NCBI GenBank assembly: GCA_033439255.1
Contig: CM065886.1
Location: 1,736,001 to 1,800,000, forward strand
DNA length: 64,000 nt
Direction of reading: 5' to 3'
Source: Hericium rajendrae
Lineage: Eukaryota; Basidiomycota; Agaricomycetes; Russulales; Hericiaceae
Shown here: positions 1-64,000 of the stretch, one piece after another
Layout of the letters: every line of letters starts with the position of its first letter
Numbering within the stretch: position 1 is the stretch's first letter
The notes under the pieces: model-generated
Seen by the model: only the letters and a program-made list of their open reading frames with translations
Database searches by the model: none
Told to the model about the DNA's origin: nothing
Program-made: the position numbers and the translations under genes

Positions 1-971
1 ACGAGCGAGAGCATGAAAGTCTCTGCATGTAACTCCATGCGAGTAATCAATGAGAAGTAGTCGAGCTGCGTTGCTACAGCAATGGGGCTTGATGGTTTGT
101 TGTTGCTGGCCTCCCACATGTAATACCAGAGCCATGAGCGCTCTTGAGGGTGTGTGCGGGAGGTAAAGAATGGGGCTGAGGTGTGGGATTGACATGTCGA
201 CAAGGAGAATGTGAGCACGAGAGCTATCATCGAAAGTGAGAATGGTAATGAGCACGGATGGTGTGCAAAAAGTAAGATGGCTTGTTGGGGACTGTCGATC
301 GGCGGAAAATGAGTCTCACTTGCTCGATAACAAGCAAAACTTTGAAGATTAGTACAGCAAGTAAGATAAAGATCATGTAGACTCATCTAAGGCCCCTCTA
401 GCCCCTACAAAACCCTCCCTGCCATTGAGTTGAAGAGAAAGACGAAAAGAGAAGATGAGAGGATGTAGTAAGTAGTGAGGCCAACTGATCTGCAAGTGAC
501 CTGTGATGTCATGGGCCCTACCTGCAGCTCCGGATCACCTGGTGGCTGAAACCCACATGGATCCAGGTCAGCCCTCGTGCCATGTTGAATACCTGTGGGT
601 TCAGATCCGGGTCACCTGCGAGTGCACTCATGTCGAACCCTAGGACTCAGAATCATCTCACATGATTGCTATATGAGATCAGTTGTTTCTGTGCATCTCA
701 CATTTTGACCCCTTGGTGATGTACTGTGGAAAGGGATGAGGGGCAAGCATACAAGAGGGAATGAACCACAAAAAGTAGTTGAGATCTGACAAGTACACTG
801 GCATCAACAGAGCAATCCACAATACAACAATGCCTATACACAGAACAGCTAAGGGGCAAGGGAGGACAAGGGGACAGCAGGGGAAGATCATGGTTTCCTT
901 GCTTTCAGCACAAAAACACCTAGAAAGGAGGGGGGGAGTATGGATAGTGGAAAGCAGGAGGATGGTTTGTT
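1..971. other. No gene recognised at left edge
   Basis: I see no convincing coding region here. The stretch holds one minus-strand intron-like hairpin module near 300-400 that belongs to a family seen elsewhere in the window. Around 530-640 there are short repeats of a GGATCACCTG-like phrase. The short open frames have no recognisable composition or domain. Confidence 0.5.
300..400 (-). repeat. Hairpin-intron module, copy 1 (degenerate)
   Basis: Read on the minus strand, a GGGGCCTTAG exon-like end is followed by ATGAGT, where other copies have GTGAGT. A GTACTAAT branch-point-like motif lies about 35 nt on, followed by a short stem-loop (TTGCT with AGCAA and a GATAA-type loop). The same order is found at 29232, 58866, 59560, 59735, 60058 and 60328. 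The donor GT has changed to AT, so this copy looks decayed. Confidence 0.5.
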
Positions 972-1771
972 TCAATGCCTCAGCTTCAGTACGGTTCCGG
1001 GTATGGTGTACCACACCAGCTGCTCAAAATAGGGCCCACAGGTGACGAATGGAATCCACCATTCCCAAAATGGGACCCTATTGTCGTAATAGCTCTTGGT
1101 GGCAGCAACATACTCAAACCAGGGAGGGTAAAAGCCGGACGCCCCCCAATCGATCAGCCATACTACGCCATCTTCTCCAAGGAGGACATTTGCTGGGTTT
1201 ATATCGCCATGGGTCAACACAAGAGGTTGGGACTTGTCAAAGCGGAGGCACTGCTGAATGTCGTCTGGTTGGACAGAAAACAAATGCATCCCTACATCAG
1301 CCTGTCTGTCGAACCAATTGGCAAGGTCGTCATAGGTGGTCCAAGGGCCCCGTCCAGCGAAGTTGGGCCCAAATATGGGCCCAGAACCAGGGAGAGGTGG
1401 GCCATTGGTGATGGGTCCCGGTGGTGAGTTGGGGGAGGGGTTGGTATGTCGCAACATGCGAACATACTGGCGGAGGACACACATGATGCGAATCTTCGAC
1501 CACCAGTGAAGGTCGCTCCAGGCTTCGGACAACGTGTGGCCAGGGATGCGATCGAAGAGCAGGAATGCGGTGTCCTCTACTCGGTCCATCCGGCGAAGCC
1601 TGGGTACCGGAATGGTGCCTAGTTTCCTGACAAACTCTGATGTGTTGGCCTCCCCTGACTCGCCACCGTTTCTGCCGTCTGGAGACGTGGCAGTGATGAG
1701 CTTCAAAATGCGGTCAGGGCCAACGAAGCGGGCTGTGTGGTCTTCGTCGACCAAGGAGGCCTTGTGGTACT
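972..1771 (-). pseudogene. Phosphotransferase (APH/choline-kinase fold) gene, main part, split by a retrotransposon
   Basis: This is a kinase-like protein of the APH/choline-kinase superfamily, common in Agaricomycetes and usually of unknown substrate. The visible catalytic parts are the HGDINPANVL catalytic loop and a following DWG-type metal site in WLIDWGASGFYP, then an aromatic-rich C terminus ending at 972. Its first residues are missing at 1771, where an LTR begins. They lie 34 kb away at 35685-35737, in frame, once one copy of the TACT target duplication is removed. The gene is therefore broken by insertion, not by gradual decay. The 267 codons here have no internal stop. Family assignment is firm; substrate is unknown. 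Confidence 0.85.
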
Positions 1772-2194
1772 TGTCACGGATCGCTCCATTTCTCTCCGCC
1801 TTCTTCTCTGCCATCAAGGCATCGCGTCGGTCATGTGCTCCAGCAGCCCCATCACATGTTCACTTCCTCACATGACCTGGGGCTATCCTTCACCCATGCC
1901 CTTGTTCCCCTTTGGGACATCCTATTGTTCTCCCTCCCATTGTTCTCCTTTTGGCCACCATTGTTCTCACTCTATTGTTCGACCCGTTATGGTGTCCATT
2001 GTTCTTTTCCCATTGTCGTCCCAGTACTTATAGGCTCCCTGTCGCTCGCCTATTTCCCTAGATTGTCCATTTCGTCTGTACCGTACTGTACCTCCAATAC
2101 AGGTCACTGCGCTGCTAGTCGCTCTCTGCTCTCTTGCTCCCATCATCGCTGGTGACTTGGGTGGTTCTCTGCTGTCTACGACCGAGTCTTGACA
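1772..2194 (+). repeat. 5' LTR of Ty3/gypsy element
   Basis: This 423-bp direct repeat starts TGTCACGG and ends CTTGACA, matching 35262-35684 with about four substitutions seen by eye (roughly 1%). It inserted into the kinase gene, giving TACT on both outer sides (1768-1771 and 35685-35688). The body carries several CCATTGTTCTC-like repeats between about 1925 and 2020, possible promoter elements. The near identity of the two LTRs implies recent insertion. Confidence 0.93.
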
Positions 2195-2737
2195 CCTGGA
2201 CAATCTCTCATACACCCGCCTCACCTCCCTACTATCGCCCATCATACCTTTCTTCTTTGAACCCTTCACCGCCGACATCTTCACCGAATCCCGACATCCA
2301 TTCCATCAACCTCATCTCCCCTTTCCCATCGCCAACACCATCGAGGGTAGTGCACTCATCCCCCTCCTCCACTATTGTGCTGTGAAGCGTTGGGAAGCTG
2401 AAGGAGTTTGGTTTCGATTGAGGTCGTGGAAACCACGTGCAGGTGCTATCTCCATTGCCTTATACGTTCGAATTCGAGTTTCCTTTGACGTCGACTTGCA
2501 AGAATTCACGTTCGGTGCCTCGGATATCGCTTACCACTGTCGCCAACCCAACCGAGGATCCCCTGCAAGTATCCTACCATCGACCTCGTTCCCCTTTTGC
2601 ACACTAGGTCTCTTCACCCCCGAACCCTCACCTGAGCCTGTGTGGGCCAGAGAACGCCTCGGCCACCGATTCCTCAGAAACCCGTACTCGGACCCCCTGT
2701 ACCCTCGTGCTCTTGGTCGTCGCCCAGTTGCGGCTGA
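2195..2737. other. Gypsy leader region
   Basis: This is the untranslated leader between the 5' LTR and the open gag frame. No primer-binding site matching a tRNA end was recognised right after the LTR, so self-priming is possible but not shown. A frame open at 2382-2747 is proline/arginine rich and has no recognisable domain. Confidence 0.4.
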
Positions 2738-4423
2738 CTTCTTCTAGACCTCACCATTGATCCCACCGACCCCCGTCTCCAGACCACAGAACCATACCCA
2801 CTCGGCGTCTTCGCCTCGCTCGACGAATACTTCATCTACACCCTTTCTGGCATCGTTCGAATAGACTTCGTCACTCCGGACGAGGACGACGACGGTCCCG
2901 CACAGTGGTACTTCGCCGATCGTGACGACCAGGCAGACCTCGAGCTTAACGACTTCGACGTCGCAGCTACAGAACACCGTCGCCAACACCCCGCTACCCC
3001 GCCGCTTCCCACCGTTGCCCTTCCTAGTGCAGATTCTCCCCCTGCTCGCACCACCCCACTTGTTGTTCCCCCAGGTATTACCTTCAACCTGGTAACCAAC
3101 AACTACTACGCATACCGCTCCGACACCAATCGGCTTGTAGTCAGTTGGAGACCCAGCCTCGTAGAAGAAAGTGACCTGTGGTTTTGGCAGGCCAGTACCC
3201 TCTTCTTAACCACTGCAGAACTCGCACTCTCTCAAGCAGTTATAGAGAATCTCGCTCAGCAACAAGCTACCCGCCTTGATATCCTTCGGGCCCCACCACC
3301 ACCACCTGTTTCGACGCCTACCCCAGTACCAGTCCCCTCACCTGCTCCACCCGTTGCCGCTGTTGCATCGACATCCACCGTCAATGTCAAACCAACCATT
3401 ACCACAGCCCCCCCTGTTCAGCCATCCATCGACATGTCCAACCCTGAGATCGGCGTCAAACCTGCTCCCTTTGAGGGAGATCGTTCCAAGTCCAAGGAAT
3501 TCCAGCTGCGTATTCGCTTATTCCTTCGCGCCAACTCTACCCGGTATAAAGATGATACCGCCCAGATCTCCCTCTTCCTCGACCTCTGCCAGGGCCCTAT
3601 CGCCGGCCAGTGGGCCACCCAGCGCGTCGAGGAGATCCTTGAGGATGACGATCTCGTGGCTGCAAAAACATCTCCAGCTCATGTTCCCCGCTACGCCAAC
3701 CTCACCGCCCTTCGAACTCGCTTCAACTTGGACTTCTCTCCCCTTGACGACTCCAAGGATGCCTCCCATGCTATCCAGACCCTCCAGATGGGTACGCGCC
3801 CGGTAGTCGACTACATCACCGAGTTTGAGTCCTTCGCCCCTCGCACCGGCTACAATGATGTGGCCCTGATCGACTGGTTCCTGCATGGCCTCAACAGCGC
3901 CCTGTGCGATGATTGCCAGCGCAGCTACCCCACGCCCACCACCCTGGCTGAGTGGAAGGCGAGGGCCCGTGACAGGAATGCTGCCTACCTCATGCGCACC
4001 CGGTTCCAGAGTCCCCGCCCTACAACTGGGCGCACCCCGGTGAGCACTCGCTCCCCTCAGTCCACATCTACTGGCCGATCCCGCACAGTCGCTGCTACAG
4101 GTGCCCCACTGTCCAAACTCTCGGAGCCTGACCGTGAGCACCTCAGGCGTGAGGGCGGTTGCTTCCGCTGCCGCCAGAAGGGCCATGGCTTCCGCGACTG
4201 CCCCCTCAATGCCGACTCCAACCCCCGTGCCTCAACCCCTCGTGTCCGAGCGCTAGAAACTGGCTCTGCCCCGGGAGTAGCTCCAGAAGATGCAGCCGCC
4301 GCCCTCGCTGTCCCCGCCATCAACAGGTCCATCGCCGACTTATCGTCGCAGTTGAAGGACTTGAGCGAGGAAGAGAGGGAAGAGGCAAAGGCTGCATTAA
4401 AGGATATGGTTGAGGGTTTTTAA
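2738..4423 (+). CDS. Gypsy Gag polyprotein
   Basis: This is the structural protein of the retrotransposon, forming the virus-like particle and binding its RNA. The frame is open from 2738 to the stop at 4423, but its first ATG is at 3434, which would give 329 residues. The preceding 230 codons also look protein-like (acidic, then proline-rich), so the true start may lie upstream through an intron, a frameshift or a non-ATG start. A retrotransposon gag core lies at about 3480-4000, followed by a basic Ser/Thr-rich linker and one CCHC zinc knuckle (CFRCRQKGHGFRDC) near 4160-4200. The C terminus is acidic/helical. It is followed by pol in another frame. Confidence 0.85.
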   Translation, partial: LLLDLTIDPTDPRLQTTEPYPLGVFASLDEYFIYTLSGIVRIDFVTPDEDDDGPAQWYFADRDDQADLELNDFDVAATEHRRQHPATPPLPTVALPSADSPPARTTPLVVPPGITFNLVTNNYYAYRSDTNRLVVSWRPSLVEESDLWFWQASTLFLTTAELALSQAVIENLAQQQATRLDILRAPPPPPVSTPTPVPVPSPAPPVAAVASTSTVNVKPTITTAPPVQPSIDMSNPEIGVKPAPFEGDRSKSKEFQLRIRLFLRANSTRYKDDTAQISLFLDLCQGPIAGQWATQRVEEILEDDDLVAAKTSPAHVPRYANLTALRTRFNLDFSPLDDSKDASHAIQTLQMGTRPVVDYITEFESFAPRTGYNDVALIDWFLHGLNSALCDDCQRSYPTPTTLAEWKARARDRNAAYLMRTRFQSPRPTTGRTPVSTRSPQSTSTGRSRTVAATGAPLSKLSEPDREHLRREGGCFRCRQKGHGFRDCPLNADSNPRASTPRVRALETGSAPGVAPEDAAAALAVPAINRSIADLSSQLKDLSEEEREEAKAALKDMVEGF

Positions 4424-4446
4424 AGCGCCCCCCGGTCACGTCGTCC

Positions 4447-5630
4447 GTGGGTGGCACGAAACATTTCTTTGATCCGTCGAATCGCTTCTCTGTACTATCC
4501 GACCCCTGTGAGCAATCGTATCCATCGTCTTTGCGCATGTCCGCTATCACACCCAACCGTCAGACACCGTCCATTACGCTCCAGGCCAAGATTATCACTG
4601 CCCCGATCAAGAAACAAATCGACGCTGAGGCACTTCTCGATAGTGGTGCAGAAGGCATCATTATGCACCCCGAGTTTGCCAAGAAACACCAGTTCCCCCT
4701 CAAGAAACTCCCTAAACCCTTTCCCGTTCGCAACGTGGACAACTCCGAAAACATCATGGGCTGGGTCCGCTATTCCGTCAACCAGAACATCCGCATTTAC
4801 GCCAAGGACTCGACGTCCTTCCATGAGGAGACAGCTGAGTTCTATCTCGTTGATATTGGCGACTATGACATTATCCTTGGGACCGATTGGTTACAGGAAC
4901 ACAACCCTGAAATTGATTGGGTCTCTCGTCGTGTTGACATGACTCGCTGCCCTCCCTCTTGCACCCTGAATAAGCCCCCGGTCAAAAACCTGTCCACTCG
5001 CTCAGAACGCCGCCAATCAGCCCCTCGTCCACCAGTCCTCAGTACCGCTGCTGTACTGCTCCCCCCACCTTGCCCCCTCCATTGCTCCCACTGCCCCCAC
5101 CATTTGTTCCTGCCCCACTTCCCAAATACGTGATCCCTGCTCGCCGAGTCCAAGGTGTCCGTCTTCGCCGCATCCACCTGTCCAAAGTCCCTGCACGTCT
5201 GTTTACCGAGGATGATGACCCGCGACCTAACGTCGATGATGACTGGGTTGAAGAGGGTCTTCGCCTAGCTGGTGTTCTCCCTGACTGGGACACACCACCC
5301 CCTCCAGATGACGACCCAGACTACCAACATACCATCCGTATCCGTCGCTCTTTCACCAATGCTCAGAAACTGGCTGAGCATGTGGCCGCCCATGTTGCGG
5401 AGAAGTCCTTTGCTGAGATGGTTCCCCCTCAGTACCAGGATTTCCAACCTGTCTTCGATGAGGAATCCTCCCATCGCCTTCCTGAACGTCGCCCTTGGGA
5501 TCACGCCATCGACCTGAAAGATGGTTTTGAACCCCGTTCATGCAAGGTCTATCCCATGGCTCCCACTGAGCAGGAGGACCTCGATTCGTTCCTTGATGAC
5601 CAGGTCAAAAAAGGCTACATCCGTCCTTCG
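4447..5630 (+). pseudogene. Gypsy Pol, N-terminal part: protease and start of reverse transcriptase
   Basis: The aspartic protease active site reads ALLDSGAEG near 4630, and DIILGTDWLQEHNPEIDW follows near 4870, typical of gypsy proteases. A proline-rich linker then changes frame in a C-rich tract near 5058-5090. The sequence continues with the conserved pre-RT segment ending KKGYIRPS at about 5630. The catalytic RT palm, including the YxDD motif, was not found anywhere in the window. The KDZ element begins where it should start. Confidence 0.85.
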
Positions 5631-5671
5631 AGCCAAACTGACACTTCGTCGCATTCTAGATTGGTGAGCTC

Positions 5672-7580
5672 ACGTTGGCCAACGTCCTGGTGTAGTCATA
5701 GTAGTATGGCCAGTCATAGTAGTATGGCCAGAATGACAATCTTAATTATCATACCGCGTTGCCCAGGAATGTTCGCCTATGCCCCTATACCTGACAGTTA
5801 GTTACCATGCAGTATTGTCTGGCCAAGTATACCATTTTTGCAATCGAATATGCCTGGCCAAGCACAAAATATGCCTCAGCCTACCGCGGCATATTGCGGC
5901 ATATCAGTATGCTTGGCCAATATCCAATATGCCGCAAGGCTGCATGACCTTATGATTGGCCAATGTGCATATCCTTTCTGCACCAACATGCCGCTATGTT
6001 TGACCAACATCCCATATAATTATACGCTACCATTCTGGCTTGATTGGCCAACCTCACATATCTTTAACTGCGGCATGCCTCTGCGGTTGGCCAACGTCCC
6101 GTATATTCATACGGTGGCATTCCGGCTTGGTTGGCCAACGTCGCGCTGAAATAACTCAACCATGCCGCCATGGTTGGCCAATGTCCTACTGTATTTGACT
6201 CAACCATTCTGGCTTGGCTGGCCAGCGTCTGATATTATATACCCCACCATTGTGCCTTGGTTGGCCAGCCTCCGACGTATTTTACCGCGGCATGCCGCCA
6301 TGGTTGGCCAAACACGTACATCCTGCCTGCATCATCATCCCGCTATGGTTGGCCAACATCCGAAGTACTATACCATACCATGTGACGTTGGTTGGCCAAC
6401 ACAAATATTGGTTCTTCTGTGTCATGCCCGCATGATTGGCCAATGTCAGACATGGTTTACCGCACCATGCCCCTACGGTTGGCCAACATATGAAATAGTG
6501 TACCGTACCATGCTGGTATGGTTGGCCAACGCGGACATCCTGTCTGTGTTGTCATGCTGCTATGGTTGGCCAACTCGCATATTCTCTCTTCAGGACCATG
6601 CCCGCATGGTTGGCCAACAGCCGAAGATACTATTATACCGTGTGACATTGGTTGGCCAACGCACGTATTATCTCTTCTGTACCGTGGCCGCATGGTTGGC
6701 CAATGTCTGACTCACTTTACCGCGGCATGCCCCTATGGTTGGCCAACATCTGACGGACCGTGCTATACCGTGCGACATTGGTTGGCCAACCCACATGTTC
6801 GTTCTCCTGTACCATGCCAGCATGGTTGGCCAATGTCTGACTCACTTTACCGCGGCATGCCCCTATGGTTGGCCAACATCTGACGGACCGTACTATACCG
6901 TCCGACATTGGTTGGCCAACCCACATGTTCGTTCTCCTGTACCATGCCAGCATGGTTGGCCAATGTCTGACTCACGTTACCGCGGCATGCCCCTATGGTT
7001 GGCCAACATCTGACGGACCGTACTATACCGTCCGACATTGGTTGGCCAACCCACATGTTCGTTCTCCTGTACCATGCCGGCATGGTTGGCCAATGTCTGA
7101 CTCACGTTACCGCGGCATGCCCCTATGGTTGGCCAACATCTGACGGACCGTACTATACCGTGCGACATTGGTTGGCCAACCCACATGTTCGTTCTCCTGT
7201 ACCATGCCAGCATGGTTGGCCAATGTCTGACTCACTTTACCGCGGCATGCCCCTATGGTTGGCCAACATCTGACGGACCGTACTATACCGTCCGACATTG
7301 GTTGGCCAACCCACATGTTCGTTCTCCTGTACCATGCCGGCATGGTTGGCCAATGTCTGACTCACGTTACCGCGGCATGCCCCTATGGTTGGCCAACATC
7401 TGACGGACCGTACTATACCGTGCGACATTGGTTGGCCAACCCACATGTTCGTTCTCCTGTACCATGCCAGCATGGTTGGCCAATGTCTGACTCACGTTAC
7501 CGCGGCATGCCCCTATGGTTGGCCAGCATCTGAAATAGTATACCGTACTATGCTGGTATGGTTGGCCAACACACATTATA
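5672..7580 (+). repeat. Phased TTGGCCAA palindrome array (left)
   Basis: About 40 copies of the palindrome TTGGCCAA (usually ATGGTTGGCCAA) recur every 43-44 bp. In 6670-7540 the spacings run 43, 43, 44, giving a near-exact 130-bp higher-order repeat present about seven times. The outermost copies near 5705-5860 are degenerate (TGGCCAG, TGGCCAAG). Such subterminal arrays are typical transposase-binding regions. A spacing close to four helical turns would put the sites on one DNA face; that function is inference. Confidence 0.9.
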
Positions 7581-7739
7581 GATTGCACATGCTCATTTCT
7601 TAGCATACTACATACAATGTCTATTTACCGCTATTTCACGCCACACTGCCATACCTACATTGGTTGGTCAGCCATGAACTCACCACTGCTCGTATGGATG
7701 CTCTACATCAACAGGGAGGTGATGCTGGTGGTGACCGGC

Positions 7740-8370
7740 TCCTCGTGTTGTACCGCAATACGAGCGATGCTACAACCTTATCCAGAAGACCGTACCCCAT
7801 GCCCGTAACATCCCCAAGCAGCCACGTCCCGTGATTCTCTGCGTACCTCTGGTCGTCATTCGTTCCATTGTATGCTCATATGGACTTGTATCGCAGACCG
7901 AGTGCATGCGTGCTAATGTACTATGCTTCCCAGGTATGCCGCGGCATACTTACAGCATATGCCGCGGTTGATCTCTGGAATGTACAGGAATACGAGCGAT
8001 GCTACAACCTTATCCAGAAGACCGTACCCCACGCCTGTAACATCCCCAAGCAGCCATGTCCCATGATTCTCTGCGTACCTCTGGTCGTCATTCGTTCCAT
8101 TGTATGCTCATATGGACTTGTATCGCAGACCGAGTGCATGCGTGCTAATGTACTATGCTTCCCAGGTATGCCGCGGCATACTTACAGCATATGCCGCGGT
8201 TGATCTCTGGAATGTACAGGAATACGAGCGATGCTACAACCTTATCCAGAAGACCGTACCCCACGCCCGTAACATCCCCAAGCAGCCATGTCCCATGATT
8301 CTCTGCGTACCTCTGGCCATCATTCTTTCCGTTGTAGGCTCATATGGACTTGTATCTTAATGCACCTCAG
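7740..8370 (+). repeat. 232-bp tandem repeats, inner left TIR
   Basis: Three successive copies of about 232 bp contain ATACGAGCGATGCTACAACC, a CCCAAGCAGCCA phrase and the palindrome TATGCCGCGGCATA. The inverted right arm has matching copies at about 25440-25990, spaced about 210 and 233 bp. Their role is unknown. Confidence 0.85.
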
Positions 8371-8618
8371 TATGTACTAGGGTACTATGCCGCCAGTGTA
8401 TGCCTGACCGTAATTCTACCATATGCCGCAGGCTAGTCCGGAATCATGCCGCGGCATAGGTGGGCAATATGCCGTGGCATGCCACCATGCTTCTGACGCC
8501 CGTCTGCCAGAACAATGCCCCGTGACTCCAAACACGTAAATGAAAGTCATGTGACGTTGTGGGACACAGGCGCCAGTGTGATTGCAATCGTGATACCGGA
8601 TCTGTTATCGACTCCAAC
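8371..8618. other. Intergenic, KDZ element
   Basis: No gene was seen. The stretch contains several copies of the TGCCGCGGCA-type palindrome (near 8445 and 8470). It is likely the promoter region of the small gene that follows. Confidence 0.4.
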
Positions 8619-9225
8619 ATGTCTCTTGACAATACATGGGCTTGTACCCGCCCAAATATCTCAGCCATCTCCGCAAGCGTGGAGCAGGCACTCTTGCAGA
8701 TTGCCTCCACCGATGTGGATCCCCAGATGACAGCAGCACAATGGGTATATCGAATATATCCTTGACTTATTCTGTTTGCTCACTACGACCAAGGTGGATT
8801 TATCCCGGGATATTGGGTTGCTCAAACTCCATCAGGCTGATGGGCAACCTGATCCATTCCGTATCCGTACTCGCATGTCGAAGAAATTTCGCCGGGCAGT
8901 TGATGCTCACACAGCCAATGAAAGAGGGATATTGGGATATGTTCCCGCACTTCTCACGCAGGTAGGCACCAGTCTTCCGTCCATTTAAAAACTCAACCTG
9001 AGTCATTTTTAGAGTGGCACATATGCCGAAGGACCGCCCACGCCACCCGCAGACATTCTTGCTGCGCGTGCGAAGGTCTTCGACGACATCGCCCAAGCAG
9101 AACATCTTCATAAATATGTAGCTGGTTCCATAAAGGACCAATTGGACCGATGGCAGCTGAAGCGGACATTGGCCAATGATGCTCTGCAGGACGTCACGAG
9201 GATGAAGAGGGAGAACCAGGAATAG
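8619..9225 (+). CDS. Small KDZ-borne protein, unknown function
   Basis: I do not recognise this family. Three exons splice cleanly in phase 0: 8619-8744, 8794-8961 and 9013-9225, giving about 168 residues. The last exon follows a TTTTTAG acceptor. The C-terminal half (IAQAEHLHKY onward) is strongly helical, rich in K, R, Q and E, and probably a coiled coil. It sits just inside the left inverted repeat and shares its direction with the next gene. The splice phases support a real gene; the start codon is the first in-frame ATG but is not otherwise proven. Confidence 0.6.
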
Positions 9226-9470
9226 CTGCATAGACTGGAAGATTTTGTCTCCTTCATGGGTCGACTCAGTAGAACCTGTCGCATCGTATTTCGCATGTTA
9301 TGCTATCCTTTGATGTTTTGCCTGAAGCCGTTGTTCCATGCCGCGGGAATATGACGTAGTCTGTGCGCTGCACGTGCTTGCAATCCCCCTTGGGCGGCAA
9401 TCGATACCAGTCGTTCGCCGCTCAACTACTCACCTTCACTCAATACTGTGCCAAGTATTGTGAGCTAACA

Positions 9471-10377
9471 ATGACCACCCCTAATGCTACGACTGCCTTT
9501 ACTTCCAGACCACCTTTTGGATCGCTTGGACAGGCCATACTGAACGAAATCGCATGGCGAATTCACGATGCAATGCAGACGATTTCCACTCCCCCCGGCA
9601 CATATGAGTACTGGTACGCATTCAATGCAGTACAAAATGAACTGGTACGTTGCATAGACCACATAATGCAACAGCATTTGAGCATGTGTTCAGAATGCCG
9701 CGGCTGTCATCATTGGATTCGCGGAGTTCGCCAAGACGCCGATTATCATTCCTACGTTGCTACGGGATACTGGGACCCACCTGGATATCCTTGGTCGTGC
9801 TCTATCCGAAGGTCATCATCCAGCGCTGCCACCTGCTCCCGCATTCCCGCGGGGTGACCCGATTATGCGATACATGCCACGGTGGTGGCTTCCCCGCTCC
9901 CAGTGGTGGCCAGACGATATAAGGGAGGAGCTCCGGACCACAACTAGGACGGCGGGTCAATCGCACAGACCTGCGCAGAGCGGAAGGTCAGCGGAACCTG
10001 TCTGGTATGCGTCACAGAACACTGCTGACAGACTGTAGGGGTAATGGAGGCCAAGGGCAGACGGCAGCCCAGCGTACACCATCGCCCCCTGATATTTTAG
10101 GAACTCTTGCCCTATCTGTACGTGCCCATGTGGAATCGGTATGTACATACCTCCTATGCCATTGGCTATCTTGCTGATGCCGCGGTAGGTGCGACGTGCA
10201 GACCGCATCTACTATGCATTGGATCAGGCTGTATCTGTGGCGGAGAATCTGTCCAATTACATCGATGCATGGTGCAAGGAGCGTTCCGTCATCCTCGACG
10301 ACTTGCAACATATGGAGGATTGGATGCAGGATGAAGGCGGGGCCTGGCAAACCTTGAATAGGTCTCTGCATGACTAA
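9471..10377 (+). CDS. KDZ-borne hypothetical protein, probably multi-exon
   Basis: Not recognised. The start at 9471 (MTTPNATTAF) follows a CT-rich stretch. The first exon is open and protein-like to about 9680. A second block at about 9735-10036 (PRGDPIMRYMPRWWLPRSQWW) lies in another frame, and a third at about 10190-10377 (DRIYYALDQAVSVAENLSNY) is helical and ends in a stop. A CTGATATTTTAG acceptor lies near 10100. I could not fix all exon joins, so these blocks may be one gene or two. Confidence 0.45.
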
Positions 10378-10479
10378 AGGCCAGTTCGAATGATCTCTGA
10401 TATGCCGCGGTATGTGATCACAGTGAGAATCCATCCACATTTGTGTGAAGCATAGTATGTCCAGCCAAGTACATGTACA

Positions 10480-13400
10480 TTAGTCTAGACCATATTTAGA
10501 ACGTTCATCATCCCCTAACACAGACTTGAACATTGTGTCTGCGCTTCCAGAAAACTCCTTCCACATCGCCTTCTGCCGTGCACCATATGCCGCATGGCCG
10601 CGCAACCCCTCTTCGCCGGCCTTCTCCACCCTGCTCCCCCAATCATCTGCACGCTTCTGAAATCCTCTCACAGTCCAATCCATTTCAAATGGAAGAACAA
10701 CCATCTCCTCATGCCAACGATGCATCCTTGCCGTGCACGAAGCCACTGAACTCGGTGGACTGAGAATAGTGTGAATTAATCATGTTGCGGCATACGTCTC
10801 TGATAAAGACTGAATGTCCGACTTACAGTCTGCAAGCCATTCGCCTTCAAGTGAATCACCAGAGACATCCATCGTCCAGAACCAAGGCAGAGTTGAATTG
10901 CGTAGACCCCTGACCGATGGATCCAGGACAGCAGTGCGGACCTTCAGATGCTCTGGAAGGAGAGATTGGAACCTCTCGAGCATGTCCTCCTTAGCACCCA
11001 GATCTTCCATAGCCTCTCTACATCTTGAATACACACGTGCCTGGTGTTGAACGGTGCTTTCGATAGAGGTCACACCCTCCCATGCCCGTGTCTTCTTGCG
11101 TTGACTATTGGCCTGCCGCACATCAGTCCTGAAAACATAGGCCTTGTATCCCAAGGCTAGTCGTAAGCTTTGCAATGCATCATTGGCCTGGCCTTCCCGC
11201 AATTCCAGTTCAGCTTCCACCAATGTCTTCATCTGAGGCACACGGAGAACCTCCTTATCAAGACGAGATGGTAGGCTGATAGCCACGCGTTCAATGGGGA
11301 TGTAACCGCCAGATCTACGGGGTACTGCAGTAGCGTGGGTATCATTGTCCTCGTCTTCTTCTCCAACGTGATCAAACTGATCTCCATCTCCAGCGGAGAG
11401 AGGGATGCCGTGATTAGCCGTATCGATGTCGTAGGGTAGAAACTGGCATGCAGCACGCTCAAAGGTCGTCACACGGGATTGCAGACGTCTTCGTTTGTCC
11501 TCGAGATCATTCTTTTGTGCCGAGGTAGGGCTCGACCCCACTTTGCGGACAAGCGATACAATAGACAGCCTGCGGTTTGAGATTTAGGTTGAGATCAAAT
11601 CAAATACGTCAGGTGAAACAACGAACTGTGTCTCTTGAATCCGGAGGCCCAGTGTTATCCATGCCGCAGCGCCAAGGCCCTGTCCACGGTCCAATTCTAG
11701 TTTGTTTAGCCTGACGAGGATATCGGCTCTTGTCGGCCCTTCCACAACATATAATATATTAGTACTGGCTCCAGGTTATGGACAGGATACCACAGTACCT
11801 TTCTTTACCGTAGTGTCATAGATTTTGACCATCACCATGGGATCATCTTCCCGTTTGCTTTGTGCCTCTTCCTCCTCGTTCGCCCAGTCATCCCGTTTAT
11901 CCCGTGAGACCGTGGAATTGATACTCTTGAATGCCGTGATTGCCTTTTCTAATTCTACCTTTCCAGCCCGATACCGCCGCGATAGGTAGTTCACTGTATA
12001 GTGGGTCAGCGGCATAAACGGGATATGGCGATTCAGATCAGTACCCATTCCAATGAGCTTCTTCCAGTTTGAATCATTCATATGGTCGTCTAGAACTTCC
12101 CGACGGTGGGATGTCGACATGCCACTGGTGCTTCTAGAAATCTCATTCAGTGGAGCCCAGAGCGTCTCGACAACTTCACCATCGAATTGCCGTGCACCGA
12201 TGATATAATTCGGTGAAAATGCTGGGATGCATTCATCCTTGTGCCCATGCACATGAAACAGTCCAATCGCAGCCTTCATCTCGACGATGCTATCAGGAAG
12301 AGATAGGAATTCACTGTTAGCCACGCGTTCTCGGAATTTCTTGCGCCACTGGCATATGATGTCATATATTTTCATGACGATTTCTATACCTTTGCTTCTA
12401 AAGTTAATGGCCTGACACGCGGAGTAGTCCATGTTCATTTGTCTGTTACACTGGTCAGCATGTTCATTCCACATGGCTGAAATCATAGACCAACCGCTCG
12501 CCCTTCTGAAAATCAACTGTAGAGTGCGGGTAGAAGCACCCATGGCAGCAAGCCGTTGCTCCAATTCCGGTATGTTCAACGTGATGGCGATCAGCATTGA
12601 CACGATTGACCGCCCGGTGCTCGTTGCAGGTGGATCGCTATATGCCGCGGGATACCTCAACGGTGTTCTGGTGATATGGTCAAATGATGCGCACCTCGCG
12701 TTGGTCATTAGCCGCCTTCAAATGCTTCTTGTACTCTGCTTGTCCAACCATGAATCCGGCCCCTTCGCTAAGCTGGACGTCGTTGGCCGGTCTGCGCATC
12801 TTGCTTCCTGTGGACTCAAAGTTGCCGTCCATCACAAACGTCCTGAGAAAAATCCAACTACATGCAGGACGGTAAGCCATAGGTCATGCACCATGTGAGG
12901 AGCGAGTTACCGTCTGGGGTCAGCTGTCTTCCAGTCATCTGGTAGATTGAATTCTGGCTGTGCGCAGGTAGGGCAGAACATCGCGCGGCATCCTGGTGTT
13001 TCTGAATCCTCTGGGTCGTGACCCATACCAAACCACTTCCTGAGTTTCATATCCCGCCATTGCCGCTCAACCCGCAACAACTCCCGGTATCTATCCTGGA
13101 TTACAGTCAGCATGGTGATGGCCCACGTCGAGACAGACACATACTGGTACACTGGACGGAAATGCACTATTCGTGAGCCTTCGCAACTTATGATAGAAAT
13201 GGTAAGCCGTCGTCTTGCATTCCAGGTTGTCCAGCCGAAAGTCATCCAGAACGCGGAAGGTAAATGCCGTCTCAGGTGAGTGGAATGTAGATGGGAACAT
13301 CTGCATACGGAAGAGTTGCAGGGGAGGGGATCTGCATTAGGACATTGACACCAGACAACCGGCATGCGGTGCACCCCACTCGAGTCCACAATACATAGAA

Positions 13401-14251
13401 TTGGATTCCCGTCGGCATCACGGGCCTTCTTCGGCAAGACGTCAGTCTGAAAGGACAGCAGGTCCTCATCATCAGCAGGCCATGGTGCAGTAGGATCCTC
13501 ATCGTCAATTGGTGGATCCTCCTCAGCGTCCTCCTCCGGATCCACACTTGATTCAACGTCCTCTCGACTGGCATAAGGGCAAGGATGTCCTGAATGGCCT
13601 ACATGAATCTTGACACCGGCGAAGCGAAGCCATGATGGAGAAAAGAATTCGCCAGTCCAGCGTTCGACGCGGTGGAATGGCAAGGCCGTATGACGTTTAG
13701 AGAAACAGGGAGTGCATTCGAACATCTGCCCTAGACAGTCCATACATCGCCAGACACCTTCTTGACTCTTGCAGGTAACGCACTGGGTATCAACTGGCGG
13801 GCACTCGGTATCCAACATGGCATGGATGTAGTCTGAACGTTTGGGTAGCCATTCGCGCAAGTAATCATGCTGTCCCTTGCTCGCGGCATCAGCACCGTGT
13901 CCTGCGGCATGCCGAGGTTATCCTACCCACCTTGTGATGTACATCTGCTAATGGGTCACGAATCCCGTCCTCCTCCTCTACAAAGTCGTTGTTCATGACT
14001 TCATAGTCGGCAGTACGTGGCCCTGGGAGAGCATTGAAGACAGCATCCCTGGATGGTCCACTTCCCTCCCTGTCAGGCGTAGGAGTGAGGTTAGAAGGGG
14101 TTTCGCTCAGCAGTCTACGTGATCCAGCCTTTTCAATTCCGACTTGGTTCCACCCGCGGGACGTCTTCTGCACAACCAGGGTGACATGGACATTGCCATG
14201 GAGGGGTGCAGTATATCGTACTTTATTCCTGCCCGGCTTGGTGCGGGCCAT
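10480..14251 (-). CDS. KDZ transposase with CxC2 zinc cluster
   Basis: This is the transposase of the element, a DDE-type recombinase acting on its inverted ends. Nine exons can be placed: 14251-13931, 13869-13145, 13095-12911, 12857-12695, 12637-12495, 12442-11799, 11738-11627, 11569-10827 and 10759-10480, about 1,105 residues, normal for the family. The CxC2-like cluster (CVTC, CMDC, CTPC, then HRVERW) lies near 13750. The KDZ core includes CNEHRAVNRVN, NMDYS, YDIICQW, FHVHGHKDEC, DGEVVETLWAPLN and LDDHMNDSNWKKL at 12600-12030, and the typical C-terminal helical part (ANDALQSLRLAL, TRAWEGV) follows. Two apparent one-base deletions (about 13318 in a C-run, about 10730) break the frame. They could be errors or real decay. 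Confidence 0.92.
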
Positions 14252-14415
14252 GCTGGGACTGATGGTGCATGGGCCTTGGTGTTAAGGCGCATATAATAAC
14301 GCCACAATGTTTGAACGATTAGGACCCTCAGTTTTACACTCATTACTAAGGAACAAATGGTGGCAAATGACATGCTTCCGAGAAGCCGTGGTATATTCTA
14401 GATGTCCATATGATC

Positions 14416-15880
14416 TCAAGATAACGCCAATCTCCGGAGATCCAGCACCGATTGCTCCAGATCATCTTCGGAATCGCCAACAGCCGCCTCAGCGTGCATG
14501 GTCTCATACCTGCTGACCCGCATCCATCCGGCTGCCTCCTGCCCAATGCGATCATGCACGGCATCTCTCATGAACCATGCGTAACAAATGCGCTCCCCAA
14601 CAAAGTCTGAGACTGAATGTTCCAGGGCTTTGCCAGACACTGCTATGACAGTGCGGGGTTTGTAATTCAGTTCTAGGCCAGTTCCTGGAAGCGCAAACGT
14701 TGCGCTCTGATAGGGACCGATGGTGCAGAGAATGTCATACCATGAGGCACGACTCTGCCCATCGCGATGAGCCGGTGTTTGCCGGTTAGATATGACCGCA
14801 ACTCCGTTGAACACAGATGGCCATTGCTGAAGGGCTGGAGCAAGTCGTTCAATGCCCTTGAGCTCCTTCATGACGGATGCCGCGGCATCGTAGAGCTCTG
14901 GATGAACAACGCTTAGAATAGCGCTGAATAGCGCAGCGGACTCTGCAATGTCAGCCACCCAGTTCGCGCCATCAATGTTGCGTTTTGCCGGGTTTATCAG
15001 TGGCGAAGTAAACAAGTCATCGTTGGGCCCCTATATGAACCAGTGCATGAGCTGGAGACATAGATATGAATTGGGAAATATGATACACACAGTGTGCGCC
15101 TGCTGAAACCATGCAGGAGACACAGACACCGTCCCTGGGGTGAATCGGCTACATGCCTCTGCAGGATGAAAGAGCTGGGGCGATTCCCTCCATGTGCCAT
15201 CCTTGGTGCTTCCAGACTTTTTCCGAGATGGATTGGACCTTCGAACATGTGCGTTCAAATGTTCTGTTGCCCTCGCCATCTTGATCTGTGAACGAAATTA
15301 GTGGTTTTGATTGTATGTACCTGCAAAAGACAATACCTCGCGCTCCTTGGATATAAGACCAGGCAAGTACCAGAAGAAAATCCGTCCATGCCGATCAATG
15401 CCTATGCAGGGCTTGGTATACTCGGGATGTCCTGATACCCGCGGATATCGTTGCAGAAATACTGGAGAGTCCTGCTCTCGTTTACGTTCTGCATAGCGCT
15501 CCATGTCCCAGTTGATCACAACTAATGGGAATTAAGCAATGGGGGAGAATGCCGCATACACATAATTACATACCACGATCCAAAAAGGCGGTGACAAGCA
15601 TATCCGCGGCGAAGTCGAGCTCAGATAAAACAGTAATCGGTATTGTCATAGCAGGACGGTCAATATCACCAGGCACAGCCCGGTTCAATGCCGCGCATTG
15701 ACGTTGTCTGAGCACATTGCGAAATCGGTGGGAGAGATACTCTGCCATGGCTGAGGCATAAGGACAAGCAGATGAAGATGCCGCACGGGATGTAGGTGCG
15801 GAAGACATGATGACTCTGTGGTATAGTTGTCTCTGGAATACCGCAGACTGAAATACTTGCAGGGACAATGAGGCAGCCAT
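14416..15880 (-). CDS. TET/JBP-family 2-oxoglutarate/Fe(II) dioxygenase
   Basis: This is a predicted nuclear oxidase of 5-methylcytosine in DNA. The family uses Fe(II) and 2-oxoglutarate to make hydroxymethyl- and further oxidised cytosines. Four exons (15880-15574, 15521-15337, 15285-15091, 15030-14416) total 1,302 nt and give an uninterrupted 433-residue protein. The catalytic domain is in the last exon. The HxD iron motif is in TPAHRDGQSRASWYDIL, the distal histidine in GKALEHSVSDFVGER, and the 2-oxoglutarate-binding arginine in the ERICYAWFMRD region. The N-terminal exons are not recognised. The gene lies 165 bp upstream of the transposase on the same strand and is divergent from the next plus-strand gene. 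The chosen start is the first in-frame ATG. Confidence 0.9.
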
Positions 15881-16662
15881 GATCGTACTCGAGCTTCCAT
15901 TGTCCACATATTACATTGTTCTATTGTCCCATCAATTTGGAATTGCCAATGTCATTCTATTGTCCTATGAAGCTACCGCTGTTTTTGTACCTTTCTATTG
16001 TCCAGCGGTTGACTCAATCAGCATGAATCTATGTTTCGGGATTGTACACTATAGACTTCACAATAACCCAACATTCTCCACAGTCTTTGATACTACACAA
16101 TTGTGTATATGGCTCATTAATGCTTTCTCGCATCACGATTGTGGACTTCGGACCGGACTTGATAGCTGTATTATGTATTATGACGAGTAACCGATTGATT
16201 GTGGATAGATTATCCGGTGGGGGCCGTGCCCAGATGTTTGGCGCGCCGGACTTCTTATTTGCGTCTATCGATCCACAGACACATTCAAAGATCCTACTGA
16301 CTTCTCTTCCCAGAAATACATGATATACGCATGGAATATGTGTATCAAGCTAGCATTATGCTCAATCTCAGTACTAGTTGGCAAATGAAGCGATGGGCAT
16401 GTGATTGTTGTAGCGAGTGACAACGGGAAACCTGTCTTCTTTCGAATGGAGCAACATGCCCGTTGCTCTCCGTTCGGCAAGGATTATTTCGGCTGGCCCT
16501 GTTGGTTGCCTTACCGGTATTTCGATACCTGCCATGGCGTGATCGGATGGGTTCCCAATTCGATCCTGGCCGGTGCGTGATGGAAGACGGACGAATTATA
16601 TTGCAAAAATTCGTTCAAGGTCGCATGTCCTTTCTGGCCATCCCCTACATTTCCCCTTCCTA
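15881..16662. promoter_or_regulatory. Divergent promoter region between the TET/JBP gene and the homeodomain-like gene
   Basis: This 780-bp AT-richer interval separates two divergent genes. It contains four copies of a CATTGTCC/CTATTGTCC motif between about 15897 and 16012, close to the TET/JBP start. Their clustering suggests a shared regulatory site, which is inference. No other gene was seen. Confidence 0.45.
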
Positions 16663-19600
16663 ATGGCTAGGGCGAAAAAGATAACCAAAGCCAACAAGCG
16701 CACGTCCAAAGCCGCGGATGAGGCAACCGCAAGCACCTCAGCAGCATTGGAAGTCCAGCTCACCCTCCAGCCCCGCCACGTTGCATATCTCTTCACACGA
16801 GTGGCCGAGTATCGTTTGGCGGACTCTGCCCGAAAGACGGCCATTGCAAACGAATGTGTGGACCACCTGGAGGTCAAATTTGCCCGCGAGTTTGCTCCCT
16901 GGAAGAAGTGGAGGCGTCGGGTCAAGGAGGTCCGTATCTGTTTTAGTTGAAATCTCCCTTTCTGACTTTCAGCACAGCGCGTCGTGATCTGGTTCCGAAA
17001 TAATGGCCGTAAGACCGCAAGTACCCAGGTCAAGAAGTACGTGAAGAAGGCAGACTGGAGGAACGTGGCCGCACATGAGCAGAAGGATTCGTTCCATGCA
17101 TACTTCGAGCGGGTGAACGGGGTCAAAGTCGGGTCCCCGAAGTGGGTTGGATTGCGACAGAACACCCTAACGGCGTGGTGTGCGAAGTTCAGTGACGCGG
17201 ATAAGGCGAAGTATGAGGAGATGGCGAATGAGTGGAATCAGATGGGCCCCCCGCCTGATGTGCAACGCAAGTACGTGTCAAACCTCTCTTCTAACAACCG
17301 CGGGGGCTAATCCTGAATAGAAATGCATCCAAATATGCAGTCGCCCACATGCGCGGCTTTGCCAAAGAAATGTATCAGCAGTGCGGCATGCAAATGATCA
17401 TTTTCACATCTTTTAAATGCCCTGATGGCCGTCTGGCCCATGCCATGTAAGTCATTTGCTGCTTTAACATTTGACTTGAGTTAACCCCGAGTAGGCAAGA
17501 CTATACAGAAGACCTGTCTGGGACAAAGGGGTTCAGCGAGGCAAATCCGAACTGGGCAGACACCGGCATATTTACACAATGGACGGAGTGGTCAACAAAG
17601 GCATCAGGTGAGTACTTCAATATATCTGGCTGGCAAGCGCTGATGCCATGCTTCAGATCCCCTGCTTTGCGAAGCTCCAGATGCTCCAAGCGAAAGCCTA
17701 GACCTCCCGGAACTGGATTATGACGATGAAGGCTGGCCGATCTTGCCATCGCTAGAGGTATTCGATAAGCTGGAGAGGCAAGAGCGGAAGGCCTTGATCA
17801 CTCAGTGGATGACTGCACACTTCCGTAAGCCAGAGTATCATCTCGTGGAGCAGAAGCTGACATGTAGATCAGATATTGCAATAGGTGAAGTGAAGGGCGC
17901 GGTGCCATGGGGATTGGTTTTTACCGAGGACAGCGACTACTTCTCCCTGGATTGCTTCCCGCCAGGATACCAATTCTGGATTCACCCGTCAAAGTGGAAC
18001 CAATATTGCATTGAAGATGTATACAGGCACTGGCACGACCGCATAGACGAAGGCTTGATTCCCTTCAAGTGGGATTATTTTCCGGAGGTCGACGGTGATG
18101 ACACTGTTCAATGCTTTGCCAAAGCTCCTACTCCAATGCAGGGACCTCCTGCTAAAGGCAGGAAAGCCGCGTTGAAGGCCCGCCATGCCATGTCCCCCTC
18201 CACAGGGTCCGGGAATGCCGCGGAGCTCTCCAATACCTCCGCGCAAAGCCGTACACCGACGGCGACCTTGGGAAAAGGCAAGGAACGGGCGCACGTTGAT
18301 TACGACAGCCAGGATGACCAGACCCCATCGTCACCAGATGTACAAGACACCCCGCCACCTGTAATCAGGCAGAAAGGCAAGGACAGGCCCCCAACAGCGT
18401 CCCGGAATGCCGCTGGGTTCTCCAATACCTCCGCGCAAAGCCGTACACCGACGGCGACCTTGGGAAAAGGCAAGGAACGGGCGCACGTTGATTACGACAG
18501 CCAGGATGACCAGACCCCATCGTCACCAGATGTACAAGACACCCCGCCACCTGCAATCAGGCGGAATGGCAAGGACAGGCCCCCAAGGGATTACGACACC
18601 GATGAGGACCTTACCTCGTCGTCACTAGGTGGTGAAGACATCGTCCACCTTTCGGACACTGATGCGTCCAAGGCAGGGGATGTTCTATCTGATGCGGACT
18701 ACAGCGGCATTACTGCGGCAGCAGAGGAGGACTCCGAAGCAGAAGTAGAGGAGGCAAACCCGTCTGATATAGACTTGGAGAGTGACGCACAGCATCCAAA
18801 GGCGGCAACGCAGACCCTGGCCAAACAGCATGAGGCGCAGGTGGCTCAGGAGAATGCCACGCAGGCAAAAGCGAAAACCACTAAGGCGGCCAAGGCGATG
18901 GAGGCCAAGGCAATTGCAGCCAAGGCGAACGCCATGAAGGCCAAAGCCGCGGCGGCAAAGACCATCCGGGAGAAGGCTCAGGCGAAGGCTCAGGCGAAGG
19001 CTCAGGCGAAGGCCGCGGCGAAGGCGGAGGCTCAGGCGGAGGCGAGGGCGAAGGAGGCGAGGGAGGCGAAGGCGAGGGAGGCGAAGGCGAGGGAGGCGAA
19101 GGCGAGGGAGGCGGAGGCGAGGGAGGCGGAGGCGAGGGAGGCGGAGGCGAGGGAGGCAAAGGCGAGGGAGGCAAAGGCGAGGGAGGCAAAGGCGAGGGAG
19201 GCAAAGGCGAGGGAGGCAAAGACGAAAGCGAAGGAGGTGAAGAATAAAGCCTATCAGGAACGACTGACCATAACGAAGGCTAATCTGGTGAAGCTTGGGA
19301 AGGGGAAGAAGGCAAAGGAAACCAAAGGACAGCAGAAGGAGTCTGGAATTCCATCGACTGATGAGGAGGATGAGGTGTTGATCATGGTGGACGAAGTGGC
19401 AGACCAGAGCCTACAGGAGCTGGAGAGACCTCCTGGGTGGACTGGGAGCTCAGGCGGCCCTGCCGGAGGGTCTCTCGCTGCTGCAGGTGGTGCTCCGCAA
19501 CGCCGCGGTAATCGTCCAGCCACTTTGGAATGCCCTGCAGACACACGACGCCACACCCGACTCCGCATGCAATACCTGGCCTCGTTATCCAATGAAAAGG

Positions 19601-20537
19601 AGTATTGCAAGCTTCTGGAGCTGATTGCGCAGATGCAAGGAGTGAGTGATGCTATTATGACATCTCAAAGTTTCAAACACTAACTGGACTTAGGGAACGG
19701 GTGCTGCGCCACTAATTCCACTTCCAGCAAGCTGGAGAACGCACTGGAAAGAGGGAGAGCCAGGAAATGTGGCTTCCTGCTGAAGTTCATAGGCAGGAGG
19801 GGCTAGAGGACCTCACCACATGGATTGGTACGAAGCCCTGGCTTTCTGCACCAACGCAGAACGGGTCGAGGAGTGTCCGATCTAGGACAAGCATGGAAAC
19901 CTTTGCTTTGGCCATGGGTAGTGCTATACATGATATGCATGAAGGCCAATTCGCAGAGGACGCGGACGAGGAGAGCTCAGGACCTGGCTATTTGAACGGA
20001 TCACCTCTTGCTTTCGCTTACATTGCGAGTCTGATAATCCCTGCAATTACGAAAGCCTGCAAGGCGTTAGATGATCCGGAAGGCACTACCGAAACTGTAG
20101 GCAACATTAATTATCTCTTTATTTATGCGGCAATGATGCTAAACTATCCGGGCAGCAGGCTCCATCCTCTGGACAGAACGCCAATGTCCCGAGGGCCAGC
20201 AATGCCGCCAATGATCGTGGAGGCCCCCATCTGCTAGGGAAACGTCTTCGATCTCCTGATAGTCCCCCAAAGGCTGGGCCGAGCTCGATGCATCCCCCAA
20301 TCAAGCCGCCTGCAAGGCGGCAAAGAAAGCCTGAAGTGCAGGATGAGAACATTGTTGAAGGGTCTAGGAGAAAGCGGCCGACGGCTAAGGCCCTTGAGTA
20401 AGTTATGCTGCTGTCAGCACCCAGGCGTCTTGCTGATTCACAATGTAGACAACCCCCACGTTCTGGCCGCAATCCGAAGCTGACAGTGGAGGTTGCGATC
20501 CCTGCAGCACGTCCATCCGGTGGCAGGAAAGCTTGAG
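16663..20537 (+). CDS. KDZ-borne protein with homeodomain-like segment and long charged coil
   Basis: Exons are 16663-16929, 16978-17270, 17321-17446, 17495-17607, 17657-19641, 19728 to about 20400, and about 20457-20537; the first five join in consistent phase. Near residue 90 the segment [11 protein letters not shown] resembles helix 3 of a homeodomain (WFxNxR), so DNA binding is plausible. The middle has two copies of a 192-bp unit (18212 and 18404) with Ser/Pro-rich acidic sequence. It is followed by an Ala/Lys/Glu/Arg repeat ([15 protein letters not shown]) at 18820-19240, certainly helical. The C terminus is basic ([16 protein letters not shown]). One base seems to be missing in a G-run near 20150. 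The specific function is unknown. Confidence 0.7.
18212..18595 (+). repeat. Two-copy 192-bp in-frame tandem repeat
   Basis: The coding sequence from about 18212 to 18403 is repeated at 18404-18595 with few differences. It adds 64 residues of disordered acidic sequence ([14 protein letters not shown]) per copy. Length variation between copies of the element would be expected. Confidence 0.85.
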
Positions 20538-21131
20538 AGAGCCCATTGGACTCTCGCCGGCATGCGGCATCCTTCAACAGATATGCCGCGGCATTGTATA
20601 CCGAACGCTAGGGGCTTCAACATGCCTCAGGCGGCCGTGGGCTGACGCGAACAACATTTACAGTGGGCTGTAGGATATAGAGAGGAGGGTGATGGCTCTG
20701 GAAGTCCCGAAGCGGGGTGCAGGAGCATAGGCTACGTCAATAGATATGCGCGGCATGATAAATCAGTGGTGTGCTGTCGGGCGATGTCCTTAGGTTGTCA
20801 GTAGCATGCCGCGGAGATTCAAAGCAGTGTGTGGAACATGGAGAAAGGCGGGGTCAATACTCCATTTGATGTAGACTCTGGTGCATCATATCATAGATAC
20901 TCATATCTGGTCGCAGTTCAGGATGTTGTATACACAGATATTGCCATGCGAGACTTGAAACGGGTTATATAACTGTCTTAAGCCCAAGAATCATTCATCT
21001 CAGGTCACACATTTTATCTTAGATAGGAGAGATTGATCATTCATTATCTATTTAAGTACAAGGGCGAAGAGCATGCAGGACTCATGAAATAATAGTGAAA
21101 ATGCCGCCGGATGGCGCGGGCATGGATATAC
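20538..21131. other. Intergenic between convergent KDZ genes
   Basis: No gene was seen. The stretch contains CCGCGG-type palindromes near 20583 and 20810 and an AT-rich part around 20880-21060. It is presumably the 3' ends of the two converging transcripts. Confidence 0.4.
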
Positions 21132-23604
21132 CTACTCGGCAGGTTTTGAACCTGTGCTAGGCTGGCTGGATGAGGCCCCAGCATTGCCGCGGTCTGCATC
21201 AGTAGCTCCACCCCACTGAACCGCCGCAGCCGTGCTAAACCGCCCACCAAATAGTCCCGCGGGAACCGGAACTTGTTGCGGGGCCACGTTGACCATGCCA
21301 CGCAGCTCTTCGAACCGGGAGGCCATCCTGGAGGACATGTCGGAGATGTCGGTGTGCAGGTTGCTGGATAGTGTGGTGAGGCCCCTATCAATGTTTTGAA
21401 GACGGTCCTCATGCTCCTTGAGTCGCTGTTCCACTGACTCCTGATGGCGGCCTTGTGTGGTGTCAATGCTGGACACTCGCTCGGAGAGGCGTTGCACGTC
21501 CGCGGAGAGATGGGCCATGCCTTGAATGACACCTTCGTGCGTGCCCAATTGCAGGCGGATACGCTTGATATCCGCGGCAAGATCCTCGACCAGCTGTTGG
21601 GAGTGTGGGTCGTATTCCCGCCGGTCTTGCGGCATTGGATCGTCAATGCAAGCAATAGGGGGATGGGGAGACAGATTCGGTCGGCGAGGAGGGGTGACAT
21701 CCAGGGGAATTTCAGACTGGTGATCTGGATCAGCGTGTGCAGGACCGTCAGTGTTGGTCCTGGGCGCGCACTGGAGCCTTGCCCTTGTCCTTACGCCGAG
21801 ATGGTCCAGGAGCACGGTCATCCAAGTTGACCTGCATTGGCGGCGTTGGCATACGCGGCTCATCCTCCATGTCGACGTCAAAGTCAGCGGGTGCCTGAGT
21901 AACCGCGGCCTGCTGTGCTTCCGCCTTGAAGCCGAGGCTGCCTGAGCTGCGGCAGCTGTCGCCGAGGCTGCGTCAGACCAGTAGCCCCATGATGAGACAT
22001 TACCCTGCACCTCAGGTTCCCAGTCGACAGAGCGGTCCAGGGGCCATTTGGGCATCGGCCCAGCTGCATGCCGCCAGAGCACATCATAGTAGTCCTCTGG
22101 GTCCCAGTTACGCCTATTCCCGCTGCCCGCGCCTTGGGCCCGGTGGGAGCATTTGTGCTTGAGGCCCTTGCAGGCGAGGCAGGCGTTGCATGGGCCCCTG
22201 GGGAAGCAAGGCTTCTGGTCCGTTACGCAGCGCTCGCAGGAATCCAGCTAAGATATTTGAAACCTTCATCAGTATTGCTTATGATAAAGTAACAATGAAA
22301 TTTGCAAGCGTACCGCTACCAGTTTGGCCTGCTTGATGTATCGAAGCTCGTCAGCTGTGAATACCCGCTGGAGCAAAGGTATATGTGAGCATTGGAAGAA
22401 TATGGTAACAAATTACAGACTTACCTGTGGAGGAAGCTGGTCCTCATTTTGCTGCTGCTCGCTCTCCACACCCTGATCTCCCTGCTGGTTCTCCTCCTGC
22501 TCTCTGGCGTCCTCAATGGCCTGCGACTGCTGGACTTCTTGGCTAGTCGCCGCTGCATTCTTGCGGCCACGTCCGCCCTTTTGGGGCTTCGCAGCGGTCT
22601 TGCCTGCTGCTGGCTTCTTCGAGGCGGAAGTGGTCTTGCTGGCCCCAGCCTTCGTTGGTGCAGCCTTCTTGGATGCGGGCGCGTTCTTCGTCTTCTGCGC
22701 CTTTGTCTTTGGTTGGGCGGCATCGGGTAAGGCATTGTCATCAGAGGCCATGGCTTCCGCACGGCGCTTGCTTCGGCGGGGCTCTGGTGGGGTCGGCGCG
22801 GCAGGGACATGCTCTGCAGGCCTTGAGGGCGTCTTAGAAGCCTCTACCCGCGCGCGGTTGCGATCAATTTGCTCTTGGACCTCGGCGGCATCATCTGCAG
22901 GGATTTGGATGCGAACGCCATTCTTCGTGGGCTGGAGCACAACCTTAGGCCGAGGTCGTGGGGGTTGGCGACGTTCAGGATCAGGCTGGGGAGGTTTCGC
23001 AGTAGGTACGGCGGCGGGGCGGGTGGTCTGAGTGGAGGAACGACCAGCAGGATGGTCGGATGACGATGCAATGGAAACTGGGGATTCATTACGATCTAAC
23101 AATACATCAATGGATTGAATATGATGCAGGACCGAATACCGACGCACCTAGCTCTAACCACCACCCACCTTCGAGCACACTGCCGCCCTGGGAATCGTCG
23201 AGATCATGGTAGTTTGTTGGCCACAACTCAGAGTGGTAGTGCCCCATCATTTCCTCCTTGAGACGGGAATCCGCAGAGGAGATGGAAGCGAAGTCCACTG
23301 GCCGGGACATGCGGCGGGCATCTACCATCTCAAGCATCCAGCTGATGACGAGCGGCGGGATTATCTTGCGTTCGCCGGCTTGTTGCACGGCCAGAAATGC
23401 CTGTGCTAGAGATTTCTGCAGAGACGTAACGTGGTCAGCAGCATATGAAGTTAAGAACTGAAAACGTACTTGTTCCGCAGTGAAACGTCGCTCCCACTCA
23501 TCCCTGCTGATAATGTCCCGGTGCTTTAGAGAACCAAGGGCAAGGAGGACACGAAGAGCACAGCGCATGACATCCTTTTCAAGTGGGGTGTAGGGGGATG
23601 ACAT
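21132..23604 (-). CDS. KDZ-borne cysteine-cluster and coiled-coil protein
   Basis: Five exons (23604-23470, 23415-23148, 23095-22425, 22367-22314, 22247-21132) join in consistent phase and sum to 2,244 nt, an intact 747-residue protein. After a helical N-terminal domain there is a basic linker (KKAAPTKAGASK). The fifth exon opens with a cluster C-x2-C-x6-C-x5-C-x2-C-x2-C-x6-C (CERC, KPC, CNAC, CLAC, HKC), resembling fungal zinc-cluster DNA-binding domains. The last 150 residues (LEDLAADIKRIRLQLG to RFEELRGMVN) are a predicted coiled coil. A stretch at about 21760-21940 reads more naturally in another frame, so compensating indels are possible. A role in binding DNA for the transposon is inferred, not shown. 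Confidence 0.72.
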
Positions 23605-23747
23605 GGTGGTGAGTGCAAAGTGAGAGTGGGACAGGATGTCGACTTAGCCGCATCCGCAGGGAAGTGAGAGCCAGATCACGTGACCGTCGCGCCGCGCGGT
23701 GAACTCGCGTAGATTGGCGCTGGTGTCACTGTTGACTCTCTACTACA

Positions 23748-24894
23748 ATGAACGCTGACGACCTGGATTCGTTCATGGTAGGACTCGCTGAGGAGTCTGA
23801 ACATGATGCGGATATGTATTCTGACAACCCGCAGAACCATATGCCCGCAGGCCAGGCAGCACGCGGGGACCAGGTGAGTGCTATTGTTAGAGCATTGGAT
23901 TTCAACGCTTATAGCGGGCAGGGAGATCCTGATGACATTCAGGCGATGGAGGACATGTTCTGCGGTGTCCTTGATCCGCCGACTATGAATGTGGCTCACG
24001 AGCGCACAGGGTCCGATGTCCAGGAAGTTGAAAAGGTGAGTAGGGTGCGAGCCCTGGGAAATTGGTTGCTGATATTTCTCAGGGAGCAATGGACGAGCTA
24101 CGGGAGATGGAGGGCATGTTTATGGACATATGTGGTAGTCCTACTCTGGGTGAGGAGGTATGTTGTCAACCCATTCTACCTGAATTTAAACTGATTTACC
24201 GAAGTCTGCATCTGCGGATGGGGTGGGATATGCCTCGCGAGGTCCAGGGGACATATCGGCTGCGGTTGCGCTTACCAAAATGACGATCAGCGGTGTCATT
24301 CGTGATGATGGCATAAGCCCGGATGTGCAGTGCGAGGCGGGTCGTAATGCCATCGCGACACCTGCGAAGGCTGGAGTAGGCGGTCCCGCGGGATCGGTAT
24401 GTACTATGGCTATGACCGCGGCCAACATACTAAGTCCTAAATTAATCCAGGTATCCGGTAAGGGAAAGGGAAAGGAGAGAATGGTGGAGGGAGGTGATGG
24501 ACCGGTAATCATAGCTACTGAACAGGCTGAGGTGCGGACATTTTGTGCTGATGTGTGATGAGATGTTAATGATGCCTCTCTTCTGGCCAACAGGATAGTA
24601 GCAGTCCGCCACCATTGGTCGAGGTGCGTTTTAACTTGAGATGAGTGACTGTCCCTATAGCTGATGGTCAAAATATCACAGGACTTCCCGTTTCACCGAT
24701 ATCTCAGCACGTCCCGTCGCCTCCATCCGGGATCTGTCGGTATGATGGTATCTCAGCAGGTCATGGCAGCGGAAGCAGCGCGGTTCGAGACGGAATTAAA
24801 CCTCTTCCGAACGTTAGCGAAAGGCCATGAGAGAATGAAGAGTTACCTAGAGGATGCACGGGATAGCTACCGAATGGCAGTTGAAAAGTACTAG
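23748..24894 (+). CDS. KDZ-borne small acidic/helical protein
   Basis: Not recognised. The start is MNADDLDSFMVGLAEE. Exon ends that keep phase are 23748-24035, 24083-24157 and from 24205, with further short exons (VSGKGKGKERMVEGG near 24460) up to the stop at 24892-24894. The N terminus is acidic. The C terminus (ETELNLFRTLAKGHERM, SYLEDARDSYRMAVEKY) is helical like that of the small gene at the other end of the element. It faces inward from the right inverted repeat and its promoter abuts the divergent cysteine-cluster gene. Confidence 0.58.
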
Positions 24895-25389
24895 GTGGCT
24901 ATCCGTATCTTAGTATTCTTGTAGGGTAGATATACTTTATATCAGAGATTGAGGTTCATATACCAGCAAAATGCCGCGTGAATGATAACAACATTGGCGG
25001 CATTCTATAATGATTGTACGACATGGGGATGGATACGCTATACAGAAGTCTCCGCGGCATAGACGGAAACTGTATTCCTTCAATTAGTACATGGACAGCC
25101 TCCTACAATGTGTTCCAAATTACATGCAAGCCAGACAGAGACCGTACGAATGCCGCGGCAGCTGAGGCGGCATCTGTGGGAATTGTCGAAACATATTATG
25201 GGCACTTCAAGTCGTTGAGAGCATAGAATCAAGACAGATTAGACGATATTGAAAGTGCAAGGACGCTGCAATTTCTGAAATCAAAAACAAATGCAACACA
25301 TATATCAAAAGGTAGTAAATGAGGCCGGGCTCCTGAATGTTCGTCAAACTCCGAACTGCCACTCATTGCATCTGTATGAGATTGGTCCA
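24895..25389. other. Intergenic, KDZ element, next to right TIR
   Basis: No gene was recognised. It contains TGCCGCGGCA-type motifs near 25050 and 25150 and short AT-rich parts. Confidence 0.4.
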
Positions 25390-27723
25390 CATTATGCCGC
25401 GGCATATATTAGCCATGCAGTACATTCGTACGCACACACGTGGTCTGCGATACAAGTCCATAGACGACCAGAGATACGCAGAGAATCTCTGGACGTGGCT
25501 GCTTGGGGATGTTACAGGAATGGGGTACGGTCTTCTGGATAAGGTTCTAGCATCACTTGTATCCTTGTACATTCTGGAGCTAGGCCGCGGCATATTCTGA
25601 GATTATGCCGCGGCATACATGGGCGGCATAGTACATTAGTACGCACGCACGTGGTCTGCGATACAAGTCCACAGACGACCAGAGATATGCAGAGAATCTC
25701 CGGACATGGCTGTTTGGGGATGTTACGGGCGTGGGGTACGGTCTTCTGGATAAGGTTGTAGCATCGCTCGTATTCCTGTACATTCCAGAGATCAACCGCG
25801 GCATACGCTGTAAGTATGCCGCGGCATACCTGGGAAGCATAGTACATTAGCACGCATGCACTCGGTCTGCGATACAAGTCCATATGAGCATACAATGGAA
25901 CGAATGACGACCAGAGGTACGCAGAGAATCACGGGACGTGGCTGCTTGGGGATGTTACGGGCATGGGGTACGGTCTTCTGGATAAGGTTGTAGCATCGCT
26001 CGTATTGCAGTACAACACGAGGAGCCGGTCACCACCAGCATCACCTCCCTGTTGATGTAGAGCATCCATACGAGCAGTGGTGAGTTCATGGCTGACCAAC
26101 CAATGTAGGTATGGCAGTGTGGCGTGAAATAGCGGTAAATAGACATTGTATGTAGTATGCTAAGAAATGAGCATGTGCAATCTATAATGTGTGTTGGCCA
26201 ACCATACCAGCATAGTACGGTATACTATTTCAGATGTTGGCCAACCATAGGGGCATGCCGCGGTAACGTGAGTCAGACATTGGCCAACCATGCCGGCATG
26301 GTACAGGAGAACGAACATGTGGGTTGGCCAACCAATGTCAGACGGTATAGTACGGTCCGTCAGATGTTGGCCAACCATAGGGGCATGCCGCGGTAAAGTG
26401 AGTCAGACATTGGCCAACCATGCTGGCATGGTACAGGAGAACAAACATGTGGGTTGGCCAACCAATGTCGCACGGTATAGTACGGTCCGTCAGATGTTGG
26501 CCAACCATAGGGGCATGCCGCGGTAACGTGAGTCAGACATTGGCCAACCATGCTGGCATGGTACAGGAGAACGAACATGTGGGTTGGCCAACCAATGTCG
26601 CACGGTATAGCACGGTCCGTCAGATGTTGGCCAACCATAGGGGCATGCCGCGGTAAAGTGAGTCAGACATTGGCCAACCATGCGGCCACGGTACAGAAGA
26701 GATAATACGTGCGTTGGCCAACCAATGTCACACGGTATAATAGTATCTTCGGCTGTTGGCCAACCATGCGGGCATGGTCCTGAAGAGAGAATATGCGAGT
26801 TGGCCAACCATAGCAGCATGACAACACAGACAGGATGTCCGCGTTGGCCAACCATACCAGCATGGTACGGTACACTATTTCATATGTTGGCCAACCGTAG
26901 GGGCATGGTGCGGTAAACCATGTCTGACATTGGCCAATCATGCGGGCATGACACAGAAGAACCAATATTTGTGTTGGCCAACCAACGTCACATGGTATGG
27001 TATAGTACTTCGGATGTTGGCCAACCATAGCGGGATGATGATGCAGGCAGGATGTACGTGTTTGGCCAACCATGGCGGCATGCCGCGGTAAAATACGTCG
27101 GAGGCTGGCCAACCAAGGTGCAATGGTGGGGTATATAATATCAGACGCTGGCCAGCCAAGCCAGAATGGTTGAGTCAAATACAGTAGGACATTGGCCAAC
27201 CATGGCGGCATGGTTGAGTTATTTCAGCGCGACGTTGGCCAACCAAGCCGGAATGCCACCGTATGAATATACGGGACGTTGGCCAACCGCAGAGGCATGC
27301 CGCAGTTAAAGATATGTGAGGTTGGCCAATCAAGCCAGAATGGTAGCGTATAATTATATGGGATGTTGGTCAACCATAGCGGCATGTTGGTGCAGAAAGG
27401 ATATGCACATTGGCCAATCATAAGGTCATGCAGCCTTGCGGCATATTGGATATTGGCCAAGCATACTGATATGCCGCAATATGCCGCGGTAGGCTGAGGC
27501 ATATTTTGTGCTTGGCCAGGCATATTCGATTGCAGAAATGGTATACTTGGCCAGACAATACTGCATGGTAACTAACTGTCAGGTATAGGGGCATAAGCGA
27601 ACATTCCCGGGCAATGCGGTATGATAATCAAGATTGTCATTCTGGCCATACTACTATGACTACACTAGGACGTTGGCCAACGTGAGCTCACCAATCTAGA
27701 ATGCGACGGTGTCAGTTTGGCTC
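25390..27723 (-). repeat. Right terminal inverted repeat of the KDZ element
   Basis: This is the inverted counterpart of the left arm. It starts inside with 232-bp-type units (copies near 25470, 25680 and 25913), continues with the inverted TTGGCCAA array (26185-27685) and ends GGCTC at 27723. It is about 400 bp shorter than the left arm because it has fewer 130-bp units. Confidence 0.88.
26185..27685 (-). repeat. Phased TTGGCCAA palindrome array (right)
   Basis: About 34 copies of TTGGCCAA lie at 43-44 bp spacing in mirror orientation to the left array. About three 130-bp higher-order units lie at 26230-26660, with more diverged copies outward to the end of the element. Confidence 0.9.
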
Positions 27724-27815
27724 AACATGGTCTTACGGAAAATCAGTACTGAATCATGTGGGCCTGCCCCCCGTAACGTCAAGGACGTCCAGTCCTTTGT
27801 TGGCTTTGGCAACTT
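27724..27815 (+). pseudogene. Gypsy Pol fragment between two insertions
   Basis: This short piece reads PRNVKDVQSFVGFGNF in frame, the connection segment after the RT domain in gypsy elements. Its next residues (YRRFIQDFSK) follow at 33062. It proves that the KDZ and Helentron-like elements both lie in one gypsy copy. Confidence 0.88.
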
Positions 27816-27899
27816 GGTGGAAGAGGGCCGATGCTTCGCACAGCAATACGATTCCTTTTTCATTGTTAGTTATATTTAGAAACAGTGCATAAATGATGT

Positions 27900-28310
27900 A
27901 AAGTCTCACTTGTCAGATTGATTATAAATCTCTATAAAATCTATAGCTACCTCAAGGTCAACATCTGAGAAATATGTCACTGGTATATAACACTATATTA
28001 GCTACATAGCTTTCCTAGGTCCATAGCTGTCCTCTTTTATACATAGCAGTCAAGTAAACTATGCAAAGCTATCATAGCTTGTCATAGCTGTCATAGCATA
28101 GGGCATAAGCTATCATAGCTGTTATAGTTATTCTAGTATAAGATAACTATAGAAGCTATATTAACTATATAATATATCTCCATCATTATATTATATCTAG
28201 CTAGTAAGATTTCTATCTACTCTATATTACTTCTATCAAATATGCTAAAATAGCATATAAAATAATTATATTATAGATTCAATAGTCTGATGTCTTACAG
28301 TCACAAACAT
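27900..28310. repeat. AT-rich CATAGCT repeat region
   Basis: Many irregular repeats of ATAGCT/CATAGCTGT (for example TATCATAGCTGTCATAGC) and long AT runs occur here. Similar sequence returns at 30600-30830. No coding potential was seen. Confidence 0.6.
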
Positions 28311-28671
28311 CAAAAATTGGATAACTTATATTACTCAAACAATTTCATTACAAAACATTACTATAGCTACAGAGACTACTACAAAACTACAAAAGGTAAC
28401 AAACTTACAATGACTACAAAAAGCAAAAGATACAAATAAGAAAAGACATGAGTATTAGAAGATAACAAAGATAATCTATGAAGACTTACCAGATTAGCAA
28501 AAAAGCAAAAATCTACAAGACAATTTGAAGACATCAGTATAAAAAATAATCAAGCTTACCTAGTAGGACTACATGGTAGTGTAATAAGTATGAAGACATT
28601 AGTATAAGTTATAAGATAATTAAGAATAACAGCATACCTTTAACAACAAAGAGAACAATAATAATAAAATG

Positions 28672-28755
28672 AGCAAACGACAACGACGAGTGAGCAAATG
28701 ATGACGATGAGCGAGCAAACGATGACAAGTGAGCAAACAACAACGACAAATGTGT
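28672..28755. repeat. GAGCAAACGA minisatellite
   Basis: Four or more imperfect copies of an 18-bp unit of the form GAGCAAACGAYRACGA lie in tandem. The flanks 28310-28670 and 28756-29020 are AT-rich without recognised genes. Confidence 0.7.
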
Positions 28756-29025
28756 CAATGTGGCAAGGGATGGTGGGGGTTAAAGAGCAAGAGGTAAAGC
28801 ACATCACGCCAGCCTTATATAAGAATCCCAGATAGAACCGGAATTTGTGGTTGCCAGGCGCTTGCCGAGTGTCGTGGCAGAGACTGGATGCCAGACTTTA
28901 CTACGTTGATGCTGCTGCTCACAGATTCACAATCCAGTAGATACACAGTGTTCTCATACATTCTAATTAAATGTATAATCTATCACTGTCCCTTTTTTTG
29001 TTGAATTTATACAAGTTTATTTGAT

Positions 29026-29315
29026 TTGCTGAGGCTCGAGCAACGAAGCTTCGCTCGTTCGGTGGCTGAAGCACTGAGTTTAACATGTCGAGACTTCACT
29101 CCTTTTTACCAGTCTCCCTTCCCCTCCTTCGTGTTTTCTCCTCCAGCCTCCTTTCTTCCATTTTTTTCGTTCTCTATCAGCTTTCAATACGGCTGGGATG
29201 GTTTTTTTAGCAGATACTTAGAGGGCCTTAGGTGAGTAAAAAAAAGCCTCTTATCATTTTTTCGTACTAATCAAGAGAGTGTCAATCATTTTTCGAGTGA
29301 CACTGTCGATATCTT
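29026..29315 (+). repeat. Hairpin-intron module, copy 2
   Basis: An exon-like block ends GAGGGCCTTAG and is followed by GTGAGT, then TTTTTTCGTACTAATCAAGAG, then a stem-loop with arms AGTGTCA and TGACACT. The 21 bases around the branch-point-like motif are nearly the same as in the minus-strand copy at 58800-58866, so the two share an origin. Confidence 0.65.
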
Positions 29316-29339
29316 TTATTCTGTTGACTCCACATCCCT

Positions 29340-30540
29340 GTGCTACCATCCTATGATCCCGCTGCCTTTTTTTCACTCTCATCGCCCCTTCCTCGGCCTG
29401 TCTATGCCACATCCACGCCCCGCGTGCAGCTCATACACCCCATGCCTGACTCCAACAGGCTGCGACCCCTGCGCATGCCTCCGACCACCATCCCCTTCCA
29501 CGTGCACCAGCGTACACAAGGCCACAGCATGTGTGCATGCGTGTACCACGTGACATCATCTGCGTGACATCAACGACATGTGCACATGGGCCACGTCATC
29601 GCCCATGCCCCACGTTTGTGCATGTGCATGCATCGTAGTCCCGTTGCCATGGCAATGGGACTCGGACATCGTTCATGCCTATCAGCCATGACCCCACATG
29701 CTCGCCTCAATCCCCGCAAGGCCTCGTGCTTGCATTCAACACCGTGCATGCTTGCAACATCCCGTCTGTGCGCTCAAGCCCCCACACCCACTCACAATGC
29801 CCCGCACCTGCTCACAATGCCCCGGACATGTGTGCCATGCCCGGTTGCATGTATGCTCCTGCACCTGCTCAACTCAACATGCCCCGCATGTGTGGGCAAT
29901 GACCTGCACAGGTGCACAACAACCACATGTGCGTGACGTGCCATACAGTGCCTCTTCATGCATGCAGAATGTCCTGCACGCTCGCTCCAGGCCTCCCGCA
30001 CATGTTTGACACCCGTGCGTGCCCGACATCCCCTGCACGTGCCCAGCTCTGCCTCCGCATGTGCACAGATGCCAGCGCATGGTGGCACTGCAAGACCCCA
30101 TTCCACAACAATGCACGCACGACACTCAGCATTCGCACTCAACGCCACTTGCCTACAATGCCCTGCATGCACGCGTGCTCTCACGTGCCCGCTCAACACC
30201 CTGTGCCCTCCAGATGCTCTGTGTATGTGTGCAACATCCCACGCACATGTATGCAACCTGCGCGCATGCATAGCAGCTCTGACCCCATTTGTGGGCATGG
30301 CCACCCGCACGCAGCTACACATGGTCCGGCTTGCTGTGCATGGACCATGTATGCTGTGTGCGGCCCACGCCTACCCCTGTGCCCTCCGTGCCAGCATTTG
30401 TGCATGCCATGTCACCTTTTGTGTGCATGTGCTGTCTTTTGTGTGCCCGTGCTGTCTTTGCACCTGCACTTGCACCCTCCATGGCGACTTGCGTGCCCTC
30501 CGCATCCTGTGCCCTACGCAGTAGCTCGACTAGCTTACAT
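29340..30540. repeat. GC-rich CATG/TGCATG-biased tract
   Basis: About 1.2 kb with strong over-use of CATG, TGCATG and GCCC words occurs here, open in several frames on both strands. That is a sign of compositional bias and not of coding. A comparable tract lies at 58145-58640 and 60400-60890. No domain was recognised. Confidence 0.5.
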
Positions 30541-30839
30541 ATGTATGGTAGTAGATTTATTACAATTTAATATGATAAATTCTGACTTATAATATCTGGT
30601 GCTTATCTGACTTGTGGTAGTAATCATAGGCATCATAGTAGCCATAGCACACCTTGTTAATTATGATAGCCCTATGTATATCAGACTACAGGCTATGGAG
30701 GCTATGATAAATGTCACACTGTCTACTATGTAGATTATGATAGCTCTCATAGCTCTACATAGCTGGATAAGCAAACTTCATAGCTCTGATAGCTCAATGA
30801 TAGCACCTATAATGTAACCTGCAGCTATGTCAAATTCAA

Positions 30840-31798
30840 ATTTCTCAGATGAAGATCTTGAACGGAAGATCTCAATTTCAAATTTTGATTTTTGAGTTCT
30901 GGATGGACTGAGGCCTATGTAGCATGGCTGGAAAGTGATTAATCAGTACATTTCAGTGCATTTTAGAACAATTAAATTGGTGGAGAACTGCCAGACTTAC
31001 CTCAAGGTCAAGATCTTGGGGGGGAGATCTCAGTTTCGAGTTTTGATTTTCGAGTTCTGGGCAGATTGGGGTCTATGTAGCATGGCTGGAAAGCGATTAA
31101 TCAGTACATTCAGGCCCAATTTAGAACGAGTGAATCGGTGGAGAACTGCTAGACTTACCTCGAGGTCAAGATCTTGGGGGAGAGATCTCAGTTTTGAGTT
31201 TTGATTTTCGAGTTCTGGATGGTTTGGGGTCTATGTAGCATGGCTGGAAAGCGATTAATCAGTAAATTTCAATGCAATTTAGAACAATTAAATCGGTGGA
31301 GAACTGCCAGACTTATCCCAAGGTCAAGATCTTGGGGGAGATCTCAGTTTCGAGTTTTGACTTTTGAGTTCTGGATGGCATGGGGTCTATGTAGCATGTC
31401 TGGAAAGCGATTAATCAGTACATTCAGGCCCAATTTAGAATGAGTGAATCGGTGGAGAACTGAGGGACTTATCTCAAGGTCAAGATCTTGGGGGGGAGAT
31501 CTCAGTTTTGAGTTTTGATTTTCGAGTTCTGAGCAGATTGGGATCTATGTAGCATGGCTGGAAAGCGATTAATTAGTAGAGTTGAACGCATTTTAGAACG
31601 AGAGAATCGGTGGAGAATTGAAGGACTTACCTCAAGATCAAGGTTTCTAGGGGGTAATCCCAATTTTGAGTCTTGATTTTCGAGTTCTGGATGGTTTGGG
31701 GGCTATGTAGCATGGCTGGAAAGCGATTAATCAGTAGAGTCCAATACATTTTAGAACGAGAGAATTGACAGAGAATTGATGGACTTACCTCAAGATCA
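30840..31798 (+). repeat. 158-bp satellite, about six copies
   Basis: Units begin at about 31001, 31159, 31317, 31473, 31631 and 31789, with spacings of 158, 158, 156, 158 and 158. Each contains CTCAAGGTCAAGATCTTGGG, TCGAGTTCTGGATGG and TATGTAGCATGGCTGGAAAG. The period is close to one nucleosome repeat. Function is unknown. Confidence 0.88.
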
Positions 31799-32375
31799 TT
31801 AGAATAATGATAATTGGTTGATTTTCAACTAGGCAGATAGGCTAGCATAGCTCAGAAGGCCTCATCTGGAAGCAGCTATCAATATGGTTTTGATAAGCTC
31901 TAATATGCCTTAGTTGGTGCCAGATTTAGAGACCTATAAGTAAATTAGTCTGCCAGCTCAGCAAGTGAGATACATACAAGACGACCAAGGTGAGCCGCCA
32001 GGTCAAGTACCTCCTGGTTCCAAACCGTCAACCACTCAGCGGATGACTTGGAGATACCCGTCGAGCCTTGCAGCCAACATGACAAGTATGCAGGATGTAA
32101 AGCTCATGAGAAAGCAAGACTTTACTGCTGGTGCTTCAAAACTGAAATTTTGATTATATAATCAGTCTTCAAAATCATAGATTTCTAGGCATTTCTGTAC
32201 TTATAATATACTATAAGAGTAGACATTGTACTAATGCTAATTGCTCATTGATGATATTATTTTCAGTATTAAAAAATATCAAAAAAGTCTGGCATGAACT
32301 GGAATTGAACTTGCAAACTCAAGAGAACTCACACTTCACCACCGAGTTTTGATTATGTAATCATCACATGATCAC

Positions 32376-32442
32376 CACCATGGTACGGCCGTACCATGGT
32401 GAAGTGCTCATGTGATCACAACCATGGTACAGCTGTACCATG
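32376..32442. repeat. Two perfect palindromes built on CCATGGTAC
   Basis: A perfect 26-bp palindrome centred on GGCC (CCATGGTACGGCCGTACCAT plus three bases each side) spans 32376-32401. A related 20-bp palindrome, CATGGTACAGCTGTACCATG, follows at 32423-32442. Both can form cruciforms; they lie between two tRNA-like segments. Confidence 0.85.
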
Positions 32443-32456
32443 ATGAAGTGCTTCAC

Positions 32457-32900
32457 ATTCTATGAGTTCTGCATGGATCAAAATGCAAAAAATATGGTTC
32501 GAAAGCTATAAATGAGTAGTATTCGATCCACTTGAGAACGAGTGAATCGGTGGAGAATTGATTGAGATAACTAAGAATCAAGCATACTAGGAGGAAAAAT
32601 ACAGAAGTACTTCGTGTTCTACGAGTTCTGCACAGATCAAAATGCATAAAATATGACTAGAAAGCAATGAATGAGTAAATTCTGATACATCTAAGAATGA
32701 GTGAATCAGTCAAGAACTGACTGAGCTAGCTGAGGATCAAGCATACTAGGGGGAAAAATACAAGAATACTTTGCATTCTGCAAGATCTGCATGGATCAAG
32801 ATGCATAATATATGGCTAGAAAGCGATAAATGAGTAGATTCTGGTGCATTTGAGAATGTGTGAATTGGTCAAGAACTGACCAAGTTACAGTAAACAAAGT
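32457..32900 (+). repeat. Degenerate 158-bp satellite copies
   Basis: Related units (GAGTTCTGCATGGATCAAAA, then TAGAAAGCGATAAATGAGTA) start at about 32457, 32616 and 32774, again 158-159 bp apart. They are clearly diverged from the main array but keep the period. Confidence 0.75.
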
Positions 32901-32904
32901 GTAA

Positions 32905-32990
32905 AAGAAAAAGTCTGGCCAGAGCTGGAATTGAACCTGCAAACTCGTTAGATTGAAGATGTGTGATTATATAAGCCAACTGCCTAATGG
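32905..32990 (-). other. tRNA-like / Pol III-like segment
   Basis: On the minus strand, GCAGGTTCAATTCCAGC resembles a tRNA T-arm with B box (GGTTCAATTCC), followed about 12 nt later by a T5 run. An A-box-like GGCAGTTGGC lies about 45 nt upstream. A second, weaker copy lies at 32285-32330. The arms pair imperfectly, so this is more likely a tRNA-derived SINE or relic than a functional tRNA. Confidence 0.35.
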
Positions 32991-33061
32991 GCATAGTCAT
33001 CGTTTGCATGTCGTTTTCACTATGAAAAGGCGGTATAGAGTAAACGATTCTAAGGAATCGT

Positions 33062-35365
33062 AACTTCTATCGACGCTTCATCCAGGACTTCTCCAAAGTC
33101 GCCCGTCCCATGTTTGACCTTACCAAGAAAGACCATCCTTGGGCCTGGTCTGCTGAATGTCAACATGCCTTTGAGGCTCTTAAAGCTGCGTTCACCTCGT
33201 CCCCAGTCCTTATCATGCCTGACCCGTCCAAACCCTACTTGGTTGAGGTCGATGCCTCAGACTATGCCACAGGAGGTATCCTATCCCAGCGCGGGGAGGA
33301 CGAGCAATGGCACCCAGTTGCTTACATCTCCAAGGCCTTCACTGCCCCTGAACGCAACTACGACATCTACGACAAGGAACTCCTGGCCATTATCCGTGCC
33401 CTCGAAGCCTGGCGCCACTACCTGGAAGGTTCTCCCCATACTGTGGAGATCTGGACCGACCATAAGAACCTGGAATACTTCAAGTCCGCCCAAAAGCTGA
33501 GTCGTCGTCAGGCTCGCTGGGCTCTCTTCCTCACTCGTTTTGACTTCACCTTGATCCACAAGCCTGGTATTCATCACCGGCCAGATGCCATGTCGAGACG
33601 ACCTGACCATAGAGAGGGGGTGGACGACGACAACTCAGATCGTGTCCTCCTCGACCCCAAGTACTTCCAGATTCGTGCTACACGTCCAGCCGCTGTCAAG
33701 TCCATTGGCAATGCTGATCTTCGCCAACGCATTCGCAATGCCAAGACCAAGGATATTGAGGTCATTCAAGCCCTTGACGTGATCCTGAACAATGGTCCTC
33801 GCTCCCTCGTCAAGAACCTCCAAGAATGGAACTACGAGGATGGCCTCATCCTCTTTCGTGGCAAAGTCTACATCCCTGCTGACAAGGACCTTCGGCGAGA
33901 TATCGTCAAGCTGCATCACGACACTCCCATGGCTGGTCACCCTGGACGCTACAAGACCTATGAGCTCCTCAGTCGCAACTACTGGTGGCCCGGTATGTCT
34001 GTCTTCATTCGTGATTATGTCGATGGCTGTGCTACCTGCCAGGCCACCAAGGTTCAAAATCACCACCCCCATGTTGAAACAATCCCCAATGCCATCCCTA
34101 CCCGTCCCTTCCAAGACATTACCTCAGATTTCATCGTCAAACTCCCAGAATGCCAAGGCTATGACTCCATCAATGTGGTCGTCGACCGTTTTACAAAGCA
34201 CGTCTCCTTCACTCCTTGTAACGAGACCATTACCAGTGATGGCACAGTCGACATCCTTTTTGACAGGATTTATCGGAACTACGGCCTCTGGGAGCGCCTC
34301 ATCTCTGATCGTGGCCCACAGTACGCAGGGAAAGTCATGCGTGGCGTCTTTGACAAACTTGGTATCAAGTCCTCCCTCAGCACCGCCTATCATCCACAGA
34401 CCGATGGCGAGTCAGAACGCGTCAATCAAGAACTCGAGCAGTTCCTTCGTACCTTCTGCAACTACCGTCAGGATGATTGGGTCCAATGGCTCCCTTACGC
34501 TGAGTTCTTGCACAACCACCGTATCCACAGCGCCACTAACCGAGCTCCATTTGAAATGCTCCTCGGCTATATTCCCACTGCCATCCCCACTGTCAACCCC
34601 ACATCGTCTACACCCGCCGTCGAGGATCGTTTCCATCACCTCGAACAACTTCGCACTGAGGTCCAGGCCAGCCTTCAAACAGCTGCTGATCTCATGAAGC
34701 GCAACAACCAGGACCATATGCACGACATCATCCACTTCCAGGTTGGCGACAAGGTCTGGCTCGATGGCAAGAACATCAAAACCACACGACCCAAAGCTAA
34801 GCTTGCTGATCGACGCCTGGGACCTTTCGAAATCACTGACGTCCTGGGCCCAGTCTCTTATCGACTGAAGCTACCACCCACCTGGCGTATCCACCCGGTG
34901 TTCCACACGTCCCTGTTGTCCCCTTACAAGGAAACCGATGCTCATGGTCCCAACTTCCCTGCACCACCACCTGACCTTGTGGAGGGTGAGGAAGAGTACG
35001 AAGTTGAGTCTGTCCTCGATGCTCGTCTCACTCGGAACAAACGCGGCATTGAATATCTCGTCAAATGGGCAGGCTACCCTGATTCAGAAAATCAGTGGCT
35101 TTCACGTACCTCCCTTTCCAATGCCCATGGTGCAATCACCAACTTCTACACCCGCCATCCGCATGCACTCAAGGCTCCCAATCTTCGTGGACTCATCTAC
35201 CTCGATCCCGTCCATGCTCATCACGCACTCCAGGCGAAAGTGCGTCTTAGAGAGGGGGTGATGTCACGGATCGCTCCATTTCTCTCCGCCTTCTTCTCTG
35301 CCATCAAGGCATCGCGTCGGTCATGTGCTCCAGCAGCCCCATCACATGTTCACTTCCTCACATGA
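33062..35365 (+). pseudogene. Gypsy Pol, C-terminal part: RNase H, integrase, chromodomain
   Basis: The frame is open for about 765 codons. RNase H begins with VEVDASDYATGGILSQ near 33245. The integrase has the HHCC zinc domain (HHDTPMAGHPGR to CATCQATK, about 33910-34050) and the DDE core: D in TSDFIVKL near 34125, D in LISDRGPQYAG near 34300 and E in DGESERVNQELEQF near 34410. A chromodomain (YEVESVLDARLTRNKRG, EYLVKWAGYP) lies at 35000-35160. The stop codon lies about 100 bp inside the 3' LTR. This part is intact, but the gene is broken upstream. Confidence 0.93.
35247..35261 (+). promoter_or_regulatory. Polypurine tract of gypsy element
   Basis: The purine-rich AGAGAGGGGGTGA directly precedes the 3' LTR start, where plus-strand DNA synthesis is primed in LTR retrotransposons. 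It overlaps the pol coding sequence. Confidence 0.75.
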
Positions 35366-35684
35366 CCTGGGGCTATCCTTCACCCATGCCCTTGTTCCCC
35401 TTTGGGACATCCTATTGTACTCCCTCCCATTGTTCTCCTTTTGGCCACCATTGTTCTCACTCTATTGTTCGACCCGTTATGGTGTCCATTGTTCTTTTCC
35501 CATTGTCGTTCCAGTACTTATAGGCTCCCTGTCGCTCGCCTATTTCCCTAGATTGTCCATTTCGTCTGTACCGTACTGTACCTCCAATACAGGTCACTGC
35601 GCTGCTAGTCGCTCTCTGCTCTCTCGCTCCCATCATCGCTGGTGACTTGGGTGGTTCTCTGCTGTCTACAACCGAGTCTTGACA
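35262..35684 (+). repeat. 3' LTR of Ty3/gypsy element
   Basis: This copy matches the 5' LTR over 423 bp with about four substitutions and is followed by the TACT target duplication (35685-35688). Confidence 0.93.
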
Positions 35685-35737
35685 TACTCCTGAAGCAGGT
35701 CGCTGAACTCCAAGCTGTCAAGCGGGCTGGGCTGCAT
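35685..35737 (-). pseudogene. 5' coding end of the split kinase gene
   Basis: On the minus strand MQPSPLDSLEFSDLLQEY runs straight into HKASLVDEDHTARF at 1771 once the retrotransposon and one TACT are removed. The ATG at 35735-35737 is the first plausible start. The next 385 bp (35738-36122) would be the 5' flank; no further gene was recognised there. Confidence 0.8.
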
Positions 35738-36122
35738 CAGCTGGTGAGCAGGTGCCGTCAGACAAGGAGTGCTAAACCTCACTCGCAACACGGGGCCACT
35801 GGAAATGGAAGAGATGCAAAAGAGTCGGAGGAGGTCGGCAACACCATCTGCGAGGAGGCTGAGAAGGCTAAAGGTGATCCAAGAGGCATAATGTCTCGGT
35901 GTCCACACATGTGTCCAGAGTGGTTGAAGCATGGAGGAGGATCGGATGATAGCCTTGTGGACTGATTAATGGAGATATACACACACAGGCACCAGGAGTT
36001 CGGTGCCATGCATCCAGAGAATCAATCAACCATGCGTCCGGAGATCAGCCCGGTGAAGACAGCCCTTCAAAGGGCACAAGGCAGACCATGTGATCACGGA
36101 ATGTCTGAAACATCCAGAGCTA

Positions 36123-36214
36123 CATCAGGAACCCTCAGAACTTTCTGATTGATCTGATTTGATCTGATTTGATCTGACATCAGGAACCCTTGGAACTTTC
36201 TGATTGTCTGACTT
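36123..36214 (+). repeat. Two successive CATCAG-type transposon termini
   Basis: CATCAGGAACCCTCAGAACT at 36123 and CATCAGGAACCCTTGGAACT at 36178 are each left ends of the CATCAG family, separated by a GATCTGATTT repeat. No matching right ends were found next to them. The Helitron end follows directly at 36215, so they may be the remains of an element into which the Helitron inserted. Confidence 0.6.
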
Positions 36215-36278
36215 GGTGGAAGAGGGCCGATGCTTCGCACGGCAAGACGATTCCTTTTTCATTGTTAGCTAGTATATT

Positions 36279-37940
36279 TTATGAAGGTGCATAAATAAGT
36301 AAACTTGCTTCCTTCTCTTTTGCATAATGCAAATTGCCAAAACCTGATAGTATACCTTCAAATTCACATTGTCTGCCAGTTGTTGCTCCATCATAGTACC
36401 AGATTCTTTTTCCTTTATCAATAATTCTTGCAGTAAAATGAACATCTCCAAAATACACTATAGCTACAAGTTTAAATGTTGTCTTTTCATTGTCTGTGTG
36501 ATGTTTCATAGTAAATGTGTGATTTATTTTAATGTTGTGATAGTCAAGTTCTACTGTTATCAATGGCAGACTGTTATTGGTAAAAATAGTAGTGGTATGA
36601 AGTGCACTATTGCACTGAGGGCATTTTTTCATACTAATTCCATTCATAATTTTTCCTAATTCACTAGCAGTATTTGAGTCTGCAGACAAGCTAGGAATAT
36701 GCTATACAAGATTATGAACATTTTCAGTCACAGAATACTCACAAGATGTACAATTGTCTTCTACATATCCTACATCTGTTTGACATCCAAGCATAATAGA
36801 GGCCAACTCTCTAATGTCAGTTCCCACTCCTTGCTGATTTGGAAATTTGTTACAATCAACATATGTTAGTAGAGCTCTAACGTCTTTTCTTATTAACTCC
36901 AAGTCAGGATCTGCTGAATCAATCCAGCCATTATTTAATGCCATACAGTAATTGTTCAAATTTGCTAAGTGATCTTCCCAAAGATCTCTTTTTGTTTTAA
37001 AAATATGATAAAGGATGGTAAATAATGTATCATATGCACAGCTCCAAGTTCGACCACACCATTTCAATCCAATGGGAGAAGAAAATTTCACCTTTGAAGT
37101 TTCATTTGTTTTGTGTTTTTTTACCTTTCTCTTATCAGCACCTTCTTTACTAATCTCATTTAATGCTTGTGTTCCACTTGCAGTTTCAAAGCTTTTTGGA
37201 TTGTCTTCAAATGTTGCTAGCTTTCTTTTTTTTTGAGTTATAGAGCTTATCTACAATCTTTGTATTTCCTTTTCTGTGCTTGACTAAAATGGTCCATTCT
37301 GCATCTTCTGTGTTCTTTTTAGTCTCAAAAGGATCTAATTTTGTCCATTTAAGTGGAGCAGGTACATTTGATGGCACATAGTCAGTTCCCTTCCAAAGCT
37401 GATACTGCTGGATGCGGGCTGTTCTAGTAGGAGCATCAATAATTGTAGATAGTTTTTTGTAATATTGAAGACGAGTTATTTCATCTAGAAGCTCAAGCTC
37501 TCTGAATTCTGATCTTAAATATCCAGGAAGTCTTCCTTTAATTTTGTCAGTATTAAATTGCTGAAGAATAGCTGTTCCAGCAATACTTGAACTTCTAGAC
37601 AAAGCAGTGTACACTCCTCTTTGATCTCTACAGTTTTGAATATCAACCACATTGAATATTCTTGTTCTTCCCTGAGAAGCATAGTCTGTCATTGAAAAGT
37701 TAGGTAGAATAGGGATCTGTGATCTACTAATCCATATTTCTTTGTCATTTGGCATAAAGCATTTTATTTTGTCTTCTACTCTAGAAATAGGAACCACATT
37801 CAGAGGCAGTCCTGTCAGTTGCACTAGCTTAGGTGCACAAGTCAATCTTACAAAGACTACATCTAACACAAGCTTGTCATCAATGCCAGTGTGGCACTTC
37901 CATCCTACCACCACACCTTCAGCTCCATTGGTAACACACA
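36279..37940 (-). pseudogene. Helitron protein, C-terminal part: helicase end and ubiquitin-protease-like domain
   Basis: The helicase ends with CVTNGAEGVVVGWKC and TALSRSSS (PIF1-type final motifs) between 37940 and 37540. After a one-base slip in a nine-T run (37226-37234) the frame continues into a cysteine-protease-like domain, with a Cys box WSCAYDT near 37040 and a His box HFTARIIDKGKRIWYYDG near 36400-36450. These are the pattern of USP-type deubiquitinases. A TAG stop (36702-36704) falls between the two boxes. Such fusions occur in fungal Helitrons; the activity is untested. Confidence 0.75.
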
Positions 37941-38341
37941 CATCAGGAACCTTCAAAACTTTCTGTTTGACCTGCGAGGCATCTGACAGTGTCTGCATGA
38001 CCTGCAGCAGTTGCATCAGACACATCAGATACTCTCAGACAACATCAGCTACTCTCAGCTAGCTGCAGAATATTTGACCTTAAGATTCAAAAAAGTATCA
38101 ATGCAGAATGCTCACAGACTGATCAGAACTGCTCAGATTTATGTAAATTTTAGATATTGAAAACTTTGTTGCATCTAATGATTAGAGTTGGATGACTACT
38201 ATATCTGCCAATAGTTATTGACTTCAAAATATAAAATCTCTGATCAAAAATTGACCTCTAATTAGAGCCTGCAGCTGGATCAGGTCTTGCAGTTGATCAG
38301 ACTCTGCAGGATCCATCAGAAAGTTTTGAAGGTTCCTGATG
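37941..38341. mobile_element. CATCAG MITE 1 (401 bp)
   Basis: The termini CATCAGGAACCTTCAAAACT are inverted at the right end (AGTTTTGAAGGTTCCTGATG). The target duplication is CA (37939-37940 and 38342-38343). Removing it restores the helicase reading ATEM-CVTN across the site. It has no coding capacity and probably depends on the Plavaka transposase family. Confidence 0.92.
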
Positions 38342-38549
38342 CATCTCAGTTGCCTCATTGTGTTTAAGCATGACAGGCATACCTATACATAGAGACAGCT
38401 TTCCTGCATAATGTTTAGTCATAGAAGGAATCAACTCCCATAGTTTTCTTTGCAAGTTAATGTGAATTTGATTGTTTGCTCTTATAGGATCATTGTACAA
38501 GTTTTTCTTTTTTTGACTTGATAAAGATTCATCAACTTTGTGCCATCTA
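38342..38549 (-). pseudogene. Helitron helicase fragment
   Basis: This segment reads SSQKKKNLYNDPIRANNQ to CIGMPVMLKHNEATEM, a PIF1-like helicase C-terminal region. It is bounded on both sides by MITE insertions and is otherwise open. Confidence 0.85.
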
Positions 38550-38861
38550 CATCAGCAAACCTTTCCATTTACTTGTTGATCTGGTTTGCCTTTTTTTGAT
38601 CTGGTTGATCTGGTTTTCATCTGGTTGATCTGGTTTTCATCTGATTGATCTGGTTTTCATCTGGAAATTTTTTAAATATGCAATTTGAGGTTTCTAATAT
38701 CTGTTATTATAATATTGCATCTTTTTTATCTATGATGTACATATTCAAAATCACTCAAACTGCTTTTAAAAAATTTCAGAAAAAAACCAGATCAAAACCA
38801 GATCAACCAGATCAAAAAAAGACAAACCAGATCAACAAGTAAATGGAAAGGTTTGCTGATG
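38550..38861. mobile_element. CATCAG MITE 2 (312 bp)
   Basis: The ends are CATCAGCAAACCTTTCCATT and its inverse, with subterminal AACCAGATC repeats and a TA target duplication (38548-38549, 38862-38863). Joining the flanks gives an open helicase frame through HFYSIDRWHKVDESL, which confirms the boundaries. The termini differ from MITE 1 after CATCAG, so it is a separate subfamily. Confidence 0.92.
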
Positions 38862-39278
38862 TATCTATAGAGTAAAAGTGTACAAGCTTCTGGCCTGACT
38901 CTCTCCCACATCGATTTGTTCCTATCAAATTAATTTCATCTCTTTGAATGTTGAATGATGTAATAATAGATACATTTCTAAACTGAGGATCTGCAATATT
39001 AGGTCTTTTAACTCCAGGACCAGTAATTCTAGATCTAAGAAGGTTGATATCATCCTCTGTACAATATTTATATCTCATATTTTCTAAAGCTGTTCTAAAC
39101 CTAGCATCATCAGGTGTCTGAGTCTTCTGACGCATATTTTCTCTCAGAATTACTACAGTCACAAACTGATGCCACAATGCTTTTCCTAAACAAGCCTTTT
39201 GTTTTGAATGAGAATGAGTGGTGTGAATTATAGTATCTACATCTTGGCTGTACAAGGCACTATTAGCAGGAGGAGGCA
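38862..39278 (-). pseudogene. Helitron helicase fragment
   Basis: The frame reads PPPANSALYSQDVDT, then VVILRENMRQK and GRESGQKLVHFYSI, the middle of a PIF1-like helicase. It continues upstream at 49224 as GDFAQL. It has no stops of its own. Confidence 0.85.
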
Positions 39279-39339
39279 CATCAGGAACCCTTACAACTTT
39301 CTGATGATCTGATTCTATCTGATTTTGTCTGATATCAGA

Positions 39340-39870
39340 AAGTTTTCTGAAATCAGATATTCAGAACATCAGAAATAAGTCTGAAATCAGGACTAATTTC
39401 TGGTATCAGATAAATGATCTGTTATGTAGAATTTTTTCTGTTTTCAGACTTTTGTCTGAGATCAGATCAGTCAGATTGGTGTCAGATCAGAAATTTTAGT
39501 CAGATTAAAAATTACAGTCAGATCAGAAATTCTAGTCAGATCAGAAATAGCAGATCAGAAATTCTACTCAGATCAGAAATTCTAGCCAGATCAGAAACTC
39601 TACTTAGATCAGAAATTCTAGCCAGATCAGAAACTCTAGTCAGATCAGAGATCCTAGCCAGATCAGAAATCCTAGTCAGATCAGAAATAGCAGATCAGAA
39701 ATTCTACTCAGATCAGAAATCCTAGCCAGATCAGAAACTCTACTCAGATCAGAAATTCTAGCCAGATCAGAAACCCTAGTCAGATCAGAGACCCTAGTCA
39801 GATCAGAAATTCTAACCAGATCAGAAACCCTAACCAGATCAGAAGATAAGTTTAGATCAGACTTTCAGAT
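39340..39870 (+). repeat. Left subterminal CAGATCAGAAAT repeats of Plavaka element
   Basis: About 25 copies of a 20-22-bp unit, such as CAGATCAGAAATTCTAGC, lie in tandem, densest at 39480-39840. In CMC-class elements such arrays bind the transposase or accessory protein. Confidence 0.88.
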
Positions 39871-40268
39871 CAGATCAAATTCACACTATAACAACAAAAT
39901 GCAGCTCAACATTATGCAGTAAGAGATATAAAGCTAAAAGATAGGCATAGTCAAATGAAAAGGCATAAAAGCAAAAAATAAGATCAGAAAGTATTAAAGA
40001 CCTTTAGAAGTAAAGCAAAACAGAATACTTGGAGAAGATATTAAAAAGCTCTAAAAAAAAGATTAGAACTGAGTGGAGATCAAAATCAGGAGTATGATGA
40101 AACAATTCAGAAACCAAGAGATATGAGAAAGAAATACTCTGAGAAAATATTTAAAAAAAACCTAAGAAGGAAAATCAGAACTGAGTAGTGATCAAAATCA
40201 GAGATATAATAAGACAACCCAAACATCAAGTCAGACATGCTCAACCACCAATTGCCAATCAATCCAAT
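39871..40268. other. Spacer in Plavaka element
   Basis: AT-rich sequence without a recognised gene lies between the subterminal array and the 3' end of the accessory gene. Confidence 0.4.
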
Positions 40269-43200
40269 CTACTTGTTGGCCAAAGTCTTGAGATTACGAC
40301 GACGAGCAGTGATGGCTGATTTGCCTGGAACATCAGTAATCTTCCGCTTAGGCTGAAGCAGCTCAGATACTGCATCTGCAATAGCATTCCACTTCTCTGG
40401 AGTGAAGCCACGGATAACTTCTGCATAATCATCAGTGACATCACCCCAGATGCCAGAGGAGAACCAGCTCTTGATTCTTGTCTCTAGTTGAAGATCAGGT
40501 GAATTGGGATCAAAATACAACCACCGTGTCCAAGCACGCTCAACCTGATGCACACCTTAGATAAGTAAAATTGAAAAGGAGAACAGACTTACTGCAGCAG
40601 TAGCAAGTGCTAATGCACCAGCTGGCAAGTCACTCTGCCGAGAACTCTCAGGCATCTCTGACACACTCTGAAAATGTGCGACAGTAAATGTCTGCAAGAT
40701 GACTCGAGACATGAAGGCATCCTCATAGACCTGTCAAGGATACATTAGTAGGGAAAGATAACAGTCAAAGGTCTTACCGTATGCCCTTTATTATCTTTAT
40801 GTGATGTGCGAAAGATAAAGGGAAGAGTTGCACTAGCACCGGCATCAGAAAAGCCAAGCATTTTTGCAGCATAAGCTTCCTTCGCATCAAGGTCGTTGTC
40901 GGCAACAGATGCAACACTCCAAAAGTGATCAGCGACAGCATCAACAGCTGCAGAAGCAAAGCCACGACGCCATTCATAGATCCGCTGCATCAACTAAAGC
41001 AAGAAGATATATAAGTTATTGAACACATAACAGAGAACAACGCACCAAAGAATACACCATATCATCTTTGTCCTTGAACTCACGAGGGACAGAAGGAAAA
41101 ACCAGATCCCAGAGCTCCTGAACAGGCTCAAGGAGCTCCTGCATGTCCCATGGATCAGTGCGTGTACCCATCAAGTCCCAACACATGGGCAAGAAGATGT
41201 CTTGCCACCGCCGCAGCGTGCCTGGGGGCAGATCCGAGTTGCTAGGCCTCCTCGTCTTACTGCGTTGCGAGCCAATCATCTCAGACTCGCTGTCATCCTC
41301 TTCCTCTGCCAGACGACGAGAACGAGAACGAGGACACGGTGTTTGCAAACTCTAACAAGGATGTCAACATTATATTCACAAAAAATTATAAGGCAGTAAG
41401 ACTTACCTGCTGAGATGAAGATGCCTGAAGTCCGTGCAAACGTGCAGGTGTCACAGGCTATAAGAAAAAATATTAGATACAGACAGACAAAGCAAAAAGG
41501 AGACACATACCACTGTACGAATCTTGTTTGGTGCTGAAGACGAACGCTGCCCGGCCCGCATATCATGAGCAGGTGTCGTCTGTGGGGCTGACACAGTGCG
41601 TCGGGAAGAAGAACCATACGTTCGACGAGAACGAACAATAACATGTTCGTTCTCGTCGTTCTTGTGGCTGAGCTGGTTGCTGGGCTGGTTTCGGGAGTCC
41701 TGGCGTGACGATGACGGAGCAGCACGAGAACGAGCTGGGTCGAACTCGTTCCCGTTGTAGGTGGACTTCGTTAAGGGTTAGTTAGTGACAGCAGCAACTC
41801 CAGAGATGACGAAAACGAACCTCGTCTCGTTCGTTCTCGTCGATACGGGGTTGGCGGCGCGAGGAAGACAGTGCACGAGAACGAGCCTCATGTGGCTCGT
41901 TCTCGTTGTTGTTGCCTTGGGCCCGGCCACGGGTATGCGATAAAGAAGCCGGAGCACGAGAACGAGCCCCGCTGGGCTCGTTCTCATCGATACGAGGTTG
42001 CTGGCGCGAGGAAGAAGATGTGCCACGGGAACGAGCCCCAGTGGGCTCGTTCCCATTGACTGGCACCTGTGACTGGTGTAAGCCAAGAAAACAGGAGAGA
42101 AGACATGGACGAACCTCTCGTTCGTTCTCGTTGACACGCGGCTGGCTGCGTTGTTTCTGGTGTGCAGATGACAATGGGGCACGAGAACGAGCCTCTTGTG
42201 GCTCGTTCTCGGCATTATCGTCCAAAGTCGAGTCGTTCGCACGTGATGAGGAAGTGGGAGCACGAGAACGAACCACAACTGGCTCGTTCTCGTTGCCATA
42301 AGACTGTTTCAATTTTAGTAAGTAATAAGAGGTAATGATGAGAACGTACCTCGTTCTCATTAACACGGCTGTGTGTCCGTGTATGCTTGCACGCGGAAGA
42401 AGATAGCGCACGAGAACGAACACCTTGTGGCTCGTTCTCGGCGTCTTCGTGCTGGGCTCGGCCACTTGTGCGTGAAGAGGAAGTTGGAGCACGAGAACGA
42501 GCCCCAACGGGCTCGTTCTCATCGACAGAAGCCTGTGTCGAGGGATTAGCTAAGAAGAGAGAATAAATGAAGAAAATAGGACATACCTGATTCTCGTCGG
42601 CAATGCTCTGCATCCGGACTTGCTGACGACCGCGTGAGGAGGAAGATCGCGCACGAGAACGAGCACCTTGTGGCTCGTTCTCGGTGTTGTTGCCCTGGCT
42701 CCGGCCACGCACGCGTGAGGAAATCGGAGCACGAGAATGAGTCCGATGGGTCCCATCAGACTCGTTCGTGTCGAAATGAGGCTGTCAGAAAGTTGATTAA
42801 AGACAGAACAACGAGAAATGAGGAGAACGAACCTGTAATTCGTTCTCGTCGCTAAGTCCCTGCTCAGCCCGGTCTTGCTGGTGCGCAGAAGATGACAGAG
42901 CATGAGAACGAGCCACGCGGGACTCGTTCTCGTTGCTGATGGGTTGTGCACGATCTTGCTGGCGCGAAAACGAGGGTACCACACGAGAACGAGCCACGCC
43001 GGGCTCGTTCTCGTCAACGTGAGGCCGGACCTGGTGATTCTGACACGAAGAAGACCGGAGATCACGAGAACGAGCTTCCTGTAGCTCGTTCTCATAGGTA
43101 GGAGGTGGCTTCCGATGAATCTGACATGAAGACAACGGGGGAGCACGTGGATATTGGGTGATCCAAGGTGAAGAGGATGAGAAACGAGAGAAACGTACCT

Positions 43201-44755
43201 GTGGCTCCCCCTCGAGCTCCAGCTCATATTCCTGCTGTATTGAGGGGTGAGGAGAGCCGTCTTGGAGCTCTTCCTCGTCTTCGGGCAGAACGCGGGTGGG
43301 CAGAGAAGGCGAAGTCGAAGAGGATTTGTCGTGTTGGACGCGGGTGGGTCGGGTGTCAAAGGTGATCATCACCTTATGTATTGTGTAGTGATATTAGTAT
43401 AGTGAAAGAGCCGAAGAAGTCAACCACGCACCTGGTTGGACCTTGTAACGTCTTCGAAACCCTCGTCTGCCTCGTCGTCGCTCGATAGGTCGGAGCGTCG
43501 CTTTCCAGCTGCGCGAGTCGAGGCCGATTGACTGAGGGTCTCGTGCCTTGAAGACGACGGTTTCACTTTGATTACCTTCTCGCACCATTGATCGGTGAGT
43601 CCCGTTCTGAATGATGAGGCCGAGGAAGAAGGGAGACGTCGAGAACGGTGGTAAAGAGGCATTAACGAGGGGAGGGAACGAGTTCAGTGAATTATCCAAG
43701 TAAGGAAATACCACTGAGCGTCTACTACTTACTGATGGGAAAACTTCCGTGTGGAGTTGAGCACGCCTCCACCTCGAGGCTGCTGGAACCGCACTTTCCG
43801 TTTCTTGCTCGACAATACTTCTTGCTTGTCGTCTTCGACATCGGCCATACTTGAGTCCGAGCCGACTTTTCCATCTTGCTCGTCCTCATCAGGCTGGGAC
43901 GGCAGCTCGAATCCGGGTTCATCACTCTGCTCGTTTCCTTCTGCGCATTCAATTGCAGGTGAGTACGATCGATCTCCATGGTACAGTAAATGCTTCGAGG
44001 ACTTACCATCATCCGTCTCTTTGTTGAAGTCACCTTGCCATCCCCCATACTCTGCATACTCCTCGTCCATCTCCAAGAAATTATCGTTGATCTCCTGCCC
44101 AATCTCCTCCAGTCGTTGGATCTTCTTATCTAGCTCCATTATCTCTTCATCGTCCTCTATCCGATACTCACCACCTTGGTCCTCGTCCTCACCGGTCTCC
44201 GAGGACTCCTCTTCCTCCTTGCGTACTGCCTTCCGCACAATCGGCATGGAGTCAGGGGCATCCTCTGGCTCTGTCTCACTGCCAGAAGCTCTGTTCAGTG
44301 CTTGAGGGGTGGTGGCTTTGGGATTCTCGGGTAAGTGCCATCCTTGCGACCAGATTGTAGCTTGACTCACCTGCATCCAAATCAATTACTATATTATTAT
44401 CATTCTCGACCTCCATATGTTGCATTCCTCTCCCCTGGCCTGCTTGTCTTCGTGCTGTGGTATCTCGGGTGCCCTGTGACACACGACGTGGTGCGCTACG
44501 TCCGCCTTGACCACGACGTGTCATCACGACTTGTGGGACTGTCGTTGATGGCCACCTACGCGTTTGCATCCCCGTATCGGTGCTTGCTGCGGGCTGGGTA
44601 TGACCGTTGCGTGCTGCATCTTCAGCGAGGAGCTCAAGCTCAGATCTTCGCTTCTTCCGTGGCACCTTGGGATCTTCCTCATCATCGGAGGGGGTGTTGA
44701 TTGCAGGAAATTGGTGAGGATTCCGGATTCGCTTTCGAGACCTTTTCGGTGCCAT
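40269..44755 (-). CDS. Plavaka-borne accessory protein with ENEP/SR repeats
   Basis: A long multi-exon gene starts MAPKRSRKRIRNPHQ at 44755 and ends LKTLANK at 40269. It begins with a nuclear-type basic segment and an acidic region (about 44330-43730). A serine-arginine-rich repeat domain follows (units like NENEPSGARSRAPASLS, about 43370-41370). A globular C-terminal domain comes last (WDLMGTRTDPWDMQELLEP, MQRIYEWRRGFASAAVDAV, VERAWTRWLYFDP). That C-terminal domain resembles an Agaricomycete family of unknown function that I associate with Plavaka elements. Clear introns include 42065-42113, 42304-42349, 42536-42587 and 42783-42831. By analogy with the CACTA TnpA/TnpD pair it may bind the subterminal repeats; that is inference. 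Confidence 0.65.
42065..43090 (-). repeat. Tandem exon-intron duplications in accessory gene
   Basis: Introns of about 46-52 nt recur every 232-247 bp, and each exon between them encodes two or three ENEPxxARSRA units. The unit of duplication therefore includes an intron. The DNA motif GCTCGTTCTCGT is repeated throughout 41800-43090. Confidence 0.8.
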
Positions 44756-45038
44756 GCTGACTATGAAAGAGGTTACAGGACACTGTGAGGAAAGACTGCG
44801 ATATTGTGAGCTGGTGGTACGAGTGGTTGCCAAGTCTGACTCTGCCGCAGCCACAGCTCTTTGCCGCACACGCATCGGCTATCATTGATGCACGGGATAA
44901 ATCCTCCGCATACATTTGCTTGGGCACTTGTACATTCAGAAAATAAAATCTCTGTTGTCTTGTGACATTGTTATTGTCTTGTGCATTATTGTCTATCTTG
45001 GAGGGTCTTGGCTCTGTCTTTGATTGCTCTGTGTTATA
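44756..45038. promoter_or_regulatory. Divergent promoter of the two Plavaka genes
   Basis: This 283-bp interval separates the accessory gene (minus) and the transposase (plus). No specific motif was identified. Confidence 0.5.
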
Positions 45039-47975
45039 ATGGCTCCTCGAAGTGTCCATCGTCCACGGACAATTGCTTGTCCAACTCCGACTTCTCACTC
45101 TTGTCGCCGCGGGTTCTGAACACCTTGGGGTCTCCGACAACACATAGAGGCCATTCATCCCTTTGTATCTCGCTCTCGAGCATCATCACCACCACTTAAA
45201 TTTCCGTCTCTCTTTGGTGCACAACATGACTCTGACTCTGACTCTGATATTGATATTGATATGGCTGAAGACATTCATGATGATGGTCAATTGCTCACTG
45301 AGACACACCCCATTCTTGATGGCAGACCTTGTGATAAATATGGAAATTATATTAATTCAAATGCAGAGCCATGTGGCCTTCCTCTACCCAAAGATAAAAA
45401 TGATTGGTCTCCATTTCGGAATCGAGTTGAATTTGAGACTGCAGATTTGCTATTCCGTCGAGTTCAGATTTCTGAGGATAATCATAATGATCTTATGGAC
45501 TTGTGGGCTGCTTCTCATGATGGAGAGCCTCCTTTTGCAAATCAAAAAGATTTACATGGTGTTCTTGATTCTATTACTTTGGGAGATGCACCATGGTTCC
45601 GTTTCACTGTAAATTATACTGGAAAGATTCCAAAGAAAAATCCTCCTAAATGGATGTTGGCTACATATGAAGTGTGGTATTGAGATCCACGTACAATAAT
45701 AAAGAATCAGCTGAGCAACCCTGACTTTAAGGGTGAAATTGACTATGCTCCAAAACGTCAGTTTAAAAATAACAAGAGATGCTGGACAGACTTTATGTCA
45801 GGAAACTGAGCATGGCGTCAGGCTGATAAAATTGCTGAAGATCCCAAAACTCATGGTGCCATGTTTGTGCCTCTTGTCATGGGAAGTGATAAGACTACAG
45901 TTTTAGTTGGTACAGGCAACAATGAATATTACCCACTCTATGCATCAATAGGCAATGTGCATAATAATGTTCGACGTGCTCATCGTGATGCTTTAACTGT
46001 GATGGGCTTTCTTTCTGTTGCAAGAGCAGATCGCAGAAGTAAAAAAAGTGTTGAATTTCGCAGATTTAAGAAACACCTTTTGCATGAATCCTTGAAAGCA
46101 ATTTTAGGATATTTGCAACCTGGTCTAACTACACCACAAGTGCTTTGCTGTTCTGATGGGCACTTGCGCCGTGTTATTTATGGTCTTGGTCCTTATATTG
46201 GAGATTATCTTGAGCAAGTTGATTTGTCTGCTATTGTTAAAAACTGGTGTTTTACATGCAAATGCAGACCAAAGCAACTTGATAATGATCCTGATCGTGG
46301 TCCAAGAAGTCATGAAGACACATGTGAATTGATGTAGTCTAAGACTAATCAACAACTATGGTATGAGTATGGCATAGTTCCAGGTATAATGGTTAGTACA
46401 TATAATTTTATCTTGTTAAAACTTTTATCTAATAATTTATTAAGCCATTTACAGCATCCTTTGCTCGTGCTGATATTTATGAACTTCTTTCTCCTGATCT
46501 TTTGCATCAAATTATTAAAGGCACATTTCATGATCACATTGTGCTTTGGATTGAAAAATACCTGATAAAAGTACATGGCAAAACAGCTGGATCTGAAATT
46601 CTTGCTGAAATTGATTGTAGAATTGCTGCTGCACCTGCATTTCCAGAACTTCGTCGTTTTCCAGATGGACGTGGATTTTCACAATGGACTGGTGATGACT
46701 CTAAGGCATTGATGAAAGTATTTTTGCCTGCAATTGATGGTCTTGTTCCTCAAAGAATGGTTCGTTGTGTTCATGCACTTTTAGATTTCTGTTATCTTGC
46801 ACGAAGATCAACAATTGATGAAGATACTCTTAATGAAATAGAAGCTGCCTTAGAGATATTTTGGAAAGAAAGAGAAATATTTGTAGAAGTTGGAATATAT
46901 CCAAATGGTATTTCTTTACCTCGGCAGCACTCTTTGAAACATTATCGTCATTGGATTGAAGAATTTGCAGTGCCCAATGGACTGTGTTCATCTATCACAG
47001 AGTCAAAGCATATTAGAGCTGTAAAAGAACCATGGCGTCGCTCTAGTCGATTCAATGCTCTTGGACAGATGCTTATGACAAATCAAAGACTTGACAAATT
47101 AGCAGCATGCTGGGATGATTTTGTTGACCGTGGAATGCTAAACAAACCAGTAGCTATAGAGGCAGACTCTGATGATAATTCAGTTATAGAAGATGATGAA
47201 ATTAAAATTTCTGAATTGCCTTTCAATGCAGGAGATTATAGATTTTTGCAATGGTGGACCTGTAGAAGGCTCTAAGATTATGGCAAATGTTAGAATGGCA
47301 AGGTCAAGAGAGAAGAGTGGCTATCCTAGAAAACTTTATAAACTTTCAAGATATATTGAGCAGCCAGATCTTCCTGAATTGATTCGTCGTTTTTTGTATG
47401 ATCAGCTTGAAGCAACACCTGACAGAACATCATCACATGTGGAACTATCTGAATGTCCAAAAGCACCACACAAAATTGATGTTTTTCATTCAGCGATTGC
47501 TACATACTATTCACCTAGTGATTTATCTGGAAGAACAGGATTTCATCAGCATCGTATTCGATCAAATCCTAAATGGCGCAATGGTCCTGCACGTCGTGAT
47601 TGTGTTTTTGTAGAAAGTAATCCTGATTTGCCAGGAATGCAAGGGCTTTTTGTTGGTCAAGTCTTGCTATTTTTCTCTTTTATACACAGACAAAAGACCT
47701 ATCCATGTGCACTTATCTCATGGTTTACTACTATTGATGATAAGCCAGATGAAGACACTGGAATGTGGATTGTTGAAAGAGAAGTGGATGAAGATGGTGA
47801 AAGAGTGTGCTCTGTTGTCCACTTAGATACTATACTTCGAAGTGCTCATCTGATTGGAGTATATGGTAATGAACATCTTCCTTCTGACTTTCATTATACT
47901 TATACTCTTGATGCATTTCACTCTTACTATGTTAACAAATTTTCTGATCATCATGCAAATGAAATAGCCTTTTGA
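45039..47975 (+). pseudogene. Plavaka transposase, decayed
   Basis: This is a DDE-type transposase of the Plavaka family. The start at 45039 (MAPRSVHRPRT) leads into a C2H2-like finger (CRRGF, WGLRQHIEAIH). Diagnostic segments are VEFETADLLFRR, GSDKTTVLVGTGNNEYYPLY, IGNVHNNVRRAHR, ADIYELLSPDLLHQIIKGTF, WTGDDSKALMKVFLPAI, GLCSSITESKHIRAVKEPWR and the C-terminal PARRDCVFVESNPDLPGM. A likely intron lies at about 46383-46447. In-frame stops occur at 45117, 45681, 45807 (all TGA) and 46335 (TAG), and the frame slips near 47240 beside a T-run. The protein is therefore probably not made from this copy. Confidence 0.9.
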
Positions 47976-48059
47976 TAGCATATCTTTCAGTTTTTGTACT
48001 TATATATTATCAGTAGTAATAACTGACAATCTGAGATTTTAACTATTAGTTTATAATGT

Positions 48060-49190
48060 GAAGATTAAAATGTAAAGTACAATCTAAAAGTCTGATCTGG
48101 ATCTATATTTCAGTCTTACTAAATCTGATATTGTCTGAGATAAAGATATAGTTCTGAGAACAATCTGACTTGAGTCTGTATCTAGTCTGAAAGTAAGTAT
48201 AAATCTGACTTGAGTCTGACCCTGATCTGAAAGTAAGTATAAATCTGACTTGAGTCTGACCCTAGTCTGAAAGTAAGTATAAATCTGACTTGAGTCTGAC
48301 TCTAGTCTGAAAGTAAGTATAAATCTGACTTGAGTCTGACCCTAGTCTGAACAGTAAGTATAAATCTGATAATTTCTGAGCTCAGTCTGAGAACAGTCTG
48401 AGTATAAAGATATTATCTGATTGTTTTTGATTTTTATCTAATTTCTGTTTAGAATCTGATTGATGTCTGATTTAACTCTGATAGATAAAGATAAATCTGA
48501 TTGAGTCTGATATAGTTCTGAAACAAGTGTGTAGGTCTGAAGTAAATTTGAATATTATCTGATTGAAATCTGTCTTGCAAAGTAAAAATCTGATTATATC
48601 TGTAGTACAAAAAGAAATCTGATTATTGTCTGATTTATCTCTGACAGCAAAGCTCATATCTGAGAAGTATCTGACTCAAGTCTGTTGATAGATCTCAAAT
48701 CTGATAGTTTCTGATTCTGTCTGACAATCATATTAAAATCTGATTGTTCTCTGAAGTATATCTGATAATATGTCTTATTTCTAATTATATCTGACTATAG
48801 TCTGAATTGAATCTGATCATTTATATTATTTCTGACTAATATCTGAATTACATCTGAAAAGGTCAAATATTTCTGAAGTAATCTGATGTTAGTCTGAAAC
48901 TGTTCAATATTTCTAATTTGATCTGATATTAGTCTAAGATTGTACTCAACATCTGTAATGATCTGATATCAATCTGATGTTACTCTGAGATTATATTTTA
49001 AATCTGATACAAATCTGTAAGTATATGAAGAAGATCTGATTGATATCTGATCAATTTTACAAAATCTGAATGTGTCTGATGTATATCTGACAGATCTGAT
49101 ATATATCTGAGAAAATTTTATCAGAAATCCAAAAATTTTCAGATGTATCAGATAATCAGATAGTTTCAGATATTTTTCAGACAGTTTCAG
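48060..49190 (+). repeat. Right subterminal TCTGA repeats of Plavaka element
   Basis: The sequence is dominated by AATCTGA/GTCTGA words. At 48170-48360 four to five 46-bp units of the form AAATCTGACTTGAGTCTGAC plus CTAGTCTGAAAGTAAGTAT lie in tandem. It mirrors the left subterminal array in motif (TCTGAT/ATCAGA). Confidence 0.88.
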
Positions 49191-49221
49191 ATGCATCAGA
49201 AAGTTGTAAGGGTTCCTGATG

Positions 49222-52200
49222 CAGTTGAGCAAAGTCACCAGCAAGAATGATGTTTACATCTCCAAAAGGCTGATCTTCTACTTTAAGTGCACTGCTCATT
49301 TGGGCACTTATATTGTACAAACTATTGCAATCTACCATAGACACCTCATCTAGAAAGATGTACTGAACATGTTGAAGCCTGGTACGGATGTCAGCTAGAG
49401 TAGATACACCTTTGCCTCCTTCTGGTTGAAATTTATTGATAGCCAACATAGAATGGTATGTTGATCCTCCTATCAAAGCTGCTGCAGCTCCTGTGGGTGC
49501 CATGATTAAAAATTTGTAAGACTCTTGTCTCTGCTCAAAAAACTTGGTCATAGCTTTGATGACTTGTGACTTGCCAGTGCCAGCCATACCACCTAAATAC
49601 ATTTTAAGCTGCTCAGACTGAGGAGTTACAGCATGATTTGCAATAATCTTGAATGCTCTTGATTGCTCAACATTTAGTATGAATGTCTTAGCTATTTCAT
49701 CAATGTTTAATCTATCCTGTGGATTTTTTGGACGATAATTGTAATCTAAATATGCTTTGCTCACCAACTTGACTTCATCTACATTATAAGGATCTCCATA
49801 TGAAGTATCATTATTCTTTTCTGCATTGCTAGCTTCAAGATCTCTTTTGGCCAAGATAATATCTTTTTCTCGTGCTAGAGTTGCTTTCCATTCCTTTTGA
49901 GACTTGGATAACATGACATTCTCATCAACAGCATTTTCTGTCTGTTCTATTTTGCTTGGATTTAACCATCCAGTACCTTGAATAAGCTTATGCATCTCAT
50001 ACATATCTGCCAGTCTTTTCTGTTGCTTTTTACCTATATCATCTCATTCTTCTTGAAGCTTTTCTGTCAGACTATCTACACCCCAGTTGGCAGTTGCTTC
50101 ATCTTCATCATGTTGACCATCAAGCTCATGCTGAAATGTGCCCAGAATCTTATCACCAAAACTATTTATCATATCATGTTGTTTTCTTTGTGCAGAAAAG
50201 TCATCTCTAGCATCATTGCATTCATATTTGATTTGAAAAAAGTTCATAACTTGCTTTTGCCTAAAAGTAAATTTATTTTTCTCAAATGCATCATCCCATG
50301 ATTGTTCTTTGTTCTTAAGGTCAAGACCAGATCTCCATGGTTTAAATAATGTGAGCATAGTTTGGCAATATTCTTCTCTATTTCCTTTGTCTCTTTTAGG
50401 CAATGCACCTCCAGTAAAGTTTGGAACTTTGCTTTTGCTCTCATCAAATTTATAAATATAATGACTGTGTGATTGAGGATGTGGCTCAATAAACAACATT
50501 TTAGAAAGAATTTTTTTTTTGTACTATGTTTACTATTTTTATAATTATGATCTTCATCATCTGGATCCTCCTCCTCCTCTGTCTCCTCCTCTGCATTATC
50601 TGGATATATATATTCATCATCATCATTATCATTGTATTTCATATCTTCTTCTACTTCTTCCTCCTCTTGCATTTGAAGTGTAACATCTTCATCAATATCC
50701 ATTTTATCTTCTTTCAAATCACTTTTTTTACTATTATCCATATTTATATCCTTGCTATCTTTTGACATATTTGATGTTTGATTTGACTCTAATTTGTCAT
50801 TTGAAGACTGTGACTTAGATTTTTTTAATCCACTCAAAGGTCTTTTTTCATACAAACGTACCCAATCATACAAAGTCACATCACTGAGTTCTTTTGGTCT
50901 ATACATGTAATCAAGAATTGGAGACAAAGCTACTAACTTTCCTTGAATTTGATTTACTATCACTTTATCAGGAACATCCTCATGAAACTCATCAATTTGA
51001 TTCCAGTCTTGGCTAACTTGTTTAATATATGTACTCCAAAAGAAAACCTTAAACAAGTGACTTGTATAGTGATCTGGATGAGACAAGAGATACATGCATG
51101 TCATGGGAGATCCCATTTCTAATTTTACAGTTAAAGAATTTACTATCTGAACTATTAACTTTCTTGCCTTTTCTTGTCTAGAATTATCACCACCAATATA
51201 AGTAGTATTTTTATCAAATACACTGCGGATAGCCTGAAACATGACATGAGTGTTCAAAGGTGACTTGGTAATGTAGTCAGTAATATATGCAATAATAGAT
51301 TTAATACTTGTTCCAGAAAGCATACTAGTTACATCTGTGTTACAACCCAAAAGATATGTCAAAGGTGTTGAGAATGTATTGAGCATGGCCTCTCCTTTTT
51401 TCATGATAATACTGCCACTATCTTGATCTATTAAAGAAGCTGGATAAGTCTCTCTTGGAAATCGAGCTTTGCAACTGTCATATTTTTTATTCTTACAACC
51501 TCCTCTGCCACAGTCATGAATATTTGATAAATATAATAGTTCATTGACTCTTTTTTTGAAATGTGCCCACCAAGAGCATTTTTTTGACAATTGCTACAAT
51601 CATTTACAAATTTATCATTTACATGTTCATCATCTGAATTTGGAACTAGAGGTGTTTGATCATTTATCACATGTGTTTTGCATGGCTGTGGTGGTGCTTC
51701 TGGCAATACTTGAGTTGATTCAACATAATCAGAATTCTTTTCCATTTGTTTTATCATATCATTTTCCACTTTGGCCATAGTGCTATCAATAAACTCACCT
51801 TGATGACAACTTTCTAAATATCTGATCATCTCTTTTTGAAACTCAGATGTAGGATCCAAAATTCTATCACGTATTTCCTGAGGGGACAGAGAATTTTGAA
51901 TCCAGATTATAGTATGAAGATGAAGGCTAAGACGGCCTTGTTGTTCTACAGTACCATAGTATCCAGCAGTCTTGCCATATAAACCTCTTTCTTTGTCATT
52001 GAATCTTAGCACATGCTTGATAAACAAGTCCACCATGAGTTTAAAAAATCTAGCTCCTGCTACTGGATTGCTAGCAATGAGACAGAACTGCTCATCTTTT
52101 TCATAAAGCTTTGGATATAATTTCAAGTCCTTGTCAGCAAAATAAAGACAGATTGGATGTTTAAGATCAGCTGGTGCAAATGTTATAAACCAAGAGGGAG

Positions 52201-54379
52201 CACCCAAATATGATATAAGCGACCAGATCTCATTTCTCATGTATTTTCGACCAGTCTTTGAACCTTGCACATGATGAGCAACATGATCTAAGTCATTGAT
52301 GATTTGATAGCAGAGTTTTTCTTCTTCTGTTTCTGGCTGTACTCTTTCTCCCTCAGCCAATCTATCTATAAGTTGACTTAGAACCTCTGGATTTACAGAC
52401 ATGAGTCTGTCTGCTATATTAGAAAAATTAGCTTTTTTGGCTAAGAGATAGCCACCAGTGGTACTGTCTTTAATCTGATTATGATTAATACATACCAGGG
52501 GAAACATAGCCTCATACTGAAATCTTTTATCATAATACATCAATAGATTTCCTTTTCTTGCTTGATCTGATATCTTAACACTGCCATTTTTGTTACCAAT
52601 GCCACCTAGTCCATATGGAAACAACCATGGAAATATCTGAGGATATAGCTGAGGATTGTTATATATTGACTCAGGATTTGCAGCTTGCCCTATGCCTAAA
52701 GCTCTATTGTCTTTGCCTCTCATATGCTGTAAAGCAATAGCTCTAAGTTGTTGAGTGGTTTTTTTTTCCAGATCTCCTCCTGTTAGTCCATGTACAATGA
52801 AAGGACAAATACCTGACTCTACACCTTCAATAGGTTCATCAGATACAGACATCATTCCAGGCTCAGTGGCATTGTCTGCAATTTTGCATTCTACAACTAC
52901 TGCAGGAACATCTTCTGGATATGTATTTAAATTTTCATAAGATATATCCAAGTCAGCATAATCAATATGATTAAGCTTCAACCATTCCAAGGCATGAGCC
53001 ACTTTATTTCTTCGAACTAAGAGAGGAGTCCGCTTGAAATCTTTTTTGGTAGGCTGAGTCTGTCCTATGTAAATAAAAGCCATCACTTCATCTAGCTCAT
53101 CAAGACTAGGTGGAAGCTTTGCATATATTTTAGGTATAGGAGTAGAAAAGAAAACAGCATTTGCAGACATTTTATGCAAGCCAGATTTGTTTACACGTAC
53201 AATGCATCTGTTGTGACACACCCTAGAAATAAGCATTTTTTCAGTCCAACTAAGGTCATGTAGCTGTTTTGGAATCTCACCTATCCAATTGCCATTTATC
53301 AAAGCCCCTTTTGGTGTCTTTTTCTTCTTCAAATCTTTCAGACAAGTGTCACAGATATTTTCTGAGTATGTGTTCATAATTGGTCCTTCACAAGGCTGTA
53401 TAGGATCAGATGACGTATATCTTTCTTGTCTTGCAACAAATGTATTGTTGCTTTCAAGAATAGAAAAATCAAGATCATGTTGAGAAAGATTAGAAAGATT
53501 TTTAATCAGAGTAAGTAAATCACAAACAGCACATGAGCCCTCTAATATCATATTTGGTTGAATATCTTTACAATAAGCAAAAACAATGTCTTCAATGAGT
53601 TTTTTTGAAGGAGGATTTGGAGGAAATGATTTATTGATATTACTATCTACATTTTTGTCTTGCTTTTTATTAACTCTATATCTTTTGCATCTTGCATTAT
53701 TACCCTTTTCACACACTTGAAATACTGTAATGTATTTTTCACATCTATCACTCTTGCAACAATGTCTTTTCAATTTACTTTGCAATTCATTGAGACTATT
53801 TCTACCATTTGCATTTATCTTATGTTGCAGACATAAAGTCACAAGCATAGCTTTGTTCAATTTTATTAGCTTTGAAACTGGGACAGTAGTTCGAACACTA
53901 TTATCTGTCATTGATGTATAATCTATGCTATGAGAAACAAAACTCCACATTGTATTTTCTTCAAAATGCATAGGATCTAATATAAAATCAACAATTTCAT
54001 TATATGACCAATTTGCAGGGTCCTGTCTAGCACCACCTCGTTGGTTATTATAACTTGATAAGGAGTTGTTACAGATTATATCAGTTGTCTTATGTACTAA
54101 AACCTTCAATGGCCATTGAACATGTTTTAAAACTGAACTTATCTTGTGTAAAAGCATGGTATGTATCACTATCCACAAACATAACACTATTGTTGAGATT
54201 AGCATAATTATCCAAAGACGTATGGTCTCTTTAACCATAAGCTCTTTAGCCATATTATATGTGTTCTTTAACACAAGCTCCTGAGCCATTCTGCATGTGT
54301 TCTTTAACACTGACCCTTTGATCAAGATTTGCCACAAATGAGACCACAAACCTTGAACACAATGCTTTGTGATATGCAT
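49222..54379 (-). pseudogene. Helitron Rep/helicase, N-terminal and central part
   Basis: The ATG at 54379 opens a long frame. The Helitron-like N domain carries the HUH endonuclease motif in RLSLHLHTIIW (about 51905-51940) and the paired tyrosines in AYITDYITK (about 51267-51292). The helicase Walker A is in AGTGKSQVIKAM (about 49555-49590) and Walker B in YIFLDEVSMVD (about 49340). An acidic low-complexity stretch lies at 50520-50760. Frame breaks are one-base slips in a seven-T run (51579-51585) and a ten-T run (50511-50520), and a TGA stop at 50044-50046. The protein would nick and unwind DNA for rolling-circle transposition. Confidence 0.88.
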
Positions 54380-54400
54380 GCAGTGGCGGCGTTGATGACT

Positions 54401-54613
54401 ACTAGAAAAAGGGAGATCTCTACCTCATCCATCAAACTCTGGTACTTAACAGCAACAGAGTTTATTTTTAAACAAAATTTATTTTTAGTTCACACCACGC
54501 TTTCAAAACAAAGTCAGAAAAAGCAAAGTCTATTTGAAGAGCATAAAAGTAAAGTCTAGTTGAAGAGCGTAACAAAATTAAGCAACTCAGTCAATAATGA
54601 ACTGTCTAATCTA
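54401..54613. other. Spacer right of the Helitron gene
   Basis: No gene was seen. The 5' terminus of the Helitron should be near here or further right, but no TC start or ATIR copy was recognised. Confidence 0.35.
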
Positions 54614-56797
54614 TCACTGCTTTCTAGCAAGAAGATAAATGCCTTGAACATTCAAGTTCAAGTTGCTGTAGCCACTCTTTACAAACTCAGTCACGGTGTG
54701 AATTACCACCACTAAATCCCCCAACTCCAAGTCACCTTTGGTATGCTTTGCAAGCTTGTGAGCCTTCGTGAACAAAAAACGAGGATCACCTTTGATCGTT
54801 GTACCACCTTCACCAAGACGCTTGTAGAACCTGGTACAATCCCAGACAGGAACTATATAATCAAGTCTCATGGTCAGCAACATCTTTTGAGCTAAGACAT
54901 AAAAGACGTACTAGTATCCAAAAGTCCCAAGGGACGCTTGGTCATGTCTTTGATTCCGGTACCAGAACTGGCATCAGTCTGGTTGTCACCAGACGTCGGA
55001 GTGGGGAACGAGTATTTTCCTCCCTTTGACAAGGAAGAGGAAGCAGAAGATGCAGTAGATTCTAAAGATGGTATTAGTGATAATTACATGTAATTCAGAT
55101 AAAAGGGGCTTACTTGTAGATTTAGGCGTCTCTGCTTTGCTTGATGAGGCAGTGGATTCACGCTCTCCTACCATAGTGCCAAATGGAACACCGCCCTCCA
55201 TGCAAAAGATGCTCAGCTTCCTCTTGCCAAACACTGACCCATAAAATGCCAATCCCCTCTCCCACTCCATGCTAAGAGGAGATACGTAGAGCTCTCTTAT
55301 GTACCGCTTCCCTAAATGATTACAATTAGACAGAAACAACTGAACAACACAACCAAGAACATACCTTTTCCAGTATTCATCATACGGCCTTCCATCAAAT
55401 CAGACTTCACCACAAAGCCAATCGTGACAAAAAGAGCCACCTGCTCATTCTCTTTGAAGATGATGCCTCTATGGGTTGCCGTATTCGCCTCAAAAAGATT
55501 GGGGTCCACTCGAGCTGGGTTTATCAGATCCAAGGACACATTCTGACTGAACGTCATAATTTGAACAAGATAGCTATACAATCATTATGTTAGGTTGCAT
55601 CTAATGTAACGCAATAATAAGAATGACTTACTCTAAATTGAGATTTCCATACTCAACCTCCGTCAGAAGACTGGCTCCCAACGTCTGAACATTGATGCTG
55701 CCTCCAGTCAGAGAAACAGAATGGCTAAGAGTTCAAATGAGTACATGAGGAATCTGCAGTTAAGCAAGTTGAGACGTACTCCAAGCTGGGCAGGCTTTTG
55801 TAGGAAGTCTTGAGAAGCCTGTCCATCAGATTGACATCTGTGACCGCACAATCCTCTGGAACGCTAATACAATACTAGATGTGAGTCAATTCAAGGACGT
55901 CAAAAAAATGAACATACAATTTATCTTCGTCCTCCAATGGATCCTCGACCGTGTAGTGTGTCTCTTCCTCTTCTATCTCCTCCTCTTTATCTCCTTTTAC
56001 GTCAATCTCCTGCTCCTCAGCTGCCATCTCCTCTACCTTGTTCTCGACGGGTAAGGTGTTGGATTCTTCGTCGCTGGAGTCCACGAGTACAACTTTGGGC
56101 TTTTTGCTGCAGATGAAACATTAGAAATCAGACAAATATTGATAAAGATCAATGAAACTCACCGCGTCTGCCGTGGCTTCTTTTCCATACTGAATGGGCT
56201 GTGCAACAAGATACGACTGAGCTGACATGGACCGAAACAAAAATACTGACAAAAGAACATGACTTACTCATCTTCTGAATCTAAACTAACAGCCTCTCTG
56301 TGATCGTATCCAACTCAATAAATCTGAGCAAAAAGTTAAAATTATGACAAGACGTACTTGTTGGCTCTCTTCTTGTCAGGACGAACTTTGGTGCCTTTGA
56401 AGGGGCTTATGACCACTCTACAAATCATGTCATGAGAAGACTCTACCTACATTGTAGCAATGTTCACTTACTCAACGTCCTTTGACTGGAATAGCCGCTT
56501 CGTGAAGAGTACATCTGACTCATCGTCAGACTCGTCCCCTGCAAGGGCCCGCTTTCTGAAGAAAAACACATGTTTTAGACTGGCACTTAGCACGTACGAA
56601 AATCTCTCAACTTACCGAGATCCTAGCATGCTTGCGCTGGAAGAGTTACGAGCCAGGCCCTTTGGAGCAGATGGTTGAATGCGCTCCTTGTCTCGATTGA
56701 CTGGTGTCACTGGCATGGTGTCGGTGCGGCTTAGAGCCTTGGAAACAGTAGAAGCAGAGACCTTTTTGGTCTTAGAACGAAGAGAGCGACCAGACAT
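54614..56797 (-). CDS. Unknown multi-exon protein
   Basis: Not recognised. The start is MSGRSLRSKTKKVSAS at 56797 and the end is LNLNVQGIYLLARKQ at 54614. About ten short exons with typical GT-AG introns encode a basic N terminus, acidic linkers (EEEIEEEETHYTVEDP near 55950) and a C-terminal domain (SVSLTGGSINVQTLG; FKENEQVALFVTIGFVV; RLGEGGTTIKGDPRFLF; LELGDLVVVIHTVTEFV). No frame break is obvious. A 4.7-kb transposon begins 30 bp upstream of its ATG, which probably separates it from its promoter. It may be a host gene or part of a mobile element. Confidence 0.5.
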
Positions 56798-56939
56798 GAC
56801 AGCTAATAGCAAGACAGAACAATGCACATCAGGAAATGAGGAATCTTCTGACTAGTCTGATTGTCTGACTTTTGTCTGAGAGTTCTGAACAGGTCCATTT
56901 GTCTGACTCACATATGAATAAAATAGTGTGTAGATCATT

Positions 56940-57690
56940 TTGTAAAATCAGAAGAATATCAGATATAAGCAGACCTATCAGATTCTTAAAAATCTGTCAG
57001 ATGAAGGTAATTTTGTCAGACATTCAATAAAAGTCAGATTATTGCTACTTTTCAGATAGAGTCAGGTAGGTCTCTATCGTCCAGATGTTTTCAGACATGT
57101 CAGATTCTCATGTATCTGTCAGATGAAGATTATTTTGCCAGACAGTTAATAAAAGTCAGACCATTGCTACTTTTCAGATAGAGTCAGGTAGGTCTCTATC
57201 ATCCAGATGTTTTCAGACATGTCAGATTCTCATGTATCTGTCAGATGAAGATTATTTTGCCAGACAGTTAATAAATGTCAGACCATTGCTACTTTTCAGA
57301 TGAAGTCAGGTAGGTCTCTATCATCCAGATTTTTTCAGACATGTCAGATGTTTCTACATCTGTCAGATAAAGGTAATTTTGTCAGATATTAAATAAAAGT
57401 CAGATTATTACTACTTTTCAGATAAAGTCAGGTAGGTCTCTATCATCCAGATATTCTCAGACATATCAGATTCTCATACATCTATCAGATGAAGGTAATC
57501 TTGTTAGACATTAAATAAAAGTCAGATCATTGATACTTTTCAGATGAAGTCAGGTAGGTCTCTATCATCCAGATGTTTTCAGATCAGATTTTTATATATC
57601 TGGATGAAGATCATTTTACTAGTCAGTTAATAAATGTCAGACCATTGTTACTTTTCAGATGGAGTCAGAAAGGTCTCTATCATCTAGTAC
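56940..57690 (+). repeat. 122-bp subterminal tandem repeats, about six copies
   Basis: The phrase GTCAGGTAGGTCTCTATC recurs at 57061, 57183, 57305, 57427 and 57549 (122 bp apart) and, degenerate, at 57663. The same phrase appears inverted near 61410-61430 at the other end of the element, consistent with a transposase-binding subterminal zone. Confidence 0.9.
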
Positions 57691-58795
57691 TTATCAGACA
57701 CATCAAACATTAAACACTGTCATATCACTTTTCATCTATCAAGACATCTGTATGTTTTTATTGATATATCAGCATCTTTATCAATCAAAGTTGAAATCAG
57801 GCAAATTGGACTTGGACTTGAACTTGAACTGTCAGACTCAGAATAAAGACTCAGAAGAGAACTTGGACTTAAAATCAGGCTGATCTTAAGCTCAGATTTA
57901 GAATGATATCTATAAGCCATAGCAGACACAACAACTACGCAGCCCACATTGCTCTGTTCTTTAGCTAAGTAATTACAAGAATATATAAAGCTAAGTAGTA
58001 GATCCATCATGTTCAAGTGGGTCCCCCGGGTTAAATACGATAAAGGCTGTTGGACTCATCTTTGCCTCCAGAAAGCCCCTTGGACCTTTAATTGGTGAGG
58101 CAGAAAGCCGAATTAGCACGATAGATTATTGTATAGCAGGTATTTTACTCACCGTGGACTACGCACGAGACATGGGTGCTGTGTGAACCGATGCGGGTCT
58201 GCTCACAAGATGATGTGGACCTTCGCATTCGTCTGAGATTGTGCGGGGTTGTGCGGGGCTGTGTGCAAGAAGGTGGAGGCCTGTACAAGTCGCACTGGGT
58301 GCGAGGAAGGCAGAGGGCAGAAGGATTGGCGCGGCGTGCACGAGGCATGGACCACAGGAAACGCAACATGCAAGGCACGTAACGGGGAGCCAAGTTAGCA
58401 CAACAAGCAATAAAATAGAGGGCAGCTTTACTTATCTTGGGTGCGGATCCGTGCGGAGTCGTGTGGGCCCATGCATACAATGGCTGGACCAAGCACGACA
58501 TGACTGGTCCACGTGCGAAGCGTGGATGCCTGCGCGCGAGGTGTGGATGCTGTGCTTGTGCGTGCCGTGCTGTGTGTGTTAATGCAGGTCCACCTACGAG
58601 ACGGCGGGGTTGTGCAGGGAGTGGGATGGGCGTGGGGTGAAGGACGCAGGAAAGGAGGGACGTGATGGGGCATGGGGCACGAAAGAGGTGGTGGTACGTG
58701 GGATGGCGCGCGGAGGGTGGTAAAGGTGAGCGGAGAGCCGCGGGGACTGATGATGGCGATGTGCGATAGATGGTGGGAGGCTTGAGGAGCCGTTG

Positions 58796-58870
58796 AAAGA
58801 ACGAGCATCGCTCGAAAATGAGCGACTCTTGATTAGTACGAAAAAAGGTAAAGAAAATCATTCTTTACTC
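58796..58870 (-). repeat. Hairpin-intron module, copy 3
   Basis: On minus: GGCTGTAG then GTGAGTAAAG, a TTTTTTCGTACTAATCAAGAG block and the stem-loop TCGCTC-ATTTTC-GAGCGA. It is nearly identical to the copy at 29232 around the branch-point-like motif. Confidence 0.7.
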
Positions 58871-58959
58871 ACCTACAGCCCTCTGCCTGCTGAAAACCCG
58901 CTCTGGCCGTGTTGATGCTCGATAGGGCACAAACGCGAGGGAGGGAGGGAGGAAACAGG

Positions 58960-59265
58960 GAGCCCACGCACCTGTACGGCCCGAAACGAAAACGTTTCTG
59001 ACCCCACACCTGCGCGGGCGCGTAGACTCGATAACCGAAGGTCTACGCACATGTAGGGCCCGAAACGCAAAGGTTTCGGACCCCACAGCCTGCGCGGGCA
59101 GGTAGAGACGAGACTCGAAGGCCCGCGCACCTGAGGGGCCCGAAATGCACATATTTCGGACCCAGCAGCCTGCACGGGCACGCAGACATGACAGCAGAAA
59201 GCCCGCACGCCTGTAAGCCCGAAATGCATGCATTTCGGTCTCTACAGACTGCGCGGGCTGCAGGC
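58960..59265. repeat. 79-bp tandem repeats with CCGAAA palindromes
   Basis: Four units start near 58968, 59047, 59126 and 59205. Each holds a CCCGAAA...TTTCGG inverted repeat; the last is the perfect 20-bp palindrome CCGAAATGCATGCATTTCGG. Frames reading across it give a repetitive peptide that I do not regard as a gene. Confidence 0.8.
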
Positions 59266-59469
59266 AAATATAAAGGCTTAAGAAAGGAGCACTTACCGGG
59301 GATGCGGGGTGCAGGGTTGTGCAGGTCGTGCGAGGTCGTGCGCGAGGAGACGGAGGCATGCGGGAATCGAGGCGGAGTCGGAGCACGCGCGGGAAATGGG
59401 ACACGAGAGAGGTGGTGTGCAGGGCGCGGGACACGGGATAATCGGGGTGGGGCTGTGGGTCTTGAGGAA

Positions 59470-59565
59470 GAACAAATAACGGGGAGTACTGCTCGTTATC
59501 GAGCAGTACTCCCGGAGTTAGCACGAAAGACAGTAGAATAACAGATTTGATACTCACCTTAGAGC
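59470..59565 (-). repeat. Hairpin-intron module, copy 4
   Basis: On minus: GGCTCTAAG then GTGAGTATC, CGTGCTAAC, and a stem-loop with 13-bp arms GGGAGTACTGCTC and GAGCAGTACTCCC around a GATAAC-type loop. Confidence 0.7.
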
Positions 59566-59649
59566 CCTCTGCCCTGCAGCAAGTCCGCCCGGCCTTCTAA
59601 CACGTCCATCCGGCCTTCGAAATTCGAATTAACGTTAGAGAACGCGAAA

Positions 59650-59740
59650 ACGGGGAGTACTGCTCGAAAACGAGCAGCACTCCCCGAGTTAATACAATGA
59701 ACAATGCAAGAACAAGTTTTACGACTTACCTAGGACTCGA
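59650..59740 (-). repeat. Hairpin-intron module, copy 5
   Basis: On minus: TCCTAG then GTAAGTCG, TGTATTAAC, and the stem-loop GGGGAGTGCTGCTC...GAGCAGTACTCCCC. The arms differ at one pair that keeps G-T pairing. Confidence 0.7.
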
Positions 59741-60054
59741 ATAAGCCCCTCAAGCCTTCAGGGCATCAGAAACCGAAGGATGGAGGGGACGAAGACGAGA
59801 AACAGCAAGGGATAAATCGATAAGTACGACTTGGACGTTTCAAACGCGAGTTGTGCTTCCGGCAAGCCACCGGTCCGATCGGCAATCCCCGACCGGCAAT
59901 GCCCGGGAACGCGCGTCGACTTCGAAGTTCAACTTATCCTCATAATCCTGTCACTCCGACTCCACTCGTCCTCATTCCTCCTCTTTCCATTCTCTGTCTC
60001 GCTGTTCATCATCAAAACGAGCCCCGCATGGATCGCAGAGGGTTCCTGGGTATC

Positions 60055-60145
60055 AAAGGTCAGTAGTAGTTCTTCATTCTTGTTGTGAACCCGTACTAAT
60101 AATGAGAGTATCGCTCGTTTTCGAGCGATACTCTCTGTTGTCTTC
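60055..60145 (+). repeat. Hairpin-intron module, copy 6
   Basis: On plus: TATCAAAG then GTCAGTAG, CCGTACTAAT, and the perfect stem-loop GAGAGTATCGCTCG-TTTT-CGAGCGATACTCTC, followed by a pyrimidine-rich stretch. Confidence 0.7.
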
Positions 60146-60324
60146 GTTCTCTGACCCCCGCACATCCCTCGGCCCTCCTCGCTGCCGCGTCCATTCCGCA
60201 TCCTCGCCACTGCCGCCCTCGGTGCCTCTCCCGTGCCCCCATTTCTCGTGCCCTTCGACCCTCAGCCCTTGCGCGCGGAGGGATGATGAAGGGCGAGGGG
60301 GAATTGCTAGACTCTGGAAGAGCA

Positions 60325-60405
60325 AAAGGTGAGCAAGGATTCTCGTCATTCCATTGTTTATGATGCTAACTAAGGAGTACTGCTCGATAATGAGCCGTAT
60401 TCCTT
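60325..60405 (+). repeat. Hairpin-intron module, copy 7
   Basis: On plus: GCAAAAG then GTGAGCAAGG, GATGCTAACT, and the stem-loop AAGGAGTACTGCTC...GAGCCGTATTCCTT with compensating pair changes relative to copies 4-6. Confidence 0.7.
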
Positions 60406-60899
60406 GTTCTCTCAACATTCTCCCTCGGCTCTCCCGCACCCCGCACCCTGCAGGCTATCTCTGCTGTGCCCTCGTCCACTGCACGTCCCACCTCCCCCAT
60501 GCCCTCTGCTCCTCCGCACACTGCCTTCATCTTGTGCAGGACTCCGCACGGATGCTTGTGAGCCAGCACGGACCCACACGGCTCCCACATCTCCCGTATG
60601 GCCTGGTCACGTTGTGCTGTATGGTTCCCTCATCGCATGCGTGGCCTGCACGGCACTCTAAGCACCCATGCCTTGTGTGTGGCTGCTTGCTGTGCACAGC
60701 CCGCGATATCTATCGTACATGGCATTCACGCTTCGCGCGTGGACCACTAGTCATAAATGGTTCGCCGTCGCAACGTGGCCCCGCGGTGTCGTGCATGACC
60801 CCAAACAGATGTGTTCAAGCTTGCACGATCAGAACAGCCCTGCACCTACCTGAGACAGCCCCGGCGTGTCCTACAAAGGTATATATCCCAGTCACCTTT

Positions 60900-61500
60900 C
60901 CTTAATCATCTTCAATTATGTAGTTTGTTGCATACTCTGCCTGCCTACCTCATGGCCTCTGATACTTATGATGTAACATGCTGCTATTAATCTAGCTTTG
61001 GTTTTAATGTTTTGAATGGAATAATCTTGTCTGTTCTGAAATGGATAGTCTGGACCTTAATCTGAGGTTCATCTGATCTGACCTGATTGCAATCTGATCT
61101 GAAATCATGTTCTGGTTTATATCTGACATCATGATATCTCTGACTATTAGATCAAACTCTGACTATTAGATCAAACTCTGACTATCAGATTAAACTCTGA
61201 CTATCAGATTAAACTCTGACTATCAGATTAAACTCTGACTTCAGACAGAATCTGAATTTCAGACACGATCTGACTTCAGATATAGATAAGTGAAATATCA
61301 GACAAGATCTGACTTCCAGATAGAATCTGACTCTCAGACACTTGTCTGACTTCCAGACAGCTATCTGACTCTTAGATGACTGTCTGAAATCAGACACTTT
61401 TGTCTGAAAGACACTGGACGATAGAGACCTACCTGACTGATCTGACTGTCTGATCATCTGAATCAGATCAAATCAGATACAATCAGAAACCAATCAGAAA
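60900..61500 (-). repeat. Right subterminal TCTGAC repeats
   Basis: The sequence is rich in AATCTGA and TCAGATTAAACTCTGACTA units; five near-identical 18-19-bp copies lie at 61140-61230. It is the counterpart of the left subterminal zone of the 56827 element. Confidence 0.8.
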
Positions 61501-61520
61501 TTTCCAGGTTTACTGATGCA

Positions 61521-62090
61521 GTAGATGAATGAGGGGACAAGGGGGCAGCAAGATGCTGAAGGGCAGTCGATGCTGTCGCTCAAGATTATATGGTCTGCAT
61601 GCTTGCAATTTAGGGCCGGCCAAAGATAGACTTGAAGAATTGACCTCTGCACTCGACAAAGGACGAGGGAATTTTGCCATGATCACCTTGGCTGCAAGAC
61701 AGAATTGCAAATATTCTGACCAATCAGTAACAACCACATGCTGAATTTACGAGCTACTGACCCTCATCCATCAGGAAACTCCTCACTTTCCTGACTTCAC
61801 TGTTTTGAGCCTGATGTCACTGTTTTGAACCTGATGTCACTGTTTTTGGACTGTTTTCAGATCATTTTCAGACACATAGGTCTGAAATCAGTCTAAAAAC
61901 AGTAACATCAGGTCCAAAACAGTGACATCAGGCTCAGAACAGTGAAGTCAGGAAAGTGAGGAGTTTCCTGATGTCGGTGAACAGATCTTTGGGGCAGACG
62001 GATATGAACACCTGGTAGTCAAGGAATGTGACCGAATGGAACTGACCTATAGCTCTAGACCACTCAAGCCTCAAGGTTGGTCCTGACATT
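61521..62090 (+). pseudogene. Possible host gene fragment interrupted by a MITE
   Basis: Without the MITE at 61769-61973 and one TC, the plus strand reads YELLTLIGEQIFGADGY and on through VVKECDRMELTYSSRPLKPQ to about 62080. A helical stretch LEELTSALDKGRGNF lies upstream in another frame. I do not recognise a family and could not define the exons, so this is weak. Confidence 0.3.
61769..61973. mobile_element. Fold-back MITE (205 bp)
   Basis: Almost the whole element is one inverted repeat: CATCAGGAAACTCCTCACTT at the left and its inverse at the right. Internal CACTGTTTTGA/TCAAAACAGTG words recur. The target duplication is TC (61767-61768, 61974-61975). It belongs to the CATCAG group. Confidence 0.92.
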
Positions 62091-62199
62091 TTTGAAATGC
62101 AGCGCAGTTGCATCTAACTTGACATTTGTCTGAGGAAAAGAAGGAGACAGGTTGTTAGGTGTTGGTGAAGCGAAGAGAGAATCTGACATACTGAACGTG

Positions 62200-62428
62200 G
62201 ATTGGACAGATAAGAAATAAGCGAATGCAAAGAAGAAACCTAAGACACGTACCATGAAACAAGATTTGAATCTGGTATCCAATCTGAAACTACAGACTTA
62301 CCGAGAATTGGAAGTTCAGCGGAAGAGTTAGAATCGAGTCTTCCGCACCGCTGATCTTCTGCTTTGGTTAAGCGAGAACCAGGAACCTTGATGGAAAGTT
62401 CCGTAGTGCTGTTTAACGGAGTTGGCAA
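62200..62428 (-). CDS. Possible small exon of an unknown minus-strand gene
   Basis: A frame containing STTELSIKVPGSRLTKAEDQ ends at a good donor (CTCG then GTAAGTCTG, about 62300), and a second donor (GTACGTGTC) lies near 62252. No family was recognised, and the start and end are not defined. Confidence 0.25.
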
Positions 62429-62848
62429 ACAGCTGAATTGGGACGTTGATCCAGTTGACAGAATCTACAGATCTCTAAAACTTTTAACAATCTTTGCTTC
62501 TCCACTAACACTGTTGCTCCGTCCAATTTTTGCAGCGTGGCCTAAGCTGATTGGCAGTGCCCATTGACATAACCCAGATCCATTTCTCAGATGGTCTGGA
62601 CACCTTCGCTTTACTCACATAGAATTGCAAAGTCTATGACTATCCTGGTAACGCTCTTCACCTGTCTATCCACATGATATTTTTCTGACCGTCTACCAAT
62701 CAAACAAATATGTGAAATCACCTCATCTCATTTTTTGTCCAGGTCAAACCGCCCAAATTTTCTTGCATCGCTCCTCTTCTTCCTCATTTTGTCTCCATCT
62801 ATTTTCATATACACGCCTCTCTTCGTCTCCAACTTCTCTTACCGTACA

Positions 62849-64000
62849 ATGTCTCACTCTCTGATCCAATTTCTGGACAAGTCAGATTGTCGTAAGTCTA
62901 TGTCCTTTTGCACTTCCTCATCAGGAAGGTTGACAACTTTCTGATTGACCTGACAATTTCTAACCCTACTGACAGCTCCTGATTGACCTGATCCACCTGA
63001 AAGCAATCTTAACAGGCAAATATCTGATCAAACTTTTACATTTAAGTAAAGACATTTATTGTCAGATATATAAGTTTGTAATCTCTAACTAATAGATATA
63101 ACAAAATTTCTGATATCTGAAATTTTCTAAATCTGAGAGTGTCTGATCTGAGATTTTTTTCAAATCTGGAGGTCAAATATCTGAAAATTATCTGCAACTG
63201 TCTGAGAGCATCTGATGGTGTCTGACACTGTCTGATCCATCTGACTGATATTTGACCTCCAGATTTGAAATCAGACACTCTCAGATTTTCAAAAATTTCA
63301 GATATCAAAGATTTTGATATATCTATTAGTTAGAGATTAAAAACTTATATATCTGACAATAAATGTCTTTTCTTGAATGTAAAAGTCTGATCAGATATTT
63401 GCTTCTCAAGATTGCTTTCAGGTGGATCAGGTCAATCAGAAGCTGTCAGTAGGGTTAGAAATTGTCAGGTCAATCAGAAAGTTGTCAACCTTCCTGATGG
63501 CCTCCTAGCTAACCGCAATTTGTAGAAACTCATGCTCTCAAAATCTGTGAGGATGCTGCTCAGCAATTGCCACGTCACCTTCAGCTCAAACATATGTCAG
63601 ATGTGCATCTAGCTATATTCTTGCTTATGACCTCTTTCTGAACGTTGTCTTTCTCAGATCAAATTCTTGCGTGCAAACTATGTTTCACATAAGGCCCCCG
63701 ATGGTACTGCAAAGGTTGTCTTACGGAACAGTGATCCTGAGGCGGAACTGGAAGAGGCTGTCTGGGAGATGCAGGGTGTCTTGCTTGACTATGATTTACC
63801 TCCTGTCTTGCATCGTAACCGGTACGTGTCAACTTTATCTCTCTTTTGTCTGTAATAACTTGAATGATATCATTTTAGCCTACCTGGAAAGCCTATCTGG
63901 GCCAAGCAGAGCGTGCATTTGCTAGGCTTCAGCTCACCAATCTTTGAGCAGGCTATAACGGGCATCGCTGCCATCCACCATCTCATCAATAGTGTCTATT
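62849..64000 (+). CDS. Partial host gene, multi-exon, unknown function (runs off the window)
   Basis: After a CT-rich leader, ATG at 62849 starts exon 1 (62849-62891, MSHSLIQFLDKSDC). Exon 2 (63526-63602, THALKICEDAAQQL), exon 3 (63658-63821, APDGTAKVVLRNSDPEAELE) and exon 4 (from 63879, LPGKPIWAKQSVHLLGFSSP) all join in consistent phase and stay open to the window end. I do not recognise the family. Intron 1 is enlarged by a 581-bp MITE that leaves both splice sites intact, so the gene may still be expressed. Confidence 0.65.
62919..63499. mobile_element. Long fold-back MITE in an intron (581 bp)
   Basis: Two arms of about 280 bp are nearly perfect inverse copies beginning CATCAGGAAGGTTGACAACT. 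The central loop is short. It lies between the exon 1 donor (62892) and the exon 2 acceptor (63525). No matching 2-bp duplication is visible (CT on the left, GC on the right), unlike other family members. Confidence 0.9.

Follow-up and report, generated by a model that had tools for sequence, protein, structure and literature searches.

How a transposon-borne TET gene could favour its own element is the question raised by a large KDZ transposon in a stretch of Hericium rajendrae DNA (64,000 bp, positions 1736001-1800000 of contig C9; hereafter the window, from whose first nucleotide the positions below are counted). Transposon-borne TET genes have reportedly been known since 2014, when Iyer is said to have described KDZ, its linkage to TET and a divergent HMG protein. 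The linkage of TET/JBP and KDZ genes in basidiomycetes, taken as known by an earlier sequence-only reading of this locus, is indeed already published according to the available text of PMC12730594; what is newly seen here is two element-specific motifs, represented by TTGGCCAA (motif 1) and TGCCGCGGCA (motif 2). We consider it fairly probable that the locus holds a known TET-KDZ element type carrying two candidate protein-address systems, arrays of TTGGCCAA and CCGCGG words. Rare in their surroundings, these two short words could direct the element's own proteins to their sites of action, and together with a conserved candidate DNA-binding gene they make the question directly testable.

That a KDZ transposon of about 22 kb is present was claimed from the start and is borne out by Pfam domains, by inverted arms and by termini found in other copies, which were sought throughout the 46.8 Mb genome (19 contigs) using arms and interior as separate queries. 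Termini and 7-bp target site duplications (TSDs) elsewhere place the window copy at 5630..27760 (22,131 bp), with a true right end and a left end truncated by a deletion. The limits first proposed, 5630 and 27723, had to be given up since the repeat found there, GAGCCAAACTGACAC, is internal: in other copies the true termini are found further out, by 36 bp at type B ends and by 37 bp at type A ends. The right limit was off by only 37 bp, and the true left end is deleted. Both outer pieces are conserved, type A being 37 bp that begin with 5′-CACATGATTCAGTACT and type B 36 bp that begin with 5′-GAGCCCATTCAGTACT, and the flanks outside them are unrelated between copies; the transposon unit reads 5′-GAGCCC..CATGTG-3′. 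The window copy retains a complete type A terminus (27724..27760, minus strand, 5′-CACATGATTCAGTACT inward, up to 27760), whose 37 bp are identical in other copies with unrelated flanks. On its left side, gypsy sequence extends to 5629 and is followed immediately by GAGCC; at this junction (5629..5630) a Ty3/gypsy reverse transcriptase abuts GAGCCAAACTGACAC, and the outer terminus, the TSD and ~569 bp of gypsy are gone. Since 567-569 bp separate the two flanks in three empty gypsy copies (L041-L043), this stretch must have been deleted in the window together with the left outer terminus. GAGC microhomology at the left junction, considered at first, was rejected because the same empty copies do not confirm it.

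The window element belongs to a young family of large KDZ DNA transposons, itself probably part of the Kyakuja group. Nine family loci have arms of at least 82% identity (two pieces on C17 counting as one), and the interior is kept at seven of them, the loci at C18:64.7k and C17 being partial. The TET gene is no peculiarity of the window: it occurs at the seven loci that keep an interior, thus in all seven large copies, although inserts interrupt the interior, TET included, in C4 and C18:310k. The family enters new sites as one unit, with outer termini of 36 and 37 bp and 7-bp TSDs, the window copy lacking the left end. A perfect 7-bp TSD was found at 7 of the 10 loci where both termini are readable, namely GGCCCCA at C9:2055k, ATTCATT at C10, GTTAGCT at C11, TCACACC at C1, CTGGTCG at C14, CTAGATA at C2:128k and AGTACTT at C2:780k; six of seven positions match at C2:164k, and a TSD is absent at C4 and C18:310k.

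The transposase gene (10480..14251, minus strand, 8 introns; all splice models were built in this analysis) is frameshifted in the window by private one-base indels. In the four other copies read, its frame is open in C11 and C10 (1105 residues) and broken in C1 and C9:2055k. The protein from the spliced C11 copy matches the Pfam domains KDZ (PF18758, E 9.6e-46, 156.6 bits against a cut-off of 26.6) and CxC2 (PF18803, E 3.3e-25, 88.8 bits, cut-off 27), which confirms the first identification. The TET/JBP dioxygenase gene (14416..15880, minus strand, 3 introns) lies 164 bp upstream on the same strand and has an open frame of 433 residues, or 409 if translation starts at 15808; its place beside the transposase and its HRD and ERICYAWFMR motifs had been recognized correctly. 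It matches Pfam Tet_JBP (PF12851) with E 1.4e-20 and 73.6 bits (cut-off 34.9). In such enzymes an HxD motif, a distal histidine and an arginine serve in iron and 2-oxoglutarate binding, and all are kept in an alignment with CcTet from the PDB (E 2e-26). Among five copies read, the TET frame is open in the window, C11 and C1 and broken in C10 and C9:2055k; the one-base indels in both genes may be assembly errors. With its left terminus lost and its transposase frame broken, the window copy is probably unable to move by itself, though its TET frame is open.

At least five accessory genes had been proposed. Two are well supported, both being present in other families, two further ones are weak models drawn from ORF and splice pattern only (23748..24890 and 9465..10380, both on the plus strand), and the number five found no support. 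The first well-supported gene (16663..20536, plus strand) encodes a 1160-residue model with low-complexity repeats and the sequence WFRNN at 16990. This protein is there as claimed, but its homeodomain reading is unsupported: Pfam gave no match for the accessory proteins (searched with the first 452 residues in this case), Foldseek with the WFRNN exon model gave none at E ≤ 0.001, and no homeodomain appeared among the structure-search rows. The exon model weakly resembles an HMG box, hence our term HMG-like. The second gene (21132..23604, minus strand, 747-residue model) encodes the announced seven-cysteine protein with a coiled-coil-like C-terminal part. Six of its seven cysteines are common to 9 of 10 related sequences, with the spacing of Zn2Cys6 clusters, which is C-x2-C-x6-C-x5..12-C-x2-C-x6..8-C. 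They are found in 8/8 aligned sequences from four groups (first loop x8 in family 2, see below), an alignment that omits L038, which has all six cysteines and a stop just after, and L051, in which one is replaced; the HMG-like alignment omits L038 for its stop codons and L054 and L058 as near-identical to included rows. Pfam Zn_clus matches weakly in 3 of the 8 members (best E 0.084) and not in the window's own sequence, and a search with both proteins of a protein database, perhaps one poor in fungal entries, found nothing at E ≤ 0.001. Both genes are present in all seven large copies; of two relatives on C2, both have the cysteine gene and one was seen to have the HMG-like gene.

The association of TET with KDZ extends beyond this family. 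Among the matches listed, 34 of 38 Tet_JBP loci above the cut-off have a same-strand KDZ match no more than 7 kb downstream, a count that used 39 KDZ rows hand-picked near TET loci out of 172 KDZ matches in total and one match per locus for the HMG-like and cysteine genes. Sixteen cysteine-gene matches fall within 50 kb, one of which (that for C1:174385) belongs to a neighbouring copy and does not count. Family 2 comprises nine TET loci, each with KDZ at a distance of 2.4 kb; eight of them have an HMG-like match (~35% identity) no more than 25 kb away, and four (C4:317-327k, C2:2559-2569k, C3:2492-2518k and C18:397-422k) also have a cysteine-gene match, with the KDZ-TET-HMG-Cys order and relative strands of the window. 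A third family, whose 14 TET loci have KDZ at a distance of 3.2-3.3 kb, showed no match to either the HMG-like or the cysteine gene.

The first of the two motifs is confined to the ends. Repeat search (I1/I2, 97-98%) and TRF confirmed the large arrays noticed at first and placed them within inverted arms, the left (5630..8444, plus) with a 130-bp array at 6336-7533 and a 232-bp array from 7749, the right (25391..27723, minus) with a 130-bp array and a 211-bp array at 25391-25882. The palindrome TTGGCCAA occurs 36 times in the left arm (5675..7569, plus) and 28 times in the right (26194..27680, minus), so that the arms hold 64 of the 65 sites in the element; one lies in the core and two in the 41.9 kb of window outside it, i.e. 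three in the 58.7 kb outside the arms. Neighbouring sites are spaced with striking regularity, 51 of the 62 within-arm gaps (29 of 35 left, 22 of 27 right) being 43-44 bp, about four helical turns. Across the genome there are 562 pairs whose starts are separated by 41-45 bp, while the reversed control gave 0; at least 401 of the pairs fall in known arms. In a relative on C14 the word is exact at 13 of 19 alignable sites, compared with 159 of 875 other 8-mers; it is absent from the 9.9 kb of family 2 that were read. We read motif 1 as a candidate cis site for transposition of the window family. In En/Spm, TNPA, an element protein, reportedly binds repeated short subterminal sites. The likeness would lie in the repeated short sites by both ends; the transposase family is unrelated, and binding to the sites here is a prediction.

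The second motif is spread over the whole element. ATGCCGC/GCGGCAT, part of the CCGCGG palindrome and of the longer form T-x-CCGCGGCAT, is the top-ranked 7-mer of the core in a ranking that omits the HMG-like gene's internal tandem repeats. There are 83 words between 5886 and 27487 (25 in the left arm, 37 in the core and 21 in the right arm), which make 73 sites once overlaps are merged, the core number falling from 37 to 35. The core would be expected to hold 3.5 from its dinucleotides; the 41.9 kb of window outside the element hold one, and the flanks of other copies two in 21.9 kb. Within the core, 13 words fall in 3156 bp of intergenic DNA, 5 in 1239 bp of intron and 17 in 10345 bp of exon (4.1, 4.0 and 1.6 per kb, respectively); the two weak gene models, which span 2059 bp, account for the remaining 2. 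The motif is thus dense, concentrated in the element and enriched in its non-coding DNA, as in plant VANC systems.

The T-x-CCGCGGCAT form is preferred in the core, in a C2 relative and in one 9.9-kb stretch of family 2, where the strongest 8-mer is the variant TCCCGCGG. Counted on both strands of the genome, TNCCGCGGCAT has 571 matches (290+281) against 62 (29+33) for the control, full palindromes of the T-x-CCGCGGCAT type entering twice and the control pattern being non-palindromic. Among the matches listed for C1 (5.3 Mb), the element copy accounts for 35 of 63, the stretch C1:3-37k with its family 2 copy for 11, and the rest of the contig for 17; with palindromes counted once the numbers are 26 of 53, 11 and 16. 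Over the 7.5 kb in which core and C2 relative align, 5 of 15 core sites have a counterpart at the same position, and 3 further sites are private to the relative. This indicates that the sites turn over while both elements remain rich in them, with 2.2 per kb in the core and 1.3 per kb in the relative.

Comparison of the copies bears on what the oxidase achieves. Of 58 private C>T changes, 49 affect a CpG, against 21.6% expected (p 3e-24), and for copy C10 the figure is 35 of 39; these are singleton columns only, region A omitting 5 other columns and region B comprising three copies, and the further private substitutions comprise 13 transversions and 6 T>C. The CpG observed/expected ratio is 0.80-0.84 within the element and 0.86 within its gypsy host; elsewhere in the window it is 0.64-1.01 in GC-richer and 0.21-0.39 in AT-rich parts. 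Because the C>T changes are concentrated on CpG, the copies look CpG-methylated and slowly decaying, and TET did not keep all of them free of methylation. The initial suggestion that the oxidase protects the element from cytosine methylation, also a published inference (available text of PMC12730594), fits this decay. Its alternative, that the oxidase marks the ends for transposition, found no support, as TTGGCCAA, the word of the end arrays, is free of CpG. A shielding of motif 2 CpGs from deamination was rejected, since they are affected much as other CpGs are (6 of 49 against 78 of 922), and so was a dependence of CpG decay on a broken TET in cis, for which C10 and C9:2055k disagree.

In the working model that we propose, the transposase or a partner protein would bind the TTGGCCAA arrays, with neighbours about four helical turns apart, and pair the ends, while TET would oxidise 5-methylcytosine on element copies and so allow escape from CpG methylation. 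The known sites of Zn2Cys6-class proteins are CGG/CCG triplets and CCGCGG is such a pair, which makes the Zn2Cys6-like protein the proposed reader of motif 2; bound there, it might label the element as self and perhaps recruit TET. One far-reaching version appears rather unlikely, in which the Zn2Cys6-like protein on CCGCGG brings TET and so directs oxidation to the element itself, the remainder of the genome staying silenced. If true, such a self-addressed eraser would be an enzyme-based fungal counterpart of plant VANC, in at least two TET-KDZ families.

It is a substantial possibility, if short of probable, that TET acts diffusely on all methylated repeats and that the motifs have no role beyond transposition and promoter control. 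The available text of PMC12730594 discusses oxidised methylcytosine on retrotransposons too, that of PMC8889193 treats retrotransposons and DNA transposons alike, and the confinement of TTGGCCAA to the arms would suit a role in transposition; CCGCGG, on the other hand, is found all over the core, beyond the needs of promoters. Also conceivable, and by no means remote, is that the transposase or a host factor (a regulator, silencer or replication factor) binds CCGCGG and the Zn2Cys6-like protein is otherwise employed. This would agree with the C14 element, which has both termini and a TSD within 6.3 kb and 30 motif 2 words, and in which no cargo gene turned up in our searches, nor, among the matches listed, a KDZ match; it agrees less well with the window family, the C2 relatives and family 2, where the motif or its variant accompanies the cysteine-cluster gene. 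That TET is a neutral passenger copied with the element is improbable despite its frameshifts in 2 of 5 copies read, themselves possibly assembly errors, given the same-strand KDZ beside 34 of 38 TET loci in several families (among the matches listed) and the kept iron and 2-oxoglutarate residues.

A TET-KDZ element with two candidate address systems resembles known transposons in part. According to the available text of Kojima 2025 (PMC12730594), TET-bearing Kyakuja elements have 7-bp TSDs and CA..TG termini, and TIRs are said to be absent from two Laccaria families; silencing escape is proposed, and the discussion leans to non-targeted TET action, in Agaricomycetes. Our element shares the KDZ gene beside TET/JBP, the 7-bp TSD, one TG terminus and the CcTet-like oxygenase, and differs from the Laccaria families in its GA..TG unit, in array-bearing inverted arms of 2.3-2.8 kb, and in the genes for an HMG-like and a Zn2Cys6-like protein that another TET-KDZ family also has; the words 'subterminal', 'accessory' and 'HMG' are absent from the main text of that paper as available. 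KDZ TIR motifs are characterised in the supplement of PMC8290104, going by its accessible part. KDZ1-KDZ3 of Cryptococcus neoformans (PMC12810828, available text) likewise have a KDZ transposase and inverted ends (KDZ1 ~11 kb, KDZ3 ~10 kb), but with TIRs of 139-241 bp, CxC1 instead of CxC2, no TET cargo named there and TSDs that measure 8 bp in KDZ1 and 4-8 bp at other insertions, compared with 7 bp here. As in Arabidopsis VANDAL21/VANC21 (PMC5735166, text as available), a dense short motif occupies non-coding DNA, introns and tandem arrays of an element that encodes candidate DNA-binding proteins; for VANC21, which is no TET, binding and methylation loss are experimental, whereas our candidates come from sequence. 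The open-licence literature yielded no report of TTGGCCAA or CCGCGG motifs in such transposons and no KDZ element with a binuclear cluster.

The arms may also have shaped the family in another way. In C10, C11, C1 and the C2:128k relative, the side with the transposase has the type B terminus; in C9:2055k, in C4 and at both C18 loci it has type A. Since the terminus types swap sides between copies, the interior has been inverted relative to the termini, presumably, and most simply, through recombination between the arms.

Among the aligned copies of the KDZ family, the copy at C10:1173-1195k differs from the others in its private C>T changes, that is, those found in one copy alone. CpG sites hold 35 of these 39 changes, far more than in the other copies, which have only 1 to 6 private C>T changes apiece at CpG. 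The C10 copy may have a greater age than the rest, or it may carry heavier methylation. A further copy, at C4:366-427k, is stretched across 61 kb by several large interrupting insertions and contains a second KDZ match at C4:374333.

Two 6-kb elements, at C14:446611-452892 and C2:780.8-786.9k, have termini and target duplications as in the KDZ family, and searches with the cargo genes of the KDZ element found none within the C14 element. Both are probably non-autonomous relatives mobilised in trans. At two loci on C18, 64.7k (L015) and 307.8k (L059), the 7-bp sequences flanking the ends, GCCTTCC and GGAAGGC, are reverse complements of each other, and the pair looks as if an inversion of ~243 kb had divided a single insertion. 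The two top-scoring loci in the Tet_JBP profile search of the genome, C1:1705501 and C12:2182408, have no nearby KDZ match among the matches listed; the accessory gene with Zn2Cys6-type cysteine spacing lies 9 and 27 kb from them.

To the right of the KDZ element in the window, what we take to be the host gypsy sequence seems to restart only near 33044, so a further insertion may occupy 27.8-33.0 kb. The window is low in CpG and rich in TCAGA/TCTGA words and arrays at 36-41 kb, 45-58 kb and 61-64 kb (64+97 such words at 45-58 kb against ~66 expected). These parts surround a presumed Plavaka-like transposase ORF near 46436 and ORFs that we presume to be Helitron-like, the latter showing a helicase motif of the Pif1 type near 50043.
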